Below, piece after piece: positions 1 to 64,000 of a DNA stretch of 64,000 nt (position 1 is the first letter of the stretch; the number at the start of each line of letters is the position of its first letter). Below the pieces are notes generated by a model. The model ran no database searches. It was not told the DNA's origin and saw only the letters and a list, made by a program, of their open reading frames with translations. The stretch covers positions 223,407-287,406 of IMG/VR virus record IMGVR_UViG_3300013104_000001. One strand, 5' to 3'. Source of the stretch: a virus. The translations under genes were made by a program, and so were the position numbers.

Positions 1-2
1 AC

Positions 3-953
3 AAGCTGCGTAACTTTGTAACTGCAAACTGCAGCAAGAAACCTGTACCGTTATCAGCGACACTTGAAGGGATGTCTGAAGAGTCATTCCCGAACTGGAT
101 GCTGGCATCGGTTATTGCACGTAAACTCTGTATCAACCATGTACGTCGTGGTGATGAGAACGGGCATCTGGTTGCTGCGGTATTCGCATACATCAACTAC
201 AACATCAAATTGGATGGGAAGTTTGGTGGCGGTGTCATGCCGAAGAAAGAGCGTCGTATGCTCGGGGAAGATGATCGTGAGAAAGCGGTGATCGATAACT
301 GGAAGATGAAAGAAGATGTGGATAAGATTGACATCCTGGCTTGTGCAGTAGGCTATGATGATCCAATCGCTGCAGCTTTGATGATCGAACCAACCCTGGA
401 CACCAACATGTTACTGCAGTGCATGAGTGCGATCCCTAATGCATGGGATTTCAACATGACACCACATCAGAGCATGTTGATCCAGTGGGTAACCGGTGAA
501 GTCCTGCCGCACATCAATGATACTTATACGCCACCGTTGGCGACTGAGTATTACGATTACGATGTGTGTGTGAAACTGGTTGCTATCACACAGGCGATTC
601 TCTGGCATCGTGGTTTCCCGTCTCTGGCTGTATTTGCAGCAACATATCCATCTCAGGTTGAAGAGTCTGGTATGCCAAATGCAATCATTCAGCTTGAACT
701 TAAGATCATGCAAGAGCTCGAAGGTTATTATCAACATATCCGTCTGGGCAAACGCCAAGATAGTTCAGATGGATTAGTGCACAAGACCATCAACGAGTTT
801 GTTAAGTCTCTGCTCGAAGATGACTATCAGGTAGTAGGCCCGGATGATCTCCTGGCTGCGTCGAATGTAGTAGATGCCGAGTATCGAATCGTCATCCCTG
901 AAAGTCTATATTACGATGTTGCTAGCTATATCCGTTATGTCGCTACCCGTTAA
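3..953 (+). CDS. Unknown protein, 5' end outside window
   Basis: The reading frame is open to the left edge of the window, so the gene is 5'-truncated. The first ATG at 72 is probably internal, because codons 3-71 encode ordinary sequence with no stop and no ribosome binding site precedes 72. About 316 residues are visible. The protein is soluble and mixed alpha/beta in appearance, with no membrane segment and no motif I recognise. It ends 27 bases before the next gene on the same strand and so probably shares its transcript. Function unknown. Its position next to a probable virion protein is the only hint. Confidence 0.8.
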   Translation, partial: KLRNFVTANCSKKPVPLSATLEGMSEESFPNWMLASVIARKLCINHVRRGDENGHLVAAVFAYINYNIKLDGKFGGGVMPKKERRMLGEDDREKAVIDNWKMKEDVDKIDILACAVGYDDPIAAALMIEPTLDTNMLLQCMSAIPNAWDFNMTPHQSMLIQWVTGEVLPHINDTYTPPLATEYYDYDVCVKLVAITQAILWHRGFPSLAVFAATYPSQVEESGMPNAIIQLELKIMQELEGYYQHIRLGKRQDSSDGLVHKTINEFVKSLLEDDYQVVGPDDLLAASNVVDAEYRIVIPESLYYDVASYIRYVATR

Positions 954-980
954 TTAATTTACACCGTTAGGAGTTGCACG

Positions 981-2495
981 ATGTTACCAAATTATACCAC
1001 TAACAATACAGGTTTCAGTGGGGTCGTAGAGAAAGCAGTTATCTGCCGTACCCCAGGTTATCAGACGATGCAGCGTCGTCCTTATTCCATGAACCTCAGT
1101 GGTAACACATCCCAAGTCATCGGGAACATGAGCGGAGGCGTGGATTATTCTAAAGAGCGTCTGGCACCAATTGCATCTTCTATTATCATGCCGCAGACTG
1201 CAGCCGAATCAGATGCATTGATTCCGAATGCCTGGGGTAATGAACGTTGTATGTTTATCCTGAAGATCGTGCATCAGGTTGATGCTGCTGGTAAGACGGT
1301 TCAGTATCTCAGTGGCTATACTGATCGCATGGGTATGCACCCGGCTATCAATGACATTCATCTTGACGATGACATGCAATTGTATTTCAACATGAGCATG
1401 GTCTATAAAGAAACCACCACGATCAACGGCTATGGCATGCCGCAGGTTTCTATCATCCCGATGATGGCAAGTCAGTTGGTCATGGGTCAGCAGGGTGGTG
1501 TGTATGGTCAGAACGATCGTACTATGCGTCCTGAGGATATCTATTCATCTATTAACTCTGGTCTGCTTACCGCGCAGAACAATCAGTGGAACAATGGCAA
1601 CGGTCAGGCAACGAACCAACAACGACTGTATGATGGTCGTGTACAGTTCCAGCCAAACCAACCGTATAAAGTCTCGGCCATGCAGAACCTGATTCCATCT
1701 AACTATCTGTCGCGTGTACTTGAAAGTGCTGCAACAGAAGCGATGGTGTATCAGGATGTCGGCAGTCGTCCAAACCCAACCGATACCTCCAACAGCATTG
1801 CAGCTTCTCTGAATGACGGTTATCTTAACAATGACCTGACGTTAGAAATGATCATGCATCGTACTGGTCTGAAAGAGAACTGCTGGATCTCCTGGCGTGA
1901 CCTGCGTACGCTGATGCCGAATATCATGTCTCCTGGTATTCTGCATAAAGCGGGCATGGAAGGTATTCAGACAGGTACCGTTGAAGGTGCTGTTGGCGGT
2001 GCGGGTTCAGAGTACATGAATGGTGCTAACTACGAAACAGTTATCGCTAACATGCTGAACAACGTTTGTAACGCACTGATGATGGACATGCTCATGGGTG
2101 AAGTCATGATCAGTGGCGACAACATGACCGGAACCAGTCACACGATGGGAATGGTCAGTGGTCAGTTTAATCTGAACATTCTGAATGCGACTTCGTTCGT
2201 TGATGGTCGTGATGTTCGTATCATGGGTGAGTCGTTTAAACAACGACTGGTTCGTGAATTCCTGTCAGGCTTTACTGGTCACAACCATGTGCCACTTGGC
2301 TTTAGCGTCAAAGCAAGCCTGATGGGCGAGAACGTCATCGATATCTCGTACAACGGTCAGCCTCGCACCCGTTTTGTATTCCCGTGCTTTGCAGCCTCGG
2401 CGTATACACCAATTCTGACTGGTAACCAAAACCAGTTATCTGAAATCGCAGTCCATACCCGCGCGCTGGTTGGTCAGTTAACAAACATCTTCTAA
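981..2495 (+). CDS. Probable virion structural protein, 504 aa
   Basis: GTTAGGAG lies about 8 bases upstream of the ATG, which fixes the start. The protein is rich in Asn, Met, Gly and Ser. A Gln/Asn-rich central stretch (about residues 165-230) separates two better folded halves, and there are no membrane segments or catalytic motifs. This composition and length are typical of phage particle proteins of the phiKZ-like group, but I do not recognise a named family. It is followed after 12 bases by the next gene, forming a two-gene unit that ends in a bidirectional terminator. Structural role is an inference. Confidence 0.75.
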   Translation: MLPNYTTNNTGFSGVVEKAVICRTPGYQTMQRRPYSMNLSGNTSQVIGNMSGGVDYSKERLAPIASSIIMPQTAAESDALIPNAWGNERCMFILKIVHQVDAAGKTVQYLSGYTDRMGMHPAINDIHLDDDMQLYFNMSMVYKETTTINGYGMPQVSIIPMMASQLVMGQQGGVYGQNDRTMRPEDIYSSINSGLLTAQNNQWNNGNGQATNQQRLYDGRVQFQPNQPYKVSAMQNLIPSNYLSRVLESAATEAMVYQDVGSRPNPTDTSNSIAASLNDGYLNNDLTLEMIMHRTGLKENCWISWRDLRTLMPNIMSPGILHKAGMEGIQTGTVEGAVGGAGSEYMNGANYETVIANMLNNVCNALMMDMLMGEVMISGDNMTGTSHTMGMVSGQFNLNILNATSFVDGRDVRIMGESFKQRLVREFLSGFTGHNHVPLGFSVKASLMGENVIDISYNGQPRTRFVFPCFAASAYTPILTGNQNQLSEIAVHTRALVGQLTNIF

Positions 2496-2507
2496 GGGAA
2501 GAATATC

Positions 2508-3977
2508 ATGTCTGATGTACTCGATTATTACAATGGTTTCCTGGACTCCACTAACAACCCGCGTGATGAGCATGGCGTGGTGTTGTACGAAAGCAACACC
2601 GGTGATTTAAAGCCGGTGATGATTGACGGTAAGAAACTGATCGTTCCAACCAAGGAATTCCAAAAGAAACCTGACTGGACTCAGTTCGTGGCATTCCATC
2701 CGTTGTCTGAGTCAATCGCTCGTGGTGAATCTGAAGTACTGCAGAAGGCACGTACACTGATTGGCCTGCGTCTGTTCTACAAATACATCGAACTGTCTGA
2801 AGCGTTACTGATGCTGGCGGTAGATAGCAACGCACAGGCGAAGCTGACACCAAGCACCATGAAACTGCTGGAAGGCCTGGGTGATGCTGATGCGAAGACT
2901 GTTGAGAACTTCTCAAAGATCATTGCAAAAGCGAAAGTCAACTTTGATGGCGGTGAAAACCGCTGTCTCATCTCTCTGTTCTTAAAACGCGGCGGTACCA
3001 TGAACGGTACGAAGTTTGCCCGTTTGTGTGTAGCAAGCTTCCCGTATTACGAAGCGCTGCAGAAGATCGAAGATGAAGCGGCTGATAAGCGTCAGGTGTT
3101 TGGTGTGCCATTGCGTGCTAAAGACATCAAAGTGCTGAAACGCCTGCATGAAGTGATTCTGCCAAACAGCGATGACGGCGTGTATTCAATCGGTACCAAC
3201 TCACAGATCGCTCCTTACTGGGGTGCGCTGATGATGACGTATGTCAATCTGTTGAATCAGTTCAACAGCCTGGTGAAGCCGTTCTCTAAAGTGATCAAAT
3301 CACTGAAGACCGTCAACACTGACTGGGATGTGGGTGACGAACTGCAGAAGTTCCGTAACCAGATTCCACCGATGCCGTATAACGAAGGTGCGGATGCAAC
3401 AACTCCACCACCTGAAGCGCAGCAGCAGCCGGCAGTACAGCAGCAGGTTCCTCAGGCACAACCGCAACAGCTAACGCAGCAACCAGTTGCTGTTCAACAA
3501 CCGCAGGCACAGCCACAGTACGCACCGCAGTATACGCCAGCGGCAGCGGTACATCCGACACCTGCTCCGGTAAACCACACTAAGACCAGCAATTCAAATG
3601 GTATTAGCTTTGGTGATGCGCTGAGTAAGTCGCCGGTAGCTATGGCGGTACCGCAGATGTATCCACAGATGCAACAAATGCCGCAGATGGCACAGATGTA
3701 TCCACAGATGCAAATGCCACTGCAGATGGCAATGCCGCCAGTAGCAGGCCAACAGATGTATCCGCAAATGATGCTTCCACAAGGTCACATGCCGATGCCT
3801 CCTGTCGGTGGTCAGCCACAGCAGCCGATGTATCAGCAACCACAAATGCCAATGTACCAACAGCCGCAGATGCAAATGTATCCGCAGCAGATGCCAGGGA
3901 TGCAGCAGATGTATCCTCAGCAGCAAATGATGCAACAGCCAATGATGCAACCTGGGATGTTCCAGTTCCAGCGTTAA
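2508..3977 (+). CDS. Unknown protein with long Pro/Gln/Met-rich tail, 489 aa
   Basis: Start supported by AGGGAAG ten bases upstream. Residues 1 to about 285 look globular and helical. Residues about 290-489 are low complexity: first Pro/Gln-rich (many QQP and AQPQ steps), then a Met/Gln/Pro repeat built on MYPQM, QMPQM and MYQQPQM. The tail ends in MFQFQR. Such tails are disordered and sticky and may bind a partner or scaffold. Function is not recognised. The gene is the last before a strong hairpin terminator. Confidence 0.8.
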   Translation: MSDVLDYYNGFLDSTNNPRDEHGVVLYESNTGDLKPVMIDGKKLIVPTKEFQKKPDWTQFVAFHPLSESIARGESEVLQKARTLIGLRLFYKYIELSEALLMLAVDSNAQAKLTPSTMKLLEGLGDADAKTVENFSKIIAKAKVNFDGGENRCLISLFLKRGGTMNGTKFARLCVASFPYYEALQKIEDEAADKRQVFGVPLRAKDIKVLKRLHEVILPNSDDGVYSIGTNSQIAPYWGALMMTYVNLLNQFNSLVKPFSKVIKSLKTVNTDWDVGDELQKFRNQIPPMPYNEGADATTPPPEAQQQPAVQQQVPQAQPQQLTQQPVAVQQPQAQPQYAPQYTPAAAVHPTPAPVNHTKTSNSNGISFGDALSKSPVAMAVPQMYPQMQQMPQMAQMYPQMQMPLQMAMPPVAGQQMYPQMMLPQGHMPMPPVGGQPQQPMYQQPQMPMYQQPQMQMYPQQMPGMQQMYPQQQMMQQPMMQPGMFQFQR

Positions 3978-3988
3978 TCTAAACTGAT

Positions 3989-4024
3989 CGGCATAACGGG
4001 AGGGACTTCGGTCCCTCCCATTTA
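3989..4024. terminator. Bidirectional terminator with CGGCATA flank
   Basis: A perfect 9-bp stem (3998-4006 with 4011-4019) closes on the stable loop TTCG. It lies between converging genes. On the plus strand it is followed by ATTTATCG. On the minus strand the hairpin is followed by GTTATGCCG, the same tail seen at other terminators in the window. Confidence 0.85.
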
Positions 4025-4032
4025 TCGATGCA

Positions 4033-4368
4033 TCATTTTTTATTTAAGTTGTAAAGATCACGAATACTCGAGAGCATGCTATCGTTTTCATCGATGAGTT
4101 TGATTTTATCAACTATCATATCCCACTTAAAGGGATTTACGATACCATTCAATCGCATAATTAACCAATGCATGTGATACGCAACCCTTGCGTTCAATAA
4201 CACCATGCGAAAGTCACCGCGTTCTTCATACTGCGCAAGAGCAGTAGGCGGAGTATAATCAGTTGCCCGTGCTCTTAATAAATCAAGATGGTGAATTAAC
4301 ACCTTACGAAAGCCAGGGTCTTGATAGATGGCAATTGTAGGATGCACGATCTCGTTGGATACTTGCAT
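4033..4368 (-). CDS. Small unknown protein, 111 aa
   Basis: Single minus-strand gene between two plus-strand blocks. It reads from an ATG at 4368 with AGGTAT upstream and ends 9 bases from the shared terminator. The protein is soluble, with a helical middle part containing an Arg/His-rich segment and an acidic C-terminal third. No family recognised. It is kept because it fills the gap between terminator and promoter, has a plausible start, and no plus-strand frame competes with it. Confidence 0.65.
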   Translation of the reverse strand: MQVSNEIVHPTIAIYQDPGFRKVLIHHLDLLRARATDYTPPTALAQYEERGDFRMVLLNARVAYHMHWLIMRLNGIVNPFKWDMIVDKIKLIDENDSMLSSIRDLYNLNKK

Positions 4369-4393
4369 GGAAATATACCTATACTTGTTTAAG

Positions 4394-4403
4394 CCTATAT
4401 TAT
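4394..4403 (+). promoter_or_regulatory. Putative phage promoter, CCTATATTAT
   Basis: The ten bases match two other intergenic copies (CCTACATTAT at 23482 and 63398) with one difference. All three sit 33-39 bases before a start codon and behind a terminator or strand switch. This copy would drive the polymerase and helicase operon. It resembles the AT-rich early promoters of phiKZ (TATATTAC type), which is recall. Confidence 0.5.
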
Positions 4404-4436
4404 CATTGTGCAGTTAGGTTGATAAAAGGAACAGCA

Positions 4437-6536
4437 ATGAATCACATTACCGAAGCAAGTGAATTATCTCCCGATATCTTAGGCGGTATTCTTTGTTTGA
4501 ACCCTACCTTACATGGTGATAGCAGCCCACGATCTGCTATGTTTGGTGGTCACGCAGGACAAGCGGTTACCATTGAAGGTAGTACACCGCGAATGTTGAA
4601 GACCGGCATGGAGTACGTGTATGGTCGTCCAACATTTAAGATTGAAGCTCCGTGTCAGATGTTGGTCATTGGGGTTATCAATCGCTTTGCGACTAATCAC
4701 GTAGGTGCAGGCGGTATTCGTGAGAACCCCGAACGTTATGTGATCTATCAGAACGTAGAGCGCAGTAATGTCCCGACCTTTGGCATTATGTGTATTCCAA
4801 CTTACCATACGCGTAATCACGCATTAGGTTTTAAGTACAAGCCTCATGCGCGTAATATCCAGCGTCTGTATAATGAGAAAGAGTATTTCCAGAAAGGCGA
4901 TATCTTTGCAATCTCACCAAACTTAACGGAAGGTGGTGATTATAAGTACGGTCGTGAAACGAACGTTGCTTTCATGTCACTACCAGAGGTCGAGCAGGAC
5001 GGCATGGTGGTCACCGAATCGTTTGCCAAGGCGATGGCGTGTACCAAGATTGAAAACCGCATTGTACAATGGGGTGATGATTATGTGTTGTTGAACCTTT
5101 ATGGTGATGACACCACGTATAAAGCATATCCAGATATCGGTGAAAAGATTCGTGATGATGGCATGCTGTATGCCATGCGTCGAATCATACCGGGCACGGG
5201 TATTGTGAACATGACGCCAAAAGCATTGCGTATCTTCGATCCAGAGTTTGACAAACCTGTTTATGCAGAAGCAGGCGCTACCGTTATTAACGTAGCAGTG
5301 AACTCTGACCGTATGCGTACAGGTCGTGCTGAAGTTCAGTTCTATGATAAACAGACTGAACGCTATGAACGTGCTGCTCGTGAGTTCTCCAAACAACTGC
5401 GTAACCTGTATGACAATCTGTATCGTCAGTATGGTGCGGGTATGGTGCTGGAACCAGAACTCAACCGAATGATCACTGATGCGATCTCTGACACAGGTGG
5501 TATGGATCGTAAGATCAATAACCAAGGTCAGATCATGTCTGTCGATAAAGGTACCCAGGTTTATAACAAGGTACCGATTGGCGACTGGCGTGTGAAGATC
5601 ACCTTTGTTAAGCGTATCGAAGCCGGTGTACGTTTCAAGATCACTGATACCCATGGCGGTAAAGGTGTTATTGTAAATGTGATCAAGGATGAAGATGCAC
5701 CAACGGATGACTTCGGTAACCGTGCTGATGTAATCATGGATGATGTGTCGATCACCAAACGTATGAACTTAGGCAAACCAGTTGAGCAGTATATCAACGG
5801 GGCATCTGTCTATGCGACTAAGGTTGCGCGTGAGCTGGTTGCGAAGGGTGACACAGATGGTGCATGGAATCACCTGATGAGTTATTACGAAGCCGCAGCT
5901 TTTGAACAGTACGAGCTGATGCAGAATGGCATGTATAATGACAAGCCTACTCGTGACATGCATGTTGCTCATGTCTGTGCGAATGGCGTGCAGTTGTTTG
6001 CACCAACCAATCGTCGCTTCTATGGTGCTGAGCAATGTCGTCGTATCATGAAGAAGCATGACTTCCCGATCAGTCCAGTGCGGTATCGTGCACCTAATGG
6101 TGAAATGGTTCGTACGCGTGACCCGGTGATGATTGCACCAATCTACATCATCCTGCTGGAGAAGATGGGCGAGTATTGGGCGTCGTGTGCAATTCCAAAG
6201 CTCACGCACTTTGGTACACTCTCATCTCTGACGCAAGCAGACAAATACGCACTGCCATGGCGTAATACACCGACTCGTTTCGGTGAGTCTGAATTGCGAC
6301 TGTTCCTGGCGGCCTGTCGTGGTGTTTATGCTAACCGTCTACAGAGCATGGCGAACACGCCTGCAATGCAACGTGAAGCAGCATTGATGATGTTACGTCA
6401 TCAGACACCAATGAACATGGATAACGTGATTGACGAACGTAAAACACCATTGGGTCGTGCACGTCCGCTACAAATGTATAAGCACAACCAAAGCTGTCGT
6501 GGTATCGAGTTTGAAACCACTACACTTGCGAGCTAA
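4437..6536 (+). CDS. RNA polymerase beta subunit, C-terminal part (non-virion type)
   Basis: This subunit carries the C-terminal half of beta in a split multisubunit RNA polymerase. Around residues 390-455 it has the beta signature: a K-x-GGKGV segment matching the bacterial GDK...GNKGVI region that contacts the nucleotide, then ED-P-x-D-x-x-G and RMNLGKPVE, matching EDMP...SRMNIGQ. Both active-centre lysines appear kept. The start is ATG 4437 with AAAGGA about 7 bases upstream; a TTG 18 bases earlier is less likely. It lies directly before the beta-prime C-terminal gene. By that order and motif it corresponds to phiKZ gp71-73 (recall). The N-terminal beta part is not in the window. Confidence 0.9.
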   Translation: MNHITEASELSPDILGGILCLNPTLHGDSSPRSAMFGGHAGQAVTIEGSTPRMLKTGMEYVYGRPTFKIEAPCQMLVIGVINRFATNHVGAGGIRENPERYVIYQNVERSNVPTFGIMCIPTYHTRNHALGFKYKPHARNIQRLYNEKEYFQKGDIFAISPNLTEGGDYKYGRETNVAFMSLPEVEQDGMVVTESFAKAMACTKIENRIVQWGDDYVLLNLYGDDTTYKAYPDIGEKIRDDGMLYAMRRIIPGTGIVNMTPKALRIFDPEFDKPVYAEAGATVINVAVNSDRMRTGRAEVQFYDKQTERYERAAREFSKQLRNLYDNLYRQYGAGMVLEPELNRMITDAISDTGGMDRKINNQGQIMSVDKGTQVYNKVPIGDWRVKITFVKRIEAGVRFKITDTHGGKGVIVNVIKDEDAPTDDFGNRADVIMDDVSITKRMNLGKPVEQYINGASVYATKVARELVAKGDTDGAWNHLMSYYEAAAFEQYELMQNGMYNDKPTRDMHVAHVCANGVQLFAPTNRRFYGAEQCRRIMKKHDFPISPVRYRAPNGEMVRTRDPVMIAPIYIILLEKMGEYWASCAIPKLTHFGTLSSLTQADKYALPWRNTPTRFGESELRLFLAACRGVYANRLQSMANTPAMQREAALMMLRHQTPMNMDNVIDERKTPLGRARPLQMYKHNQSCRGIEFETTTLAS

Positions 6537-6546
6537 GGGGAATTAA

Positions 6547-8514
6547 ATGCAACAATATCATTGGCGCGAACTGATAGCCATGTCTGAAGAACAGATCTGG
6601 CAATTAGATCCTGCAATTAATAACCCAACCGTTCAGGTAACCGCCGAAGACATGGTTATCAAGATCCCCGTTCGACAAGTTATTGCCAGTTGGTATTGCT
6701 GGCCATTCCAGAAACTCTATAAGGACATGGTTCTGGAGAAACGTCACTTCATCACGGCGTTTCGTTTGTCGAACAAATCAATCCTGGGTGTAATGACCCA
6801 GGGTTATCGGGATTACGATAAGCTTATCAACGGTCAGCCGTTTGATGTGGTAGCAATGAACAGTCTGATCGCGAAGACAGTTAACCGCATCAATAATGCA
6901 TTCGTTGTAAAGATCCCGCAGTATGTCACGACGTCATCGATCAAGCAGTATATCCAGATCGTTGATGATCCTGACTTCAAAGCGATTCGTTCTGCCATGG
7001 AACCTAATCAGAACTCCATTCGTGAAGGCTATGATCAGTCTTACTCGATGCTGATGGATCCAAATAAGTTTGTGGGTAACCAGGTCGCTGAGTATGTCAA
7101 GCAAGGTTCTGCCTCTGCTGGACAGGCACTGCAATGTCTGGTTGTCCGCGGCTATCTGACCGACCATAACTCCCGTATCTTCGTACGACCGGTTATGGGT
7201 AACTATGTGGAAGGTCTGGGCAAGTTCTACGAATCGTTTGTGGAATCACGTTCTGCAACCAAAGCATCGCTGTTTACCAAGAAACCGCTTGAGGACTCAG
7301 AGTGGTTTAACCGTAAGATGCAGTTGGTTGCACAAGCCATCCAGAAGATCCATCTGGGTCAGGATTGTGGATCTACTCAAACGGTACCAATTGTCATGCG
7401 TCGTGGTTGGGCTTCCGGCATGGCCGGTAAGTATTATCTCGACGAAGACGGTTCGTTTAAAATGATCAACGAAGATGACAAGCATCTGGAGAACCGCCTG
7501 TTACATGTGCGCTCTCCAATGTATTGTAATCATCCTGACCGTACCGGCGTCTGTGAGCGTTGTTATGGTAAGCTTGCGGTAAGTATCCCGTATTTCAACG
7601 TACTGGGTAAGATCGGGGATAATGAAGTTATTGCAGGTCATGTGTCAGCAACAGAAATCGGTGAGGATCTCTCGCAGAAGATGTTGTCAACTAAACACCT
7701 CGATACCTCCTCGACTGTTGATCCCTTTATTGTCCGCCGTTCAGATATGTTATACGTGAAGCCAGGTCAGCGCGAGAACGCCATTCGCCTGAACCCACGT
7801 TTACGTAATGAGAAAGTGGTGATGAAGGTAAGTTTCGACAAAACTACCGCATTATCTGATATCGCAGTTGCCGAGAACTTAGATGAGGTCGCAACGCGTG
7901 TTTCTGGGTTCAATGAAATCGTGCTGGAGTTTGAACGTGAAGATGGGGGTAAAGAAGCAATCCCTATTAACACAACGCAGGGTTCTCGTCAGGGTCAATT
8001 CACTGTCGAGTTCTTACGTTATCTGCAGCGCGTAAGCTGGACGAGTGCTGATAAAGATTATATCGCAATCAGACTGGATCAGTTTGACTATGAATGTGAC
8101 GTCGTGGAACTGCCGTTAGTGCATGAAGACATGATGGCCTATCAGAAGCAAATCGAATCCTACATTCGTTTTAGCAAGGAGTCAGCGAACTGGAAAAACA
8201 AGTTTGTTACGCCTGATGAAGTCGGTGTGGTACTGGATGAATTCTATTCCCTGTTGCGTCAGCGTTTAGGTGTGAACATTATTCATGCCGAGATGATGTT
8301 GTATGCAGTGATGACCATGAATCCAGGTCAAGGCGATTATCGTCTGCCACGGGCATATGAACCACGGCAGTTTAGTTCTTATCACGAATGTATCGAGTAT
8401 CGTTCTCTCTCTGTACAGCTCGTGTATCAGGAACAAGCAGCAGTGATGCTCAAGCCATCGACCTTCTTGAATGACAAGCGACAACCGCACCCGATGGATG
8501 AGATCTTCAAATAA
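6547..8514 (+). CDS. RNA polymerase beta-prime subunit, C-terminal part (non-virion type)
   Basis: Around residues 320-390 the protein shows the beta-prime zinc region and trigger loop: VRSP, then C-x9-C-x2-CYG, then a segment reading VSATEIGEDLSQKMLSTKH. This matches the bacterial RGVCAKCYG...AAQSIGEPGTQLTMRTFH block. One of the usual four zinc cysteines seems missing. The catalytic NADFDGD loop is absent, as expected if it sits on a separate N-terminal beta-prime gene. AGGGGAA precedes the ATG and the gap to the beta gene is 10 bases. Corresponds to phiKZ gp74 by content and order (recall). It should assemble with the preceding product to transcribe middle and late phage genes. Confidence 0.9.
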   Translation: MQQYHWRELIAMSEEQIWQLDPAINNPTVQVTAEDMVIKIPVRQVIASWYCWPFQKLYKDMVLEKRHFITAFRLSNKSILGVMTQGYRDYDKLINGQPFDVVAMNSLIAKTVNRINNAFVVKIPQYVTTSSIKQYIQIVDDPDFKAIRSAMEPNQNSIREGYDQSYSMLMDPNKFVGNQVAEYVKQGSASAGQALQCLVVRGYLTDHNSRIFVRPVMGNYVEGLGKFYESFVESRSATKASLFTKKPLEDSEWFNRKMQLVAQAIQKIHLGQDCGSTQTVPIVMRRGWASGMAGKYYLDEDGSFKMINEDDKHLENRLLHVRSPMYCNHPDRTGVCERCYGKLAVSIPYFNVLGKIGDNEVIAGHVSATEIGEDLSQKMLSTKHLDTSSTVDPFIVRRSDMLYVKPGQRENAIRLNPRLRNEKVVMKVSFDKTTALSDIAVAENLDEVATRVSGFNEIVLEFEREDGGKEAIPINTTQGSRQGQFTVEFLRYLQRVSWTSADKDYIAIRLDQFDYECDVVELPLVHEDMMAYQKQIESYIRFSKESANWKNKFVTPDEVGVVLDEFYSLLRQRLGVNIIHAEMMLYAVMTMNPGQGDYRLPRAYEPRQFSSYHECIEYRSLSVQLVYQEQAAVMLKPSTFLNDKRQPHPMDEIFK

Positions 8515-8527
8515 GTAAGAGGTAGCG

Positions 8528-10075
8528 ATGCGCAATACGGCGACCATCACTCTTAATAGTCACGGTTTTACAGTCAGTGATTATAATAGTGAGTTCTATG
8601 AAAAGTTGAAAATGTATTGCGCTCGTTTCACCAAATACAAAATGGTTCCTACGATGATTCATGGTCGAAAGATTATGAAGAAGGAACCAGATGTTCAATT
8701 TGGGAGCGCTTTCAAGAATCGACGTGAAGTTCGTCTTCACATGAACTGCTATCAAGAGTTCAGACGTTTCATGGAACAATGGGGTTATAACACTTCACGC
8801 TTCAAAGAAGTCAAAGCCGATATCCCGATTGGCAAGGACGCCAGCTTTGAATTTAAAATGGAAGGGATTGGTCCACGTGATCATCAGGTAGAATGGTTGC
8901 AATACCAGCTTGAGCGAAACCAGGGTGATATCACAACGAAGATCAATACCTTGCAAACAGGTAAAGGGAAATCGTTCTGTGGTATTTACAACATGGTTAA
9001 GCTTGGCAAGTTAACGGTGATTGTATTAATGCCGAAATACATCAATGGTTGGCTGATTGCACTAAACGACTTTGTGAAACTGTCTGAGACAGATATCATG
9101 GTTGTGCAGGGCTCGGGCGAACTTAATGGGTGTATGAAGCTTGCGAGTGAAGGTAAACTTAAATCTCGCATTATTATCGTGTCGCTTCCAACGTTCCAGT
9201 ACTTTATGAAAGAGTACGAAACGCAGGATGGTGTAATGACACATTACGACTATACGCCTGATGACTTCTGGAAATTAGTACAGCCTGGATTTATGATTGT
9301 CGATGAAGGACATGAATCAATCCACGCTCTGTTTAAATTCGATCTGTATACCAACGTCCGTAATAAACTGGTATTGTCAGCAACACTTGAGGCCGACGAT
9401 GCCTTTATTAATGACATGTACTTTGTCATCTACCCGAACAAAATACGGTTCAAGGGTGGTGCGTATGATAAGTACATTGAAGCAGTTGCACTCATGTATG
9501 GTCTTGTCAATGGCAAGAAAGTAAAATGCAAGGGCTTTGGTGGTTCGTATAACCATGTGAAGTTTGAGCAGTCCATCATGAAAGACAAACAATTGCTGGC
9601 CTCTTACTTAGGGCTGATTGAGCGAACGTTCAATTACTTCTTTAAGAGTAAGATGGAACCAAACCAGCGATGTTTGATTTATTGTGCAACGGTTGAAATG
9701 TGTCTTTACGTAGCGGATTACCTGGACAGGAAAAACCCTGACCTGATCGTTCGCAAGTACACACAGGAAGACCCCAAATCTACCCTGTATGAATCTGATG
9801 TCAGTGTATCTACATTGAAGTCAGCGGGCACTGGTGTAGACATCCCTGGTCTGAGAACCTGTATCATGACGATTGCCATTGGTTCTCGTCAGGCAAGTGA
9901 TCAGGCATTGGGTCGTCTGCGCAGATTGAAAGATTATCCAGATACTACCCCAACCTTTGTGTACTTCTGTTGCACTGGTATTGAACAACATGTTTCTTAT
10001 CATCGTAAGAAGCTGGAGCTCTTCCCAGTTAAGACATTAAGTCTCAAAGAGATGAACAGCAACTTCTCGTTGTAA
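8528..10075 (+). CDS. Superfamily 2 DNA helicase, UvsW-like
   Basis: The 515-residue protein has the ordered SF2 motifs: Walker A as QTGKGKS near 143, DEGH (motif II) near 258, LSATL (motif III) near 284 and QALGRLRR (motif VI, arginine finger) near 460. The N-terminal 110 residues precede the ATPase core as in UvsW. T4 UvsW unwinds R-loops and branched DNA to switch from origin to recombination-dependent replication. The same role here is inference. The gene follows the RNA polymerase pair by 13 bases, the same order as phiKZ gp74-gp75 (recall), and ends at a terminator. Confidence 0.88.
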   Translation: MRNTATITLNSHGFTVSDYNSEFYEKLKMYCARFTKYKMVPTMIHGRKIMKKEPDVQFGSAFKNRREVRLHMNCYQEFRRFMEQWGYNTSRFKEVKADIPIGKDASFEFKMEGIGPRDHQVEWLQYQLERNQGDITTKINTLQTGKGKSFCGIYNMVKLGKLTVIVLMPKYINGWLIALNDFVKLSETDIMVVQGSGELNGCMKLASEGKLKSRIIIVSLPTFQYFMKEYETQDGVMTHYDYTPDDFWKLVQPGFMIVDEGHESIHALFKFDLYTNVRNKLVLSATLEADDAFINDMYFVIYPNKIRFKGGAYDKYIEAVALMYGLVNGKKVKCKGFGGSYNHVKFEQSIMKDKQLLASYLGLIERTFNYFFKSKMEPNQRCLIYCATVEMCLYVADYLDRKNPDLIVRKYTQEDPKSTLYESDVSVSTLKSAGTGVDIPGLRTCIMTIAIGSRQASDQALGRLRRLKDYPDTTPTFVYFCCTGIEQHVSYHRKKLELFPVKTLSLKEMNSNFSL

Positions 10076-10084
10076 TCTCGTAAG

Positions 10085-10119
10085 AGGCCGGAGGGTGATA
10101 CCTCTGGCCTTTTATGCGG
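10085..10119 (+). terminator. Terminator after helicase gene
   Basis: A 10-bp stem (10085-10094 with 10101-10110, one G-T pair) and a six-base loop is followed by TTTATGCGG. The ATG in this tail is not a good start for the next gene, which has its own ribosome binding site. Confidence 0.8.
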
Positions 10120-10155
10120 TTTTTTCCTTTTCTTTTTGTTAAGGATTCACAGCTT

Positions 10156-10488
10156 ATGACTACAGAGCCAAGACTTGTTGTTATCGGTGCCGGCTATCCA
10201 ATTAGCACTGCATCTCTCATCGAACGTTTGACGGGTTTTTACGAACGCGTAGAATTATGGTCATTGGAAGACTTCCATCGTCGTCACGCAGGGCCGGGCG
10301 GGTACATGCATGAGCTCACCCAGGCATTACTGCAAAAGACCATGCAACGCCAGAACATGGGCAAGACCACAGAGTACTGGTACAACTTCATTGAGATGCG
10401 TGACCGTGAAGTCGAGCGTGGTTTGCATCGCCCACCAAAGAAAGCGCATTGCACTACTCGCCGTCGTGGGAGGAAATGCAAAAAATGA
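10156..10488 (+). CDS. Small basic unknown protein, 110 aa
   Basis: AAGGA sits ten bases before ATG 10156, which I prefer to the in-frame ATG at 10114 that lies inside the terminator tail. The N-terminus (LVVIGAGYP) looks like a beta strand and turn of a Rossmann-like start, but no nucleotide-binding consensus follows. The C-terminal 20 residues are Lys/Arg-rich. First gene of a tightly packed run of unknown genes; its stop overlaps the next start (ATGA). Confidence 0.7.
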   Translation: MTTEPRLVVIGAGYPISTASLIERLTGFYERVELWSLEDFHRRHAGPGGYMHELTQALLQKTMQRQNMGKTTEYWYNFIEMRDREVERGLHRPPKKAHCTTRRRGRKCKK

Positions 10489-10826
10489 ACATCGCCGATC
10501 GTGATCTCCGGTACTGCTTGATTAAAGTGAGTCGTCGGTTACGTGATGGCGACAGTCGTAATGCATCGCGCTGCATGATGCGCTATGTCGAACAGAAAGT
10601 GGTTGAACATGACCTCCCCGCTATTGATCGTCTTTTAATAGCTTGCTTGGAAAAGCACGTAGCACTAAAAGAGATCAACAAGGTTGTCTTGCTCAGAACC
10701 TGTTGGCGTTTACGTCACAGTTTGGAATGGTATCCTGAAGCTTTGAGTCGTTGGCGGAATGAACTCAAAGAAGCGGGATTAGAGAATCTATTAATAGGAA
10801 TGAGTGATGACCGATTATACCAGTGA
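10485..10826 (+). CDS. Small Arg-rich unknown protein, 113 aa
   Basis: Starts at the ATG that overlaps the previous stop (ATGA), with GGGAGG about 11 bases upstream. An in-frame ATG at 10476 is possible. The predicted product is alpha-helical, rich in Arg, Leu and Cys, with no membrane segment. Its end overlaps the next gene by 20 bases, which indicates translational coupling. No family recognised. Confidence 0.7.
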   Translation: MNIADRDLRYCLIKVSRRLRDGDSRNASRCMMRYVEQKVVEHDLPAIDRLLIACLEKHVALKEINKVVLLRTCWRLRHSLEWYPEALSRWRNELKEAGLENLLIGMSDDRLYQ

Positions 10827-11175
10827 CCTTTATAAGGCGATCAGTTGTAAGACCCCAACCAAAGGCAGTGAGTTTTATGTCGATGACTTCGGTGATCTGT
10901 GGTTACTGATTCCTCGTCTCAACCGTTTTGGTGAACAGTCGGTATTTCGTCAGTATGCGGGTAATCTGACCATCCAGGGTAAAGCTGGCGGAATGTACAG
11001 CAATGCGACGTATATCGGCCAGTTCATGCCGACCTACCATTTGTTCCTGCAGCAGCAGACCACAGCGATCGACATAGCCGCTCTACAACGCTATGTAATG
11101 ACGCGTGCAGCAAAAGTGGTAGCGCGTTACCAACGTAAAGCAAAACCTTTCCAGGAGGCTTACAATGGCCGATAA
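10807..11175 (+). CDS. Small unknown protein, 122 aa
   Basis: ATG 10807 is preceded by AGGAA at a normal distance; a GTG one codon earlier is less likely. The product is mixed alpha/beta with an aromatic-rich first half and a basic C-terminal helix. It overlaps the following gene by 11 bases, and that gene has a strong ribosome binding site inside this one. Function unknown. Confidence 0.7.
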   Translation: MTDYTSDLYKAISCKTPTKGSEFYVDDFGDLWLLIPRLNRFGEQSVFRQYAGNLTIQGKAGGMYSNATYIGQFMPTYHLFLQQQTTAIDIAALQRYVMTRAAKVVARYQRKAKPFQEAYNGR

Positions 11176-11536
11176 TCCATTCCTTCTTCCTGATGGTACG
11201 GTGGATATCCTCGCTGTGACCAATCGTTCTAAAAGGCATAATACACCGATTGAAGGTGAGCTGATCAGTAAGGACCCATGCACTGGTCTGCTGGAAGATT
11301 TTGGTAAAGTAGTTGAGCGTGATCTGACCCAACGGTTAACACCAATAGAGGGCGAGGTCATCACACCGGCGGATGAGGCAAAAGAACGGTCTGACAATGC
11401 AGCGATGATCGTTGAAGTTGGTCTCGCTGTTCTTGCTACGGGTAACTACGTTGCACTGCCTCCTATCTGGGATGGTAGTGATGTCGAAAAGGAAGTCAAA
11501 GACATCACCGCATTACAAATTGAAAAGAAGGATTGA
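11165..11536 (+). CDS. Small acidic unknown protein, 123 aa
   Basis: CAGGAGG eight bases upstream fixes the ATG. The sequence contains the step TPIEGE twice (about residues 26 and 59), suggesting a short internal duplication. It is acidic, with no transmembrane segment. It is followed almost directly by the next gene. No family recognised. Confidence 0.7.
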   Translation: MADNPFLLPDGTVDILAVTNRSKRHNTPIEGELISKDPCTGLLEDFGKVVERDLTQRLTPIEGEVITPADEAKERSDNAAMIVEVGLAVLATGNYVALPPIWDGSDVEKEVKDITALQIEKKD

Positions 11537-11539
11537 TTG

Positions 11540-12229
11540 ATGAACTGGTTACAGAAACTGGTAAGTAAAGTGTTTGGCGTTAGGCGGTATAAACCAGTCA
11601 CTTTTGATCGTCCGGCTAAATCAGTTGGCTTTGAAGCAGCGGGACAAAAGGTAGTGGATGAAGCGAAAGTCAATACGCCCTGGGAAGATGCTGCTGAAAC
11701 AATCCGAAACAATCGAATGTTCGGAACTATACCGCCTGTCGCACAGAAGCCCGCAACTGTACAACTAAGGCCAATCGATGTTATTGGCCGGCTACCACCC
11801 GGTACCTCTGTTGAGCAGTTCTTGGCGATGTATAAAGATCTTAGCCAATACGATACGGTGTTTATTGCCGACATGATGTGGGCTTGGATAGATGGTAAAT
11901 GGGTTAACATGACCGGGTCACCTAAAGGTAATGTGTCAAAGACAGTTAACCGCACCAATCACTGCTCTCGTCCGATGATGTCGCCAGCCCGTCGTGATGA
12001 TCGCAATGATCACGATCCCTTGCTTGATACATTGATTATAACGCAGGCTGTTTCAGACAACACGTCTTACCGTAATTCGCATTCTCGTCAGGATTCACAT
12101 CGTTATGAAGATTCATCTCCGACGCATCATCACACGCCGTCACATTCCCATAGTCACGATCACAATCGTCATGACGATAACAGTGGTTATGACAGCAATG
12201 GATCTGATAACGGCGGTTCGTCTGATTGA
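11540..12229 (+). CDS. Unknown protein with His/Ser/Asp-rich tail, 229 aa
   Basis: Starts at ATG 11540 with AAGAAGGA upstream. Residues 1 to about 130 look folded, with a short hydrophobic/basic N-terminus. From about residue 150 to the end the sequence is dominated by His, Ser, Asp, Asn and Arg, including HHHTPSHSHSHDH, and closes in a Ser/Gly/Asp run. Such a tail could bind metal ions; it is otherwise disordered. A 39-base gap to the next gene follows. Function unknown. Confidence 0.7.
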   Translation: MNWLQKLVSKVFGVRRYKPVTFDRPAKSVGFEAAGQKVVDEAKVNTPWEDAAETIRNNRMFGTIPPVAQKPATVQLRPIDVIGRLPPGTSVEQFLAMYKDLSQYDTVFIADMMWAWIDGKWVNMTGSPKGNVSKTVNRTNHCSRPMMSPARRDDRNDHDPLLDTLIITQAVSDNTSYRNSHSRQDSHRYEDSSPTHHHTPSHSHSHDHNRHDDNSGYDSNGSDNGGSSD

Positions 12230-12268
12230 TCAACTAAATTAACCCTCTGTTATAAAAGGAAGAGCAAC

Positions 12269-13036
12269 ATGTCACAGAAGAACAGCGCTCCAAAAATTAA
12301 CTTAATCGATATTTTAGACGGCGAAGGTAGCTTCTATATTCCGAACGCTAATGGTCGTCGTTACGATCCTACTGCGCTTCGTAATGCACTGGATAAGCTT
12401 CGGATTGACAGACGTTATTTCAATTCATTCCAGAGTCATCCTTACCCTCGCAAGAGTCTGCTGGTAGAGTACGGCACTCTTTTACGGGAAGAACCTGGCT
12501 ATCGCGGCACGCCTGCATGCCGCCATCCGTTCATGCGCGAGATGGCATTACGATTTGGTGTGGCACTGGAGTCGGCCAGCCTCAGCGCACATCGTCAGAC
12601 CGGTAAGTCGAACTTTATGTTTCATCGCATGGCGCAGTACCATACCTGGTATCTGAATGAAGCGGCTGATATAAAGGCAAGCAAGCCGGTCCCTATCGAC
12701 CTTACCTGTTACCTGAAACTAATAACAGGTAAAGATGTCTGGGAGCCGGATTGGTTAAGTGGGACTGGGGTGTCGTGGTCTTATCCAATGGAATTACTAA
12801 GAGCTGGCGTGGGTAAATCAATGCTCTATTCGATGGCATCTGGAATGAAACTGCATCTGAAAAGTAATCAGCGTAAGCACTGGGCTAGTCCATGGATCTA
12901 TCACGATAATGTCAATCGTGGACCTGCGGGTTTCTGGCCAGACACAATAGAGTATGGCATGGCAAGCAACGGTCCAGCTATCACCGCGCAGTTCAATCGT
13001 GAGCGTCAGGGCAAACCTAAGAGAGGGAGAGCGTAA
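12269..13036 (+). CDS. Unknown protein, 255 aa
   Basis: AAAAGGAAG upstream of ATG supports the start. The protein is basic, with many Arg, His and aromatic residues and a Lys/Arg-rich end (KPKRGRA). No membrane segment and no motif recognised. Its stop overlaps the next start (TAATG), so the two are translationally coupled. It may bind nucleic acid, but this rests only on charge. Confidence 0.7.
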   Translation: MSQKNSAPKINLIDILDGEGSFYIPNANGRRYDPTALRNALDKLRIDRRYFNSFQSHPYPRKSLLVEYGTLLREEPGYRGTPACRHPFMREMALRFGVALESASLSAHRQTGKSNFMFHRMAQYHTWYLNEAADIKASKPVPIDLTCYLKLITGKDVWEPDWLSGTGVSWSYPMELLRAGVGKSMLYSMASGMKLHLKSNQRKHWASPWIYHDNVNRGPAGFWPDTIEYGMASNGPAITAQFNRERQGKPKRGRA

Positions 13037-14226
13037 TGGCTTTAGATCAAGAGTATTACGAAAAGGCATTAGGGATCTTGACATCTAAAGGTTTCTCTGA
13101 TAAAGAAGCTGACCAGATTGCCACGACACTCTCTGTGTATTTGCCGATGCGTTTCATCAAAGCTGATGATTGGGCGACCATGCCTTACGATCAACATCCC
13201 GCTAATCCACTGGCATTTAAGCACATGCCCTTGCTTGACAAGATACCTGAATTAAAGAAGCCAGTGATCCTTCGGATGCCAACGGATTTCACTTACACCA
13301 CCTACGGGCAGGAGTACTGTCCTGGTCCAGATGCACCTACCTATACTACTGGGCCTGATGGCTACACCCATCATCCGGTTGGCTGGACAAGTGGGATTGT
13401 TGGGCCAACAGGTGTTTCTGGCGAGGCTGGCTTTGAGGAAGTTGATGATCTCGAAGTCAGTGACTTAACCTTTAACTTCACAAACCGACAGCGCGATGAT
13501 GCTGGATTCCGTCTGCCTGTTCAATCACTAATCAGTCAGTTCACTATCGTGGTGGCTATTGGCGGTAAGGCAACTGAAATGACATTGGAAAGCTTCATTC
13601 AGAAAATGGGAGGTTATGACAAAATCCCTGCTTCTGCACGAGCCGCTATCGACCACGTCATGGAGCACTATCACAACACCCCTGTGGAATTCGGCGGCAC
13701 GCTTGAAGGCGCAATGCCGTCAATGTCGATACGCGAACTACCGGGCGGTGTATCACCAAAGGAAGCTGAGTATCTAAAGCTTAATGACCTCAGTGATATC
13801 GAAGGGATCAAACGTGCTTATCCGAATATAGATGAAGAGACTGCTCAAAGTCTGTCGGATCTGCAACGTAAGATCGATCAGCGTCTGGGCCGTCACTGCC
13901 ATGAGCCAGCTGACGTTGAAATGTTTGGTCTACCTCGGGTCTTACCTGAAGTGGTTCAGCAAGCTCAACGTCAGTATCGTGGCAGTCTGTTTGAGAAGTT
14001 CTTAGCCGATGAACCAATCGAAGAACCTCATGACGCCATCGTGAAGATCCTGAGGCACTCTGTTCGCCACCTGGGTCATGGATTCCAGATTACCACCCCG
14101 TTGTTTGGCCAGTCCTACAAGAACCCTACCGGGCCACAGACCATGCCAGGTTTGGAGAAAGGCCCGAACGGCAAACCACATCGTCGTAAGAAAGGAAAGG
14201 GGAAACGCTATGAGCGCGGATACTGA
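13036..14226 (+). CDS. Unknown protein, 396 aa, basic tail
   Basis: The ATG overlaps the upstream stop and GAGGGAGAG lies just before it. The product has an acidic helical N-terminus, a Tyr/Gly/Pro-rich stretch near residues 95-135 and a C-terminal run of Lys/Arg (RRKKGKGKR). I recognise no catalytic motif. It is the largest gene in the small-gene block and sits between two other unknowns with overlapping ends. Confidence 0.7.
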   Translation: MALDQEYYEKALGILTSKGFSDKEADQIATTLSVYLPMRFIKADDWATMPYDQHPANPLAFKHMPLLDKIPELKKPVILRMPTDFTYTTYGQEYCPGPDAPTYTTGPDGYTHHPVGWTSGIVGPTGVSGEAGFEEVDDLEVSDLTFNFTNRQRDDAGFRLPVQSLISQFTIVVAIGGKATEMTLESFIQKMGGYDKIPASARAAIDHVMEHYHNTPVEFGGTLEGAMPSMSIRELPGGVSPKEAEYLKLNDLSDIEGIKRAYPNIDEETAQSLSDLQRKIDQRLGRHCHEPADVEMFGLPRVLPEVVQQAQRQYRGSLFEKFLADEPIEEPHDAIVKILRHSVRHLGHGFQITTPLFGQSYKNPTGPQTMPGLEKGPNGKPHRRKKGKGKRYERGY

Positions 14227-15016
14227 TAAAACTGGACCTATTCCAGATATGCGTACTGTACCATGGGCTGAGCAAAGTGATCAGAACTTGCTTTGTCGTA
14301 ACGGCGAACCCATGCACTACGTCATTGTCGATTACGGTATAGGTGGCGAAGCCAAGGCGTATGCCGAGCTGATGGAAATCAATAAACGTTTACCGACTGT
14401 GACGGCGGAGTTGGTTCAGGCACGTGATTTCACACACGCTTATAAGGCACAGCTGTATGCCTCTGAGCGTAATTGGATCCTGGTGCATATTTGTAATACG
14501 TTAGCCTGGCGCGGGCACGGGATGTGGATTACTCGTCATACCGGTGACATCGTGGCTTATCACGGTGGTTCAGGCGACAAGGGCTGGTGCGCACCTATGG
14601 ACCCAGGGATGGTTTACAGTAACGATTACGCCAATCCTCAGCTTAGTAAGCATAGTTTCATAAAGGGACTGGAGGAGACTTTGGAGCATGGTTCTCCTTT
14701 GGATTATCCTAAACAGATCTTTGTGGCGGAGAATACCACCGACGATAAGGATTTCCGTAAGTTTGTTGATCGCATTAAGACATTGGTGAAACAGTACGAT
14801 ATCAAAGTCATACTGAAGCCGTATGAACAGTTAATCATGCAAGCGCCAGATACCTGGTCTAATGTCTTCCTCGGTTTGGAAAAGGACCGTGCACAACACG
14901 AGTCTATTTTGCAAATCATGTCCCTGAAAGTAAGAAAGGAAATCAAAAATGGACCTAAGAAACCTCTCGAAGGACTCAAAGGTGATACCGGTTACCATGG
15001 ACGATCACGGCGTTAG
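14210..15016 (+). CDS. Unknown protein, 268 aa
   Basis: I place the start at ATG 14210, which has AAAGGGG upstream and overlaps the previous gene by 17 bases. The frame stays open upstream to 14078, but that stretch is a shadow of the previous gene. The middle (about 95-135) is rich in Gly, His and Trp (WRGHGMWITRHTG), and the C-terminus is basic. No family recognised. Confidence 0.7.
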   Translation: MSADTDKTGPIPDMRTVPWAEQSDQNLLCRNGEPMHYVIVDYGIGGEAKAYAELMEINKRLPTVTAELVQARDFTHAYKAQLYASERNWILVHICNTLAWRGHGMWITRHTGDIVAYHGGSGDKGWCAPMDPGMVYSNDYANPQLSKHSFIKGLEETLEHGSPLDYPKQIFVAENTTDDKDFRKFVDRIKTLVKQYDIKVILKPYEQLIMQAPDTWSNVFLGLEKDRAQHESILQIMSLKVRKEIKNGPKKPLEGLKGDTGYHGRSRR

Positions 15017-15245
15017 TGATCGCGATACCATCGAGCATCAAATTATCGTAGCCAATCGTTATGAGGGGTCAACCGATGATTTGGTTCAGCAAGTGAAAGA
15101 TCGTGTAGCACGTGGTGGATTGGTATTTAACACCGGCGACGACATTGATCAAAGCAGCTGGACACCTGAGAAAGTGGCTGAGTTGAAACGCGTCGTTCAA
15201 CACATCCGTGACTCAGAACAAAGCGTCAAACATGGCCAGGGGTAA
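14949..15245 (+). CDS. Small acidic unknown protein, 98 aa
   Basis: Begins inside the previous gene (68-base overlap) behind AAAGAAAGGAAA. The product is Asp/Val-rich, with two probable helices at the C-terminus. The long overlap is unusual, but the codon pattern in this frame continues cleanly for 76 codons after the previous stop. It ends inside a terminator hairpin. Function unknown. Confidence 0.65.
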   Translation: MDLRNLSKDSKVIPVTMDDHGVSDRDTIEHQIIVANRYEGSTDDLVQQVKDRVARGGLVFNTGDDIDQSSWTPEKVAELKRVVQHIRDSEQSVKHGQG

Positions 15246-15260
15246 TCCCTGGCTTTATGC
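15236..15260 (+). terminator. Terminator overlapping a stop codon
   Basis: A 6-bp stem CCAGGG/CCCTGG with loop GTAAT (the TAA is the stop of the preceding gene) is followed by CTTTATGCC. The tail matches the TTTATGCC signature seen elsewhere in the window. Confidence 0.7.
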
Positions 15261-15280
15261 CATCCATTGGAGATAGTTAA

Positions 15281-15724
15281 ATGGACGCAAGCAATATGGT
15301 TACGGCAGGGTTATTGTTCCTAGCATTTATCGTTATTGGAGCCTCCTGTCTTTGTCGTTATTTGGTGCATGATAATGACCGGTATGCAATCGGTTCGCGT
15401 AGAGCACTGTGTCGTTTAGCAAAGAAGCTGAACCACGCAATCCATCTGCCCCGCACATCGACTAACTTAGGTCCAGTTGAAATGGCCTTGGGAACATCAT
15501 TGTCTCACTTCGAGGATATCACAGGTAAGATAAAGGATGACGCGGCACGGGCTCAGGTAGAACTTAGCTTCATGGTTGTCCGCGGTGCTATGCCTGGTCT
15601 TCCTCTTCGTATCTGTGTTGATGACACCATTTTCTGTTTCGATGAAGATGGTTATAATCAACAAGCCGTATTGAAGTCACTTAAGGATTTTAATAACTCT
15701 TTAAGTAAAGTCAGTAAAAGTTAA
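15281..15724 (+). CDS. Membrane-anchored unknown protein, 147 aa
   Basis: TTGGAGA lies before the ATG. Residues about 6-28 form one clear hydrophobic segment (VTAGLLFLAFIVIGASCLC) followed by Arg, His and Lys, so the protein is probably anchored in the inner membrane with the rest in the cytoplasm, by the positive-inside rule. The soluble part has no recognised domain. Stands alone between a terminator and a 78-base gap. Confidence 0.7.
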   Translation: MDASNMVTAGLLFLAFIVIGASCLCRYLVHDNDRYAIGSRRALCRLAKKLNHAIHLPRTSTNLGPVEMALGTSLSHFEDITGKIKDDAARAQVELSFMVVRGAMPGLPLRICVDDTIFCFDEDGYNQQAVLKSLKDFNNSLSKVSKS

Positions 15725-15802
15725 TCGCAAATAGTTTCAAATCTATATCACGTCGGAGAATGACCTCTCACTATTTAACCAAACTGTATTAGGGAAATAA
15801 AG

Positions 15803-16243
15803 ATGAAACTGACTATTTGGGTGGCGATCGTTTTTGGTGTGTTGTTTGCAGGATGTGTGCGAGCAGAAGACAGTACGCGAGAAGTGGGTGGTTGGTATGC
15901 TGAGTACAACACAGCATCGGTGCACTACTCGACCGCAAATAAGAAAGAACAGGAACTCACCATGGAATGCCTGTTGGGTGACTGGACGTTTGCGTATGCA
16001 GATAAGATGGGCGAAGAAACAAATTCCGTGGATGACAAAATGACAATCGTGGTCGACGGTGCAGCTTATGCTGTGCCGAAGACCCAGAAACAACGTGATG
16101 TCCTTTATGCCGCAATTGCCCATGCGAAGAAAGGTATTCAGTTCCGTACTCACCAGTTTGGTGATTCGGATGTCTTCCCGGTAAAAGGTTTAGCAGTATT
16201 ATTCCAGGACTTGCCGTTTGAAGTGAGTCCTTGCATTAGTTAA
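15803..16243 (+). CDS. Secreted or periplasmic unknown protein, 146 aa
   Basis: AGGGAAA precedes the ATG. The N-terminus MKLTIWVAIVFGVLFAGC is a typical signal peptide. A signal peptidase I site is likely after VRA (about residue 21). The C at 18 is preceded by FAG, a poor lipobox, so lipoprotein processing is less likely. The mature part is about 125 residues, with few cysteines and no recognised domain. A periplasmic phage protein could affect the cell envelope or superinfection; that is speculation. Confidence 0.7.
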   Translation: MKLTIWVAIVFGVLFAGCVRAEDSTREVGGWYAEYNTASVHYSTANKKEQELTMECLLGDWTFAYADKMGEETNSVDDKMTIVVDGAAYAVPKTQKQRDVLYAAIAHAKKGIQFRTHQFGDSDVFPVKGLAVLFQDLPFEVSPCIS

Positions 16244-16286
16244 TCTTTCTGTATAACCACTCATTCAGTTTATTAGGAGTATAATC

Positions 16287-16991
16287 ATGATTACCGTTAC
16301 TGATGCTGTAAAGCGTCGTTTTCGTTTAGAGCGTATTATTGCCAACGTTCGACGTGATGGCTGGACAGGCAAGGACATCGAGTTCGTTATTAAGAGCGAT
16401 GATAGCGCCTCGATCAATGACACCACCCGTGGCGGCCCCAACCGCATGACAGCGACTTACCTGATCATGGGTAACCGTGCTGAAGTGAGTGTAACCGTTC
16501 ATGCCGAAACGAACAGCCACGACGGTATCAAAGATATCTGCGCGACCATCCGTGATGCTCAGGGTAAAGAGCTCGAAATCAGTGACGTGCGTTTCGCGGT
16601 GACAACTGAACTACAGGAATGCATGCTGCGTGTTGAACAGACACCGGCCTCTGTGCTTGATGGTCTGGTAGGCGGGCCGATGGGCGATCCAACGCATATG
16701 TTCATCATCGACGAAAGCTACAACGTATTTGTCGGTACCGAGAACGATACCCAAGCCGACTATACCTTGGCTGGTTGTCTGATTGCTAATCTCAGTTCTC
16801 ACAATGCCGAGGCCAATGGCATGGAAATCATCGGGAGTTATCCTGATGAAGATGGTCACCATCACTATGTTTCAATCTACTGGGATGCACCGTTTGTTTC
16901 TAACGTGACACCTAGTGAGAAAGATGCATGGTTTAAACATCTGGATGCATTAGTCACACTACTGCTGGAAAAGATTAAAGTTTCAGTGTAA
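16287..16991 (+). CDS. Unknown protein, 234 aa
   Basis: TTAGGAG sits upstream of the ATG. The protein starts with a short basic helix, then is beta-rich with many Thr, Val, Asp and Ile, and ends in a helix. It includes the His-rich step DEDGHHHY near residue 195. No signal peptide. It ends 9 bases before a terminator, so it closes a transcription unit. Family not recognised. Confidence 0.75.
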   Translation: MITVTDAVKRRFRLERIIANVRRDGWTGKDIEFVIKSDDSASINDTTRGGPNRMTATYLIMGNRAEVSVTVHAETNSHDGIKDICATIRDAQGKELEISDVRFAVTTELQECMLRVEQTPASVLDGLVGGPMGDPTHMFIIDESYNVFVGTENDTQADYTLAGCLIANLSSHNAEANGMEIIGSYPDEDGHHHYVSIYWDAPFVSNVTPSEKDAWFKHLDALVTLLLEKIKVSV

Positions 16992-17000
16992 GTAATATCA

Positions 17001-17030
17001 GGTAGGGGGCATACTCCCTACCTTTATTTT
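17001..17030 (+). terminator. Intrinsic terminator with T-rich tail
   Basis: A 7-bp stem GGTAGGG/CCCTACC is followed by TTTATTTTTT. This is the one terminator here with a classical long T tail. Confidence 0.8.
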
Positions 17031-17107
17031 TTGTGGTAATCTGCCACAGAAAAACTGTTGGTAATACTACCGACGGTATTCACTCAATAAACTGCGAGGA
17101 ATAAACG

Positions 17108-17713
17108 ATGTCTAAATTTGATGATCGGGTTAAAAGGTTACAGGAGTTCGGCAAGAATGCAAGACCTAGCTTTGTTGAAAAGCTGGATGACGTAACCAAG
17201 ATTAAACACGGGTGTCTCGATATAACGTACAAACGCTATCCGACGCCTGATGCAGAAATAGAGATTTTCTATAAAGAGAAGATTCTCTTAGCGCGTAAAC
17301 CCAATCTGACCGAAGCATTAGAGTACGCTTATGTCGGTGTTACCCTATCTAACCCGCTACTGGGCGACTGGTGCTACGGATATGAGAAGGATGATGTGTT
17401 ATCACATATCACCGATATGTTGAAAATGTTGGGGGTAGAGGTACCGCGTCCAAATGTAGACACCCGTCTCATCACAGGTATCCATCGTAGCATTCAGTTA
17501 CGCACTGAAGAGGGTTACCTTCATCCTAAAGAAGAAGACATCCGGGTAACAGTGCATCGTTGCATCCCTGCGAACTGGGGCGCACTAGTCACAACGATCT
17601 CGTTATCTAACTGGAATGTGACTATCAGTCAGAAGTTCAATGAATATGGTCATGACGGTCTGATCAACTTGGATGAATTGGCGCGTAAGTTATATGCGAA
17701 ACACTTTGAATAA
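17108..17713 (+). CDS. Unknown protein, 201 aa
   Basis: GCGAGGAA lies before the ATG. The product has a basic N-terminal helix and a mixed alpha/beta body with several Tyr and Trp, and no membrane segment or known motif. The stop is ten bases before the next gene's start and the two are probably co-transcribed. Function unknown. Confidence 0.7.
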   Translation: MSKFDDRVKRLQEFGKNARPSFVEKLDDVTKIKHGCLDITYKRYPTPDAEIEIFYKEKILLARKPNLTEALEYAYVGVTLSNPLLGDWCYGYEKDDVLSHITDMLKMLGVEVPRPNVDTRLITGIHRSIQLRTEEGYLHPKEEDIRVTVHRCIPANWGALVTTISLSNWNVTISQKFNEYGHDGLINLDELARKLYAKHFE

Positions 17714-17723
17714 CGAGGTTAAG

Positions 17724-18125
17724 ATGGGCAACGCATATTGTAAAGTCGTAGCGATTCACGGCATCTATGTCCATAGTGCGGCAATGGAAGCAATTTCAGC
17801 GAAGTATAAAAAGTGCTTTCGTTTGGCATACAACTTCGTCAATGCTACCCAGCTATCGCAGCAACTCAAGTTAGCGTCACGCAACAGCGAGATCCTGATC
17901 GTTGATACCAGCGAATTCACCCGCCGGGCATTGGTCAATTTGGATGAGCAGTTCTATTGCATCTATCCAGGTGGTGAGCAACCCACCGAAGCTTCACAGA
18001 AACACCAACGTGGTTGCCGTATGACGCCTCACTGTATGCATATTGAAATCGGCGATATAAACGATTTTGAGAGCCTTAAGTGGGAAATACGACCTGATGC
18101 TGGTATTCGCATCACACGTCCTTAG
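17724..18125 (+). CDS. Small unknown protein, 133 aa
   Basis: I choose ATG 17724, behind CGAGGTTAAG. Starts further upstream in frame lie inside the previous gene and lack a ribosome binding site. The product has Cys at seven or so positions and alternates strands and helices; an early VVAIHGIYV strand is conspicuous. Ends next to a convergent terminator. No family recognised. Confidence 0.7.
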   Translation: MGNAYCKVVAIHGIYVHSAAMEAISAKYKKCFRLAYNFVNATQLSQQLKLASRNSEILIVDTSEFTRRALVNLDEQFYCIYPGGEQPTEASQKHQRGCRMTPHCMHIEIGDINDFESLKWEIRPDAGIRITRP

Positions 18126-18127
18126 GA

Positions 18128-18165
18128 CGGCATATAACCCCTCCGTAATGGAGGGGCTTTTATGA
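18128..18165. terminator. Convergent-junction terminator with CGGCATA
   Basis: CGGCATA, then a 7-bp stem CCCCTCC/GGAGGGG with loop GTAAT, then CTTTTATGAC. A run of ten T follows further downstream at 18172-18181. Lies between converging genes. Confidence 0.8.
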
Positions 18166-18182
18166 CACTGCTTTTTTTTTTA

Positions 18183-18524
18183 TTACAATACCAACCCCTG
18201 AGCGAGCTGGGAACTATATTGAGTGACATGATAGTTCGCAGATTTCTCAAGCTGTTCGGTACAGCGATAAACACGCGGTTTCATTAACGGAATTCCAGCC
18301 GCCGTTAATACCCGTTGGTTGTCGGTATTCTCGTCAACTTTGATCGTGACCTCCGTTGTTTGAAAACCGAAGACTTCACGTTTGACCGCACGGTACTCTG
18401 CATCAAGACAAACAATCTTGTTATTCAGAACCAACCGTACACAAACAGGGTACGTGGTAGTAAAACGACTACCCAACCCAGATAAGGCAACCTTAAGCAA
18501 AGCTTGTTTCATTGTTTGCAGCAT
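18183..18524 (-). CDS. Small unknown protein, 113 aa
   Basis: Minus-strand gene ending next to the shared terminator. The start is uncertain: ATG 18524 is my choice, and an in-frame GTG at 18539 is possible; neither has a strong ribosome binding site. The product is beta-rich (TTEVTIKVDENTDN) with no membrane segment. It lies 59-74 bases downstream of the frameshifted gene and may share its transcript. No family recognised. Confidence 0.6.
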   Translation of the reverse strand: MLQTMKQALLKVALSGLGSRFTTTYPVCVRLVLNNKIVCLDAEYRAVKREVFGFQTTEVTIKVDENTDNQRVLTAAGIPLMKPRVYRCTEQLEKSANYHVTQYSSQLAQGLVL

Positions 18525-18598
18525 GTGTGTAGTTTCCACGAATGATGGAAGAAGTAATGTAATGGGGGAAAGTATCCATCTTGTCCCCTCATAATAAT

Positions 18599-19069
18599 TT
18601 ATTTGCCGGCCAACTTTGCAAGTTCTTCATGTAACTTTTTCATTTCTTTCTGACCGTCAGGTAACTCTTTGTTGAAGTCAGCTAATCCGTACATAAGTTC
18701 TTTACGCTTACAGTACGGGTACTTCATCCATTGCTGGAATGATAAACCGAATTTGCCCAGTATATCACATCTTAGATATTCTAAAACATAATTTCGGTAT
18801 CCGACCAGATCCAGACTGTTCTCCTGCTCTGACTGCATCACGAGAGAGAAAGGCGATGTCTCTGCGTCATGATCGACAATACCAAAGGTATCGTCGTAGA
18901 GTTCAGTCATACGGATCAACGGATATTCCCGATGGGCCGTCAGGAACTTGGGATCATCTAATGCCTTATCCCAAGCATCACTGCGATCAGTAACGTCTAA
19001 ACCGAAATCCCAATGGATTAGATGTCGGCTTGTTCGAACGTCTGATTCAACGTATTCACCATGAGGGTA
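18599..19069 (-). CDS. C-terminal extension likely reached by -1 frameshift
   Basis: This frame is open from just upstream of the eight-T run to 18599, and it encodes convincing acidic sequence from its first codons (for example WDFGLDVTDRSDAWDKAL). There is no ATG, GTG or TTG for the first 50 codons; the first is a TTG at 18919. A TAA in this frame sits immediately before the slippery site, so the frame can be entered only there. I infer it is translated by -1 slippage from the upstream 548-residue gene, adding about 156 residues to its first 532 to make a product near 688 residues. The alternatives are a start at TTG 18919 or ATG 18910 for a 106- or 103-residue protein, or a single-base sequence error. 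Confidence 0.65.
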   Translation of the reverse strand, partial: YPHGEYVESDVRTSRHLIHWDFGLDVTDRSDAWDKALDDPKFLTAHREYPLIRMTELYDDTFGIVDHDAETSPFSLVMQSEQENSLDLVGYRNYVLEYLRCDILGKFGLSFQQWMKYPYCKRKELMYGLADFNKELPDGQKEMKKLHEELAKLAGK

Positions 19070-20664
19070 AAAAAAACTTTACCGACGTTCAGCGGCGTGT
19101 ACGCAGGGAACATGTTGTTCACCATCGGCTGTCTGGTTTCACAGACTGGGCATTTCCAACGCGGCATTGCCATCACGCCAATAGTCACCCGGTTAATGAA
19201 TGCACCGACCTGATCGTTGAACGCTTTACGGATATCCTGCACGGCACTGAACTGTTTCAGCAGGCTAGCGATGTCTTCTTCGCTATCAACATATTTGCCA
19301 TCATCAAATTCGATACGTGCAATCCAGTGTGCGTAACCACGCATAGAGGAGAGAGCAGCTTGTTTGTTGATGTACTCCTCACGCTGTTCACGTGTGAGAC
19401 TGTTGTTAAACGTTTCAGCAACCGCCTGCTCGATGGTGTTGATCCAGTCCTGACCAGCATCAGTTTTCTGTTCGAGAGATGGCACGCGCAGATAGTACTT
19501 AACGCCAGCGACTTCGAAGGTATTGTCTTTCAGAACTTCGAAGGCGGTTTGGTAAGCAATAACCTGTTCAGCCGTGCGAGCAGAATAATGCGACATGTGT
19601 TCGCGCTGTACACTGCTCAGACGTGAGTTGTCGATGATTGTCAGACGAGCGATGTTAACTTTAGCCGCTTCGATGTGGTTACATTTCTTCGGATCAACAA
19701 CGCAACCCTGAGCGATCTGATAACCAGATTTGAAACGTGCACCGAGATAGGCCGCAGCCAGCAGATCCAGATCAGGTTCTTTGATCAGACCACGCAGGAC
19801 TTTCTTATCGGTGGTGCCGATAGATGAATCGGTGATCATACCCAACAGGAAGTCAGCCATGTGTTTGCGCACAATGACATCGAGGTTGTTGAATACAATA
19901 CCGTTAGTACGACGACCGATGGTGACCTTTTCATTCATCAATGAAGTTTGCATATCAACAAACTCATCGTCACCGGCAATCAGGATGGTGACCCACAGAC
20001 CGGAATGCGGCAAAGGCAGATGGACATAGTCACCCATGTTCATAACTGAACGCGCACGCATAACTGCCTGCTGGCCAGTTAAACGACCATCTTCGCTGAC
20101 AGATTTCTTAACCGGTGGTTTAGAGATACCCTGGACCGTACCGTTTGGTAACAGGATGCCCTGCAGCCATTCAGCACCGCTGTAAGTAATGGTGTCGCGT
20201 AACCCATCTTTATAAGACAGGTTAGAGATTGCAGCACTGACCAGAGCCAGCCAAATAAAGGCGCGTTCCTGGCCGTGCAGGCTGATGATCTCTTTCAGTA
20301 ACTTAGTGTCACCTGAAGCATCATCAAGTTCATTCATCATCGCAACTGCTTCATCGTAGTTGCTGTGAATGATCGACATCACGCCGCCATCAGTAGCGTC
20401 TTTGATATTAGCAAACGCTTTGATGATCGGGTTCTGGTTTCTGTTAGAGATCGGCTGTTCAACACGCAGGTCTTCCTGCTCAGTTACTTCAGCCTCTGGC
20501 AGCACACCCGGCCCGCTTGCAGGTTGGTCTTCATCAACAGGGGTAGGCGCTGGTGCCGGCGCTGACTTTACATCAACACGTGGTGAATCGGGATCAACAG
20601 CAGGAACAGCATTGACCACTTCTTCGTTCTGCTGTGAAGCAGTGACGTTGTTATCATCGGACAT
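19018..20664 (-). CDS. 548-aa protein with Pro/Ala-rich N-terminus; zero-frame product
   Basis: GGGAAGGA precedes the ATG. Residues 1 to about 75 are Pro, Ala, Glu and Asp-rich and disordered. The body (about 80-500) is helical. A CPVC pair near residue 505, followed by RQP, resembles half of a zinc ribbon. The zero frame stops 17 codons after the eight-T run that begins the putative frameshift. A main product plus a longer frameshift product is the hallmark of tail assembly chaperones (lambda G/GT type), but this protein is much larger than those, so that role is only a hypothesis. Located in a minus block with a small upstream partner. Confidence 0.8.
   Translation of the reverse strand: MSDDNNVTASQQNEEVVNAVPAVDPDSPRVDVKSAPAPAPTPVDEDQPASGPGVLPEAEVTEQEDLRVEQPISNRNQNPIIKAFANIKDATDGGVMSIIHSNYDEAVAMMNELDDASGDTKLLKEIISLHGQERAFIWLALVSAAISNLSYKDGLRDTITYSGAEWLQGILLPNGTVQGISKPPVKKSVSEDGRLTGQQAVMRARSVMNMGDYVHLPLPHSGLWVTILIAGDDEFVDMQTSLMNEKVTIGRRTNGIVFNNLDVIVRKHMADFLLGMITDSSIGTTDKKVLRGLIKEPDLDLLAAAYLGARFKSGYQIAQGCVVDPKKCNHIEAAKVNIARLTIIDNSRLSSVQREHMSHYSARTAEQVIAYQTAFEVLKDNTFEVAGVKYYLRVPSLEQKTDAGQDWINTIEQAVAETFNNSLTREQREEYINKQAALSSMRGYAHWIARIEFDDGKYVDSEEDIASLLKQFSAVQDIRKAFNDQVGAFINRVTIGVMAMPRWKCPVCETRQPMVNNMFPAYTPLNVGKVFFTLMVNTLNQTFEQADI
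19069..19077 (-). promoter_or_regulatory. Candidate -1 ribosomal frameshift site, T TTT TTT
   Basis: Read on the minus strand the codons are GTT TTT TTT ACC. The heptamer T TTT TTT fits the X XXY YYZ slippery rule exactly in the zero frame. Slipping back one base gives TAC and enters the frame below, which lacks a start codon of its own for 50 codons. I could not see an obvious downstream pseudoknot by eye. Confidence 0.6.
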
Positions 20665-20681
20665 TATGTAGCATCCTTCCC

Positions 20682-21155
20682 TTATTTAAGCTTCTTATTG
20701 AGATCGACCAGCGTAGGCTCATCGATTTTATCTTTTGCTGCAGCTGCTACGCCGTGAGCGTGTGCTACATCAGACGACGCCAGGATAGGAGCGCAGTGGT
20801 TCTGCATGACGTCCATCAACTTTGCTTGTTGCTGTACATAGAGCTCATGGATGCGCAGGAATTCAGACAGGTTATTAACATCCATGGCATAACCGGTACG
20901 GCCAGCATGTTGCGCTTTGATGTTCGGCAATTCAGCATCGACAGCTTTGGTTGCTTCCAAGGCTTTTTCGATATGCATGCTCAGCGCAGTTGGGTTTGGA
21001 TGAAAACGCACGATGTTGTTGTTAACTGCCAACAAACAGGTGTTATTGATTTCATTACGCAAATTAATCGTATAACTTGCGACATCGTTTAGATATTCCC
21101 AAAAATGGTCCGGCTGATGTACTTCCGGTGCCGTTGGGGGTTTATGTCCAGACAT
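20682..21155 (-). CDS. Unknown helical protein, 157 aa
   Basis: CAAGGACC precedes the ATG. The protein is largely alpha-helical, with Ala, Asn, His and Leu, no membrane segment and a Lys-rich end. It is the first gene of the minus block and lies 17 bases before the 548-residue gene, so the two are co-transcribed. Its promoter should be in the divergent gap 21156-21244. Function unknown. Confidence 0.75.
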   Translation of the reverse strand: MSGHKPPTAPEVHQPDHFWEYLNDVASYTINLRNEINNTCLLAVNNNIVRFHPNPTALSMHIEKALEATKAVDAELPNIKAQHAGRTGYAMDVNNLSEFLRIHELYVQQQAKLMDVMQNHCAPILASSDVAHAHGVAAAAKDKIDEPTLVDLNKKLK

Positions 21156-21244
21156 AAGAGGTCCTTGAGGTGGCTTTACTTGAGGCTTACATATATTGAC
21201 GCGAAAGATGTCGACAATTACAACGTTTTATAAAAGGAAAGGAC

Positions 21245-22153
21245 ATGAGTCAAATTACCGATTTAACCGCAGAGGATCGTAAACTTACCCCACTCTCTGC
21301 CGATGATAGTCAACCTGACGTAGGTGACTTCAGTGATCTTAATGATTACCTCATGTCAGTGGTTGCCGACGTCCGTCGTGAAAAGATCATTGAGCTGTGC
21401 CAGAACTTAGCAGCATTGCAAAAGCATCAGGTCCAGCCCGACATCGACCGCCTGTTAATGATGGCAAACGATGGTGAAGCACCAGCTGTTCTCGATGACA
21501 TTACCCGGTTGTTATTTGAACACGCTTATGATCTGACAAAAGACATGGGGTTCAACTGGGCAGACGACATCGAGTTTGATCAGCTGTTCTTACTGGCGGA
21601 TATCATTGAAGGTGCTATGCTACTTGAAGGCATGGAAGACTACGGTGATATCTCCTCTATCCTTGATGGCGATGATTCTATCGAAGAGAAGGTTGTCGAT
21701 ATCTGGGGCTTTATCCTGGATAAAGATATGCATCATCTCTTTGATCAGATTGATTCAATTGAGGAAGCGACACTGGATGGTATCAATCGTGTGATTACCC
21801 GTCCATACGCACCGACCGCTTATGAAGATAACCAAGCACCACTGCCATTCGTGGTAGAACGCTTGATTGCTCATAAGGAAATCATGCGAAAAGATTCTAT
21901 CGCTTATGGGCATGTTTCCAATGGCGGGGCATTAGGCGTCACGTTAGACTCCTTAATCACGCTGTATACCACCGAACTGCAACAGGTTACTGATGTCAAA
22001 TCATTAGTCGATGAACTGGTCTATTTCACGTTGATCAGTGATACCCCTGATGGCTTGTGTAACTCGGCCGCTAAGAAACTCGCTGAAGCGTGGATTGATG
22101 ACATTCAACAGGTTAACGTTGTTGGCTCACAAATTGACAGGATGCTGCCATGA
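21245..22153 (+). CDS. Unknown acidic protein upstream of RNA polymerase subunit, 302 aa
   Basis: AAAGGAAAGG sits before the ATG. The protein is acidic (many Asp and Glu), helical and Leu/Ile-rich, without a recognised fold. Its stop overlaps the following polymerase subunit's start by four bases (ATGA type), so the two are translationally coupled. Stoichiometric co-production hints at a partner or packaging role for the polymerase subunit; this is inference. Confidence 0.75.
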   Translation: MSQITDLTAEDRKLTPLSADDSQPDVGDFSDLNDYLMSVVADVRREKIIELCQNLAALQKHQVQPDIDRLLMMANDGEAPAVLDDITRLLFEHAYDLTKDMGFNWADDIEFDQLFLLADIIEGAMLLEGMEDYGDISSILDGDDSIEEKVVDIWGFILDKDMHHLFDQIDSIEEATLDGINRVITRPYAPTAYEDNQAPLPFVVERLIAHKEIMRKDSIAYGHVSNGGALGVTLDSLITLYTTELQQVTDVKSLVDELVYFTLISDTPDGLCNSAAKKLAEAWIDDIQQVNVVGSQIDRMLP

Positions 22154-23460
22154 ATATCCGTGATTACTTACTACTGGCCTTTAAGAATAAAGCATATCGA
22201 CACCGTCAGTGGGTGCTGAGTGTCATGAGTATGGTCGGTACTCCTGATGGCGCAACACAGACCAGAGAGAATGTGCCTTATCAATGCCAACTAATCCGCA
22301 CCGGCGAAATCCTACAATGGTGCTACTGGGATGACTATGAAAAAACCTTTGTTCCAATCGACGACATCGATGTTAACTTCCCCGTCTTCAGACCAGAAGA
22401 CGAATTTATTATTAATGCTGGCGAGTTCCCTAATGTCAGTGAAACGCTTGTTACTACTTTCGGGCGTATTCTGGCTAACCATTATTATTTTGTCGATGTA
22501 CTTGACGATCGGGTTCCTTACCAGAACGTAGAGTTCAATCGCGGGATGCTGGAAAAGATCTTCAAAGCACGCGTGTTGGAAAACGATGAAGATCTGCGTC
22601 GCTCTGATAGAAGTTTTATCACTGTCGATGAGTTCAAGCGTTGCATCGATAATGGCTATGCATTAGGTGGCCTGTCGAAACTCTGTGTACCAACCGCTTG
22701 TCCTGAAACTATGTATCCGCCGAAGTTTATTATTGAGATGCGTGATCGCCTGTTTGCTGAGCACGCGGACGAACTCAATAACCCGGTAGTGATGGGTCGT
22801 ATTCAGGACCAGCTGTTAACCGAATACCGTAAGTTCTTAATGGCAACTCCGTCTGCGAAGTTCTTCGTTATTAAGAAGACCATCGACCAGGCATTCAACG
22901 CCATGTTCTTAACCGGTGGTATCGCAGGTGCATTCGGTGGCAACACGGTTATTACCAACTCGCTCTATGAAGGTTGGAACCTGAAGAACTTCCCGGCGCT
23001 GGTTAATGGATCTATCGAAGCTTCATTCGACCGCGGTGCTGCAACAGCTGATGGTGGCGAAAAGGTTAAGATCCTGATTCGTGCAACACAGAACATCAAT
23101 ATCACTCCTGATGACTGTGGTGTGAAGATCGGGGTTCCGTGGGAGATCCCAGAGTCGATGAAGACACGCTTCATTAACTCCTACATTTTCCAAGGTGACC
23201 AAACGGTATTGTTGACACCTGAGAACATCGATCAGTTTGTCGGTAAGCCGTTGATGGTGCGTTCTCCTGACTTCTGCCAACAGTCACATGGTGATACCTG
23301 TCAGTACTGTGCAGGTGCACACAACGCAACCAACACCCGCGGGATGTCATCCGGTACATCCAAGATCGGTTCTACCCTCATGCTGTTATCGATGAAGGCA
23401 ATGCATAAAGGTAGTAAGATCGATCTGATCAAATACGACCTCGATGAAGTCTTCAACTAA
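22150..23460 (+). CDS. RNA polymerase beta-prime C-terminal part, virion type
   Basis: Near residues 368-420 the protein reads VRSPDFC, then C-x6-C-x2-C, then a Gly/Ser/Thr-rich trigger-loop-like stretch ending in LLSMKAMH. This is the same block as in the other beta-prime C-terminal subunit at 6547, but strongly diverged, so the window encodes pieces of two different enzymes. By content it fits the virion polymerase subunit of phiKZ (gp80, recall), which is injected to transcribe early genes. It is shorter (436 against 655 residues) and lacks the long C-terminal part. Start overlaps the upstream gene. Confidence 0.82.
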   Translation: MNIRDYLLLAFKNKAYRHRQWVLSVMSMVGTPDGATQTRENVPYQCQLIRTGEILQWCYWDDYEKTFVPIDDIDVNFPVFRPEDEFIINAGEFPNVSETLVTTFGRILANHYYFVDVLDDRVPYQNVEFNRGMLEKIFKARVLENDEDLRRSDRSFITVDEFKRCIDNGYALGGLSKLCVPTACPETMYPPKFIIEMRDRLFAEHADELNNPVVMGRIQDQLLTEYRKFLMATPSAKFFVIKKTIDQAFNAMFLTGGIAGAFGGNTVITNSLYEGWNLKNFPALVNGSIEASFDRGAATADGGEKVKILIRATQNINITPDDCGVKIGVPWEIPESMKTRFINSYIFQGDQTVLLTPENIDQFVGKPLMVRSPDFCQQSHGDTCQYCAGAHNATNTRGMSSGTSKIGSTLMLLSMKAMHKGSKIDLIKYDLDEVFN

Positions 23461-23481
23461 CTAAGCGCATACATTTACAAA

Positions 23482-23511
23482 CCTACATTATACAGGGGAT
23501 AGTATAATCCC
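23482..23511 (+). promoter_or_regulatory. Putative promoter CCTACATTAT with downstream dyad
   Basis: The motif at 23482-23491 is identical to the one at 63398. Five bases later a dyad GGGAT-agtata-ATCCC (23496-23511) covers the likely transcription start and could be an operator. The start codon of the alarmone-hydrolase-like gene follows 39 bases after the motif. Confidence 0.5.
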
Positions 23512-23530
23512 TAATTAATTGAGGTGTGTG

Positions 23531-24151
23531 ATGGACATTGTATTAAAAGCTGAGTTAGTGGCAGTGACTGCCCATGATGCGGTTGGACAGAAACGCAAGT
23601 TCACGGGTGAGCCGTATTGGACTCACCCGCAGAAGGTTGCCGACGTTGTTGCACAGCGCCAAGACGACCATATGTACTTTCAGTACTATGACTGGGACCT
23701 GGTAGCCGCAGCTTGGCTACATGACGTTGTTGAAGACACTCAGATATCCCAGGACTTTATCGTAAAACATTTTGGTCCTGATATTGCTCAGTTTGTTTTC
23801 GATGTGACTGAGCAGAACGTCTACGGTCCTAAATCTCAGAACGCATTACATGAGATCAATCGTTTAAGCAAAGTGTGTGATAAGAGTAAGTTCTTAAAGC
23901 TCTGCGACATCTATTGTAACGTGAGCGATATCTGCGTTGAGAGCGGCGAGCAGTTCATCGGCGCTTGGGTACCAACTAAGATCGCAACCGTATTGGCGAT
24001 TGGTAATGAGTCGCCAATGTTCCAAGGATTCGGGAAGGATATTCTGGATGTGATCGAAACAAAGATCAAGTCAGTCTATCCAACTCTCGATTACGGTAAG
24101 TTGTTCAAGGAAGCAATGAGCCGGTTAGAAAAAGCGAAAGGGCTTTCATAA
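23531..24151 (+). CDS. HD-domain (p)ppGpp hydrolase-like protein, 206 aa
   Basis: The sequence has the SpoT/MESH1 hydrolase pattern: H32 (PYWTHP, metal ligand), H64-D65 with E68-D69 (LHDVVEDT), then D126 and N130 (KLCDIYCNVSD, compare KLADRLHN). A GxxxxxFV..VTE step lies between. The family removes the 3'-pyrophosphate from (p)ppGpp or from NADPH using Mn2+. The 206-residue size fits stand-alone small alarmone hydrolases and there is no synthetase or TGS domain. Start at ATG 23531 behind GAGGTG. It leads an accessory operon behind its own promoter, directly before a Tad2-like gene. Likely role: lower host alarmone or another nucleotide signal during infection. Confidence 0.82.
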   Translation: MDIVLKAELVAVTAHDAVGQKRKFTGEPYWTHPQKVADVVAQRQDDHMYFQYYDWDLVAAAWLHDVVEDTQISQDFIVKHFGPDIAQFVFDVTEQNVYGPKSQNALHEINRLSKVCDKSKFLKLCDIYCNVSDICVESGEQFIGAWVPTKIATVLAIGNESPMFQGFGKDILDVIETKIKSVYPTLDYGKLFKEAMSRLEKAKGLS

Positions 24152-24180
24152 GCAGTACCCTCTCTGTACCCGAGATATGA

Positions 24181-24378
24181 ATGACAACAAACCCGCAGTT
24201 TTCTTTTGCAGCTCAAATTGTTGAAGCCGCACACAGCTCAAGCAAACTGGAAATAGGACGTGAGACCGATACGCAAAAGAACCTGTTCGTTCTGCGTAAA
24301 GGTATTCCGTTCGACTTCTCGTTTATCATGTCTGAAGAAGCGATTTACCAACTTCGACAGGCAGGGCATATCAACTAA
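24181..24378 (+). CDS. Small unknown protein, 65 aa
   Basis: A short frame between the HD hydrolase and the Tad2-like gene with a weak GAG ribosome binding site. The product is soluble with two possible helices and no motif. Support comes from the tight spacing (29 bases after the previous gene, 15 before the next) and the absence of another gene in the gap. Confidence 0.6.
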   Translation: MTTNPQFSFAAQIVEAAHSSSKLEIGRETDTQKNLFVLRKGIPFDFSFIMSEEAIYQLRQAGHIN

Positions 24379-24393
24379 ACTGCTGAGGTAAGT

Positions 24394-24822
24394 ATGACTA
24401 ATAAATCGGAGATCTCACACGGTGGCGGCGATCAACCAGTCGACAAAGAGCAGAGTCATCTCTCTGTACTGGTGAATTACTCAACTGGCGTGATGGAAGG
24501 TGATCGTTTCAGTTACTCGGTAGCACTGGCCCTTGTTAAAGACGGGATCAAGGTCAAGCGTGAAGATTGGAATAATGCATTCCTTGTCTTCGTGCCGGGT
24601 ACGCAGAATGTAGAACTGCCCAAAGGGTCACCGTATGAAGTCGCACTCCACGGTAAGAAGACGGTTGCCAATATTCGTCCGCACATTGACCTGTACACGG
24701 AGTACGGTGAGTTCGAGGTCGGCTGGGTTCCTTCTCAGCAAGACCATCATGCACAAGACTGGATGATTGTGCTTGAACCCTCCGTCGATGAAAAAGACGA
24801 TAAAGAAAAAGATAAGCCATAA
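24394..24822 (+). CDS. tad2: Tad2-like anti-Thoeris protein (DUF2829), 142 aa
   Basis: The core (about residues 36-130) follows the DUF2829/Tad2 pattern: FSYSVALALVKDGIKVKRE-x-W-N, a VFVPG strand, a variable insert, then VGWVPSQQDHHAQDWMIV. The last matches the family's W-x-(P/A)SQ-x-D-x-x-A-x-DW ending very well. Tad2 is a cytoplasmic sponge that binds the cyclic ADP-ribose isomer made by Thoeris TIR proteins, and some members bind CBASS nucleotides. An N-terminal extension of about 35 residues and a Lys/Glu/Asp tail are extra. GAGG precedes the ATG. It is the last gene before a terminator. Confidence 0.82.
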   Translation: MTNKSEISHGGGDQPVDKEQSHLSVLVNYSTGVMEGDRFSYSVALALVKDGIKVKREDWNNAFLVFVPGTQNVELPKGSPYEVALHGKKTVANIRPHIDLYTEYGEFEVGWVPSQQDHHAQDWMIVLEPSVDEKDDKEKDKP

Positions 24823-24826
24823 TCCC

Positions 24827-24856
24827 AGGGTGTCCGAAAGGGCACCCTTTATGCCC
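24827..24856 (+). terminator. Terminator after Tad2-like gene
   Basis: Stem AGGGTG(t)CC / GGCACCCT with a GAAAG loop, followed by TTATGCCC. Fits the TTTATGCC tail signature. Confidence 0.75.
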
Positions 24857-24871
24857 ATTAGGAGTTTTGCC

Positions 24872-25234
24872 ATGTCAGAGAACAAAGTAATTAATGTCGT
24901 ATTCGATACTCGCGAACAGGAAGAAGGTAAAGCCTGGTACTCATTAATCAATCAAGTCAATGCCGTATTGGCAAGCGGTGGTCAGTATCGTGATATCAGC
25001 ATCACACAGTGGGAAATGTACCGCGAAGGCGCAGTGTTCAAATCTGACAAGGGTGTCAACATCCCGTTCTATCGCCACTTCTATCATAACGCAGGGAACA
25101 ACACTCTGGGCGGTGGTTTCCTGCTGTTTGAAGTCATTGAAGATCTGGAGCGTTTTTACAATCCGCTGGCAACACCAGAAGAGGATCTGGATGATGTGCA
25201 TATGTCATTCACTGTCACAGTGACATTGGTCTAA
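24872..25234 (+). CDS. Tandem paralogue 1, 120 aa, unknown
   Basis: Start at ATG 24872 behind TTAGGAG; upstream in-frame codons lie in the Tad2 gene and terminator. It shares a pattern with the next two genes: a central I-x-I-T-x-W strand, an insert, a segment of the type V-x-I-x-x-(F/L)-x-x-(F) and a final hydrophobic strand of alternating V/T/I residues (FTVTVTLV). Small all-beta or alpha-beta fold likely. No known family recognised. Confidence 0.72.
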   Translation: MSENKVINVVFDTREQEEGKAWYSLINQVNAVLASGGQYRDISITQWEMYREGAVFKSDKGVNIPFYRHFYHNAGNNTLGGGFLLFEVIEDLERFYNPLATPEEDLDDVHMSFTVTVTLV

Positions 25235-25244
25235 GAGGCACGTG

Positions 25245-25601
25245 ATGGAAAAAGCATTTGAAGTCACCTTTGACTCCCGTTCTCCAGCAGATGCGGGCTA
25301 TCTGTTAAAACAGCGCTTGACCAACTTCACTCACAGTGGTCGGTTGATGCGTGACGCTGCTATTACCAAATGGCAACTCTTCTCAGATGAGAAACCGATC
25401 GCAGGTGATGACGATGTACACATCTCTATCCTGCAGCACTTCACCTATGACGTTCAGTCAGGCACGGTGAGCTGTGATGTTAATACCCAGTCGGCATTGC
25501 GTGACATCTATCGTTGTTACGGCCCTGACTCCCCATTACCCCCTATCAGTAAAATACCAGGTGCGATTGACCTGGTTGTAACTATTGTTATCTTCTATTA
25601 A
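25245..25601 (+). CDS. Tandem paralogue 2, 118 aa, unknown
   Basis: ATG 25245 is behind AAGAGG; a GTG one codon earlier is less likely. Shared features with its neighbours are FEVTFDSR near the N-terminus (compare INVVFDTR in paralogue 1), AAITKWQLF in the middle, VHISILQHF after it, and a terminal strand IDLVVTIVIFY. Same size, same strand and 10 bases after paralogue 1, so it arose by duplication. Function unknown. Confidence 0.72.
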   Translation: MEKAFEVTFDSRSPADAGYLLKQRLTNFTHSGRLMRDAAITKWQLFSDEKPIAGDDDVHISILQHFTYDVQSGTVSCDVNTQSALRDIYRCYGPDSPLPPISKIPGAIDLVVTIVIFY

Positions 25602-25618
25602 CTACAGGTGATTTTATC

Positions 25619-26035
25619 ATGTCGATCAAAGCTAAAGATTTCCGTCTGCCATTACGTTCTAAGAATGGTGCGTTCTCCCTGGATGTTGAACTCAATCACA
25701 AACACTGGGACCGTGATGTCGCGGATCTGCACGTTGACGTTGCAAACATCGTTAGCTGCAAGCGTCACATTGAAAAGATCGTGATTACCAAATGGGTGTG
25801 CTATGACGAAGAAGGTATTCGTCGCGGTAGTAATAAAAACATCTCTTTGAATATCACCGAGTGGTTCATGAGTCTGAAAGGTCCGATCAATAACGACAAG
25901 ATCAAGCCGATCAGCTTCGCCCATGCAATTAACCAGCTGCCATCGGTACGCACTCCCTGGGTCAAAGATGTTCGCATGGATGTTGAGCTGACCATCCACT
26001 ACAGTGTTAACCCCGCTCAAGACTCACGTCATTAA
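25619..26035 (+). CDS. Tandem paralogue 3, 138 aa, unknown
   Basis: ATG behind ACAGGTGA. It keeps the family pattern (FSLDVELN, then IEKIVITKWVCYDEEG, then ISLNITEWF, then a final RMDVELTIHYSV strand) and is slightly longer through a central insert. It is the third member of the array and ends before a gap rich in inverted repeats. Function unknown; anti-defence or host-takeover roles are possible only from position. Confidence 0.72.
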   Translation: MSIKAKDFRLPLRSKNGAFSLDVELNHKHWDRDVADLHVDVANIVSCKRHIEKIVITKWVCYDEEGIRRGSNKNISLNITEWFMSLKGPINNDKIKPISFAHAINQLPSVRTPWVKDVRMDVELTIHYSVNPAQDSRH

Positions 26036-26043
26036 TTAACGTT

Positions 26044-26108
26044 AAGATATAATCGGCATATATCTTGTCTCGTTAGCGTAAGCTCGCTAAAAACTCTTTT
26101 AAAGTTTT
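26044..26108 (+). promoter_or_regulatory. Three adjacent inverted repeats in an intergenic gap
   Basis: Within 65 bases there are stems AAGATATA/TATATCTT (loop ATCGGCA), TTAGCG/CGCTAA and AAAACT/AGTTTT. The loop of the first contains CGGCATA with its final bases in the stem. They may form a weak terminator plus a regulatory site for the next gene. Confidence 0.4.
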
Positions 26109-26160
26109 GTATAACAAACTATCAACTTTGTAGAAAGATACTAAAAGGAAATTAACCAAC

Positions 26161-26874
26161 ATGTTACATGAAAACTTCGAAGCCCTGGTAGCGAACATCA
26201 GTGCTCAGATCAACCTCCTATTACCGGAAGAACTCCCTACCCTGATACTTACTAACAGCGGGCTTTATATTGACGATAAGCGCGTTGAACGCACAGGGAT
26301 GTTGTTGAGTTTGTTGACCCCTCAACCAGGGCATACTTTCGACGTGACCTTTGATAAAGAACTGCAGGATGCGTTTGCTCACAACAACCTGGAATTTATC
26401 AAAGTAGGTGAGGGGATTGCCTACGGCCTTCTGCGAAAAAGTACTGTGAATAATGATCCAGCGGTGTTCTGGATTCAAGTGACTAATGACGCAGACGTGC
26501 CACACGTGGTAGAGCAAGCCCGTTCGATTATCAGTGATCTTAAAAAGAATGCAGGTTATCCGCAGGCGTACAACGTAGACCAGCTTGATATAGACTGGAA
26601 TGCCATGAATTGGAGACAGTTGCTGGCGTTGTTAATAGATCGTGTTGACCCAGACCACCGTTTCCGCTTGGCTGGTAATGAACAGTATGACTTTGTTTTA
26701 TCAAGCAACGCGATTAAGTACTATCGCGAGACAACCAGTAAACACCCTATGTCTCCAGTCGCTTATCTGAATGGTGTCAATCTGTTCAGTGCCAATGACT
26801 TTAATGAGTCTCTTATCCATTGGTCTATTGCGCCGTCAGGTAGCAATCGTCCGGTTGTGGAGGCATCTGTTTAA
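26161..26874 (+). CDS. Unknown protein, 237 aa
   Basis: AAAAGGAAA lies upstream of the ATG. The protein is acidic and mixed alpha/beta, with no membrane segment. Two parts look alike in outline: an N-terminal 130 residues and a C-terminal region starting near WRQLLALLIDRVDP. No family recognised. It begins a unit after the inverted-repeat gap. Confidence 0.72.
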   Translation: MLHENFEALVANISAQINLLLPEELPTLILTNSGLYIDDKRVERTGMLLSLLTPQPGHTFDVTFDKELQDAFAHNNLEFIKVGEGIAYGLLRKSTVNNDPAVFWIQVTNDADVPHVVEQARSIISDLKKNAGYPQAYNVDQLDIDWNAMNWRQLLALLIDRVDPDHRFRLAGNEQYDFVLSSNAIKYYRETTSKHPMSPVAYLNGVNLFSANDFNESLIHWSIAPSGSNRPVVEASV

Positions 26875-26929
26875 TTCGACACACGATCTAGATGTTATAC
26901 ACGTAATGTAACGTCTGGAGTTTTCGTAG

Positions 26930-27205
26930 GTGACTATCCCGCAATTACCCGATGAAGAAGGCGTTGATGCTGACTTCCAATCCCTGCAAGCTCGTCACGC
27001 TGCAATGTTGATGAGCTTTCTTGATTTAACTGCCCGCCTTGATAAAGAGGAGGTGTCGATCACTGACATCAGTGATTTCTCCGTAGGTATGTCTAACATT
27101 ATCTGCGACCACATGCGTACTGATCCTAAACGCGATAGTTACAGGAGCACTATGGTTGAGAAACTCGAACAGGTTCTGTCTCGACACCTGCTCAAAAAGG
27201 GGTAA
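26930..27205 (+). CDS. Small helical unknown protein, 91 aa
   Basis: Starts at GTG 26930 with TCTGGAG upstream. The product is almost entirely helical, acidic at the N-terminus and basic at the C-terminus (SRHLLKKG), which suggests a coiled coil or a small adaptor. Function unknown. Confidence 0.65.
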   Translation: MTIPQLPDEEGVDADFQSLQARHAAMLMSFLDLTARLDKEEVSITDISDFSVGMSNIICDHMRTDPKRDSYRSTMVEKLEQVLSRHLLKKG

Positions 27206-27245
27206 GTGACGGAACACCCTAGTCTGTGATGAAAAGGAAAGCAAA

Positions 27246-28025
27246 ATGATTTTCGAAAAAGAAGGGGATACGTTGCACATCGTGCGACTGAGGACAAAGC
27301 CCTGGTTTCACATGACCGTGACCAGCGACCCGGATGCAAGTATGGAGATTGTTAATACCAATCTGCGACAAGGGACGTTTACGGATCCACATTTCCAACA
27401 CCAGTACGATATTGCTAAAAAGGAGATGGGCAATGACCCTGATCCACATGATGTTGTCTTTCATCAGTTTTTAACTACTGATAGTCAAAACGGGTACCAA
27501 TCAGGCCATTGGCTCATTCGTGACCATATTGCCAAAGGTTTCTCGTTAAAGCATATTACCAATATAGGCGATTGGTGGTCAACACAAGCGTACTTCTATG
27601 GTGCCGAGGATACTCCTGATCCTGACGATGCCAATAAGAAATACAAAGTGACCGATCTTGGCAAATACTTCTTTGATTCAGGTCTTTATGAATTGGGTAA
27701 GTTCCCGATGTATTTCCTGCCAGGCGAAGACGGGGCGGATACTTACGACGAACTCATTGAGACTCATCGTTTACCCCAACCCTCATTCGGTTACTCCTGT
27801 GTTGCCATTAAAAGTGGAATGGCGTTTAGTTTATTAACGTATAACAATTCAAAGCGTGCTCTTTCGGAAGATGAAAACCTTAAGGCGTGCCAGATACCAG
27901 TTAAGGCGAATGGGTTGTTATACAGTTCGGTGATGGAATTAGCAATGGCCAAGAACACTCCAGTTTGGTTTGTCCTGGAGATGCTCGAAACCGCGACTGA
28001 TCCCGAATGGCATTTTGTTAATTGA
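27246..28025 (+). CDS. Unknown protein, 259 aa
   Basis: AAAAGGAAAG precedes the ATG. The protein is rich in Asp, His, Phe and Tyr. It contains a PDPHD step near residue 65 and a DTPDPDDANKKY step near 121, and no known active-site motif is apparent. It stands 40 bases behind the small helical gene. Family not recognised. Confidence 0.72.
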   Translation: MIFEKEGDTLHIVRLRTKPWFHMTVTSDPDASMEIVNTNLRQGTFTDPHFQHQYDIAKKEMGNDPDPHDVVFHQFLTTDSQNGYQSGHWLIRDHIAKGFSLKHITNIGDWWSTQAYFYGAEDTPDPDDANKKYKVTDLGKYFFDSGLYELGKFPMYFLPGEDGADTYDELIETHRLPQPSFGYSCVAIKSGMAFSLLTYNNSKRALSEDENLKACQIPVKANGLLYSSVMELAMAKNTPVWFVLEMLETATDPEWHFVN

Positions 28026-28101
28026 CCGTTGTGGGGAATCCTATGCAATTGCAAAGTGATGTACCTACAACCACTCGTAAAATGATTTAAGGAGAGATTA
28101 A

Positions 28102-29688
28102 ATGAGTGAAGATAAAAACGTAGTAGAGACGCACGGTGATCTGCCAAAGAACGCCGAAGTCGGCGAACGCTTCACCGTTAAAGAAGATGCGATCGTTTAC
28201 GAGTACCAAAAGGACGGTACCTGGAAAGACGTAGACATCGATGAAGTTATCGATGCTGAAAACGACCAGGCGCAGACTTCCGATGACCAGGTACACTCTG
28301 CCGATGACAATCAACAGACCGCGGATCATAACGAGTCTGGTGCAAGCGATAATGCACAGCAGGGACCGGCAAGCGATACGCCGGCTGATGAAGACAATAC
28401 TAAGGTTGACCAGCAGAACACTGCCAACGGTGGCGAACGCCCAATCGATGTGCAGAACCAAACTGACAACCAGAACCCGTCGACTGATTCTGCCAAAGCT
28501 GTAGAAACGGCAGAACAGCAGGAAGAAGCCAAACAGGCCGATCCTGATCAGGAACTGCCATCTGATGATGAGCAGCGTAATCTGGAAAGTGGCGAAACTA
28601 CTCCGCGCCAGGAATCAGCCGTTAATGAAGTTTCTGACGAGAAACAACAAGATGGCGTAGTTCCTCCAACTGCACCTGCAGCTCCGCCGGTCGAAGATCG
28701 TCCACGTGCTGAAGTCAATCCAGAAGCGCCACAGTCTACTCCTGAGGCAAAGCCGGATGAAGTTAAAGTTGCAGCTGCACAGCAGCAAGCGCTGAACGAA
28801 GACAAAGCCCGTGATCAGATCGATGAAGCCGGTGCCGATGCCACTGCTGCAACCACTGCAGAACCAACCCCGGCCGGTGAGCAGAAAGCCGAAGCTGAAG
28901 CGCAGCAACAAGCTGCTGCTGATGATGCGGACAAACCTGCAGAAGCGACTGAAACCCAGCATCCAAACTCGGGTGTAGCGGATGATGTCAATATCGGTAA
29001 ACCACGTAATGATCAAACCTACATCGGTGATCAGAACGCGGCTAACACACCGTCACCTGCCACCGTGCAACATCAAGAGAACCATACTGCCGAAGAGAAC
29101 CCGGTGGTTAGTCAGGAAGAGACTGCGGTACAAAACGCAACTGATCCTGATGCACCAACGATCATCCCGGCAGAAGCGACCTCTGAGTCAATGAACCATT
29201 CGCCAGCTAATCCTACTCAGGAAACTGTGTATGTGAAGCAGGACGAAAACGTTGATCCAGAAGTGAAAGTCATCCGTCAGCGTATTGAAGAATACATTGC
29301 ACAGATGGGTCGTAATGGATCTCACCGTCGCGATGAAGGGCCAAAGCATCAGGCGCGTCTGTATAAGACACTGCATGCTATCATGGCGCTTGAACCGATC
29401 AAGTTCAAACAAGCGATGGACTACCTGCTGGATCGTGTGTATGAAGAACGTGCTGGTGCATTCTCTGATGTGTACGTGCGCCGTTACTTCGACATGCTGT
29501 CACCACAGCATCTGCAGGGTAACCAGGTGAAAGAGTTTGACAATATCCTGTCACTCGTCGCCAATGTTGGTTACTCGAAGAACCGCAGTCGTGCTCTGCA
29601 GGATATCGATCTGCAGCGTGCTCTGAAGAACATTCAGGATGCGGGTAAGCAACAGCGTATGGCAGCGTACTTCTCTGCTCTGCGTTAA
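28102..29688 (+). CDS. Acidic disordered protein with folded C-terminal domain, 528 aa
   Basis: AAGGAGAG precedes the ATG. Residues about 45-385 are very acidic and low complexity (Asp, Glu, Gln, Ala, Asn, Pro), with no hydrophobic core. Residues about 390-528 form a compact helical domain ending SALR. This shape is seen in scaffolds, nucleic-acid mimics and some structural proteins. A two-paralogue origin is not visible. It is the last gene before a convergent terminator. Function unknown; an abundant virion-associated or DNA-mimic role is a guess. Confidence 0.75.
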   Translation: MSEDKNVVETHGDLPKNAEVGERFTVKEDAIVYEYQKDGTWKDVDIDEVIDAENDQAQTSDDQVHSADDNQQTADHNESGASDNAQQGPASDTPADEDNTKVDQQNTANGGERPIDVQNQTDNQNPSTDSAKAVETAEQQEEAKQADPDQELPSDDEQRNLESGETTPRQESAVNEVSDEKQQDGVVPPTAPAAPPVEDRPRAEVNPEAPQSTPEAKPDEVKVAAAQQQALNEDKARDQIDEAGADATAATTAEPTPAGEQKAEAEAQQQAAADDADKPAEATETQHPNSGVADDVNIGKPRNDQTYIGDQNAANTPSPATVQHQENHTAEENPVVSQEETAVQNATDPDAPTIIPAEATSESMNHSPANPTQETVYVKQDENVDPEVKVIRQRIEEYIAQMGRNGSHRRDEGPKHQARLYKTLHAIMALEPIKFKQAMDYLLDRVYEERAGAFSDVYVRRYFDMLSPQHLQGNQVKEFDNILSLVANVGYSKNRSRALQDIDLQRALKNIQDAGKQQRMAAYFSALR

Positions 29689-29703
29689 TTGATCTTTTGA
29701 TCA

Positions 29704-29740
29704 GCATAGGGAGAGGGCAAACGCCCTCTCCTTTATGCCG
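29704..29740. terminator. Convergent-junction terminator with TTTATGCCG
   Basis: A perfect 9-bp stem GGAGAGGGC/GCCCTCTCC with loop AAAC is preceded by GATCAGCATA and followed by TTTATGCCG. It lies between converging genes. Confidence 0.85.
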
Positions 29741-29759
29741 TCTATTCTTTTTTTTTTGT

Positions 29760-30263
29760 TTAAACTAAGCTACCATTGAACGCGACAACATCATTTCCAA
29801 TAAATGGATTATATCTCACCATCGAACCTAGCGTGTAATCGTAATAGATGAAGTCAATGCACTGGGCGCCATTGTAAGTAGTGTATGCTTTTGATGTGAA
29901 CCCATTACGGTTTAATGCAATGTAAGACGGTCGACTACTTATCGCAGTAAACCTCAGCAGGACCTGTTTTTGGTTGGTAGTGTTATCGTTAAACACGGGT
30001 AATGATGGATGCGCGTGTCTAGCGATAGTACACATCCATGAATCCCAAGTGAACCACTCTTTGTACGGAGTACCGTACATATTGTTGGATGCATCTAAAG
30101 TAGTATTGACATACGTACCTGCATACTTCTGCATTGCAGTTCTGCCGTCCGCTACCTTCGTGTATTTAGCCGCATTGTTATTGAGCCATGTCAAGAATTC
30201 GGCATAGCTCATCTTAGCCCCAATGCTGGGTTGATGTTTACCACCGATCAACATTTCTAACAT
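29760..30263 (-). CDS. Probable virion/tail protein, 167 aa, MLEML family
   Basis: TAAGGGAAAA precedes the ATG. Paralogous over its whole length with the gene upstream of it: both begin MLEML, then a Gly/Lys turn, then MSY-x-(E/D)F-x-x-WLNNN-x-AKYT. Both later share GTPY-x-x-WFT and SRPS-x-x-x-x-NRNG. Both end in a segment of the type (V/M)RYNP/RWNP followed by a short FNGSLV or FDGTLV tail. Likely a small tail-tip or receptor-contact protein, from its place beside a glycine-rich adhesin; this is inference. Confidence 0.75.
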   Translation of the reverse strand: MLEMLIGGKHQPSIGAKMSYAEFLTWLNNNAAKYTKVADGRTAMQKYAGTYVNTTLDASNNMYGTPYKEWFTWDSWMCTIARHAHPSLPVFNDNTTNQKQVLLRFTAISSRPSYIALNRNGFTSKAYTTYNGAQCIDFIYYDYTLGSMVRYNPFIGNDVVAFNGSLV

Positions 30264-30275
30264 GATTATTTTCCC

Positions 30276-30785
30276 TTAAACAAGCGTACCATCAAATACA
30301 ACCGGAGTACTTGCAATGGACGGATTCCAACGCATCATGATACCTGTGGCATTATCATGATAGATAAAGTCAATTAACTGTCGACCGCCGAATGTAGAAT
30401 ATGAAATACTGTTATATCCATTTCGGTTGATGCCAAGGAAAGATGGGCGAGAAATATACGTCCCAAGTTTTATTAAGCAAAACTGTTTATTAGCCAGCAT
30501 GTAATCGAAGACTGATTGAATAGGGCAAGAGTGTCTAATAAACCTGGCGAAAGGTGAGTCGTGTGTAAACCAGTTGTTATACGGAGTACCCCACATGTTC
30601 CCGCCATCAGCAGTCATCGCTATACTGACATACGCATTCTGGTAATTAGATGAAGACGTGGTGATGGCAGGACTCGTTGTCAAAGCAGTGTATTTAGCTT
30701 TGTTATTGTTAAGCCAAATAACGAAATCAGAGTACGACATCCCCGTAACTTTCTTCTTACCTCCTGCCAATAACATTTCTAACAT
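30276..30785 (-). CDS. Probable virion/tail protein, 169 aa, MLEML family paralogue
   Basis: GAGG lies about 10 bases before the ATG. See shared positions with its downstream neighbour: N-terminal MLEMLL, WLNNNKAKYT, GTPYNNWFT, SRPSFLGINRNG and a closing FDGTLV. Divergence is about as expected for an old duplication. A run of eleven G (minus strand) lies 50 bases upstream of its start and could alter its expression. Confidence 0.75.
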   Translation of the reverse strand: MLEMLLAGGKKKVTGMSYSDFVIWLNNNKAKYTALTTSPAITTSSSNYQNAYVSIAMTADGGNMWGTPYNNWFTHDSPFARFIRHSCPIQSVFDYMLANKQFCLIKLGTYISRPSFLGINRNGYNSISYSTFGGRQLIDFIYHDNATGIMMRWNPSIASTPVVFDGTLV

Positions 30786-30835
30786 ACATATACCTCGGTA
30801 CGAATTTCGTTTTTGACGGTGTCTATATCATTTCT

Positions 30836-30846
30836 CCCCCCCCCCC
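30836..30846 (-). repeat. Homopolymer of eleven G (C11 on the plus strand)
   Basis: The only long C/G homopolymer I saw in the window. It lies between two tail-type genes, 50 bases upstream of the start at 30785. Long G runs slip during replication and can vary promoter spacing. None of the three reading phases joins an upstream ATG to the gene, so any effect would be on transcription or RNA rather than coding. Confidence 0.6.
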
Positions 30847-30871
30847 TGCAAACCGCATGCCAACTTTTAGA

Positions 30872-30902
30872 CGGCATAAACGGGACAGCAACTGCCGCCC
30901 CA
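30872..30902 (-). terminator. Minus-strand terminator with TTTATGCCG tail
   Basis: On the minus strand an imperfect stem (GGGCGGCAG with CTGTCCC) is followed directly by GTTTATGCCG. It ends the glycine-rich adhesin transcript. Confidence 0.55.
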
Positions 30903-30931
30903 GATCCTGGTATCGAGTTGTAACTGGCGCG

Positions 30932-31867
30932 TTATAGTATCGTTTTCTGATCTAAAGTATTCTGATCAGGGAAGCCACGGCCTACTCCCCAAATAATACG
31001 AACTGCTCCGTTACCGCCAGCTCCCAGCCAGCTTGTCCCGTCACTACGATACTGAGTGGCTCCGCCGCCTCCAAATCCACCGCCCGAGATCACCGCAGGA
31101 TAACCAGCACCTGATCCTGGATTGTCCTTAATCCTACCCATAGGTCGAATTCCTCCGCCCCCACGTCCTGTGTAGGTATTGACAAGGTTTGCTGTTACCA
31201 TGGATACCGTTCCGCCATAACCAGCGCCAGTATCATTCGGCATCTTCTGAGCCGCTCCATAGGTCGCACCAACACTTCCATCACCTAAATAGCCACCTGC
31301 CCCTCCTCCGCCAACTGCACGTGCGAGAAGCGTTCCTGTGGCCCCTATGCCACCATTACCGCCACCGATGAGCGGTGCTGCTAAATCATGGACAAGGGTA
31401 TCTGCTGCTCCTAGTACTCCGGCAACGGCTGTGAGTAAATAATCAAGGTGCGATCCAACCTGACCCCCAAGCTGTACTTTGACGTTAATCAAAGAACTCA
31501 GTGACAGATCTTCACCTCCTCCTGTAGCTCGGAGTATGTAGACTCCATTGTGCAGTATTCCAGAACTCAGTCCTTTGGCCCCTGCATATACTCCTTTCGT
31601 ACCCGCGGTGAGTCCATCGCCACCTTTCCCAACAATCACAGAAAGATGCTCACCTGGTCTGACCGGTATCCAGTTTCGATACCGTAATGCGCCTCCTGTA
31701 CCACCCTGATGCTGTAACAATGTGTTACTGGCCGATTGACCTCCACCTACCGCGACCGCACTCATCCGGTTTACTCCTTGCGGAACAACAAGATCTTGAG
31801 TACCTGCAGTGGTAAAGGTTTGTTGACCAACAGCATGGGGAGCTGTGACTAACAATAACTCAAGCAT
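30932..31867 (-). CDS. Glycine-rich tail adhesin-like protein, 311 aa
   Basis: AAAGGGATAG precedes the ATG. The protein begins MLELLL (the same signature as the two smaller neighbours). It has a beta-rich N-terminal part with the common TFTTAGTQDLVVPQGV motif and many glycine clusters (GGGGAGG, GGGFGGGG). It ends near GNGAVRIIWGVGRGFP, a common C-terminal element of phage glycine-rich structural proteins. Glycine-rich loops of this type act as receptor-binding surfaces in T-even gp38-like adhesins. Likely sits at a fibre or tail tip; exact role not known. Confidence 0.75.
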   Translation of the reverse strand: MLELLLVTAPHAVGQQTFTTAGTQDLVVPQGVNRMSAVAVGGGQSASNTLLQHQGGTGGALRYRNWIPVRPGEHLSVIVGKGGDGLTAGTKGVYAGAKGLSSGILHNGVYILRATGGGEDLSLSSLINVKVQLGGQVGSHLDYLLTAVAGVLGAADTLVHDLAAPLIGGGNGGIGATGTLLARAVGGGGAGGYLGDGSVGATYGAAQKMPNDTGAGYGGTVSMVTANLVNTYTGRGGGGIRPMGRIKDNPGSGAGYPAVISGGGFGGGGATQYRSDGTSWLGAGGNGAVRIIWGVGRGFPDQNTLDQKTIL

Positions 31868-31927
31868 AGGCTATCCCTTTACTTTGAGTACCTATTTGAC
31901 ACACCACTGTGTCATAGCATTTCTAAA

Positions 31928-31971
31928 CGGCATAGAGGTGTGGACACCCTGACCTAAGCCAAGATGTCCAC
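31928..31971 (-). terminator. Minus-strand terminator after polymerase half
   Basis: The stem GTGGACATC/GGTGTCCAC (8 of 9 pairs, 14-base loop) is followed on the minus strand by ACCTCTATGCCG, again the TATGCCG element. Confidence 0.6.
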
Positions 31972-31979
31972 GTGGTGCG

Positions 31980-33701
31980 TCAAGCCGCAGCCATAAAATC
32001 GATAACGATATTTTTCTCTTTCATGAAGTCTTCAAGGAGCGTTACTGTATCTGGCGCTTTATAAAGTATACGTGCTAACTCACCCGCATTGTTCATACCG
32101 CCTGCCGCCAAGTTCACAGCGACCTGTCGGTACTCAGTGTCATCCAATCCTTCTATCTTCGTCATCTCGATCCACGTAGTCTGTTTACCTACGTTCATGA
32201 TAACGGTACCAGTTGGATATGCCCCTTCTACGTCAATGTCGTTTGTACCAATTCGGACATAAGACTTAACTTTAGGGAGTTCTTTAAACATCGCTTTGCC
32301 GTTAAGCGCAACAAGCTCTGTTGGCAACATAACGATCCAGCCACCCAAGCCCTGGATATGATCATCCAGCTCAGTACGCATCTGGTCAGAGGTCGTGCCC
32401 CAGATATAACCTTCTTTCATTACATCGTAATGCATCGCTTCTGCAATACGTGTTGGCTGTGAAATAAAGTTACGGTAATCAGATACACCACAGAAGACAG
32501 GCACTGCTGCTGATAGATCAGAGGTCTTCTCATCCATCATTTCTACTACAATGCAGTCGAAGATGTTATACATCACATATTCGTACTTGTAGTTAGCTTG
32601 CATGAACTCATGCCATTCTGCACCGTGGTAACCTTCAGCTTCACTGAACTTCATCTTCGTTACACCGAGGACCTTCTCAGCGATCGAATCTAACTTATAG
32701 TTCAGTTCTTTACCACCACCGATACGCAGGTAGTAGTAAGCACACATGGAGTCAGCCCAACGGAAAGAAGCAGGCGCATTGACATACGGCCATTTCTCAT
32801 AGTTAGCTAATGAGGTTTTCGTGACGTTCTTACCGTCATCTTTGACCTTGTGTGTTTTGCCTTCATAATAGAAGACATTGCGATACTCAGGCGGAACAGA
32901 AGGATCACAGATCACGTCAGCAATGTTAATGCCAGCGTTAGCCAGAGTTTGTGCCACAACTTTATAGTCGAACTCTAATACGTTCCAGCCCGTAATAAAG
33001 TCAGGCTTCCATTCATGCGCACGCTTAAAGGTTTCGACAAAGCCATCAGCTGGGTTATCAACTAATACAAACTCAGGTGATTTGATCCCACGCTTCTCAG
33101 CATATTCGCCCAGGTACTTAAACCAGGCTTCGGTAAGCTTCTGATGAATACGTTCGTCAGACTCACCCCCGAAGTAACGACGATCAATAAACGTGAAGGT
33201 ACGATCTTTAAAGGTCAATGACCCCATGATCGCTTCACCCTTACGTGACTCATCATTCATTTCGGTTTCGATATCGAACACGCTCACCGTGTAAGGTGTC
33301 ATGTTGCCAGGGAACTTTGCTTCGTACATCGCTTTGACAATCGAGGTAGGTTCGATGTCAGCACCGTATACATAAGGTGAGCGGTTAACACGACGCAGGG
33401 GCAAGTCCGTTGCTCCCTTGCCCAGCATCTTAGAGATATGGTTAGCCAGATCCCATTGCGGACAGGTGAACTTCTGCAGCTTACTGACTTCTTCGTAGTC
33501 TTTCTTATCGTTGTGATCACGGTAAGCCGGCTTGGTTAAATAATAGTCACGCTTCATATCTTTCAAGATACGCGTATGAGGTGTCGAGTTTCCATTCTCG
33601 TCGATGATATTCTCTTTTACGAACAGAATATCAGACTTGCCTCTTAAGGACAGGGCATATGTCGCAAACTTGCATTCAAGTCTAACGTTACTTTCACTCA
33701 T
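31980..33701 (-). CDS. Family B DNA polymerase, exonuclease and palm motif A part
   Basis: The 573-residue protein carries the 3'-5' exonuclease motifs FDIET (near 141), GWNVLEFD (near 237) and a YNIFD Exo III type step (near 377). Near 487 it has the palm motif A as DVEGAYP. It then stops about 85 residues later. Motif B (K-x-x-x-NS-x-YG) and motif C (DTDS) are missing, and the next 112 bases hold only a terminator. The rest of the polymerase must be encoded elsewhere, so the enzyme is split in the palm. AGGATTA precedes the ATG. Role: proofreading half of the replicative polymerase. Confidence 0.87.
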   Translation of the reverse strand: MSESNVRLECKFATYALSLRGKSDILFVKENIIDENGNSTPHTRILKDMKRDYYLTKPAYRDHNDKKDYEEVSKLQKFTCPQWDLANHISKMLGKGATDLPLRRVNRSPYVYGADIEPTSIVKAMYEAKFPGNMTPYTVSVFDIETEMNDESRKGEAIMGSLTFKDRTFTFIDRRYFGGESDERIHQKLTEAWFKYLGEYAEKRGIKSPEFVLVDNPADGFVETFKRAHEWKPDFITGWNVLEFDYKVVAQTLANAGINIADVICDPSVPPEYRNVFYYEGKTHKVKDDGKNVTKTSLANYEKWPYVNAPASFRWADSMCAYYYLRIGGGKELNYKLDSIAEKVLGVTKMKFSEAEGYHGAEWHEFMQANYKYEYVMYNIFDCIVVEMMDEKTSDLSAAVPVFCGVSDYRNFISQPTRIAEAMHYDVMKEGYIWGTTSDQMRTELDDHIQGLGGWIVMLPTELVALNGKAMFKELPKVKSYVRIGTNDIDVEGAYPTGTVIMNVGKQTTWIEMTKIEGLDDTEYRQVAVNLAAGGMNNAGELARILYKAPDTVTLLEDFMKEKNIVIDFMAAA

Positions 33702-33801
33702 TTGGATGATAATCCTATGTCAAAACACTCTATGTCAGGCCAGTGTTGAATACGCGTTATAACATCAGGCATGCAACTACATTTATACAAAGGAGATCAT
33801 C

Positions 33802-35052
33802 ATGATCATTTCCAGCGGGTTGGAAGCAATCGCTGTCCAAAAGAATCCGCTCTTTTACAATCTGCTAACCGCAGAGTTCGCTCGCCTGATGGAACTGTCC
33901 AAAGAAAAAGGCAAAACAACCAAAGAGATGATGACCGCGTCCAAGATCGCACAGATCACCATGGATTGCACCGGTATCAAGGTTGAACCAGGCGTGGATG
34001 ACTATAACCGTTGTAACGCTTATGTTCTGCTGCCTTCATTGAATTCATATCATGTCTTCTTTGATGATTGGCGTCGTGCTTATATCGGCTACGGTGATGC
34101 TTTCGAGCTGTTCCGTAAAATGAACAATGCGTTAATCGGTACTGTTGATCTGCAGACATCTAAAGTCGGCGGTGTCTTCTCCATGATTAATTTCCCTATC
34201 TGTCTTTCATTTGACCTGATGGTGAAATATGACCTGACGCCAGGTATGGTAGCCGCGATCTTCATGCACGAAGTTGGCCATGCCTTCACGATCCTTGAAT
34301 GTGTTCATTATACTGCAACCACTAACCTGGTACTGCAGGCGGGCATCGAAGCAATCATCAAAGCCGAAACATCGCGTAAGCATGCCATTCTTACGGATGT
34401 TCAGAACTCCCTGGGTATTGTGGTTGATGATCCAAAGACACTGATCGAAACCAACCGCTACGAAGACTACGCCATCACGATTCTCAGTAAGTACAACGAC
34501 AAGATCGTGTCAGCGTTAGGCGGGGCAGCTTACGACGAATCAATGTCTGAGCAGATGGCTGACATGTTTGCTGTGCGTCATGGTGCAGGTCTGGACCTGG
34601 CCAGAGGCTTGTCTAAAATCCAAGGTGCATATCGTAAACCTGGTTTACTGCTGCGTACATTCGTATTTATCTTCACCACAATCATGTCACTGGGTATGAA
34701 CCTTATACTGGGCACACTCAGCACTGTAATGATCTCCATGCTGGGTAATGCTTTCGGCGGTACATACGACCGCGGCAAAGATCGTTTCATCCGTATGCGT
34801 AACGAAGCTGTCATGGCGCTGAAAGATGAAAACATCGAACCAAAGATGCGCGGATTAGCACTCGAAGCTATTGCGGGTATCAATGAAGTCCTGGCTGATA
34901 AAAAGAACGAACTCTATCAGGTTGAGAAAGTTGCCTTCATTCTGCGTTCCAGTCAGCGTCAGCGGTATCGCAGTAAGGTACTGCAGCAAGACCTGGAAGC
35001 GTTATTAAATAACCCGCTGTATATCAGCTCGGCTAAACTGAAAACACTGTAA
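33802..35052 (+). CDS. Membrane-associated zinc metalloprotease, 416 aa
   Basis: HEVGH at residues 156-160 is the zinc-binding HExxH motif, and SEQMADMFA (E250, D254) fits the gluzincin third ligand and supporting Asp. A hydrophobic stretch of about 38 residues (281-318) would form one or two membrane helices. The first residues, MIISSGLEAIAV, carry the G-x-EA step shared by the inner-body proteins downstream. AAGGAGATCATC precedes the ATG. The gene opens the inner-body cluster and so the product may be packaged and ejected, acting on the host membrane or on virion proteins. Not related in motif to the phiKZ prohead protease. Confidence 0.82.
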   Translation: MIISSGLEAIAVQKNPLFYNLLTAEFARLMELSKEKGKTTKEMMTASKIAQITMDCTGIKVEPGVDDYNRCNAYVLLPSLNSYHVFFDDWRRAYIGYGDAFELFRKMNNALIGTVDLQTSKVGGVFSMINFPICLSFDLMVKYDLTPGMVAAIFMHEVGHAFTILECVHYTATTNLVLQAGIEAIIKAETSRKHAILTDVQNSLGIVVDDPKTLIETNRYEDYAITILSKYNDKIVSALGGAAYDESMSEQMADMFAVRHGAGLDLARGLSKIQGAYRKPGLLLRTFVFIFTTIMSLGMNLILGTLSTVMISMLGNAFGGTYDRGKDRFIRMRNEAVMALKDENIEPKMRGLALEAIAGINEVLADKKNELYQVEKVAFILRSSQRQRYRSKVLQQDLEALLNNPLYISSAKLKTL

Positions 35053-35066
35053 TAAGGATCTCTGAA

Positions 35067-35570
35067 ATGATCATCGATGTAGCAGAATTAAAGAAACAAG
35101 TAGTCAACGTTCGTTCTATTGCAGAGATCCCTTCTGGTCTGCGTGCTAAACTGATCGAAACTGGCCTGGCCCGTGCTGTGGCATATGGCGTTGATCTTCC
35201 CACTGCGCCGGTTGGTAACCCAATCACTTATTTCGCGAGCAATGGTAAAGAGGCTAAGGCCGCTCTGTCTGCGATCAATGAAACCAACGTGATCGATATC
35301 TCCCGCATCCTGTCTCTGGCAACCACTGTCTGGATGGCGCGTTATAATGCTGTCTTTGTGCCGTCTACCCGCGAATCAATGGAGCAGACTGCTCAGGCGT
35401 TGATTGCTCAGAAAGAGTGGCTGTTCGATGCCTCTCAGCAGGAGTTCCTGGCAGCGACTGAAGGTGACGGTCAGGTACAGGACGCACTGAAGATGGCGCT
35501 GGTTAACTTTACTGCCCCTGCGGTAATTGGCATGGGTCAAATTACTGCCCCTGTTGTAACTGAGGAGTAA
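35067..35570 (+). CDS. Small protein of the inner-body cluster, 167 aa
   Basis: TAAGGA precedes the ATG. The protein is Ala/Val/Thr-rich and helical with no catalytic motif. Two bases separate its stop from the next start, so expression is coupled to an inner-body protein. It may be a virion component or chaperone; function unknown. Confidence 0.72.
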   Translation: MIIDVAELKKQVVNVRSIAEIPSGLRAKLIETGLARAVAYGVDLPTAPVGNPITYFASNGKEAKAALSAINETNVIDISRILSLATTVWMARYNAVFVPSTRESMEQTAQALIAQKEWLFDASQQEFLAATEGDGQVQDALKMALVNFTAPAVIGMGQITAPVVTEE

Positions 35571-35572
35571 TC

Positions 35573-37036
35573 ATGTCATTAGACCTTATTAACTCCTTTG
35601 TTGATGACAGTGGTTCAGTGCCGAAGACTGCGCTGACTGTGGTCAGTAAAAAGGATGATGACATCAATGCACGTCTCCCCAAAGAGATGGCAATGATCAA
35701 AGCCTCTACTGAAGAGATCGTTGAACTTCAGTCCGTGCTTGAGCGCATCCGTAAAGAAGGCATGAGCCGGGCCCTGGCTGAACGTGTCATGCAGGTAGCA
35801 CCAAGTGCCATGCCTGTGGGCTACGGCGTTGAGAGCTTCACTGTGGTACCTTCTCGCATCTGTATGTCGGCTGGCATGGAATCAATCGTCGGTTACATCA
35901 TCGAAGGTGTAAAACGTCTGATCGCTTTCTTGTTTGATAAAGTCAGAACAGCAGCGACATGGGTTGTTGATACCTATAAACGTTTCACCGGTATTTCACC
36001 TACCGCCTACAAGCTTGAGCGCCGTGCTGTTTACATGCAGCAGATGTCAGCTGAGTTTGCTAAGCACTTTGGTAGCGATATCGCCGCTCTGCTGGAAGAT
36101 GAGATCAAAGAAGGTTTCGTTGATATCAATGCAACGCGTGTTACCATGACCGGGATGTTTGCAGACGCCTCTGTTCTGCAGCAGGACTTGTCTAAATACG
36201 CCAAGCCAATCAACCAGATGTCGAGCCAGATCGAAGGCTTACTTTCTGACATCCCACAGCGTGCTGCGCGTGTGAATGCGATTGCCAACGACATCACGGT
36301 ATCTCGCGATGGTAATGCTGATCGCAGCGTTGAAATCCTGCGTTACATTGATACGGCTAAACTCGATGCGCTGATTAGCTCACTGCGTACTGTTGCTAAA
36401 ATGTTGGCCAGTTCTCCGATGTATAAATCACCGGGCGTTGGTAAAGATGGTAAGCTTAAGCAAACCATCGTTGAGCAGCTGAATAGCGATGGCTTCCGTG
36501 ACCTGATGTCTGGTCTGTCCATGGCGGCTAATGCCGGCGTATCACACACCATGAACATGTCTGATGCATCTGCGGTTATCCGCTCGCGTAATCTGACACA
36601 AGCTGTGAACGAACTCACTAATTACAATGAAGTGAAGAAGCGTTCATTGGATGAGCTTAAATCGGCTGCGACTTCGGTCAATACCAATAAGTACATCCAG
36701 GCTGCTGAGAAGGCACCAGGTGACGACCCAACCACGAATGCACTGGTTCAATTCGCTCAGTACTTCGATGACGTCACCACTGCGGTTAAACTGGCACAAG
36801 ACATTACTGCTTCGTATGCAGAAACCGTCTTTAAGCTGCAGATCTTTGCAGTTAAGTGTCAGGACTTCGCATTGATCCAATGGAGCGAGTCTCCAGAGAC
36901 CCGTGCGTTGCGTCAGATGAATGAGTCAACCGAACAGGCCCAGGCGATGATCAAGCGGTATATCGACAAAGTGGTGAAGAACACTGCTGGTCTCGGTAAT
37001 GCGTTAAACGATCTGAACAAAGCGTTAAGCGCATAA
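35573..37036 (+). CDS. Inner-body (ejection) protein paralogue, 487 aa
   Basis: Start behind GAGGAGTAATC. After an N-terminal region of about 85 residues the sequence has SAGMES-I, a small-x-Glu step of the type cut by jumbo-phage prohead proteases. An amphipathic stretch (IVGYIIEGVKRLIAFLFDKV) and a long all-helical region follow. The arrangement (pro-region, G-M/L-E site, amphipathic helix, long helical domain) recurs in the neighbouring genes. In phiKZ such proteins (gp93, gp95, gp97 group) build the inner body and are injected with DNA. Confidence 0.75.
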   Translation: MSLDLINSFVDDSGSVPKTALTVVSKKDDDINARLPKEMAMIKASTEEIVELQSVLERIRKEGMSRALAERVMQVAPSAMPVGYGVESFTVVPSRICMSAGMESIVGYIIEGVKRLIAFLFDKVRTAATWVVDTYKRFTGISPTAYKLERRAVYMQQMSAEFAKHFGSDIAALLEDEIKEGFVDINATRVTMTGMFADASVLQQDLSKYAKPINQMSSQIEGLLSDIPQRAARVNAIANDITVSRDGNADRSVEILRYIDTAKLDALISSLRTVAKMLASSPMYKSPGVGKDGKLKQTIVEQLNSDGFRDLMSGLSMAANAGVSHTMNMSDASAVIRSRNLTQAVNELTNYNEVKKRSLDELKSAATSVNTNKYIQAAEKAPGDDPTTNALVQFAQYFDDVTTAVKLAQDITASYAETVFKLQIFAVKCQDFALIQWSESPETRALRQMNESTEQAQAMIKRYIDKVVKNTAGLGNALNDLNKALSA

Positions 37037-37045
37037 GGAGCGAGC

Positions 37046-38299
37046 ATGGATCCATTATTGACAACAATTCGTGAAACCACTGAGATGTGTGACGCACTCC
37101 TCTCATTGGCACAACGTGTTGAACTACTGGGTCCCATTGCTGCTGAACAAGAGAACTTCAATACCATCAAACAGAAAATTGACCGCAAGGTAGAAATGAT
37201 TGCGGCCTCGATGGAATCTATTGAGTCCTCTGGGATCAACCAGGAGGCAGTGCAGGAAATCAATGCATTGCTCCCTGGGATCATTCCAGCTAACTTACCT
37301 CTTAACGGGTTTACTCGTGAGCGCAGTGCTTTTAACAAAGGTGCTGCCCTTGAGGCGTTAGCGGAAGGCAAAGCAGTAATGGTGTCAAGTTCGGCATCCG
37401 GTATCCTTGCGATTATCGTGAAGCTGTTCCGCTGGATCGTCATGACCGTGAAGTCTTATTTGAAGTCACGTCGTGATATCAATCGATTGGGTGTAGGCAC
37501 TACATCTAAGATCAATAGCGCTGGTTCAATCAATGAGTATCTCTTGGCAGAGCTTGCAAAGACCCAAGAGTACAAGATCGCTCGTCGTGGTTATGAGTGG
37601 ATCTATTCGATTGGCCGTCCTACCCAGGCGGTCTACAAGTTCAATGAACAGGCGATGATTCAATGGTGGCCTGAACTCATCAATGAGCTTGAGTACGAGT
37701 ATGCTGAGGTCAATAAAGCATTCACTGCTTTACGTCAGGGTCAGTACTATACCCCGAACATTGCCAAAGCAACTCAATCACCTTCTATGCTGCGTTTCTT
37801 TGAAGCGCTGCCACAGGGGTGTGATCGTAGCGGTAAGCTGTTTGATATCGATCAAGCCCGCAGCCAGTACCAGGAAAACCCACAGCGTGCTCTGTTCCAG
37901 TTGGCTGAGCGTCTGCGCTACATGATCATGAAAGAACCGAGTATTAAAGGTGAAGAGTTCTGTAGCAGTGCTCTGTCGTTAGGTCGCAGTATCGAGACCT
38001 ACACCAACGTTGATCGTTTAGTGTTTGATCAACTTAACACCTTTGACACCGGTGGTCGTTTAGGTAAGCTGGAAGAGTCTTTCACGCACCTGTATAAGTC
38101 TGTACAGAATGCGCGCTACAACGTGGATAAAGAAGTCGTAGACGAGTTCGTGAATTACGTTAACCGTTATTCAGAGAAACTTAACTGCTTCGTCCAATTG
38201 ATCACTGTCGTGTCCTACCTTGACACCTGCAGTTATCAGATCCTCGAAGATCTCTCGAAGTTTACTTTGAAATATGTAGACATCGCTGCGAATAATTAA
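37046..38299 (+). CDS. Inner-body (ejection) protein paralogue, 417 aa
   Basis: AAGGAGCGAGC precedes the ATG. The N-terminal third is helical and acidic; ALEALAEGK near 110 precedes a strongly hydrophobic/basic stretch (SGILAIIVKLFRWIVMTVKSYLK) like the amphipathic region of the preceding gene. The remainder is helical and Tyr/Gln-rich. Same order of parts as its neighbours, though sequence identity looks low. Last plus gene before a bidirectional terminator. Confidence 0.72.
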   Translation: MDPLLTTIRETTEMCDALLSLAQRVELLGPIAAEQENFNTIKQKIDRKVEMIAASMESIESSGINQEAVQEINALLPGIIPANLPLNGFTRERSAFNKGAALEALAEGKAVMVSSSASGILAIIVKLFRWIVMTVKSYLKSRRDINRLGVGTTSKINSAGSINEYLLAELAKTQEYKIARRGYEWIYSIGRPTQAVYKFNEQAMIQWWPELINELEYEYAEVNKAFTALRQGQYYTPNIAKATQSPSMLRFFEALPQGCDRSGKLFDIDQARSQYQENPQRALFQLAERLRYMIMKEPSIKGEEFCSSALSLGRSIETYTNVDRLVFDQLNTFDTGGRLGKLEESFTHLYKSVQNARYNVDKEVVDEFVNYVNRYSEKLNCFVQLITVVSYLDTCSYQILEDLSKFTLKYVDIAANN

Positions 38300-38300
38300 T

Positions 38301-38352
38301 CGGCATAAAGGCCTGGTCCCCCGCAAGGAGGACCAGAGCCTTGTTTATGCCG
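38301..38352. terminator. Bidirectional terminator framed by CGGCATA and TATGCCG
   Basis: CGGCATAAAGGCCTGGTCC, a short loop, then GGACCAGAGCC and TTTATGCCG form an extended dyad. The outer CGGCATAAA/TTTATGCCG arms are complementary as well. The distal arm overlaps the stop codon of the converging minus gene. Confidence 0.85.
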
Positions 38353-41302
38353 TTAGTGACGATGTTGCAGAAGTGTGTTTCAGGAAGGTGATAGAGATAT
38401 CCTCCTTCACAGTCAGTGTACCATCAGAGGCCACATCCAAACGTTTCTTAATTGCACAACGCATGGTGTCGTCTTGAGCAGTCAATACACTGATATCCTG
38501 TTTAGGACCCAATCCTTTGAATTCTACATCGACCACATCTGAAGTACGATAATCACGCAGTGACTCAACCAGATCCGTGTTACCAAATGTCGCGCGTTCA
38601 ATGACCGAGGCAATAGCTGTACTGACCTTACCTGACAGGTTGGTACGCAGGGAATTGTTCTTATACCCATTGTCCGTCATGTAGAAGGTGATGTCGAATC
38701 CAATCGCCGCTGGAATCTGACGTGCTTCTTTCGCATTGGCGGTGATATTGATCAGACCCAGTGTCTGTTTAGGACGCAGATTAACCGTCGTCTTCTCCAG
38801 TAACTGTTTCTTCACTTCCGCCATGTCATCCGTTACCCAGTTGACCAGATCACCAATGACTTCGCTGACATACGCTTTGTCCAGGGTGTTGGTACTGAAG
38901 TAATAGGTACCATCTAACCCAACGATATCCACCTCACGCACAACAACACGTTCGTTCAATGGAATTGGATTACCTTGGTCATCAGACTTGATATCACCGA
39001 TACGATAGCGATAGATGATAGCACCGTCAGCGTCATACATGATGTCGCCTTTGGTATGCAACACAATCGGATTGTTATTACTATCAAATACCAACTGGTT
39101 TGTCTGAGGGTCACGCTGGTAGATCGTCTCTGCATAACGCCATGCAACATCAACATCATACTTCTGATATTCGATGTTGGAAGTAATAGAACGCGAACGC
39201 TGATAGAGATAGGTCAATGCAGAACCCAGCACTACATCGTAAGACTGCTCAGTTACCACGACGAATGGTTTGCTCAGATAGAACCCGCCCAGCTTCTTAT
39301 CACTGTCACTGTAGACAATGTCGTTTGGTGACTTATCAGCAGCAATACAGTTCAGCAGTGTGAATTGCTTCTCCAGTACAGAACGCAGTTTAGACGGAGC
39401 ATTACCAAACTGACCGAATGATGTCAGGATGATTTCGTCATCTGCGGTGATGTCCAGGTTACTGTCAACATCAAACTGCCAGATACGTTCACGGGTTTTG
39501 GTTCGACCGAGCAGCTTACCGTTCAAGTAACCGTAGTTCGATTCCCCTTCTGGCATGAACAGCAACTGACAGGCAACGTCTGCATCAGCCAGGTTCTTGT
39601 AGAAGTCCTGAGACGAGGTCACCACTGTCACGCTGTAACCATTAGCGGATTTCTTCAACGTGAAGCTGTCTGCGTTGAGCTGCACACCTAATGAGTTGTT
39701 CTCATAGGTGAAGACACGGTACGGTACTGAAGGGCGATCCAGGTCATACACGCGGGTTGTAAACGCATCGTTGTTCGCATCGTACACGGTGTAGAATGGC
39801 GAGTACATAAACACATCGTTGTTTACAGTAAGCGCACGTTCTTCCAGAGACGAAGCATTGATCGCAGCAAGTTCACCATCGGAGATCATCCGATAGATCC
39901 CGCCATCCAAACGATACACTGCCGACGGTGTTACGGTTAGTCGCAGGTTGTTGTCCTTCACCGCACTGTTAGTAATCAACTGCGCCATAGAAGACTGCAA
40001 CGTCACGATACCGGTACCGATCGGAGTAGTGATGTCTGACTTGTTGGTTTGTGGGTTAAGCGCACGTGTTGCCTGATAGATACGGTTAGTTACCATGTCT
40101 TCAGATTTCAGTGTGCCGTACCCCAAGTCAGAAAGCGTTTTAGATACCTGGTCAGAAGTAATCGGCAACGTTGTCTGGTTAGCAGCATAAATGACATCTT
40201 CACGCAAATCGTTTAATGACTTACCATCACTGCCACCGCTAACACTTGTGGTGATCGAGATAGTCTTCTCATTAAACACGGTCAGTGGCGTTGCATACTT
40301 ATCCAGCGTACCGTTATCGTAGTTGAAGTCCTGGAACACCGCAATGATGTTTGCCGCTTGTAAAGAAAGGGTTTCAATAACCAACTTACCTTTACTGGTG
40401 TAAACATCGATACGTACCTGGCGACCTGTACCGAGATTATTAGAAACATAAACCTCTGGCAGCATTATCTTTACCGAGTCTTCTAAGACTTGGGCAACAA
40501 AGGTAAGCTTGTTGTTGTCGTACACCAGATCGTCATGGGTTACATACGCTTCAACCCACGGGTTGTTCACATTGGTACGTGTAAAGACACGGATGTAATA
40601 GAACTGATCACCGTTCAATGGGAACTTGTTATTGAAGCCGGAGATGTTCGTAATCGTACTGGTATAAGACGTCGCTTTAAACTGACGCATCGGTACCGTG
40701 ATGTACAGCATCTCTTCATTATTAAAGACGACTTCTTTCCAATCGAGCTGGTTAGACTCAACGGTCATTAACGGTGTCGGCTGTGAAACATCATACACCA
40801 CCACAAACCCACCGTGCTTCATGACACGGATCTCGATCGGGTATTCCAGACTGAAGGTAGTATCCATTGCAGTGATCTGCGTGTTACGTGGAATCACCAT
40901 CTTCGAATAGATACTGTCGATGTCGTCGTTGCCACCGCTTTCAACTTGAACGGCACGAGCACGAACTTCGTCGGCATTGAAGATCAAGTTAACCGTCAGA
41001 CGCGCAGGCGTGCAGAACCGGTTCTTGTAGTCTTCATCACTCATGTTACGATACAGATCTTCATAAGACGCAGAAAGCTTAGGGTAGAACTGCGTGATGA
41101 GATCCTGGTGGTTTTGCATAATTGCCGAACCCATGAGTGCGTTGAGTTCAAACGCAAACATTGCTGGGTTGGTTGCATTGACGATATCTACCGTACCATC
41201 CATTGCCTGATCCAAAAGATCCAGCGAGTAATCGACCATCAAAGAAGGATCATTACGAAGATCAATCATCTTCTGTTTGATGTCATTGGTGCTGTCAGCC
41301 AT
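38345..41302 (-). CDS. Large baseplate protein, possibly gp6-like, 985 aa
   Basis: The N-terminal 110 residues contain a helical region ending in FYPKLSASYEDLYRNMSDED, which resembles the start of T4 gp6-type baseplate wedge proteins. A long beta-rich middle follows, then SLNDLREDVIYAANQT near 365, similar to the segment that opens gp6 domains. The C-terminal region is mixed. No membrane segment. GAGG precedes the ATG. The length and layout match baseplate wedge proteins of contractile tails. It shares its transcript with the 341-residue gene upstream, and both interrupt the inner-body cluster on the opposite strand. Exact assignment is tentative. Confidence 0.7.
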   Translation of the reverse strand: MADSTNDIKQKMIDLRNDPSLMVDYSLDLLDQAMDGTVDIVNATNPAMFAFELNALMGSAIMQNHQDLITQFYPKLSASYEDLYRNMSDEDYKNRFCTPARLTVNLIFNADEVRARAVQVESGGNDDIDSIYSKMVIPRNTQITAMDTTFSLEYPIEIRVMKHGGFVVVYDVSQPTPLMTVESNQLDWKEVVFNNEEMLYITVPMRQFKATSYTSTITNISGFNNKFPLNGDQFYYIRVFTRTNVNNPWVEAYVTHDDLVYDNNKLTFVAQVLEDSVKIMLPEVYVSNNLGTGRQVRIDVYTSKGKLVIETLSLQAANIIAVFQDFNYDNGTLDKYATPLTVFNEKTISITTSVSGGSDGKSLNDLREDVIYAANQTTLPITSDQVSKTLSDLGYGTLKSEDMVTNRIYQATRALNPQTNKSDITTPIGTGIVTLQSSMAQLITNSAVKDNNLRLTVTPSAVYRLDGGIYRMISDGELAAINASSLEERALTVNNDVFMYSPFYTVYDANNDAFTTRVYDLDRPSVPYRVFTYENNSLGVQLNADSFTLKKSANGYSVTVVTSSQDFYKNLADADVACQLLFMPEGESNYGYLNGKLLGRTKTRERIWQFDVDSNLDITADDEIILTSFGQFGNAPSKLRSVLEKQFTLLNCIAADKSPNDIVYSDSDKKLGGFYLSKPFVVVTEQSYDVVLGSALTYLYQRSRSITSNIEYQKYDVDVAWRYAETIYQRDPQTNQLVFDSNNNPIVLHTKGDIMYDADGAIIYRYRIGDIKSDDQGNPIPLNERVVVREVDIVGLDGTYYFSTNTLDKAYVSEVIGDLVNWVTDDMAEVKKQLLEKTTVNLRPKQTLGLINITANAKEARQIPAAIGFDITFYMTDNGYKNNSLRTNLSGKVSTAIASVIERATFGNTDLVESLRDYRTSDVVDVEFKGLGPKQDISVLTAQDDTMRCAIKKRLDVASDGTLTVKEDISITFLKHTSATSSLTA

Positions 41303-41311
41303 TATAACCTC

Positions 41312-42337
41312 TTATTTCGTTTCTTTTGGAACCCACCACTGAAACTCGTTGGTCATGGGATCGATATATGGATAGCCGATAAAGTTAGTGCGCTGCATTT
41401 CAGATGGCGTGATCTTACGGTAAAATGAATTACGGTTAGCTGCCTTCATTTGCGGGTTAAAGATTTCTACACAACTATTGAAATCAAGAATCAACGATTG
41501 TGTATTGTACCGCCAACCAACGCACGACCAGTTACAACTGATTTGGTTATTGTTCTTAATCAGAGGACTTTCTCGGGTCGTGTTAAAGTCAAATGCATTA
41601 CCAATTGGGTTGGTTGTGCAGATCGCTGCATAGGGCGCACCAATCTTTGTAACATAACGATAAGTCTGGTCCAGGATGATGCGATAGAAACGCATGGTGT
41701 AATCAATATAGTTGTTAACAATGGCTTCCCAATAAGGAACCATCTCACCAAGGTATACTGAAGACGAATAAGTTTGCAGCAAATCGAGGATCATGGTAAT
41801 CGGGTCACCGGAGATGTTCGTGTGTGAAGACGTTATTTGATACGCTTCATTATACTCCGATTGTCCATCAACCATGGTCCAGGTTTCTTTACGTGCACCC
41901 GGTGGGGCGGTAAAGGTATCGATTACAATATCAGGGAAACCCGTCATTGATTCTAAGGTGTTTGATAAAATCGGCACAAAAGCCTGTTGGTTATCAAACA
42001 GCGCAGAATACGATTTTCGGTCAATTGTGCCCTTTGCATCGAACATCGAACGGATAGCGCCTGGGATGGTATTCGGGTTATTTGAACCCAGTGCCAAGAG
42101 CTTTTCTTGCCGCATTAGATTATCGTATGACAGGTTAAGGATTGGGCGTGTGAAAAAGGTATACCCCATGACGTCTTTATTGATTGGTAAGAAGGCGCTG
42201 CGGTTACTGAATTTGTTCAAACCCCAATACTGATGTGCAAGCGATGAGGATACACTACCGTACCCCGATTCCCTCGCAGCCGAGTCAATGCTATCGGTCC
42301 ATAACCCAGGATTGTATTCGTCGTTGTTATCGGTCAT
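41312..42337 (-). CDS. Probable virion structural protein, 341 aa
   Basis: AAAGAGG precedes the ATG. The protein is rich in Asn, Tyr, Ser, Pro and Trp, with an all-beta appearance and no membrane segment. It ends 9 bases before the large baseplate-like gene, so both are made together and probably act in the same baseplate or tail structure. No family recognised. Confidence 0.7.
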   Translation of the reverse strand: MTDNNDEYNPGLWTDSIDSAARESGYGSVSSSLAHQYWGLNKFSNRSAFLPINKDVMGYTFFTRPILNLSYDNLMRQEKLLALGSNNPNTIPGAIRSMFDAKGTIDRKSYSALFDNQQAFVPILSNTLESMTGFPDIVIDTFTAPPGARKETWTMVDGQSEYNEAYQITSSHTNISGDPITMILDLLQTYSSSVYLGEMVPYWEAIVNNYIDYTMRFYRIILDQTYRYVTKIGAPYAAICTTNPIGNAFDFNTTRESPLIKNNNQISCNWSCVGWRYNTQSLILDFNSCVEIFNPQMKAANRNSFYRKITPSEMQRTNFIGYPYIDPMTNEFQWWVPKETK

Positions 42338-42386
42338 TACTCACACCTCTTTAAAAAATAAATATCCGTTGAATCAAGGAGTCAAT

Positions 42387-43547
42387 ATGTTACCAGTTGT
42401 TATTACGGGGGCGATTACACTGGCCAGTTCGCTTGCGCTTGTCGCAGAGCGAATTCTCGCTGCGAAACAAAAAGCAAGTGAGATCACCGGTAGTGTTGAC
42501 AAAACCCTTACCACTTTAGGTCAGATGGGTACCCGCGACCTGATTACTTTCACTAAAGTGACCCGTATGGAACCTCTGGTGTTAGTAGACGAGCGTTTAA
42601 AGTTCGACCCCTCTACACCGGAAATCCTGCAGGTGTTGACCAGCCTGATTGCTGGCTATTACACACAAGCTTTCGCCATGCTCGGTCAGGTTGACGGCAT
42701 CGATGTTGTTGGCACGCTGGATAAGCTTAACCCAGCGCGTACTGGTATTGGTCTGAATAACTTCGATGGTGATGACAGCGGTTACCATAAGTTTCCTAAT
42801 CAGTCAAACACCCCTCTCTATAGTATCGGGCTTGAGGCCTTAGAAACTGTAGTGGGTGAAGCCAAGCCGGTTAAAATCCAGACTGATAAAAATGTCATTG
42901 CTGATATCAGTTCACCGACTAACCTGGCGATCGGTAAAATGATCAAGGTATCACTGTCATCTAACGGTAATGTGGTTGAGATCCCAATCACCATCCGTGT
43001 GAAACCAGTCACTACCACCGCTGAAGCCGTTACGGCTATTCTTGGTATCGGTACCACCAAGAACTCTGTATCTGAGCGCTGGAACCGTTTCAAAGCAGGC
43101 GAGCTGACTTTCACCAACCTGGCAACAGGCGATGACGTTATCCGTCAGCACAAGAAAATCCTGGTTCAGGACACTTCCGGCTTCTATGCTGAGATCGTTC
43201 GTCGCGCTCGCGGTAACGCGAAGAAAGGCATGATCTCTGGTAACCTGTCTCTGGCAACTGATTCTAACTGTATCCTTATTAGCTCCGATACTGCGCTGGA
43301 TGTATCGCGTGAACTCGGCGGCACACTGGATAACTTTAAAATCCGTGAAGCCATGTTCTCGAAAGTTTATTCTAATATGCTGATCATTGTTGATCAGATG
43401 CGTGGAATGGTTTCTTTCTATTACCGTGGCGAGCAGTTACCGACCCGTCTGTCACTGCAAGACATTAAACTGCATAATAAAGGCAGTGGTCCAGACATCA
43501 TGTCTATCTTCACTGCGTTTGCCGAAAACAAAATCCCGTCGCTTTAA
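42387..43547 (+). CDS. Virion protein with N-terminal hydrophobic helix, 386 aa
   Basis: Start at ATG 42387 behind CAAGGAG; the frame extends upstream into the divergent minus gene, which I reject. The first 35 residues are a hydrophobic helix without positive N-terminus (LPVVITGAITLASSLALVAERI). Around residue 147 is SIGLEALE, the small-x-Glu step of the inner-body group, followed by a beta-rich domain. The hydrophobic segment may be a removed pro-region or a membrane insert. Belongs to the inner-body operon. Confidence 0.72.
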   Translation: MLPVVITGAITLASSLALVAERILAAKQKASEITGSVDKTLTTLGQMGTRDLITFTKVTRMEPLVLVDERLKFDPSTPEILQVLTSLIAGYYTQAFAMLGQVDGIDVVGTLDKLNPARTGIGLNNFDGDDSGYHKFPNQSNTPLYSIGLEALETVVGEAKPVKIQTDKNVIADISSPTNLAIGKMIKVSLSSNGNVVEIPITIRVKPVTTTAEAVTAILGIGTTKNSVSERWNRFKAGELTFTNLATGDDVIRQHKKILVQDTSGFYAEIVRRARGNAKKGMISGNLSLATDSNCILISSDTALDVSRELGGTLDNFKIREAMFSKVYSNMLIIVDQMRGMVSFYYRGEQLPTRLSLQDIKLHNKGSGPDIMSIFTAFAENKIPSL

Positions 43548-43559
43548 GGATCCCGTTCG

Positions 43560-44465
43560 ATGAACATTTTTCAATATGTCAATAATCTCTTCGGCGCTGT
43601 TGACAAACGCGACGTGTTAGGTGAGATCGACAGCTTGCGTGATGAGCTGACTCGCTTCACCATCGGCAACTTTAAGAAAGCTATCGATGCGGGCGTTAAC
43701 ACTCAGGGTGCTAACTACTACACTAAGCAGCTTTCCCGCGAGTTTGATCGCGTACGTCAGTCAGATCGTCTGCGTGGTAATAACCTGATCGAGCAGACTT
43801 ATATTGCGTTAAACCAAACCACCATGACGCTGGAATGGCTGCGCAAACAAGTCGAGCGTGAATTCGGTGGTAAGCTTGTGCGTGAAGCAGTTGACTTTAA
43901 ACAAGCCAACTTCCTGCGCTATATCGACTCAATCGATTTCTACCTGCGCTACGCTCGTTCGATGTTGCTGGTTGTAACCAACCTGCAGATCAATCCAAGC
44001 GAAGACATCACCAAGCACTTCACCATGCATGAGATCAAATTCCTGGCTGATACAGCGAAGCATTTCGTTTATCTGACCTCGATGTTCTCTCAGCCTGTGA
44101 GCGTGACTGAAAAGGTTTTCGAAGCTGTCCCATCGGTTGTGGTGTCAGACGCGGATCAGCAAGCGATCGAAGCCGTACTGGGAAGCGCAAAAACCGACCC
44201 AATGCAATCAGGTTTCCTTTCACTTGATTATAACCCATTCTTCCTCATCGGTCGTCGTCGTGCAGAGCGTCGTGTAAAACGCCTGCGTGCTGCAGAAGCT
44301 GCGGCCATTGCTACAGAGCTGACTTTGAGCAAACTGCTTGAAGCACAGGCTGGCGGCAATAACGACCCTGCAGTTCAGAAACAGATCGACTACTACACCA
44401 ACCAGCTGAATAAGCTGAACAATGAAGTAGATCAGATTAACGCTGAAGTCGCGGTAGAGGCATAA
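43560..44465 (+). CDS. Helical virion-cluster protein with C-terminal coiled coil, 301 aa
   Basis: AAGGATCC lies before the ATG. The protein is almost all helix. The final 75 residues are Ala/Leu/Glu/Asn-rich with heptad spacing, likely a coiled coil, preceded by an Arg-rich step (GRRRAERRVKRLRAAEAAA). No catalytic motif. It sits in the inner-body operon and may be a structural or assembly protein. Confidence 0.7.
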   Translation: MNIFQYVNNLFGAVDKRDVLGEIDSLRDELTRFTIGNFKKAIDAGVNTQGANYYTKQLSREFDRVRQSDRLRGNNLIEQTYIALNQTTMTLEWLRKQVEREFGGKLVREAVDFKQANFLRYIDSIDFYLRYARSMLLVVTNLQINPSEDITKHFTMHEIKFLADTAKHFVYLTSMFSQPVSVTEKVFEAVPSVVVSDADQQAIEAVLGSAKTDPMQSGFLSLDYNPFFLIGRRRAERRVKRLRAAEAAAIATELTLSKLLEAQAGGNNDPAVQKQIDYYTNQLNKLNNEVDQINAEVAVEA

Positions 44466-44475
44466 GGAGCCCGTC

Positions 44476-45015
44476 ATGGCAGATAGAGTTTCTACTGGTG
44501 CTGAACTTATCTACGGCACCGGGTTTACCTCCCATGGCGGTCCAGGCCAGAAAGGCATGAAGATCAATGTCGATAATAAGACTATTGATCTTTATCAGCA
44601 ACTGAATGCCAACATTGCGTTGGTTGATAACTTTGCGTTTAAACGTGAAGTTTGTGTTGCGGCCTCTCGTCTGATCCTGCCTTTGGCAAACTGGCTTCTG
44701 GCAACCCGTGCCAATTACCTGCATTCAAAGCACGCACTCTTGTTTGCACGTGACTTGGCATTGGTCGCGATGGGCAAAGAACCACAGATGAGTATCATGA
44801 CGCGCATGCGTCTGTTCTCACCTTCTGCGGTGAAATCCAACCCAGGTGAACTCAATGCAACGAACTTCGATGCACTGGATATCATCTCGAACAGTTTTAT
44901 TGATGAAGTCCGCACTTACAGTAATGGTAAGCTGCTGGCAAACCTGACCCGCGACTCACAACGTACTCGTGATCTGGTCACTTCATTATATGTCATGTTT
45001 GGTTCTGTTGAATAA
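44476..45015 (+). CDS. Small virion-cluster protein, 179 aa
   Basis: AAGGAGCC precedes the ATG and the gene follows 10 bases after the coiled-coil protein. A Gly-rich N-terminus (about 1-30) is followed by a helical body with Arg, Leu and Ala. No family recognised. Confidence 0.7.
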   Translation: MADRVSTGAELIYGTGFTSHGGPGQKGMKINVDNKTIDLYQQLNANIALVDNFAFKREVCVAASRLILPLANWLLATRANYLHSKHALLFARDLALVAMGKEPQMSIMTRMRLFSPSAVKSNPGELNATNFDALDIISNSFIDEVRTYSNGKLLANLTRDSQRTRDLVTSLYVMFGSVE

Positions 45016-45053
45016 CGGGCCGTATAAAATCGGAATAAAAGAGGAAGAAATAA

Positions 45054-46667
45054 ATGGGTAATAATTACCTCGGTTTGCTGCTGTCAGCGGGCAACAATGC
45101 GTTTGATGAAAACGGCGAGCCAGCCCAACCAGTTCTGGTTGATGCACCCGTTGTTCCAGAACCAGTGGTCGACGTCCCTGTTGTCGATCCTATCGTTGAA
45201 CCTGTTGTCGATCCAGCACCAGATGTCGAAACTCCACCGGTTGTTACTGCTGATCCAGTTGAACCTCAGCCTGAGACCCTGTCTATTGTGCTGGCGATTA
45301 ACGAAGATGAGCAAGAGCTCGTTGCTGCATCTAGCGCTGCTGCTCAGGCAGAAGTCGCGCTGATTGATGCTGATTGCGTTCTGGATGATTCAGAGACCCA
45401 GCTGACCGAACAGGCGCAGGTTGTTTCTGAAGTTGAAAACGTAGTCGCTTCAATGGAAAGCTTTATCGGCTCTCCAATGTCAATGCAGGATGCGGTTGGT
45501 CTGCAGAAATGGGTTGTAAGTGCTACCCGTGGCGAATACGATCAGTCTAAAGTTGTCGGCTCTCTGGAATCATTCGGTAATGACGTTGCAACTGATGATG
45601 CACTGTCTGCTGGCCTGGAAGGTATTGGCGAATTCCTGAAAGCGGCCCGTAACAAACTGAGCGACATCCGTAAAGTGATGGTTGCTAACTGGGCGAACTT
45701 CTTCAAAGAAGCTTTCCTGGGCTTTGATAAAGTTGCACGTCGCGCTGAAGCACTGGCGAAGATCGCTAAGAACACCGCTGGCGAATCCAACTCTTCTTCT
45801 ATTCAGCTGCCGCTGGATACTGCATGGCGTCTGGTGAAAGATGGTAAGGTTTCTCAGAACCTGCCAAAAGATCTGGGTGATCTCGGTAAGTTCACTAAAC
45901 TGATCTTCAAAGACAACGCCGATGCGCTGGTCATTCATCGTAAGAAACTGGTTGACATCGCAATTCGCCTGTCTACCGCTGAATACGACGACGCAGTTAA
46001 GATCGCCAAAGAACTGGTGAGCTATGAACTGCCAGGCGTTGCAGTTTGTAAGATCAAAGTGCAGTCCAACTCTAATACCGTTGACCTGTACCGCTCTGAT
46101 GAAGTCCTGGGTGGCGTAGCAGTAACCTTCGCTAAACCAGTTGACAAAATCAATGCGCAGCTTCCACTGACTCGCCAGCTTAACGACAAATGGAACAACG
46201 TCATCCGTACCGACGTCTCTGTTGCCGCGACTGGTAAGAAAACGCCGAAGCTGGATGTTGCGATCGATACTCTGCAGCCTGCTGAAATCGCGAAGCTGGC
46301 CGATGATGTTTCTGCCATCCTGGGCGATGTGAAACAGTATCGCACCAACTACTCCGACTGGTATGCAAGCAATACCGATCTGGATCGTGCTATCGCTGTT
46401 CTGGCTAACGTACCGTGGTCTGGCGACAACGGCACCACTGTCGTTGATAGCAATACCGATGCAAATGGCAACAGCGTATCCGTTGTTAGCATCATCGGTC
46501 TGAACCAGGACATCGCTGATGTTGTTGATGCGATCCATGATCAGTACAGCTACCTGACTGTCGCGCCTATCCGTGCGTTCACTGCTGAACTGCTGCCAAT
46601 CCTGAACCGTGTGCTGGAAGTCGGCGAACGTTCACTGGCAACGTACAGCGACAACAACCTGTCCTAA
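45054..46667 (+). CDS. Inner-body (ejection) protein paralogue, 537 aa
   Basis: AGAGGAAG precedes the ATG. The N-terminal LLSAGNNAFDE step fits the short tag shared with other members; then comes a Pro/Val/Asp-rich linker (about 25-78), a helical pro-region, and closely spaced cleavage-type sites SMESF, SLESFG and AGLEG (about 132-190). The mature domain then starts with a Lys/Arg/Ala-rich helical part. It is paralogous with the gene at 49612 over the whole length, including an LGG-x-AV strand. Likely made as a precursor, cut by the prohead protease and stored in the capsid. Confidence 0.78.
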   Translation: MGNNYLGLLLSAGNNAFDENGEPAQPVLVDAPVVPEPVVDVPVVDPIVEPVVDPAPDVETPPVVTADPVEPQPETLSIVLAINEDEQELVAASSAAAQAEVALIDADCVLDDSETQLTEQAQVVSEVENVVASMESFIGSPMSMQDAVGLQKWVVSATRGEYDQSKVVGSLESFGNDVATDDALSAGLEGIGEFLKAARNKLSDIRKVMVANWANFFKEAFLGFDKVARRAEALAKIAKNTAGESNSSSIQLPLDTAWRLVKDGKVSQNLPKDLGDLGKFTKLIFKDNADALVIHRKKLVDIAIRLSTAEYDDAVKIAKELVSYELPGVAVCKIKVQSNSNTVDLYRSDEVLGGVAVTFAKPVDKINAQLPLTRQLNDKWNNVIRTDVSVAATGKKTPKLDVAIDTLQPAEIAKLADDVSAILGDVKQYRTNYSDWYASNTDLDRAIAVLANVPWSGDNGTTVVDSNTDANGNSVSVVSIIGLNQDIADVVDAIHDQYSYLTVAPIRAFTAELLPILNRVLEVGERSLATYSDNNLS

Positions 46668-46685
46668 TCCGCAAAAGGCAAAGAG

Positions 46686-48143
46686 ATGACTATTCATCAA
46701 CAGCTCCTCTCTGCCGGCCTGGAGGCGTTCGAAGCGCCTCCTGCTCTTGCAGATGTAACACCGCCTCAGCTCCAGCAGGTATTTGGTGGTAGTGACCCAG
46801 TTCCACTCGAGACTCCACCTCCGGGTGTTGAACTCTCTGTGGTTGCACCGAGCCCATTTGATGCGGGCTACGTTGAAACACCAGAACTCCTGCGACAGGA
46901 GATCGAAGCACGTCAGGTCATGGTTGAACTGATTGAAGAAGAACGTCAGGCACAAGAAGCGCGTCAGTATGTTGAAGAGATGCGTCGTGCGGGTGATGGT
47001 CTGGAAGGGCTGATGGTTGAAATCCAAAATGTCAACAACCCTGAAGAACCCACTGAAGACGAAATGGCGATGCTGCGCTCTACGGCATCACTGGTGCGTA
47101 AAGAAGTGCTGGATGAAGACGACCAACAGGTTGTCATCGATCTGGAAAATGGTGTACTGGTTGGCTCACAAGAAGGCCTTGGTGATGCAATCTCCAATGT
47201 CACGACAAAGATCAAATTCGCGCTGGGTAACGCTGCGAAGAACTTTGCCTCTTCTGGCGAGAAAACCAAAAAGCCATTAACGTATCATCGTAACAATGCC
47301 AAAGAATTGAAAGATCGTATCGGCGCACTTAAAACTGCAGTCTTTGCGTTTACTCTGCCAGCGGCATTGGTTAAAAGCGTTGCGGTAGCGGACAGCGGCA
47401 AACTCGATTTGGTCAATGACATCAATTCACTGATCACCGGGTTAGAACACTGGTACGCACAGCCGTCTGCAGACGCTGCAGGTTACTTCGATAAACACGA
47501 AGCAATCCTCAAGGCATGTCTGGCAACCGATTCTTTGGAAGCTTTTGATAAAGCGTACGATGCGTTTAAATCACTGAAAGCACCACTGCCATCTTCTGCG
47601 AAGAAGGTCGAGCCGATCAATGCCAAAGAGTATGTGTTCGACGCGCATTGCGACGGCACCGCAATGGCAGGCGTTTCACGCTGGTACTACATTGCCCGTC
47701 CTAATGGTCAGGATGCAGAAGAAGCAGTACGTGCAATTCGTGCCTTCAATGCAGGCCTCTTCCCATATGTCGCCATCGCCGATCGTAAAGGTGCGGATAC
47801 TGAAGTTTCACTGAAGAAAGCTGAGTTACTCGGTCTGCTGGACGTGATCACGAAAGGTTGTGTCATCATGGATCAATTCCTTGGTCGACTCAACATCATG
47901 AGCTCGTTCGATAAGCGTTACGATGTGTTGGTTGATGATTACAACAAAACCTTCACAAAGAAAGACTGGGTCAATCGTGATGCGCAACGTAAAATGATCG
48001 TTGCAATTCAGGCGCTGGATTCGTATTACGCTTACGGCTTCTCTTACACTAACATGGCATTCTTCTTGTTTGATGTCATCGTGAAGGTAGTGAAGAAAGC
48101 GGTGTACAAATCCGATCTCAGTAAAACCGAAGAAGATAAATAA
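46686..48143 (+). CDS. Inner-body (ejection) protein paralogue, 485 aa
   Basis: AAAAGGCAAAGAG precedes the ATG. The first residues (QQLLSAGLEAFEAP) are the clearest form of the N-terminal tag. A Pro-rich linker, a Glu/Gln/Arg coiled region (about 78-115) and the site SQEGLGDAI near 160 follow; the mature domain begins Lys/Ala-rich. A DNA-binding or injection role is suggested by charge. Same order of parts as the neighbours at 45054 and 49612. Confidence 0.76.
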   Translation: MTIHQQLLSAGLEAFEAPPALADVTPPQLQQVFGGSDPVPLETPPPGVELSVVAPSPFDAGYVETPELLRQEIEARQVMVELIEEERQAQEARQYVEEMRRAGDGLEGLMVEIQNVNNPEEPTEDEMAMLRSTASLVRKEVLDEDDQQVVIDLENGVLVGSQEGLGDAISNVTTKIKFALGNAAKNFASSGEKTKKPLTYHRNNAKELKDRIGALKTAVFAFTLPAALVKSVAVADSGKLDLVNDINSLITGLEHWYAQPSADAAGYFDKHEAILKACLATDSLEAFDKAYDAFKSLKAPLPSSAKKVEPINAKEYVFDAHCDGTAMAGVSRWYYIARPNGQDAEEAVRAIRAFNAGLFPYVAIADRKGADTEVSLKKAELLGLLDVITKGCVIMDQFLGRLNIMSSFDKRYDVLVDDYNKTFTKKDWVNRDAQRKMIVAIQALDSYYAYGFSYTNMAFFLFDVIVKVVKKAVYKSDLSKTEEDK

Positions 48144-48153
48144 CGGAGTAAAC

Positions 48154-49518
48154 ATGTCCGCACTCGACAGGTTCCTTTTTGACGCGGGCATGGAGGGGTT
48201 TAACGACCCCTCCTCTATACCGCCCGTTGGTATAGTCGTGCCCTTTTTTGGCGTAGAGGAGTTTGCAGAAGCTGATGAAGTCTCCCGTGTTGTCATGGAA
48301 GATATGAATCGCCAAGCAGACGCTGTCTATAAACTGCAAGAGACGTTGGTGTACATTAATGCCAATCGTCCTAACTTTGATCGCGGTAATGCCGAGCATG
48401 TAATTCAGGCGCTGGGTGATGTGCAGGTGCTGATGCCTAATATGGAAGACCCAGTGACTATCATGGGTTCTCTTGAGCACTACACTCCGTCTTACTCCAG
48501 TCATCTGCTTGGTCACGGTACCGAGTCGATCACAGGTATGATCACTGCAGCTATTCAGAAACTGATTGAACTTCTGAAGAAAGGCGTTGGCTGGTTGGTC
48601 AATGCCATGCGCAGCGCGTCGATGGTGCTGGGTAAACAGAAGCGCGAAGTGACTGAGTTAAGCGCTTGGTTAAAAGCAAACAAAACTACCGCACCTACTG
48701 TTGTAAGCGTGCCGGATAACTTCATCCTGATAAGTAAGTTATCTTACTTCTATTTGCCAGGTGAAGATAAGCCAGTTACGGCCGATCGCATCCCGTATGA
48801 AATTCGTCGTCTTAGCAGGTTCTGTCGAAATGTTAACGATGAGTTCATCGCCAAATACATCATGCTTGGTCGTATGTATTTGAAAGTGATCAACAACATT
48901 GACTTATCTCAGCCGTCAAGTGTGTTGTTCCGCCAAACCTTTAAAGGTCAACCGGTCTTCACAATCGGTGGCAGGCCATTAAGTCGCCGTAGTAATGGTG
49001 ACGATTCTCTTGAGCAAGCTGACTTTATCGGTGGTATTGGTTTCTGTGCGCCTAATGTGCATAAAAAGATCACCTCGCCAGTTGGGCTAGCCGATGATGG
49101 TTCCGAACAACAGAAGTATTTTAATCTGTTGAAGAACATGGAGCAGTTTGAGTTCAACAACGGAATGTGGATGGATCGTAATCTGCGCTTTGTCCAACCT
49201 ACCCCGTGTAGCATCCAAGAAGGCATTGTGATCACTGATGAACTCGATAGCCTCATTGACAGCATTATTACTAACGACATCAGTAATGAGGTTACTAGTT
49301 TTAATAATGAAGTTAGAGCGACTATCGAGATGCTGCGTCGTTATCAGTTATCAAGTGTCCGTAGCAACTTGCCAAATGACGATTACATGAACACCATTGG
49401 GTTTTCTTTATTCGCCATGGCTAACGCGATCAGTCGCTTGCCGTATGAGATCACACGTGAAGTGAATAACTTTACTAACGCCATGCGCGAGTACGTGACC
49501 AAGTCAGTTAAGTCTTAA
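48154..49518 (+). CDS. Inner-body (ejection) protein paralogue, 454 aa
   Basis: ACGGAGTAAAC precedes the ATG. The tag is FLFDAGMEGFND. The pro-region ends with MGSLEHY and GTESITGM near 105-130, after which an amphipathic helix (AIQKLIELLKKGVGWLVNAM) starts the mature part. This matches the layout of the 487-residue member. The C-terminal half is helical, with many Asn and Arg. Ends before a hairpin that may partly terminate the transcript. Confidence 0.76.
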   Translation: MSALDRFLFDAGMEGFNDPSSIPPVGIVVPFFGVEEFAEADEVSRVVMEDMNRQADAVYKLQETLVYINANRPNFDRGNAEHVIQALGDVQVLMPNMEDPVTIMGSLEHYTPSYSSHLLGHGTESITGMITAAIQKLIELLKKGVGWLVNAMRSASMVLGKQKREVTELSAWLKANKTTAPTVVSVPDNFILISKLSYFYLPGEDKPVTADRIPYEIRRLSRFCRNVNDEFIAKYIMLGRMYLKVINNIDLSQPSSVLFRQTFKGQPVFTIGGRPLSRRSNGDDSLEQADFIGGIGFCAPNVHKKITSPVGLADDGSEQQKYFNLLKNMEQFEFNNGMWMDRNLRFVQPTPCSIQEGIVITDELDSLIDSIITNDISNEVTSFNNEVRATIEMLRRYQLSSVRSNLPNDDYMNTIGFSLFAMANAISRLPYEITREVNNFTNAMREYVTKSVKS

Positions 49519-49533
49519 TTATTATATGTACAA

Positions 49534-49577
49534 AGGGCTCCCAGGAATGCGAGCCCTGTCGCGACAAACGATCGTTT
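49534..49577 (+). terminator. Hairpin followed by two perfect palindromes
   Basis: Stem AGGGCTC/GAGCCCT (49534-49557, ten-base loop), then TGTCGCGACA (49557-49566) and AAACGATCGTTT (49566-49577), both perfectly self-complementary. No T run follows the hairpin itself, so it may be a weak terminator, an RNA-processing site or a protein-binding site ahead of the next highly expressed virion gene. Confidence 0.5.
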
Positions 49578-49611
49578 TAAATCTCATGAGAAAATGGAGT
49601 ACCGAAAGATT

Positions 49612-51009
49612 ATGTCTATGAACATGTTCCTTGGTCTTGGCGCTGAAGCGTTCGAAGATCAACCAGAAGTACCAGTGGTCGAAACCCCACCAGTGGTAGC
49701 TGCTCCGGTTTCTGAAGAAGTGATTGCGCTGATCGCTGAACGCGATGATTCTGACGCTGCGGTTGAAGTTGCAACAGCCGGTGCTGAGATTGCTGCAAGT
49801 GTTCGCCAGATCGATCAGTACGCTGATGCAATTGAGCGTATCGAAAACGTTCAGGCATCAATGGAACACTTTATGGAAAACGGCATCACGCCAAAAGCTG
49901 CTGCCATGCTGCACGCTCAGATCAACGGTCTGTATGCATCTATGGGCAAAGGCGCTGAAGGCGTAGGTAGCGGTCTGGAAAGCTTCGATAACGAAGACAC
50001 TTCTATGGCTATCCTGAACGCCGGTATGGAAGCGCTGAACAGCGAGAAAGCTTCTCTGGGCGAACGCATCCGTGCGGCCTGGATCGGTTCTGCTGATTCA
50101 ACCAACAAGTTCTTCACCAAATGGCTGACTCGTGCCGGTGCTCTGAAACGCCGTGCGCAGAATATCGTTAAAGCTGCTCAGGGTAAATCTGGTTCTGCCG
50201 AGGTTACTCTGAAGAGCCGTTATCTGACTGTGAAAGGCGGTCAGGCTTCAACTAACCTGTTGGCCGATATCACTGCGTTCCAGAAGTTTGCTGAAGACGG
50301 CGCTGCCCGTTACTTCAAAGACGGCGGTGCATGGCTGAATGGTGAACTGATCACTGCTGTTAAGAAAATGGCAGCTGTTTCTACCGTCGAAGAAGCTGGT
50401 AAAATCGTTGACAGTCTGAAATACCCAGGTTACCCAGGCGCGACTATCGCCGTTCAGGATAAACCTGCATTCACCATCAAACGTACCGAAGTGGTACTGG
50501 GTGGTTACGCGGTGTTTGATCTGCAGTACAAAACTACCGGCGGTAGCACTCAGCCTGAAATCATCCATGAGCTGAAAGCACTGGGTAAAAACCGCGTGCA
50601 TGTGAAACAGGCGCCGGATGAGAAAGGTAAATCTGAATTCAGCATGTCTGTTTCTGCTGCTGACGCTATCGCTATCGCCAACGCAGTAATCAAACTGGCT
50701 GACATCGGCGCGCATCTGGAGAAGAACATCAAATGGATGGATCCGTTCACGAAGAGCATTCTGAACGGCGCTAACGCCAGCCGTGCTGCGATGACCCGTA
50801 ACGACAATGCTGAGAAAGGCGTTGCTGTTATCCTGGATTACCTGGCTCGTGCTCCTACTGGTGTATTCCAGTCAGTACAGTCTCTGACCTGGGAACTGTC
50901 ACAGGCAATCTTCAACGTAGCTGATGCTGCGCTGAAAGTAGCGAACAAAGTTGCTAAGACTTCTGAGTCTGGCGAAGCGGCCGGCGGTTCTGAACCTGCA
51001 ACAGCTTAA
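49612..51009 (+). CDS. Inner-body (ejection) protein paralogue, 465 aa
   Basis: I place the start at ATG 49612; an in-frame ATG at 49594 is possible. The tag is FLGLGAEAFEDQ, followed by a Pro/Val linker. SMEHF, GLESFD and AGMEAL (about 85-145) are cleavage-type sites. The mature domain is Ala/Lys-rich with the LGGYAVF strand seen in the 537-residue paralogue. Codon use looks optimised in its coding strand (many CTG, GAA, CGT), as in the 537-residue gene, which fits an abundant virion protein. It ends at a terminator, so it may be the end of the main transcript. Confidence 0.78.
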   Translation: MSMNMFLGLGAEAFEDQPEVPVVETPPVVAAPVSEEVIALIAERDDSDAAVEVATAGAEIAASVRQIDQYADAIERIENVQASMEHFMENGITPKAAAMLHAQINGLYASMGKGAEGVGSGLESFDNEDTSMAILNAGMEALNSEKASLGERIRAAWIGSADSTNKFFTKWLTRAGALKRRAQNIVKAAQGKSGSAEVTLKSRYLTVKGGQASTNLLADITAFQKFAEDGAARYFKDGGAWLNGELITAVKKMAAVSTVEEAGKIVDSLKYPGYPGATIAVQDKPAFTIKRTEVVLGGYAVFDLQYKTTGGSTQPEIIHELKALGKNRVHVKQAPDEKGKSEFSMSVSAADAIAIANAVIKLADIGAHLEKNIKWMDPFTKSILNGANASRAAMTRNDNAEKGVAVILDYLARAPTGVFQSVQSLTWELSQAIFNVADAALKVANKVAKTSESGEAAGGSEPATA

Positions 51010-51027
51010 GTTATACCTTAACGTATA

Positions 51028-51060
51028 GCCGAGGGGAGGGGGATTCCCCTCTCCTTTTAT
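51028..51060 (+). terminator. Terminator with TTTTATACC tail
   Basis: A G-rich/C-rich imperfect stem (about 51033-51042 with 51045-51054) is followed by TTTTATACC. It fits the TTTAT tail signature with a variant end. Confidence 0.7.
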
Positions 51061-51081
51061 ACCGACCAAAAGGTGAAATGC

Positions 51082-53397
51082 ATGACCAGCATGAATACAT
51101 TGGGTCCAGCACAGTCAACGTTGCTTGCTGATGAATCAGACGGTAAACAAAAAAAGAAAGTTACCGACAACGCCAAAACCGAATCTACCGAGATGTCAAT
51201 TGAGATCTTGAAGAAAACCAGTAAAGAGAAACCTGAGACTACCGAGGGCGACGAACCTGCTTTCGGGTTTGGTAGTGAAGGCTACGCAATGCTGGACAGT
51301 ATGTCGTTTGACTTAACCGAACACAGCGACAAATATATCCAAGAGCTTCTGGATAAAATTACCACCATCGTGATTGAAGCCAACGGCGATCTTAATAAGA
51401 AAGACCTGGAGAAGATCCGTAACGTCGGTCTGGAAGATTACCGTGATCTGGCACAAGCTGCTATGAAGCGCATCATGCAGTTTATCCGTTGGTCTATTAA
51501 CCAAGGCAAAGAAGGGATCAAGCGTGTCGCTGATCGTCTGGGCCGGTTAGGTATGAAGTCGATGTATGTTGAGCGTAAACTCGATATCTCAACTGACAGT
51601 TCATTGCCTACGGATAAGTTTGTATTAGCACGTTCTTTCCCATTGTTGATGCTTGCTGATAAACCGCCAGCGAATGCAATGGATGTGCTGAACTCGTTGA
51701 ATAAAACCAAGTATCTATTCACCTTGGTCCACAACGATTATCAGAACTACCAGAACCTGTTTAAACAAGCTGTTGCAACTGGCTCACGTTCTGAAACGCT
51801 GGAGATGATCAATAACTATTTGAATTCACTCTCAGGTCGTTTAGGCGCTAAGCCCAATCCGCAGTTTAATAACAACCTGAGCTTTAACTATCTGCCAGGT
51901 GGTTATCGTCTGGTGTTCTCAACGGGCGATTCATTTGCCGATTGCTCTGCGATACTTGTGCGCGTACCTGGTCAGTATAGTGTTGCGCCGTCTGCACCGC
52001 GTCCTGATAAGTCGAGCCTGGTTCGCTTGATGGCTGAGATCAAACAGTTCCTGCGCACCATCAATGAGATCTATGGAAAAGTCTCTAGTCGTTTGGAGTC
52101 TGACTTCCGTAATATCTCCCGCAGTGCTGAACGCGATATTAAGACGTTTGACTCGTCTGTTGATATCCGTACTGCATCGACAACCGTTGAATGGTTTGTT
52201 GAACAGCAGTCACGTATTTTCACTCGTACGATGATGTTGTCATGTTCGGTATTGAATGCGTGCCTGGACTACTGTATCGCTGCTATTGGCGGTAAGCCTG
52301 CTGCCGGTATGGAAGACTTCGATGACAGCTACACTATCGAAGCGCTCGGTGAGCAACTGGATTCCATTGATGATCGTCTACGTAGTATTGAAGTAGATGC
52401 ATCGGTTATTCAATCTATCGGGGACAACAAAGACCTGGTTGACTGTGATAACGATTATGTAATCCGTCAGCTGATTGAGACCAATGCAACCGAACCATTC
52501 ACGCCGGGTTACGGTATTGATAACCTGCGTAACATGTGGCATTTGGTACGAGCCGGTAAAACCACTGAAGTGATTACCCGTCGTTTAGGTGCGATCATGG
52601 ATGCGACATCCGATCTGGATACTTCGGTAAAATTCATGAAGACGCTCTTCACTGAAGGTCGTTTATTTGAATGCCGGACAACGGATGATTACATTGCTGA
52701 CTTTACTGCCGGTCATCCACTGTGTTCATTCCTGCACCGTGCTGAGCGTGAATCATTAGGTTCAGCGCAGATTGCTAACTACCTCGAGCAGAACGTTGAT
52801 AAGGTCAGTGCAACAGTCACGACACTTATGGTCTTTGCTGAAACACTGAGCGATACCGTTGTTGATGGTGAGTTTACCGTTAGTCGGTTGAAGGAGTTTA
52901 TGTTGAACGCTCCTCAATTACCATTTACATCAGCGATGCTTTGCGGCGGGTATGAGATCAAGGAACGTTCAGAAAAGCTTGCAGGTTTAGTTGTACGCAG
53001 CTATACACTGGAACACGTCAAAGACTTGTCACCAATTGAAAGCTTTGATGGTCATGACAGTGAAATGAATGGGTTCATTGATCAGCAGGTTAAACGGTAC
53101 GAAGCAGAGTACGCTCGCTTAGCACGTATCGTTGAATTGCTGCAAGTGGGCACAGGTCATCTGCGTTATATCACTGCAGCGGTTGTCGATAACCTTAACG
53201 CCGGTGGTTTGAAAGGTGAAGGGGATAACTGGGTGTATTCAGCAATGGAGTACTTGACTGTTGCGACTCGCCAGTACCGTTGGATGTATCGCATGACAAT
53301 CCAGCTCGCTATGTATAACCGACTGACAATTGAGGCTGCGAATCAGTATATGGCAGGAGGGTTCTATGGAAACGACGAGCAACAAGAGTCTGTATAA
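51082..53397 (+). CDS. Large inner-body-like virion protein, 771 aa
   Basis: ATG 51082 is behind AAAAGG; a GTG three codons earlier is less likely. The Lys/Thr/Glu-rich N-terminus (about 20-55) leads to AFGFGSEGYAML, the group's tag-like step, and a helical pro-region. GMEDFDDSYTIEALGEQLD near residue 410 is a further site of the small-x-Glu type. The two halves around that site both look helical, which suggests a fused or duplicated architecture. It is the longest member of the cluster. It overlaps the next gene by 32 bases. Confidence 0.74.
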   Translation: MTSMNTLGPAQSTLLADESDGKQKKKVTDNAKTESTEMSIEILKKTSKEKPETTEGDEPAFGFGSEGYAMLDSMSFDLTEHSDKYIQELLDKITTIVIEANGDLNKKDLEKIRNVGLEDYRDLAQAAMKRIMQFIRWSINQGKEGIKRVADRLGRLGMKSMYVERKLDISTDSSLPTDKFVLARSFPLLMLADKPPANAMDVLNSLNKTKYLFTLVHNDYQNYQNLFKQAVATGSRSETLEMINNYLNSLSGRLGAKPNPQFNNNLSFNYLPGGYRLVFSTGDSFADCSAILVRVPGQYSVAPSAPRPDKSSLVRLMAEIKQFLRTINEIYGKVSSRLESDFRNISRSAERDIKTFDSSVDIRTASTTVEWFVEQQSRIFTRTMMLSCSVLNACLDYCIAAIGGKPAAGMEDFDDSYTIEALGEQLDSIDDRLRSIEVDASVIQSIGDNKDLVDCDNDYVIRQLIETNATEPFTPGYGIDNLRNMWHLVRAGKTTEVITRRLGAIMDATSDLDTSVKFMKTLFTEGRLFECRTTDDYIADFTAGHPLCSFLHRAERESLGSAQIANYLEQNVDKVSATVTTLMVFAETLSDTVVDGEFTVSRLKEFMLNAPQLPFTSAMLCGGYEIKERSEKLAGLVVRSYTLEHVKDLSPIESFDGHDSEMNGFIDQQVKRYEAEYARLARIVELLQVGTGHLRYITAAVVDNLNAGGLKGEGDNWVYSAMEYLTVATRQYRWMYRMTIQLAMYNRLTIEAANQYMAGGFYGNDEQQESV

Positions 53398-53713
53398 TGC
53401 TGCCCGTATTCCGGTGTTATACGAGTATCCCTTTGACTTTACACCTCACGCTAGACTGTTAGCTAACGAAAACGTTAATGAGCAGCCTTCTCAGGCGTTT
53501 GCTGAGATGTTTGCAGCCATGACAGGGGATGCGTGGTCGCTCACGCCTAAGACACCTTACACGCTGTATGGTGCGAAGGTTCTTTATATTGGCACCACGA
53601 AGAAAGAGTTCCCAACCAGTAAACGGTATCCGTATACACTGGTGTTGCAACTAAGTAGTCGTTATAACTTCAGAAAGTTGTACTTAAGTTTCAAAGTGCT
53701 TTCAAGTAGCTGA
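53366..53713 (+). CDS. Small unknown protein at end of inner-body cluster, 115 aa
   Basis: GCAGGAGGG eight bases upstream fixes ATG 53366 inside the previous gene. The product is mixed alpha/beta, Tyr/Thr/Pro-rich, and resembles a small globular protein. It closes the operon before a bidirectional terminator. Function unknown; it may be a T4 gp53-like or other small tail protein, but I see no firm motif. Confidence 0.68.
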   Translation: METTSNKSLYNAARIPVLYEYPFDFTPHARLLANENVNEQPSQAFAEMFAAMTGDAWSLTPKTPYTLYGAKVLYIGTTKKEFPTSKRYPYTLVLQLSSRYNFRKLYLSFKVLSSS

Positions 53714-53714
53714 T

Positions 53715-53759
53715 CGGCATAGAGGGAGGAGCGATGCTCCTCCCTCATGCTTTATGCCG
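53715..53759. terminator. Bidirectional terminator framed by CGGCATA and TATGCCG
   Basis: A perfect 10-bp stem AGGGAGGAGC/GCTCCTCCCT with loop GAT is flanked by GATCGGCATAG on one side and TTTATGCCG on the other. Lies between converging genes. Confidence 0.88.
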
Positions 53760-53765
53760 CTTTAA

Positions 53766-54467
53766 TTATGCTGCAGGTGTTTCTGGTTCAGTCGGCGCCG
53801 GCGTCGGATTGAATGTTGCTGGTACCGCTGGCAATTCTTCCAGTGTAGTCGCATTCGCTACATCAGATTTGAACTGCCAGTATTTTTCCAGATAACCGTT
53901 GTAGACTTCAAGAACATCTTCAACGAATTCAATGACGTCAGCGGGATCAGCCTGGAATGACTGGTTGTCAGCTTTACGAACAGTGAACACTGTATTATCA
54001 GAAGCATTAACACGCTTCTCAGCAACAATGCGCAGGCCCATTAAGTTAACACGCTCTTCAGCGGTCATGATCAGCTTAACTTTGTCGCCACTTGTTTTAA
54101 GCGTGACTTCTAAGCCTTCGGTCAGATCGTTACTGAGAACCTGTTTAGCATTCTGCAGTGCGTCATCACGACCATAACCCAGACGTTCAGCAAGCTCCTG
54201 CTCGTTGAACGGACGAACATCCCAATGCTGATACCATTTACCGTCATCTTCGTTTAATACTGGGTCACCTTCGGCAACAACATCACCAGTAGGCGGATCA
54301 ACCAGATAAACGTAAGCATACGGGTTAGGGAAGTTATAGAGCTTCTCAGATTCGATAGTACTACCGAAGCTGTTCTGCATGTTGTCCTGACGCATGTCGT
54401 ACAGGTACTTTGGATACGCCTTATCCTTTAAACGAATAAGACGCGTAGAACTGTCTACAGTTGGCAT
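53766..54467 (-). CDS. Probable tail-fibre partner or assembly protein, 233 aa
   Basis: AAGGAG precedes the ATG. An N-terminal domain with AYVYLVDPPTGDVVAEGDP and a Trp-rich step (DGKWYQHWDVRPFNEQEL) is followed by a helical domain (about 100-215) and a Pro/Glu/Thr tail. This layout resembles phage tail-fibre assembly/DUF4376-type proteins encoded next to fibres. It is co-transcribed downstream of the collagen-like fibre, across a hairpin. Chaperone role is inference. Confidence 0.65.
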   Translation of the reverse strand: MPTVDSSTRLIRLKDKAYPKYLYDMRQDNMQNSFGSTIESEKLYNFPNPYAYVYLVDPPTGDVVAEGDPVLNEDDGKWYQHWDVRPFNEQELAERLGYGRDDALQNAKQVLSNDLTEGLEVTLKTSGDKVKLIMTAEERVNLMGLRIVAEKRVNASDNTVFTVRKADNQSFQADPADVIEFVEDVLEVYNGYLEKYWQFKSDVANATTLEELPAVPATFNPTPAPTEPETPAA

Positions 54468-54484
54468 TTGTACTCCTTAAAGGA

Positions 54485-54506
54485 TACTGGGGCTTTCACC
54501 CCAGTA
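54485..54506 (-). terminator. Hairpin between fibre and partner gene
   Basis: A perfect 8-bp stem TACTGGGG/CCCCAGTA with loop TGAAAG on the minus strand, followed by TCCTTT. May give partial termination between the fibre gene and its partner. Confidence 0.7.
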
Positions 54507-54516
54507 CAGAACGAGA

Positions 54517-57500
54517 TTAGGCAGACATGCCTACCTGGCCAATCAGCTGGGAGCCAGTCCACAGCAGCGTGATGATGGTGAGGTTATCACCCAATGCTAC
54601 TGCTTCACCACGGGACCATAGAATGGTGTTGGTCCAGCTCATGTTACCGCCTTTACCAGTTACGATCAGAACGATCGGCTGAGTACGAGCAGATGCTGGC
54701 AGGTTGGCGAAGGTGATGCCTTTATCAGAGGTACCAGTGAAGCGGAAGACGTTGTTCTTGCTCACGTCCAGCGACAGGGTGGTACCAGTGACATCGAGGG
54801 CTGCTACGTCGTAACGATCAAAGACAATCGCGAGATCGATCCACTGACCATCTTTACGGACTTTCGCTTTACCATCGAAGTTAGCATCGAAGACGTTACC
54901 GCCACCCAGGGTACCTAACTGTGACCAAGCGGTCGTAGAGGTCTTCTGGAAGAACGCCTGGCTAGAGGAGTTCAGGAAGTAGTCGCCTACTGCGCCATCA
55001 GCGGAACTTGGGTCACGGGCAAAGACGATCCACTTAGTACCTGGGTCACCTTTATCACCTTTGTTACCTTTGTCACCCTGATCACCCTTCGCACCAGTCA
55101 GACCACGCGCACCAGTGTCACCTTTCGGTCCTTGGATTGGGCCAACGTTCACCCACTGCGTGCCATCCCATGCGTAGAAGTTAGTGCCGACCATGTAGCC
55201 GTCACCTGCGGTGTTACCAGAAGCAGGCAGATCACCTGCGGTTGCTTTGGAACCAAGGATCTTGATACCTGCACCGATATCACCCTTCGCACCGGTTGCA
55301 CCAACATCACCCTGCGGACCACGAATAGAACCTGCAGCTACCCATGCCGTGCCATTCCAGGAATAGATCAGCATGTTGTCGGTAACGGTGTAGGTTGCGC
55401 CAATCAGGTTACCGGTTGTTGGTAACTGGTTAGCCGCATCAACATGACCACGGATAATGATGGAGTTACCTTGCGGACCTACATCACCCTGGACACCCTG
55501 ATCACCTTTAACACCAGTTGCACCAGTGTCACCCTTGGCACCTGTAGCACCGATGTCGCCTTTATCACCTTTGACACCTTGGGCACCAGACATATCGCCC
55601 ATGTCGATCCAGGCGGTACCGTTAGACATCCATGAGTGCTTGGTGTCAGCAGTTGTGTAATACCAACCGGTGTTACCCGCAGCTGCAGTAGGTAATGCAG
55701 ACTGAGTTGCTACCTGGCCTTTAGGGATAACTGCTGTACCGGTATCACCTTTGTCGCCCTTCGCACCCGTGGCTCCGATATCCCCTTTCGCACCTGTCGC
55801 GCCAGTGTCACCTTTCGGCCCACGGAACGGTCCGGTGTTGGTCCAGGTACCAGAGAGGTAAACATACAGGTTATCACCAACTACGTAAGCGTCACCTTCT
55901 GAGTTACCCGTGGTAGGCAGTGAACCAGCGTCGGCAGCAGAACCTTTAATCATCAGGCCCTGACCAGTGTCGCCTTTATCACCTTTTGCTCCGGTTGCCC
56001 CGGTGTCGCCTTTAGCGCCAGCTGCACCAGTATCGCCTTTGGCACCAACATCACCTTTAGCGCCTGTAGCACCCGTATCACCCTTCGCACCCTGTGTACC
56101 TTGTGCGCCACGTACATCACCCTGATCTACCCAGGTAGTGCCGTTGTAGATGAACTGATGACCGGCAGAAGTACCGCCAGTGACATTGTACAGCCAACCG
56201 GTAACAGGAGAAGCAACTGAAGCCAGATCTTCGAACGCTGCTACAGTACCACGTGGGCTGACAGAAGTACCTGGGTCACCTTTGTCGCCTTTGTCTCCTG
56301 TATCGCCTTTGGCACCGGTTGCACCGATGTCACCTTTTGGACCCTGAATAGGACCGAGGTTTTCAAAGGCACTGCCCGTCCAGCCCCAGAAGTTACCATT
56401 AATCAGATAACCCTGACCTAACGTACCAGTTGCAGGGAGCGCACTCTCATTATCGAGTTTGCCCATGATCTGGACGCCTGCGCCCATATCACCTTTCTCA
56501 CCCTGGTCGCCTTTGTCGCCTTTGGCACCAGTCGCACCAATGTCGCCTTTAGCACCAGTTGCGCCGGTATCACCTTTGTCGCCTTTAGCGCCGGTGTCGC
56601 CCTTATCGCCTTTCTCGCCTTTAGCACCTTGCGGGCCAACTTGACCGACGATAGACCATTGGGTACCATCCCAGACATACATCTGCTGGTTGATGATGTA
56701 CGCGTCACCATTGACTTGACCAGACTGAGGCAGGTCGTTGGTTGTAGCGAACGAACCACGGATCTGCAGACCGATGCCATCAGCACCTTTCAGTGAAGTC
56801 TGGTAATCTTCTACCGTGCCGGTATTGCCGTCATCCAACCACAGTTGGTAAGCAGATTTACCGTCTGGACCTTGCATGTTACCGAGGTCAACGAACGCCC
56901 CGTTAGACAGTGTCCAGTAGTGACCTTTGATAACGAAGGTATCGCCTTCGGTATAATCGGCCGGATCAGGCAGCTGTGATTTGTCATCAAGCTGATCGAT
57001 CATTTTGATACCAAGGCCAGGGTCACCTTTAGCACCGGCATCACCCTTATCACCTTTAGCACCTACTGCGCCGGCATCACCCTTCGCGCCAGTTGCACCC
57101 GTGTCGCCCTTGGCTCCGGCAGCACCGGTGTCTCCTTTGTCACCCTTGTCACCCTTAGCGCCTTTTACAACACCGAGTTTAACAAAAGTAGGATTGCCGT
57201 TGTTATCGGACCAGACATAGATTGCACCTTCATCCAGTGCGATGTAAGTATCACCCGGTGCATTACCCTGTGTTGGCAGAGCTGCGAAGTTAGCAACTTC
57301 ACCTTTCGGAGTGAAACCAATGCCATCTTTACCATTGGTACCAGCTGCACCAGTATCGCCTTTATCACCTTTGTCGCCTTTGGCACCAGTATCACCTTTA
57401 GCGCCGTTAGCTCCAACGACTTTACCCATCTTAACGAAAGCAGTACCTTTATAAACGTACAGGTTACCATCTTCCGTAACAACGTAGGTATCGCCATCGG

Positions 57501-57816
57501 TGTTGTTTGTGCTCGGCAGGTTAGCGATCAGATCGATATTGCCTTTTGGTGTAAAGCTAATACCGTCTTTACCATCTTTACCGTCAACACCATTAGTGCC
57601 GTCAGCACCGTTGGCTCCGGCATCACCTTTAGCGCCCGTAGCGCCGGTGTCACCTTTAGCACCGGTTGCACCGGTATCACCTTTCTGGCCCTTCAGTGCA
57701 CTGGCAGGGATCTTAACCGTCTTCCCTAGCTGTACAACTGGGACCAGTTCGCTACCATCAATAGCAACACCGGCAGGCAGACCACTAATCGGTAGTGGAG
57801 TATTTGTATCGGCCAT
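54517..57816 (-). CDS. Collagen-like tail fibre with repeated modules, 1099 aa
   Basis: The protein alternates Gly-x-y collagen-like stretches (G-A-K-G-D-T, G-D-K-G, and similar) with about ten copies of a ~45-residue module. Each module runs: G-x-x-x-x-x-x-G, a few residues, LP-x-x-GN-x-x-GD-x-Y-x-V, then Y-x-W-x-G-x-x-W-x-x-x-G. Each collagen stretch would form a rigid triple helix and each module a small trimeric bead. The C-terminal 130 residues lose the repeat and form a beta-rich tip ending GQVGMSA, a head seen in many phage fibres. GAGG precedes the ATG. Likely the long host-binding fibre. Confidence 0.88.
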   Translation of the reverse strand: MADTNTPLPISGLPAGVAIDGSELVPVVQLGKTVKIPASALKGQKGDTGATGAKGDTGATGAKGDAGANGADGTNGVDGKDGKDGISFTPKGNIDLIANLPSTNNTDGDTYVVTEDGNLYVYKGTAFVKMGKVVGANGAKGDTGAKGDKGDKGDTGAAGTNGKDGIGFTPKGEVANFAALPTQGNAPGDTYIALDEGAIYVWSDNNGNPTFVKLGVVKGAKGDKGDKGDTGAAGAKGDTGATGAKGDAGAVGAKGDKGDAGAKGDPGLGIKMIDQLDDKSQLPDPADYTEGDTFVIKGHYWTLSNGAFVDLGNMQGPDGKSAYQLWLDDGNTGTVEDYQTSLKGADGIGLQIRGSFATTNDLPQSGQVNGDAYIINQQMYVWDGTQWSIVGQVGPQGAKGEKGDKGDTGAKGDKGDTGATGAKGDIGATGAKGDKGDQGEKGDMGAGVQIMGKLDNESALPATGTLGQGYLINGNFWGWTGSAFENLGPIQGPKGDIGATGAKGDTGDKGDKGDPGTSVSPRGTVAAFEDLASVASPVTGWLYNVTGGTSAGHQFIYNGTTWVDQGDVRGAQGTQGAKGDTGATGAKGDVGAKGDTGAAGAKGDTGATGAKGDKGDTGQGLMIKGSAADAGSLPTTGNSEGDAYVVGDNLYVYLSGTWTNTGPFRGPKGDTGATGAKGDIGATGAKGDKGDTGTAVIPKGQVATQSALPTAAAGNTGWYYTTADTKHSWMSNGTAWIDMGDMSGAQGVKGDKGDIGATGAKGDTGATGVKGDQGVQGDVGPQGNSIIIRGHVDAANQLPTTGNLIGATYTVTDNMLIYSWNGTAWVAAGSIRGPQGDVGATGAKGDIGAGIKILGSKATAGDLPASGNTAGDGYMVGTNFYAWDGTQWVNVGPIQGPKGDTGARGLTGAKGDQGDKGNKGDKGDPGTKWIVFARDPSSADGAVGDYFLNSSSQAFFQKTSTTAWSQLGTLGGGNVFDANFDGKAKVRKDGQWIDLAIVFDRYDVAALDVTGTTLSLDVSKNNVFRFTGTSDKGITFANLPASARTQPIVLIVTGKGGNMSWTNTILWSRGEAVALGDNLTIITLLWTGSQLIGQVGMSA

Positions 57817-57874
57817 TACGAACCTCTTTTAGTAAACGATTTGCTGTTTAATGTGTCTTGTACTAATACTGCTA

Positions 57875-58402
57875 TTAAACTTCAATAGCCAATGGCTGAC
57901 CGTCTTCGGTAGTCAACCGCATGCCGTCTTCCGTCAGAAGTGTTCCTTCCTGCGGCGCGGCACCTGGATTTACGATAACAGTAAAACTGCCTTCGTATAC
58001 CAGACAGCTATCTTTAAATGTGATGAGCTGCGTAATGGAACCGTCTGGGCCAACTGCACTGAGTGCAACATCATTGATTTCAGCTGGAGTAATCTGAAGA
58101 CCATGGCGTGCATTAATAGCCGGTAATAGATCCGCGGTTGTTGCTGGACTTGCGACAACAAGAATTGGAATATAATTGAGAAACAGTAGCTCACCTTTCA
58201 GTCGGTCCAGGTTAACTATGTTACTCCCCACGTACCCTTTGCCCACAACGGCCGTGACTGGAATATCGGTATCACGTTTACCGGATCCTGTTACGGGTGA
58301 AGGGACACCAAAGTTAACTTGATCAATTCGGAACGCAAGTACGTTATCCTGATTGATCTGATCAACAATGATCTGGGCCGATGGCTGATTCAGGATGGTC
58401 AT
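57875..58402 (-). CDS. Probable virion protein, 175 aa
   Basis: GGGAGAAAAG precedes the ATG. An N-terminal region with beta-strand character and Gly/Ser turns is followed by an Ala/Ile-rich part. It ends in a repeated step LLTEDGMRLTTEDGQPL, a two-copy (L-T-x-E-D-G) element also seen at the ends of some phage structural proteins. It lies upstream of the long fibre on the same strand, so it may attach the fibre or belong to the baseplate. Family not recognised. Confidence 0.7.
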   Translation of the reverse strand: MTILNQPSAQIIVDQINQDNVLAFRIDQVNFGVPSPVTGSGKRDTDIPVTAVVGKGYVGSNIVNLDRLKGELLFLNYIPILVVASPATTADLLPAINARHGLQITPAEINDVALSAVGPDGSITQLITFKDSCLVYEGSFTVIVNPGAAPQEGTLLTEDGMRLTTEDGQPLAIEV

Positions 58403-58517
58403 ACTTTTCTCCCGTAAGCGCCTTTTCTGATGATCATATAATAATTTCTTTTCTACATAACTTACCTAATGATGAAATCGTATAGACATTAAGAGTCGGG
58501 TAATTGAGGAAACTAAC

Positions 58518-60068
58518 ATGCCCATCGTGACCAGGCCAACACCAGAACAACATAAGTCGATTATCCGACCAGTAGTAATTCAAGTTGTCAATCAGTTACT
58601 CCCTATCATGCAGTTAGACCGAGAGGCACCTGATGATTTGATCTTCAATGGGTTTGCTGAGATCGCCATGCTTTCTAATACTGAGATTGGTATTAACCGT
58701 AATCCCGAGTCTCCGATTCGTGCACCCGGTCCAACTCAGATCATGGTGAATATCGAAGAAAGGCCCACCTCAGTGACTTCACCTGAAGTTTCGGTGATGT
58801 ATCCTGAGAACCGTTTCATTATGCATGATGCACGCTTAGGGATCGGTATTCGTCCTGTGCGTCGTCCTGTTGAAATCACCATCAGTTTCAATAAACGTTT
58901 CCGTTCCAAGGCAGCAGCTGATCGCTGGCACTCAAACATGGAACAACTCATGGCGCGTTATGTACAGGACTATATCCACACCCTGGATTACCATTACAAC
59001 ATCCCTGATGAGATGATTGTCATGTTACATGAGTTCTGGAAGCTACGTGAATCTCGTGCACCTTATAATGAGAACTTCGGTCAGTGGTTATCGAGCTGCA
59101 TGGCGCCGTACCAAACCGTTACCACTAACCAGTCTGGTAGCGCTAACGAACTCTCATTTGCAGAAGGTCTGGATAACGTTCAGGGTAACTGGGATTTTGA
59201 TGTGGTGCCCTATCCGGTACGTGAGAATACCCGTGGTAACTGGCAGGTCAGTTTCGATTATAAGTTTGAGTTCGGTAAGGTTATTGATCTGGTAATGAAC
59301 TACCCGATTATTATCCATAACCAGCTGCTTGCCCGTGAATTGATTCCAACGCCACGTAATCCACGCTACCGTAATAAGGTATACCAGAAGAACGCCATGA
59401 TGTATCGGGCTGAGTCGAACATGCAGGAAGTTCAGCCAACCGATTATCAGCTGCGTGATTATCTGTGTTTCCCAGAGTGGGATGATTGGATCCCTGAATA
59501 CATTCCTCCTTATCAAGCGGTTCAGTATACGGCACAATTGGAACTCGATCAAAATGATCCCAAGGCACTCTTTAATCTTAAAGAGATTGGTGACTACGAG
59601 TTTACCCCAATTGCGATTGCTTATCTGAGCTATGTGCGTAATCGCATGTTTGCCAATACCCGTTCTGTGATTCAGGTTAAGGTATACGAAGAAGAGATCC
59701 TTATTGACTCCGATCAGTTATCGGTCGATGAGCAACTCAACGTAACTACGCTGTTTACACCGAATGATCGTAAGTCGTATCACTTGATGGTGACTATCGA
59801 TAAAGATCTGGCGAAGCTTGATGAACATACGGTTGCGGAATTGAAAGAGGATGGGTGGTTTACGGAGAATGTGCTTGAGGTGATCTACCCTCAATACAAA
59901 GGTACACCTGTCTGGCCGACACCGAATGACCGGGGTGAGATCTCTAACCTTGCGTGGGATCGTTTTGTTGCGGCACTGTATCCGACCAGTCAGTGGTATC
60001 GTAAACCTGACATCGCACAGATGACCATTGGGCAGTTTACCATTTTTGCTAAGAAGAGAGACATTTAA
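58518..60068 (+). CDS. Virion structural protein, 516 aa
   Basis: GAGGAAAC precedes the ATG. The protein is rich in Pro, Tyr, Trp, Arg and Asp, with alternating strand and helix segments and no membrane helix. It opens a run of four tightly packed genes with overlaps or gaps under ten bases, typical of baseplate or tail modules in the phiKZ-like group. No named family is recognised. The gap upstream (58403-58517) is AT-rich and divergent, and probably holds promoters for both directions. Confidence 0.75.
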   Translation: MPIVTRPTPEQHKSIIRPVVIQVVNQLLPIMQLDREAPDDLIFNGFAEIAMLSNTEIGINRNPESPIRAPGPTQIMVNIEERPTSVTSPEVSVMYPENRFIMHDARLGIGIRPVRRPVEITISFNKRFRSKAAADRWHSNMEQLMARYVQDYIHTLDYHYNIPDEMIVMLHEFWKLRESRAPYNENFGQWLSSCMAPYQTVTTNQSGSANELSFAEGLDNVQGNWDFDVVPYPVRENTRGNWQVSFDYKFEFGKVIDLVMNYPIIIHNQLLARELIPTPRNPRYRNKVYQKNAMMYRAESNMQEVQPTDYQLRDYLCFPEWDDWIPEYIPPYQAVQYTAQLELDQNDPKALFNLKEIGDYEFTPIAIAYLSYVRNRMFANTRSVIQVKVYEEEILIDSDQLSVDEQLNVTTLFTPNDRKSYHLMVTIDKDLAKLDEHTVAELKEDGWFTENVLEVIYPQYKGTPVWPTPNDRGEISNLAWDRFVAALYPTSQWYRKPDIAQMTIGQFTIFAKKRDI

Positions 60069-61339
60069 TGCCAATCGGAAAGGTACCTCCAAAGAAACCC
60101 GAGAACACGGTATTAGCACCGGTTATCAAATCACCTGATGTCTTGAACGAAGTCATTGATACACGCTACACACCGCGTAAGTCATTGATGACGTATGTTG
60201 GCGGTAGCCCATGGGTGGTTGACTTCTATCAGCAGATCCTGGGGCCTGGTAGTGAACCTATGGCCCTGCAGCACGATGAACAGAATACCACGCAGCAGTA
60301 TCGTCGTATTCGTCGCATGGTGGTTAAGGTAAGTACTGATCTGCAACATAACCCTGAGAAGGACCAAGGTCAGATGGAAGTAACGGGCGCAGGTTTCCTG
60401 ATGCCTGGAATCATCCCTAACCAAGGCGATATGTTTATCGCTGATATGGGCGACGGTCGTGGTGGTCTCTTTACCATCAACGATGTCGAGATCATGTCCA
60501 TCTATAATGACACGGCTTACCAGATCACTTATGAGCTCACGGACTTTTGGGATCAGAGCATCCAGAAGTTGCTGGATGACAAAGTGGTTGAGTCGTGTGT
60601 CTATGACATGGATTATGCCCGTACTGGCATGAACCCAATCATCGCATCAGATGAGTTCTTTAACCGCGAGAAACTGACCGGCCTTGAACTGTCATTGATT
60701 GAACACTTCTTTGGCACGTTCTACGATGGCGAGTACGAAACCTTTATTGTTCCTGGTCAGCTGAAAAGTACGTACGATCCTTACTTCGTGCGTTTCATCG
60801 ATAAGCTGATTGATTATGAGCAGCGTCCTCGTCGTCAACGTGTCTGGCAGTTTGATGAGTCATTGAAAGGTTATCAGCGCCCAACGACTATCTGGGATAT
60901 GTTAGTGGGTCAAGACCCGCACATGTTCAAATATGTCCAACGTCAGATGCAAGTCGTGCCTGCGAGTTATTTCCGTAGCTCGACAGCGCTCTATGGTGGC
61001 ATTGCTTACTCGGGTATCTTTAACGTCGTCTATCCAGTAAGTGATCGCATCGTGATTAACCTGGATATTAACTTACCTACCGTGCCAATTGATTCACGCT
61101 TATTCAAAGAGATCTCAGTGTACAAGACATATGTCTTGAGCGAGGCCTTTTACGAACAGCGTCAAGTTGACATGACCGAACTTGAGCGGCAGGTTTATAA
61201 CCTAATTACCGGCGCACCCATTAATGTGGAGAAAGTTGCTGATCTGATTGATGTGTATTTCTCATCAACTGGACTTGTACAATACTACGCATTTCCTTTA
61301 TTAGTGTGTCTGTGCCGTACCGCACGTTATCGCCTATAG
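60068..61339 (+). CDS. Virion structural protein, 423 aa
   Basis: The ATG overlaps the upstream stop (TAATG). The product has a Pro/Lys-rich N-terminus, then a mixed domain with the step GAGFLMPGIIPNQGDMFI near 115, and a C-terminal helical part. The last 20 residues are hydrophobic and then basic (YYAFPLLVCLCRTARYRL). No catalytic motif seen. Probable tail or baseplate component from position. Confidence 0.73.
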   Translation: MPIGKVPPKKPENTVLAPVIKSPDVLNEVIDTRYTPRKSLMTYVGGSPWVVDFYQQILGPGSEPMALQHDEQNTTQQYRRIRRMVVKVSTDLQHNPEKDQGQMEVTGAGFLMPGIIPNQGDMFIADMGDGRGGLFTINDVEIMSIYNDTAYQITYELTDFWDQSIQKLLDDKVVESCVYDMDYARTGMNPIIASDEFFNREKLTGLELSLIEHFFGTFYDGEYETFIVPGQLKSTYDPYFVRFIDKLIDYEQRPRRQRVWQFDESLKGYQRPTTIWDMLVGQDPHMFKYVQRQMQVVPASYFRSSTALYGGIAYSGIFNVVYPVSDRIVINLDINLPTVPIDSRLFKEISVYKTYVLSEAFYEQRQVDMTELERQVYNLITGAPINVEKVADLIDVYFSSTGLVQYYAFPLLVCLCRTARYRL

Positions 61340-61347
61340 GTGTTACC

Positions 61348-61983
61348 ATGACCCAGCCAATTATCCACAATACGGAATTTCTCAAAAGTGAGATCAAACG
61401 TCTGCAGACGGTGATCTTTGAATGCACGTATGAATGTCGTATTAAGCAACGCGATCTCTACGATATCGACTATCTGCAGAAAGTGGGTCTTCCAACATCG
61501 GGTATTGGCTGGCTTGACCAAGAACTCGATAACCAAATGGTTGATGTACACATGACCATTAACCGGATGACTCACTGCGTATCGGAAGGGTATAACTTTT
61601 ATATCCTCTATCCTGAAACGTACGTTGGCATCATCTATAAAGCGATTGTTGATTACATCCGTTATTACGGTGAGCTCTCAGATCGTTTCCCGAACTTGCC
61701 GCTGCCTGATCAAGAAGACTTCGAAGTTCTTGATGCGCTCGCGACTAAACTGTACACCATCTATCGTAACTACGAGAAGCCGGAAGATACAGCAGGGATG
61801 GTTGGTCGTATTCGTCGTCTGCGTCGTCGTACCTTTAACAACGCGCCAGAAGAGCTCAACCTCGAGAAAGAGACCGACGAGATGGGCAACGTCATTAACC
61901 GAGAACATACGTCGCTGATGGATCTGTTCGCAGACCGTATGGCCGTTAAGAAGATTCCTAACTATGATTCTAGAGAAGAGTAG
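61348..61983 (+). CDS. Probable virion or assembly protein, 211 aa
   Basis: Start at ATG 61348, 8 bases after the previous stop and behind TAGGTG. An in-frame GTG at 61306 would overlap the previous gene and is less likely. The protein is helical with Tyr, Asp and Glu, has an Arg-rich step GRIRRLRRRTF near 165, and ends in an acidic tail. No family recognised. Confidence 0.72.
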   Translation: MTQPIIHNTEFLKSEIKRLQTVIFECTYECRIKQRDLYDIDYLQKVGLPTSGIGWLDQELDNQMVDVHMTINRMTHCVSEGYNFYILYPETYVGIIYKAIVDYIRYYGELSDRFPNLPLPDQEDFEVLDALATKLYTIYRNYEKPEDTAGMVGRIRRLRRRTFNNAPEELNLEKETDEMGNVINREHTSLMDLFADRMAVKKIPNYDSREE

Positions 61984-63331
61984 TCTTTATAACGAAATTA
62001 TGGCGATCGCCAGTAAGTCGGGGCGCACATCGTTTCGCATGAGGGCAGAGATCTTCTTCGACACTACCGTGTGTTCGGTGTTTCGTGTCAGAAGTCTTAA
62101 TCGCTTCTCTGATTACATGGAAACGTATTACGAGGAGACCAGTATCGAAGTCGCTATGTCAGAGGGGGTGTACAACCAACAGATCATCCCTAATGTTCAG
62201 CGTCTGAAAATGCACCTCCTTATTACTGCGTATCCACCCGGTGGTGGCGAGCCTGAAACCACCAAGTACACCATGCGGGTATTCCCAAAGACGGGTTATG
62301 ATCCGCAGATGACACAGCAGCGTGCTTCAGATATCAATCAGAAGGCCATCGCTGATACCTCAATGCAATTCTATCAGTTCCAGTTGATGGACTCTGCAAT
62401 CGAGCAGCTGCGTGTTGTACCTGCCGGGGGAATTAACCCAACGACGTCACCAGGATCGTTGATCCGCACCATGCTAGGTGGTATCTCTGAAAGCTTAGAG
62501 TTACCATTGGAAGAGAAACCACTGGGTATGAACATGTATCCAGCGGATGCAGTGACACCAGATGGTAAAGAGATTATTAAGAATCACATTGTGGTGAACC
62601 ACCGTGTGCTCTTGGTCGACTTACCAGGTTATCTGCAGCATGAGTACGGCATCTACAAAACGGGTATCGGGTATTTCTATCATCGTCAGTACTGGTACGT
62701 TTGGCCGTTGTATAACACCAAGCGGTTTGAACTGATGAAGCAAACCATGATCATCGTTAACGTACCACGGGATAAGTTCCCAAGTATTGAACGAACGTTT
62801 GAAATGCGTGGGAATTCATTGTGTATTCTGGCAACCGGCGATACCACAATACATGACCAATCTAACCTGGCTCAGTATAACCAGGGGAACGGGGTTCGTG
62901 CACAGCGGTCATCCTCAGTCAGTGGCGATGAAGGATTGGAAGTTAAAGGCGGGGAAGCGATGTTGCAACGTGGGGCATCGAACTCGGAGTTTATCACCAG
63001 TCAACGCCCTAACGGCATTAACTACGCACCGATGACAGCTGAAATCACGGATAACAGTTATCGCATGGTGAGTAAGAACGCGGTTAACAATGGTGCAACG
63101 ATTCAGGTAACGTGGGAGAATGCTGACCCTGAATTGATCGTACCTGGCATGCCTGTGAAATATCTCTATCAGCGCGATACGGGTGTTGAGCAACGTTACG
63201 GTACATTGATCATGGCTGAGTGTCATTATCGCATGGCACGTGATGGCATGATGGATGACGTGATGATGTGTGACATGGCATTAACCCTCTTCATTGATAA
63301 CGTCGACGAACAGAATAACTCCTCGTTGTAA
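61964..63331 (+). CDS. Virion structural protein, 455 aa
   Basis: ATG 61964 overlaps the previous gene by 20 bases, with AAGAAG upstream; an ATG at 62000 is an alternative. The protein is beta-rich (about 20-250) with Pro/Gly turns. A Ser/Gln/Asn-rich flexible stretch follows (about 300-330), then a final globular domain. The layout is like baseplate or tail-hub proteins, but no exact match is recognised. Ends 15 bases before a strong terminator, so it closes the operon. Confidence 0.74.
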   Translation: MILEKSSLYNEIMAIASKSGRTSFRMRAEIFFDTTVCSVFRVRSLNRFSDYMETYYEETSIEVAMSEGVYNQQIIPNVQRLKMHLLITAYPPGGGEPETTKYTMRVFPKTGYDPQMTQQRASDINQKAIADTSMQFYQFQLMDSAIEQLRVVPAGGINPTTSPGSLIRTMLGGISESLELPLEEKPLGMNMYPADAVTPDGKEIIKNHIVVNHRVLLVDLPGYLQHEYGIYKTGIGYFYHRQYWYVWPLYNTKRFELMKQTMIIVNVPRDKFPSIERTFEMRGNSLCILATGDTTIHDQSNLAQYNQGNGVRAQRSSSVSGDEGLEVKGGEAMLQRGASNSEFITSQRPNGINYAPMTAEITDNSYRMVSKNAVNNGATIQVTWENADPELIVPGMPVKYLYQRDTGVEQRYGTLIMAECHYRMARDGMMDDVMMCDMALTLFIDNVDEQNNSSL

Positions 63332-63346
63332 TTACCGACATTCACG

Positions 63347-63398
63347 CCTAGTCCTATGAGCTTTTGGCTCATAGGCTAGGGTGGATATTTTTTCAGAC
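63347..63398 (+). terminator. Long-stem terminator
   Basis: A 14-bp stem (CCTAG-t-CCTATGAGC with GCTCATAGGCTAGG, one bulge) is followed 5 bases later by ATATTTTTTC. It separates the structural operon from the next promoter. Confidence 0.85.
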
Positions 63399-63407
63399 CT
63401 ACATTAT
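63398..63407 (+). promoter_or_regulatory. Putative phage promoter, CCTACATTAT
   Basis: Identical to the copy at 23482 and one base different from the copy at 4394. It lies directly after a terminator and 36 bases before the next ATG, as expected for a promoter of the last gene. Confidence 0.55.
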
Positions 63408-63443
63408 CGAGTCGAATAAACAGTAATTATAAGGACCTTATAG

Positions 63444-64000
63444 ATGACTGGTAATTTTACAATAACGACTTTGATTGCCGTTTTGCAATCAGAGCTTAAC
63501 TGGCACGCTAAGAATTGGGTTGAAACACAAAAGAAAGTCAAAGAGCTGACCGACCTGGCTGTTACAGGTAAGCTCGACGAGTATCAGTTTGAATCGTTCT
63601 TTAGCGGGATCACTTATAAGCACAACATGCCACGCGGTAATCACGAAACGCGTCGTGCTCGCAACTGCCTGTTTATGCAGTTCTCACTGCCGGTAAACCG
63701 CGATCTGTTTAACGGTCAGGATGTACAGGCACTTAACGGTGATTTTCATGCTGGGTTTGCTAACCGTAAAGATATCAACGAGCGTGTTATCTCGGAACTG
63801 TTGCGCAGTAGTGGTAATGAAATGCTTTGGCGACATTACTCCAACTATACCACGCCGAAAGAGGCGCCGTGGGATGGCGGGATGCAACGTTTTGATACAT
63901 TGCAACAGATAGCAGAAACTGCATCACGAACGCATCCATCCGGTCTGCAGATTTTGATAAACGAGCCGCGCTTGACCGACGAATACTCAACTGAACTCTA
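63444..64000 (+). CDS. Unknown protein, 3' end outside window
   Basis: The ATG at 63444 is preceded by AAGGACC. The frame is open for 185 codons to the right edge. The visible part is helical and acidic/basic mixed, with several Arg, His and Asn residues, and no membrane segment. No motif is recognised. It is the first gene behind its own promoter and so may be expressed separately from the virion genes upstream. Confidence 0.75.
   Translation, partial: MTGNFTITTLIAVLQSELNWHAKNWVETQKKVKELTDLAVTGKLDEYQFESFFSGITYKHNMPRGNHETRRARNCLFMQFSLPVNRDLFNGQDVQALNGDFHAGFANRKDINERVISELLRSSGNEMLWRHYSNYTTPKEAPWDGGMQRFDTLQQIAETASRTHPSGLQILINEPRLTDEYSTEL

Follow-up and report, generated by a model that had tools for sequence, protein, structure and literature searches.

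A shared N-terminal tag in four predicted inner-body protein precursors of an Agricanvirus-related jumbo phage, and its possible role in head loading

Four tagged genes in a conserved head-gene cluster

We consider it fairly probable that four precursors of inner-body (ejection) proteins, each with a tag, are encoded in the region 45054-51009; they would be docked by this tag, cut by an S80 protease and, once freed as basic proteins, ejected with the DNA. The computed support covers the protein family, the precursor architecture, the protease gene and the identity of the tag core with a protease site. The window, i.e. the whole stretch of 64,000 nucleotides that was analysed, is the end of a 287-kb genome related to the Erwinia jumbo phages Agricanvirus, and the phage is a Chimalliviridae-type jumbo phage. 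Gene order in the window is syntenic with SPN3US gp44-gp54 and phiKZ gp84-gp97. The following genes are considered (an arrow in a motif marks the predicted scissile bond):

33802..35052, + strand: homologue of SPN3US gp45 / phiKZ gp84 (BLASTP 9e-24), N-terminal motif SSGLE8↓AIA
42387..43547 (ORF opens at 42288), + strand: orthologue of SPN3US gp50 / phiKZ gp89 (BLASTP 6e-32 and 2e-50)
44476..45015, + strand: homologue of the phiKZ gp91 vertex-binding protein, a synteny anchor (PF25618, 5.7e-36)
45054..46667, + strand: IPa, predicted inner-body precursor, 537 aa, phiKZ_IP family (PF12699, E 7e-65), gp53-like position by synteny with SPN3US gp53
46686..48143, + strand: IPb, predicted inner-body precursor, 485 aa, divergent paralogue (hhalign to IPa 97.6% over 363 columns)
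48154..49518, + strand: IPc, predicted inner-body precursor, 454 aa, divergent paralogue (hhalign to IPa 96.6% over 124 columns, to IPd 93.5%)
49612..51009, + strand: IPd, predicted inner-body precursor, 465 aa (PF12699, E 8e-38)
35573..37036, + strand: untagged putative processed head protein, located where SPN3US has its gp47 region; cuts predicted after E87 (GYGVE↓SF) and E103 (SAGME↓SI), sites conserved in 11/11
37046..38299, + strand: putative processed head protein without a tag; cuts predicted after E57 (AASME↓SI) and E103 (AALE↓AL), sites conserved in 11/11
51073..53397, + strand: IPe, untagged member, 774 aa from a GTG (homologues start at 51082), PF12699 8e-8, above cut-off; predicted cuts at 51277-51279 and 51433-51435, + strand

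Membership in PF12699 (phiKZ_IP) was defined as a score above the Pfam gathering cut-off of 27 bits, which was passed by 45054 (220 bits), by the IPd ORF (opening at 49594; 131 bits) and by IPe from 51082 (32 bits), and missed by 46686 (20.3 bits) and 48154 (11 bits). The latter two are filed as divergent paralogues and not as Pfam members, their putative tie to the family being given by hhalign and by fold. When the 45054 model was compared with viral models using Foldseek, an Agricanvirus protein of IPb length and a 456-aa RAY protein (IPc; TM 0.56) matched the IPa fold. A PDB sequence search with 45054 gave no meaningful match, and Foldseek of its model against the PDB gave none at E <= 0.001. 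The paralogy of 45054 and 49612, proposed in the initial annotation as full-length, is borne out by BLASTP (29% identity over 277 aa, E 2e-13) and by a profile probability of 99.5% over 357 columns. The start at 49612, placed by homology, agrees with relatives that begin at the matching MS. Together, profiles and models place all four genes, as divergent paralogues, in the phiKZ inner-head family (PF12699), and their products are probably packed inside the head with the DNA.

The tagged family had initially been drawn across 35573-53397. Within this range, the genes at 35573, 37046 and 51073 carry no tag, though their sites are conserved. The 35573 product aligns with IPc over the pro-region (hhalign 92%). 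Another gene, outside the cluster at genome 174784-175746, was rejected as a fifth family member (profile probability <=52%) and is kept as a candidate substrate on account of three conserved sites; no relatives of its protein were found in the viral contigs searched. RAY gp299, the orthologue of IPe, localises with capsids (PMC10299810) and has no tag, so the tag is not required by all members. Likewise, such a tag is missing from phiKZ gp163 and gp177, which are capsid-associated or injected. Capsid or injection routes other than the tag thus exist.

The prohead protease and its predicted sites

A search starting from SPN3US gp245 found an S80 protease gene at genome 157831-158616 (PF20034 Peptidase_S80, 3e-82, 275.6 bits). 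The T4-type protease family PF03420 has no match in the genome, the phage protease being of the S80 type instead, and no diverged paralogue of the gp117 kind was found by BLASTP. Cleavage sites were calibrated on SPN3US proteins, in which cuts after ATE-130 (major capsid) and ATE-161 (portal) were mapped by mass spectrometry (PMC10052503 Table 2). The major capsid motif QGYGTE↓AFEQ (E143) and the portal motif GSGME↓AI (E184) of the present phage share alignment columns with ATE-130 and ATE-161, respectively. Its protease carries a C-terminal PGLE200↓SF that lies near AQE-203 of gp245. In the 42387 product, the predicted cut after E150 (SIGLE↓ALET; 42834-42836, + strand) is four columns away from the ATE of gp50, and SPN3US gp45 is cut at ASE-20 (PMC10052503). 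An S80 gene is thus present in the same phage, and conserved S/A/G-X-E sites match orthologous mapped cuts. The proteome has 69 occurrences of the pattern [AGS]xE[SAGH][FILYMW] versus 32.1 +/- 5.7 in shuffled sequences, and head proteins come first in the list. In the tagged precursors the predicted internal cuts are as follows:

45456..45458, + strand: IPa, after E135 (VVASME↓SFIGS), P1 E in 15/15 relatives
45567..45569, + strand: IPa, after E172 (VVGSLE↓SFGND), 15/15 relatives
45618..45620, + strand: IPa, maturation cut after E189 (LSAGLE↓GIGEF), 15/15 relatives; the final conserved site, ahead of a basic helix
47004..47006, + strand: IPb, after E107 (DGLE↓GLMVE), 14/14 relatives
47172..47174, + strand: IPb, maturation cut after E163 (VGSQE↓GLGDA), 14/14 relatives
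48475..48477, + strand: IPc, after E108 (MGSLE↓HYTPS), 14/14 relatives
48523..48525, + strand: IPc, maturation cut after E124 (GHGTE↓SITGM), P1 E in 14/14
49864..49866, + strand: IPd, after E85 (VQASME↓HFMEN), P1 E in 14/14
49978..49980, + strand: IPd, after E123 (GSGLE↓SFDNE), P1 E in 14/14
50029..50031, + strand: IPd, maturation cut after E140 (NAGME↓ALNSE), 5/7 annotated relatives

The internal steps are real in that each protein has two or three conserved ones with P1 = E across relatives, but the form initially given, (A/S/G)-(L/M)-E, is better written (A/S/G)-x-E-(small)-(F/I/L/Y). The pro-region headed by the tag (124-189 residues) is largely disordered and acidic in all four proteins (net -14 to -33). 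The mature start was expected to open with an amphipathic or basic helix; it is basic in all four (+5 to +7 in 60 residues), whereas a standout amphipathic helix is found, among the tagged proteins, only in 45054. An inner-body family with staged cutting by the prohead protease, as first proposed, is well supported by PF12699, the synteny with SPN3US and phiKZ, the S80 gene and the mass-spectrometry-mapped SPN3US sites in the same major capsid and portal columns. That the predicted cuts occur in the tagged precursors is inferred.

The N-terminal tag

A shared N-terminal tag can be read directly in 45054, 46686, 48154 and 49612:

45078..45107, + strand: IPa tag LLSAGNNAFD, P1 = N15 in place of the scissile E (a 90%-identical relative has N as well)
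46704..46733, + strand: IPb tag LLSAGLE↓AFE, rank 1 of 85,879 positions
48175..48204, + strand: IPc tag LFDAGME↓GFN, rank 3
49627..49656, + strand: IPd tag FLGLGAE↓AFE, rank 2

All four end in G-x-(E/N)-(A/G)-F-(D/E/N), with P1 at residue 12-15. Of the EAF-type tag proposed initially, the scissile E is thus present in 3/4, 45054 having N. The ranks come from a PSSM built from the tags of relatives, with the window excluded, and scored on the proteome: the four tags rank 1, 2, 3 and 5 among 85,879 14-mers and take ranks 1-4 among the N-termini of 348 ORFs. Outside the cluster, the best N-terminus scores 17.4 and all others <=7.5. A strict DNA pattern for the tag, too strict as it proved, gave no match. 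In the 45054 model the tag helix is poorly predicted (pLDDT about 31-36).

The tag and the cut sites had been described as separate elements, a division that does not survive comparison with the prohead protease motif: the tag core is the site seen in the major capsid, portal and gp50-like proteins, so that the protease site recurs within the tag itself. Cutting therefore accounts for part of the tag's conservation, and conservation alone is no proof of targeting. Several observations argue for a role beyond cutting. P1 is always at residue 12-15 in the 59 tags compared, and tag identity exceeds that of the adjacent spacer in 4/4 families. Tags also differ from internal sites in a hydrophobic P7 (40/47 versus 61/209), F at P2' (39/47 versus 63/209) and D/E/N at P3' (42/47 versus 51/209); relatives and paralogues not being independent, p-values over many sequences are descriptive, and when each site of this phage is counted once the one-sided p is 0.03, 0.014 and 0.02, respectively. 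A difference at P3 (G) was dropped, as it is imposed by the search pattern. Moreover, P1 is N or D in 6/59 tags with the rest of the tag kept, while in the conserved internal sites of the tagged families it is E throughout. In T4 IPIII, Asp at P1 stops cutting but still allows targeting (PMC9026906). Finally, an N-terminal site with P1 at 9-16 is present in 6/8 phiKZ proteins with demonstrated injection (list from PMC10449902) versus 1/41 other structural proteins (p 1.3e-5), and in the held-out part in 2/4 versus 1/41 (p 0.018). One of the phiKZ proteins with such a site, gp184, shows no detectable homology with the family, and gp153 and gp97 are alike only in the region of their N-termini. 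Given the fixed position, the extra conserved residues, the otherwise intact tags without E and the link with injected phiKZ proteins, the tag probably does more than provide a cut site and acts as a loading label as well. A packaging signal, as initially suggested, is plausible; here we infer both the presence of the proteins in virions and their targeting by the tag.

Comparison with known systems and alternative explanations

The SPN3US family A (gp53, gp54) resembles the window in gene position, Pfam family and a common N-terminus that is cut at residue 12, the cut in gp53 falling at ARE-12, within the N-terminal 15 residues that gp54 also has (PMC10052503, PMC5694885). Both also have long acidic pro-regions with several cut sites and a basic mature start (gp53 -15 and +10; gp54 -26 and +9), and a CTS-like targeting role for their N-termini has already been suggested (PMC5694885). 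In contrast, SPN3US has two members and not four tagged ones, its tag is MANFVKSKLARE↓SVE instead of LLxxGxE↓AF(D/E), and its protease motif is A-X-E. The phiKZ proteins gp93, gp94, gp95, gp97, gp162 and gp163 share, for most, the family, as well as the S80 protease family and S/A/G-X-E sites, and gp93, gp94, gp95 and gp97 have SLE at residue 11-13, resembling the tag placement of the window; however, the phiKZ tag is of the type (L/Y)(L/V)(D/A)SLE and protein sequence similarity is weak. T4 internal proteins likewise begin with a short stretch, the CTS, that ends at a Glu cut site, and the T4 protease is distantly related. As for a T4-type CTS, a short N-terminal sequence is common to several predicted internal proteins (59 tags), and the cut-site motif is present in 3/4 window tags, 45054 having N at P1. 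However, the T4 propeptide (10-19 residues) is removed whole, whereas the window tag heads a pro-region of 124-189 residues, and no sequence homology is shown. The tag arrangement is already suspected in two well-studied giant phages. The tag motif and its spread are new here, with an earlier description possible in the phiKZ/201phi2-1 proteolysis literature.

The tag could be merely the first clearing cut, helping to chop the pro-region into peptides able to exit the shell, with targeting located in the remaining pro-region or the mature domain. We regard this as unlikely, although the tag core equals the site of major capsid, portal and gp50-like proteins, the SPN3US authors give the same reason for extra sites (PMC5694885), and IPe is untagged yet has a capsid-localising RAY orthologue. 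A clearing cut alone accounts poorly for the fixed position at residue 12-15, for residues conserved on both sides, for E-less tags that are otherwise kept, and for the N-terminal site that marks injected proteins in phiKZ. It is more doubtful still that the tag docks onto the protease itself or onto the long portal propeptide, in which case recruitment and cutting would be one recognition event with no separate core receptor. Such docking would fit a tag core that equals the protease consensus, and the SPN3US authors suggest a possible anchoring of ejection proteins by the portal propeptide (PMC5694885), but a tag bearing N or D at P1 would make a poor substrate, and loss of SPN3US gp243 removes gp53 and gp54 from heads, which points to another factor (PMC5694885).

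Since all four genes are paralogues, their tags might also be alike by mere common descent of a duplicated N-terminus without special function. This we hold to be very improbable: identity between paralogues is 19-30% outside the tag versus 3-7 of 10 tag residues, phiKZ gp184 bears its own kind of N-terminal site without family homology, and within each family conservation is lower in the spacer beside the tag than in the tag itself, so that selection must hold the tag.

Proposed mechanism and implications

In the loading-label reading that we prefer, each precursor would consist of a tag of about 10 residues (a short hydrophobic stretch followed by the protease site G-x-E↓(A/G)-F-(D/E)), an acidic pro-region, largely disordered and containing additional sites, then the last site and finally a mature domain with a basic start. 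Docked by its tag into the prohead core as this forms, the precursor would be cut by the S80 protease at the tag and the internal sites, the acidic fragments would exit the shell, and the freed basic proteins would remain with the packaged DNA and be ejected along with it. The first candidate receptor would be the positional counterpart of SPN3US gp243, which lies at genome 154832-156370.

More tentatively, and with slightly less than even confidence, nucleus-forming jumbo phages may have in common a general loading code at the N-terminus of the proteins they eject, in the form of a short hydrophobic helix that terminates in the protease site around residue 11-15. Such a code would be portable from one protein to an unrelated one (phiKZ gp153, gp184), and tags with N or D at P1 would show it to be separable from cutting. 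How tens of megadaltons of protein are loaded into the heads of giant phages is not understood. If the tag proves true, ejected or loaded proteins would be predictable from sequence by a recognisable N-terminus, and natural tags without the scissile glutamate let loading and cutting be separated. The tag could also enable the packing of reporters into large capsids, as is done with the T4 sequence.

Gene context and identity of the tagged proteins

The window is the last 64 kb of the 287,406-base viral record. The region studied here shares 74–76% DNA identity with Erwinia phages of the genus Agricanvirus, and its gene order is that of SPN3US gp44-gp54 and phiKZ gp84-gp97, including two minus-strand genes mid-region annotated in relatives as baseplate wedge. 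Four consecutive genes encode putative inner-body precursors with related N-terminal tags of about 10 residues ending in G-x-(E/N)-(A/G)-F-(D/E/N).

Genes of the region (window start positions) and predicted protease sites
33802: homologue of SPN3US gp45 and phiKZ gp84 (BLASTP)
35573: untagged; sites E87 and E103, conserved in relatives
37046: untagged; sites E57 and E103, conserved in relatives
42288: homologue of SPN3US gp50 and phiKZ gp89 (BLASTP)
43560: homologue of SPN3US gp51 and phiKZ gp90 (BLASTP)
44476: phiKZ gp91 vertex protein (PF25618)
45054: tagged (IPa); internal sites E135, E172 and E189, conserved in relatives
46686: tagged (IPb); internal sites E107 and E163, conserved in relatives
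48154: tagged (IPc); internal sites E108 and E124, conserved in relatives
49612: tagged (IPd); internal sites E85 and E123, conserved, and E140, in most relatives
51073: untagged (IPe)

The first ATG of ORF 42288-43547 is probably not its start; the Met at 42387 is where homologues start. A 322-aa ORF antisense within 45054-46667 (45570-46538, minus strand) is most likely a codon-usage shadow. Upstream, 22150-23460 (plus strand) encodes an RNA polymerase beta-subunit homologous to phiKZ gp80 (phrog_2962).

The Pfam cut-off for phiKZ internal head proteins (PF12699) was passed by 45054, 49612 and 51073; 46686 and 48154 fell below it in the profile search. Profile-profile comparison joins all four tagged proteins as one group (45054 against 46686, 97.6%; 48154, 96.6%; 49612, 99.5%), and the paralogy of 45054 and 49612 proposed in the initial annotation is thus upheld. 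No solved structure resembles the protein predicted by AlphaFold for 45054, whose mean pLDDT is 74.5. The model matches virion proteins of 201phi2-1 and PhiPA3 and predicted structures of Erwinia phages which, placed among the paralogues by length and phage alone, correspond to orthologues of 49612 (Ea35-70, 462 aa), 46686 (Mortimer, 461 aa, the length in close relatives) and 48154 (RAY, 456 aa).

The tag and the protease site

A position-specific matrix trained on relatives' tags only was scored on all 85,879 14-mers of the predicted proteome. The four tags ranked 1, 2, 3 and 5, confirming that at least four proteins have a common N-terminal tag; rank 4 was an internal cleavage-type site in the 49612 protein. 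The tag also occurs in annotated phages and IMG/VR contigs, some down to 24% identity, and the start has diverged in a single sequence out of 60, the IPc of Proteus phage 10. One contig (L045) has adjoining 48154-type genes, at 12797 and 14104, both tagged.

The S80 prohead protease gene lies at genome positions 157831-158616 (PF20034, 275.6 bits; 36% identity to SPN3US gp245). Its specificity was deduced from orthologues of SPN3US proteins with mapped cuts, among them ATE-130 in the major capsid protein and ATE-161 in the portal (PMC10052503 Table 2). These share alignment columns with QGYGTE143|AFEQ and GSGME184|AI, respectively, while SIGLE150|AL is 4 columns away from the SPN3US gp50 site (residue 145 in GenBank numbering, which would correspond to 127 in the paper if the second Met is the start). 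Because mapped cuts align with such motifs, G-x-E|(A/S/G)-(F/I/L) is likely the protease site of this clade. The tag's SAGLE|AF, which matches the capsid/portal-type site, reproduces this motif. In SPN3US, gp53 is cut at ARE-12, within 15 N-terminal residues common to gp54 (PMC10052503, PMC5694885).

The protease motif occurs 69 times in the proteome versus 32.1 +/- 5.7 in shuffles (about twofold); control motifs (D, Q or K at P1, the scissile position, or reversed) occur 24-47 times. The most enriched proteins include the site-bearing ones listed, the portal and the capsid protein. With the conservation of the sites, this bears out at the sequence level the proposed pro-region with protease-type steps. 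The pro-regions of the four tagged proteins are acidic (net -14 to -33) and, as anticipated for the mature start, the first 60 predicted mature residues are basic in all four (+5 to +7). Likewise, at mapped sites, SPN3US gp53 and gp54 have acidic pro-regions (-15 and -26) and basic mature starts (+10 and +9). The predicted cuts would strip an acidic mask off a DNA-facing basic segment.

Protease-type sites also occur outside the window. At genome 174784-175746 (minus strand), between the terminase and gp262-like genes, a 320-aa protein has sites E18, E40 and E69, then a basic helix, largely kept in Agricanvirus, SA002 and Proteus phage 10; it is a probable further protease substrate, a candidate not assigned to the phiKZ_IP family. 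Its 138-aa neighbour (174300-174716, minus strand) is 42% identical to its pro-region over 84 residues, with sites E41, E70 and E84, an acidic Pro-rich tail and no mature domain. It looks like a propeptide-only core protein, which would be wholly shredded. A 1527-aa protein at the SPN3US gp241 RNA polymerase subunit position (149308-153891, plus strand) has two motifs, E216 (YAME|AML) and E274 (VGME|ALG), where processing is possible.

A probable role beyond cleavage

The tag is probably more than a cut site, because of its fixed position, its extra residues, its variants with N or D at P1 and a count of phiKZ injected proteins. P1 is at residue 12-15 in all 59 tags, which, as paralogues and relatives, are non-independent samples. 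Tags have a hydrophobic P7, F at P2' and D/E/N at P3', lacking in most internal sites (one-sided p 0.03, 0.014 and 0.02, with one row per site and for this phage only). P1 is N or D in 45054, in L037 (closely related to it), in L043, in Proteus phage 10 (twice) and in pEa_SNUABM_37; these tags still carry the hydrophobics and have G at P3, F/L/Y at P2' and an acid at P3'. Within the tagged families, the conserved internal sites, which were picked for conservation, always retain Glu. In T4, targeting and cutting are separable in the same way as these variants would imply (PMC9026906).

The phiKZ stretches covered by the count contain 49 annotated structural proteins. Six of the eight with demonstrated injection (gp93, gp94, gp95, gp97, gp153 and gp184; PMC10449902) carry an S/A/G-X-E site whose P1 falls at residue 9-16, against 1/41 of the others. 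As this range was chosen after four of the phiKZ N-termini had been seen, the held-out comparison is 2/4 versus 1/41 (p 0.018). gp153 resembles gp97 over the first 50 residues only, and the similarity of gp184 to the other site-bearing proteins is not significant.

For SPN3US and phiKZ, the protein family, the protease and its motif are known, and a common N-terminus acting like the T4 targeting sequence has already been proposed. As far as the literature compared goes, that is, outside the phiKZ and 201phi2-1 proteolysis papers, this clade's tag motif, the finding that each phage has four to five paralogues bearing it, the variants without the scissile Glu and the phiKZ count tying N-terminal sites to injection are apparently new. 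Tag-driven packaging is a prediction. RAY gp299, the orthologue of untagged 51073, localises with capsids (PMC10299810), and phiKZ gp163 and gp177 have no tag of this kind yet are injected; the tag would therefore be at most one route for loading proteins into the head.
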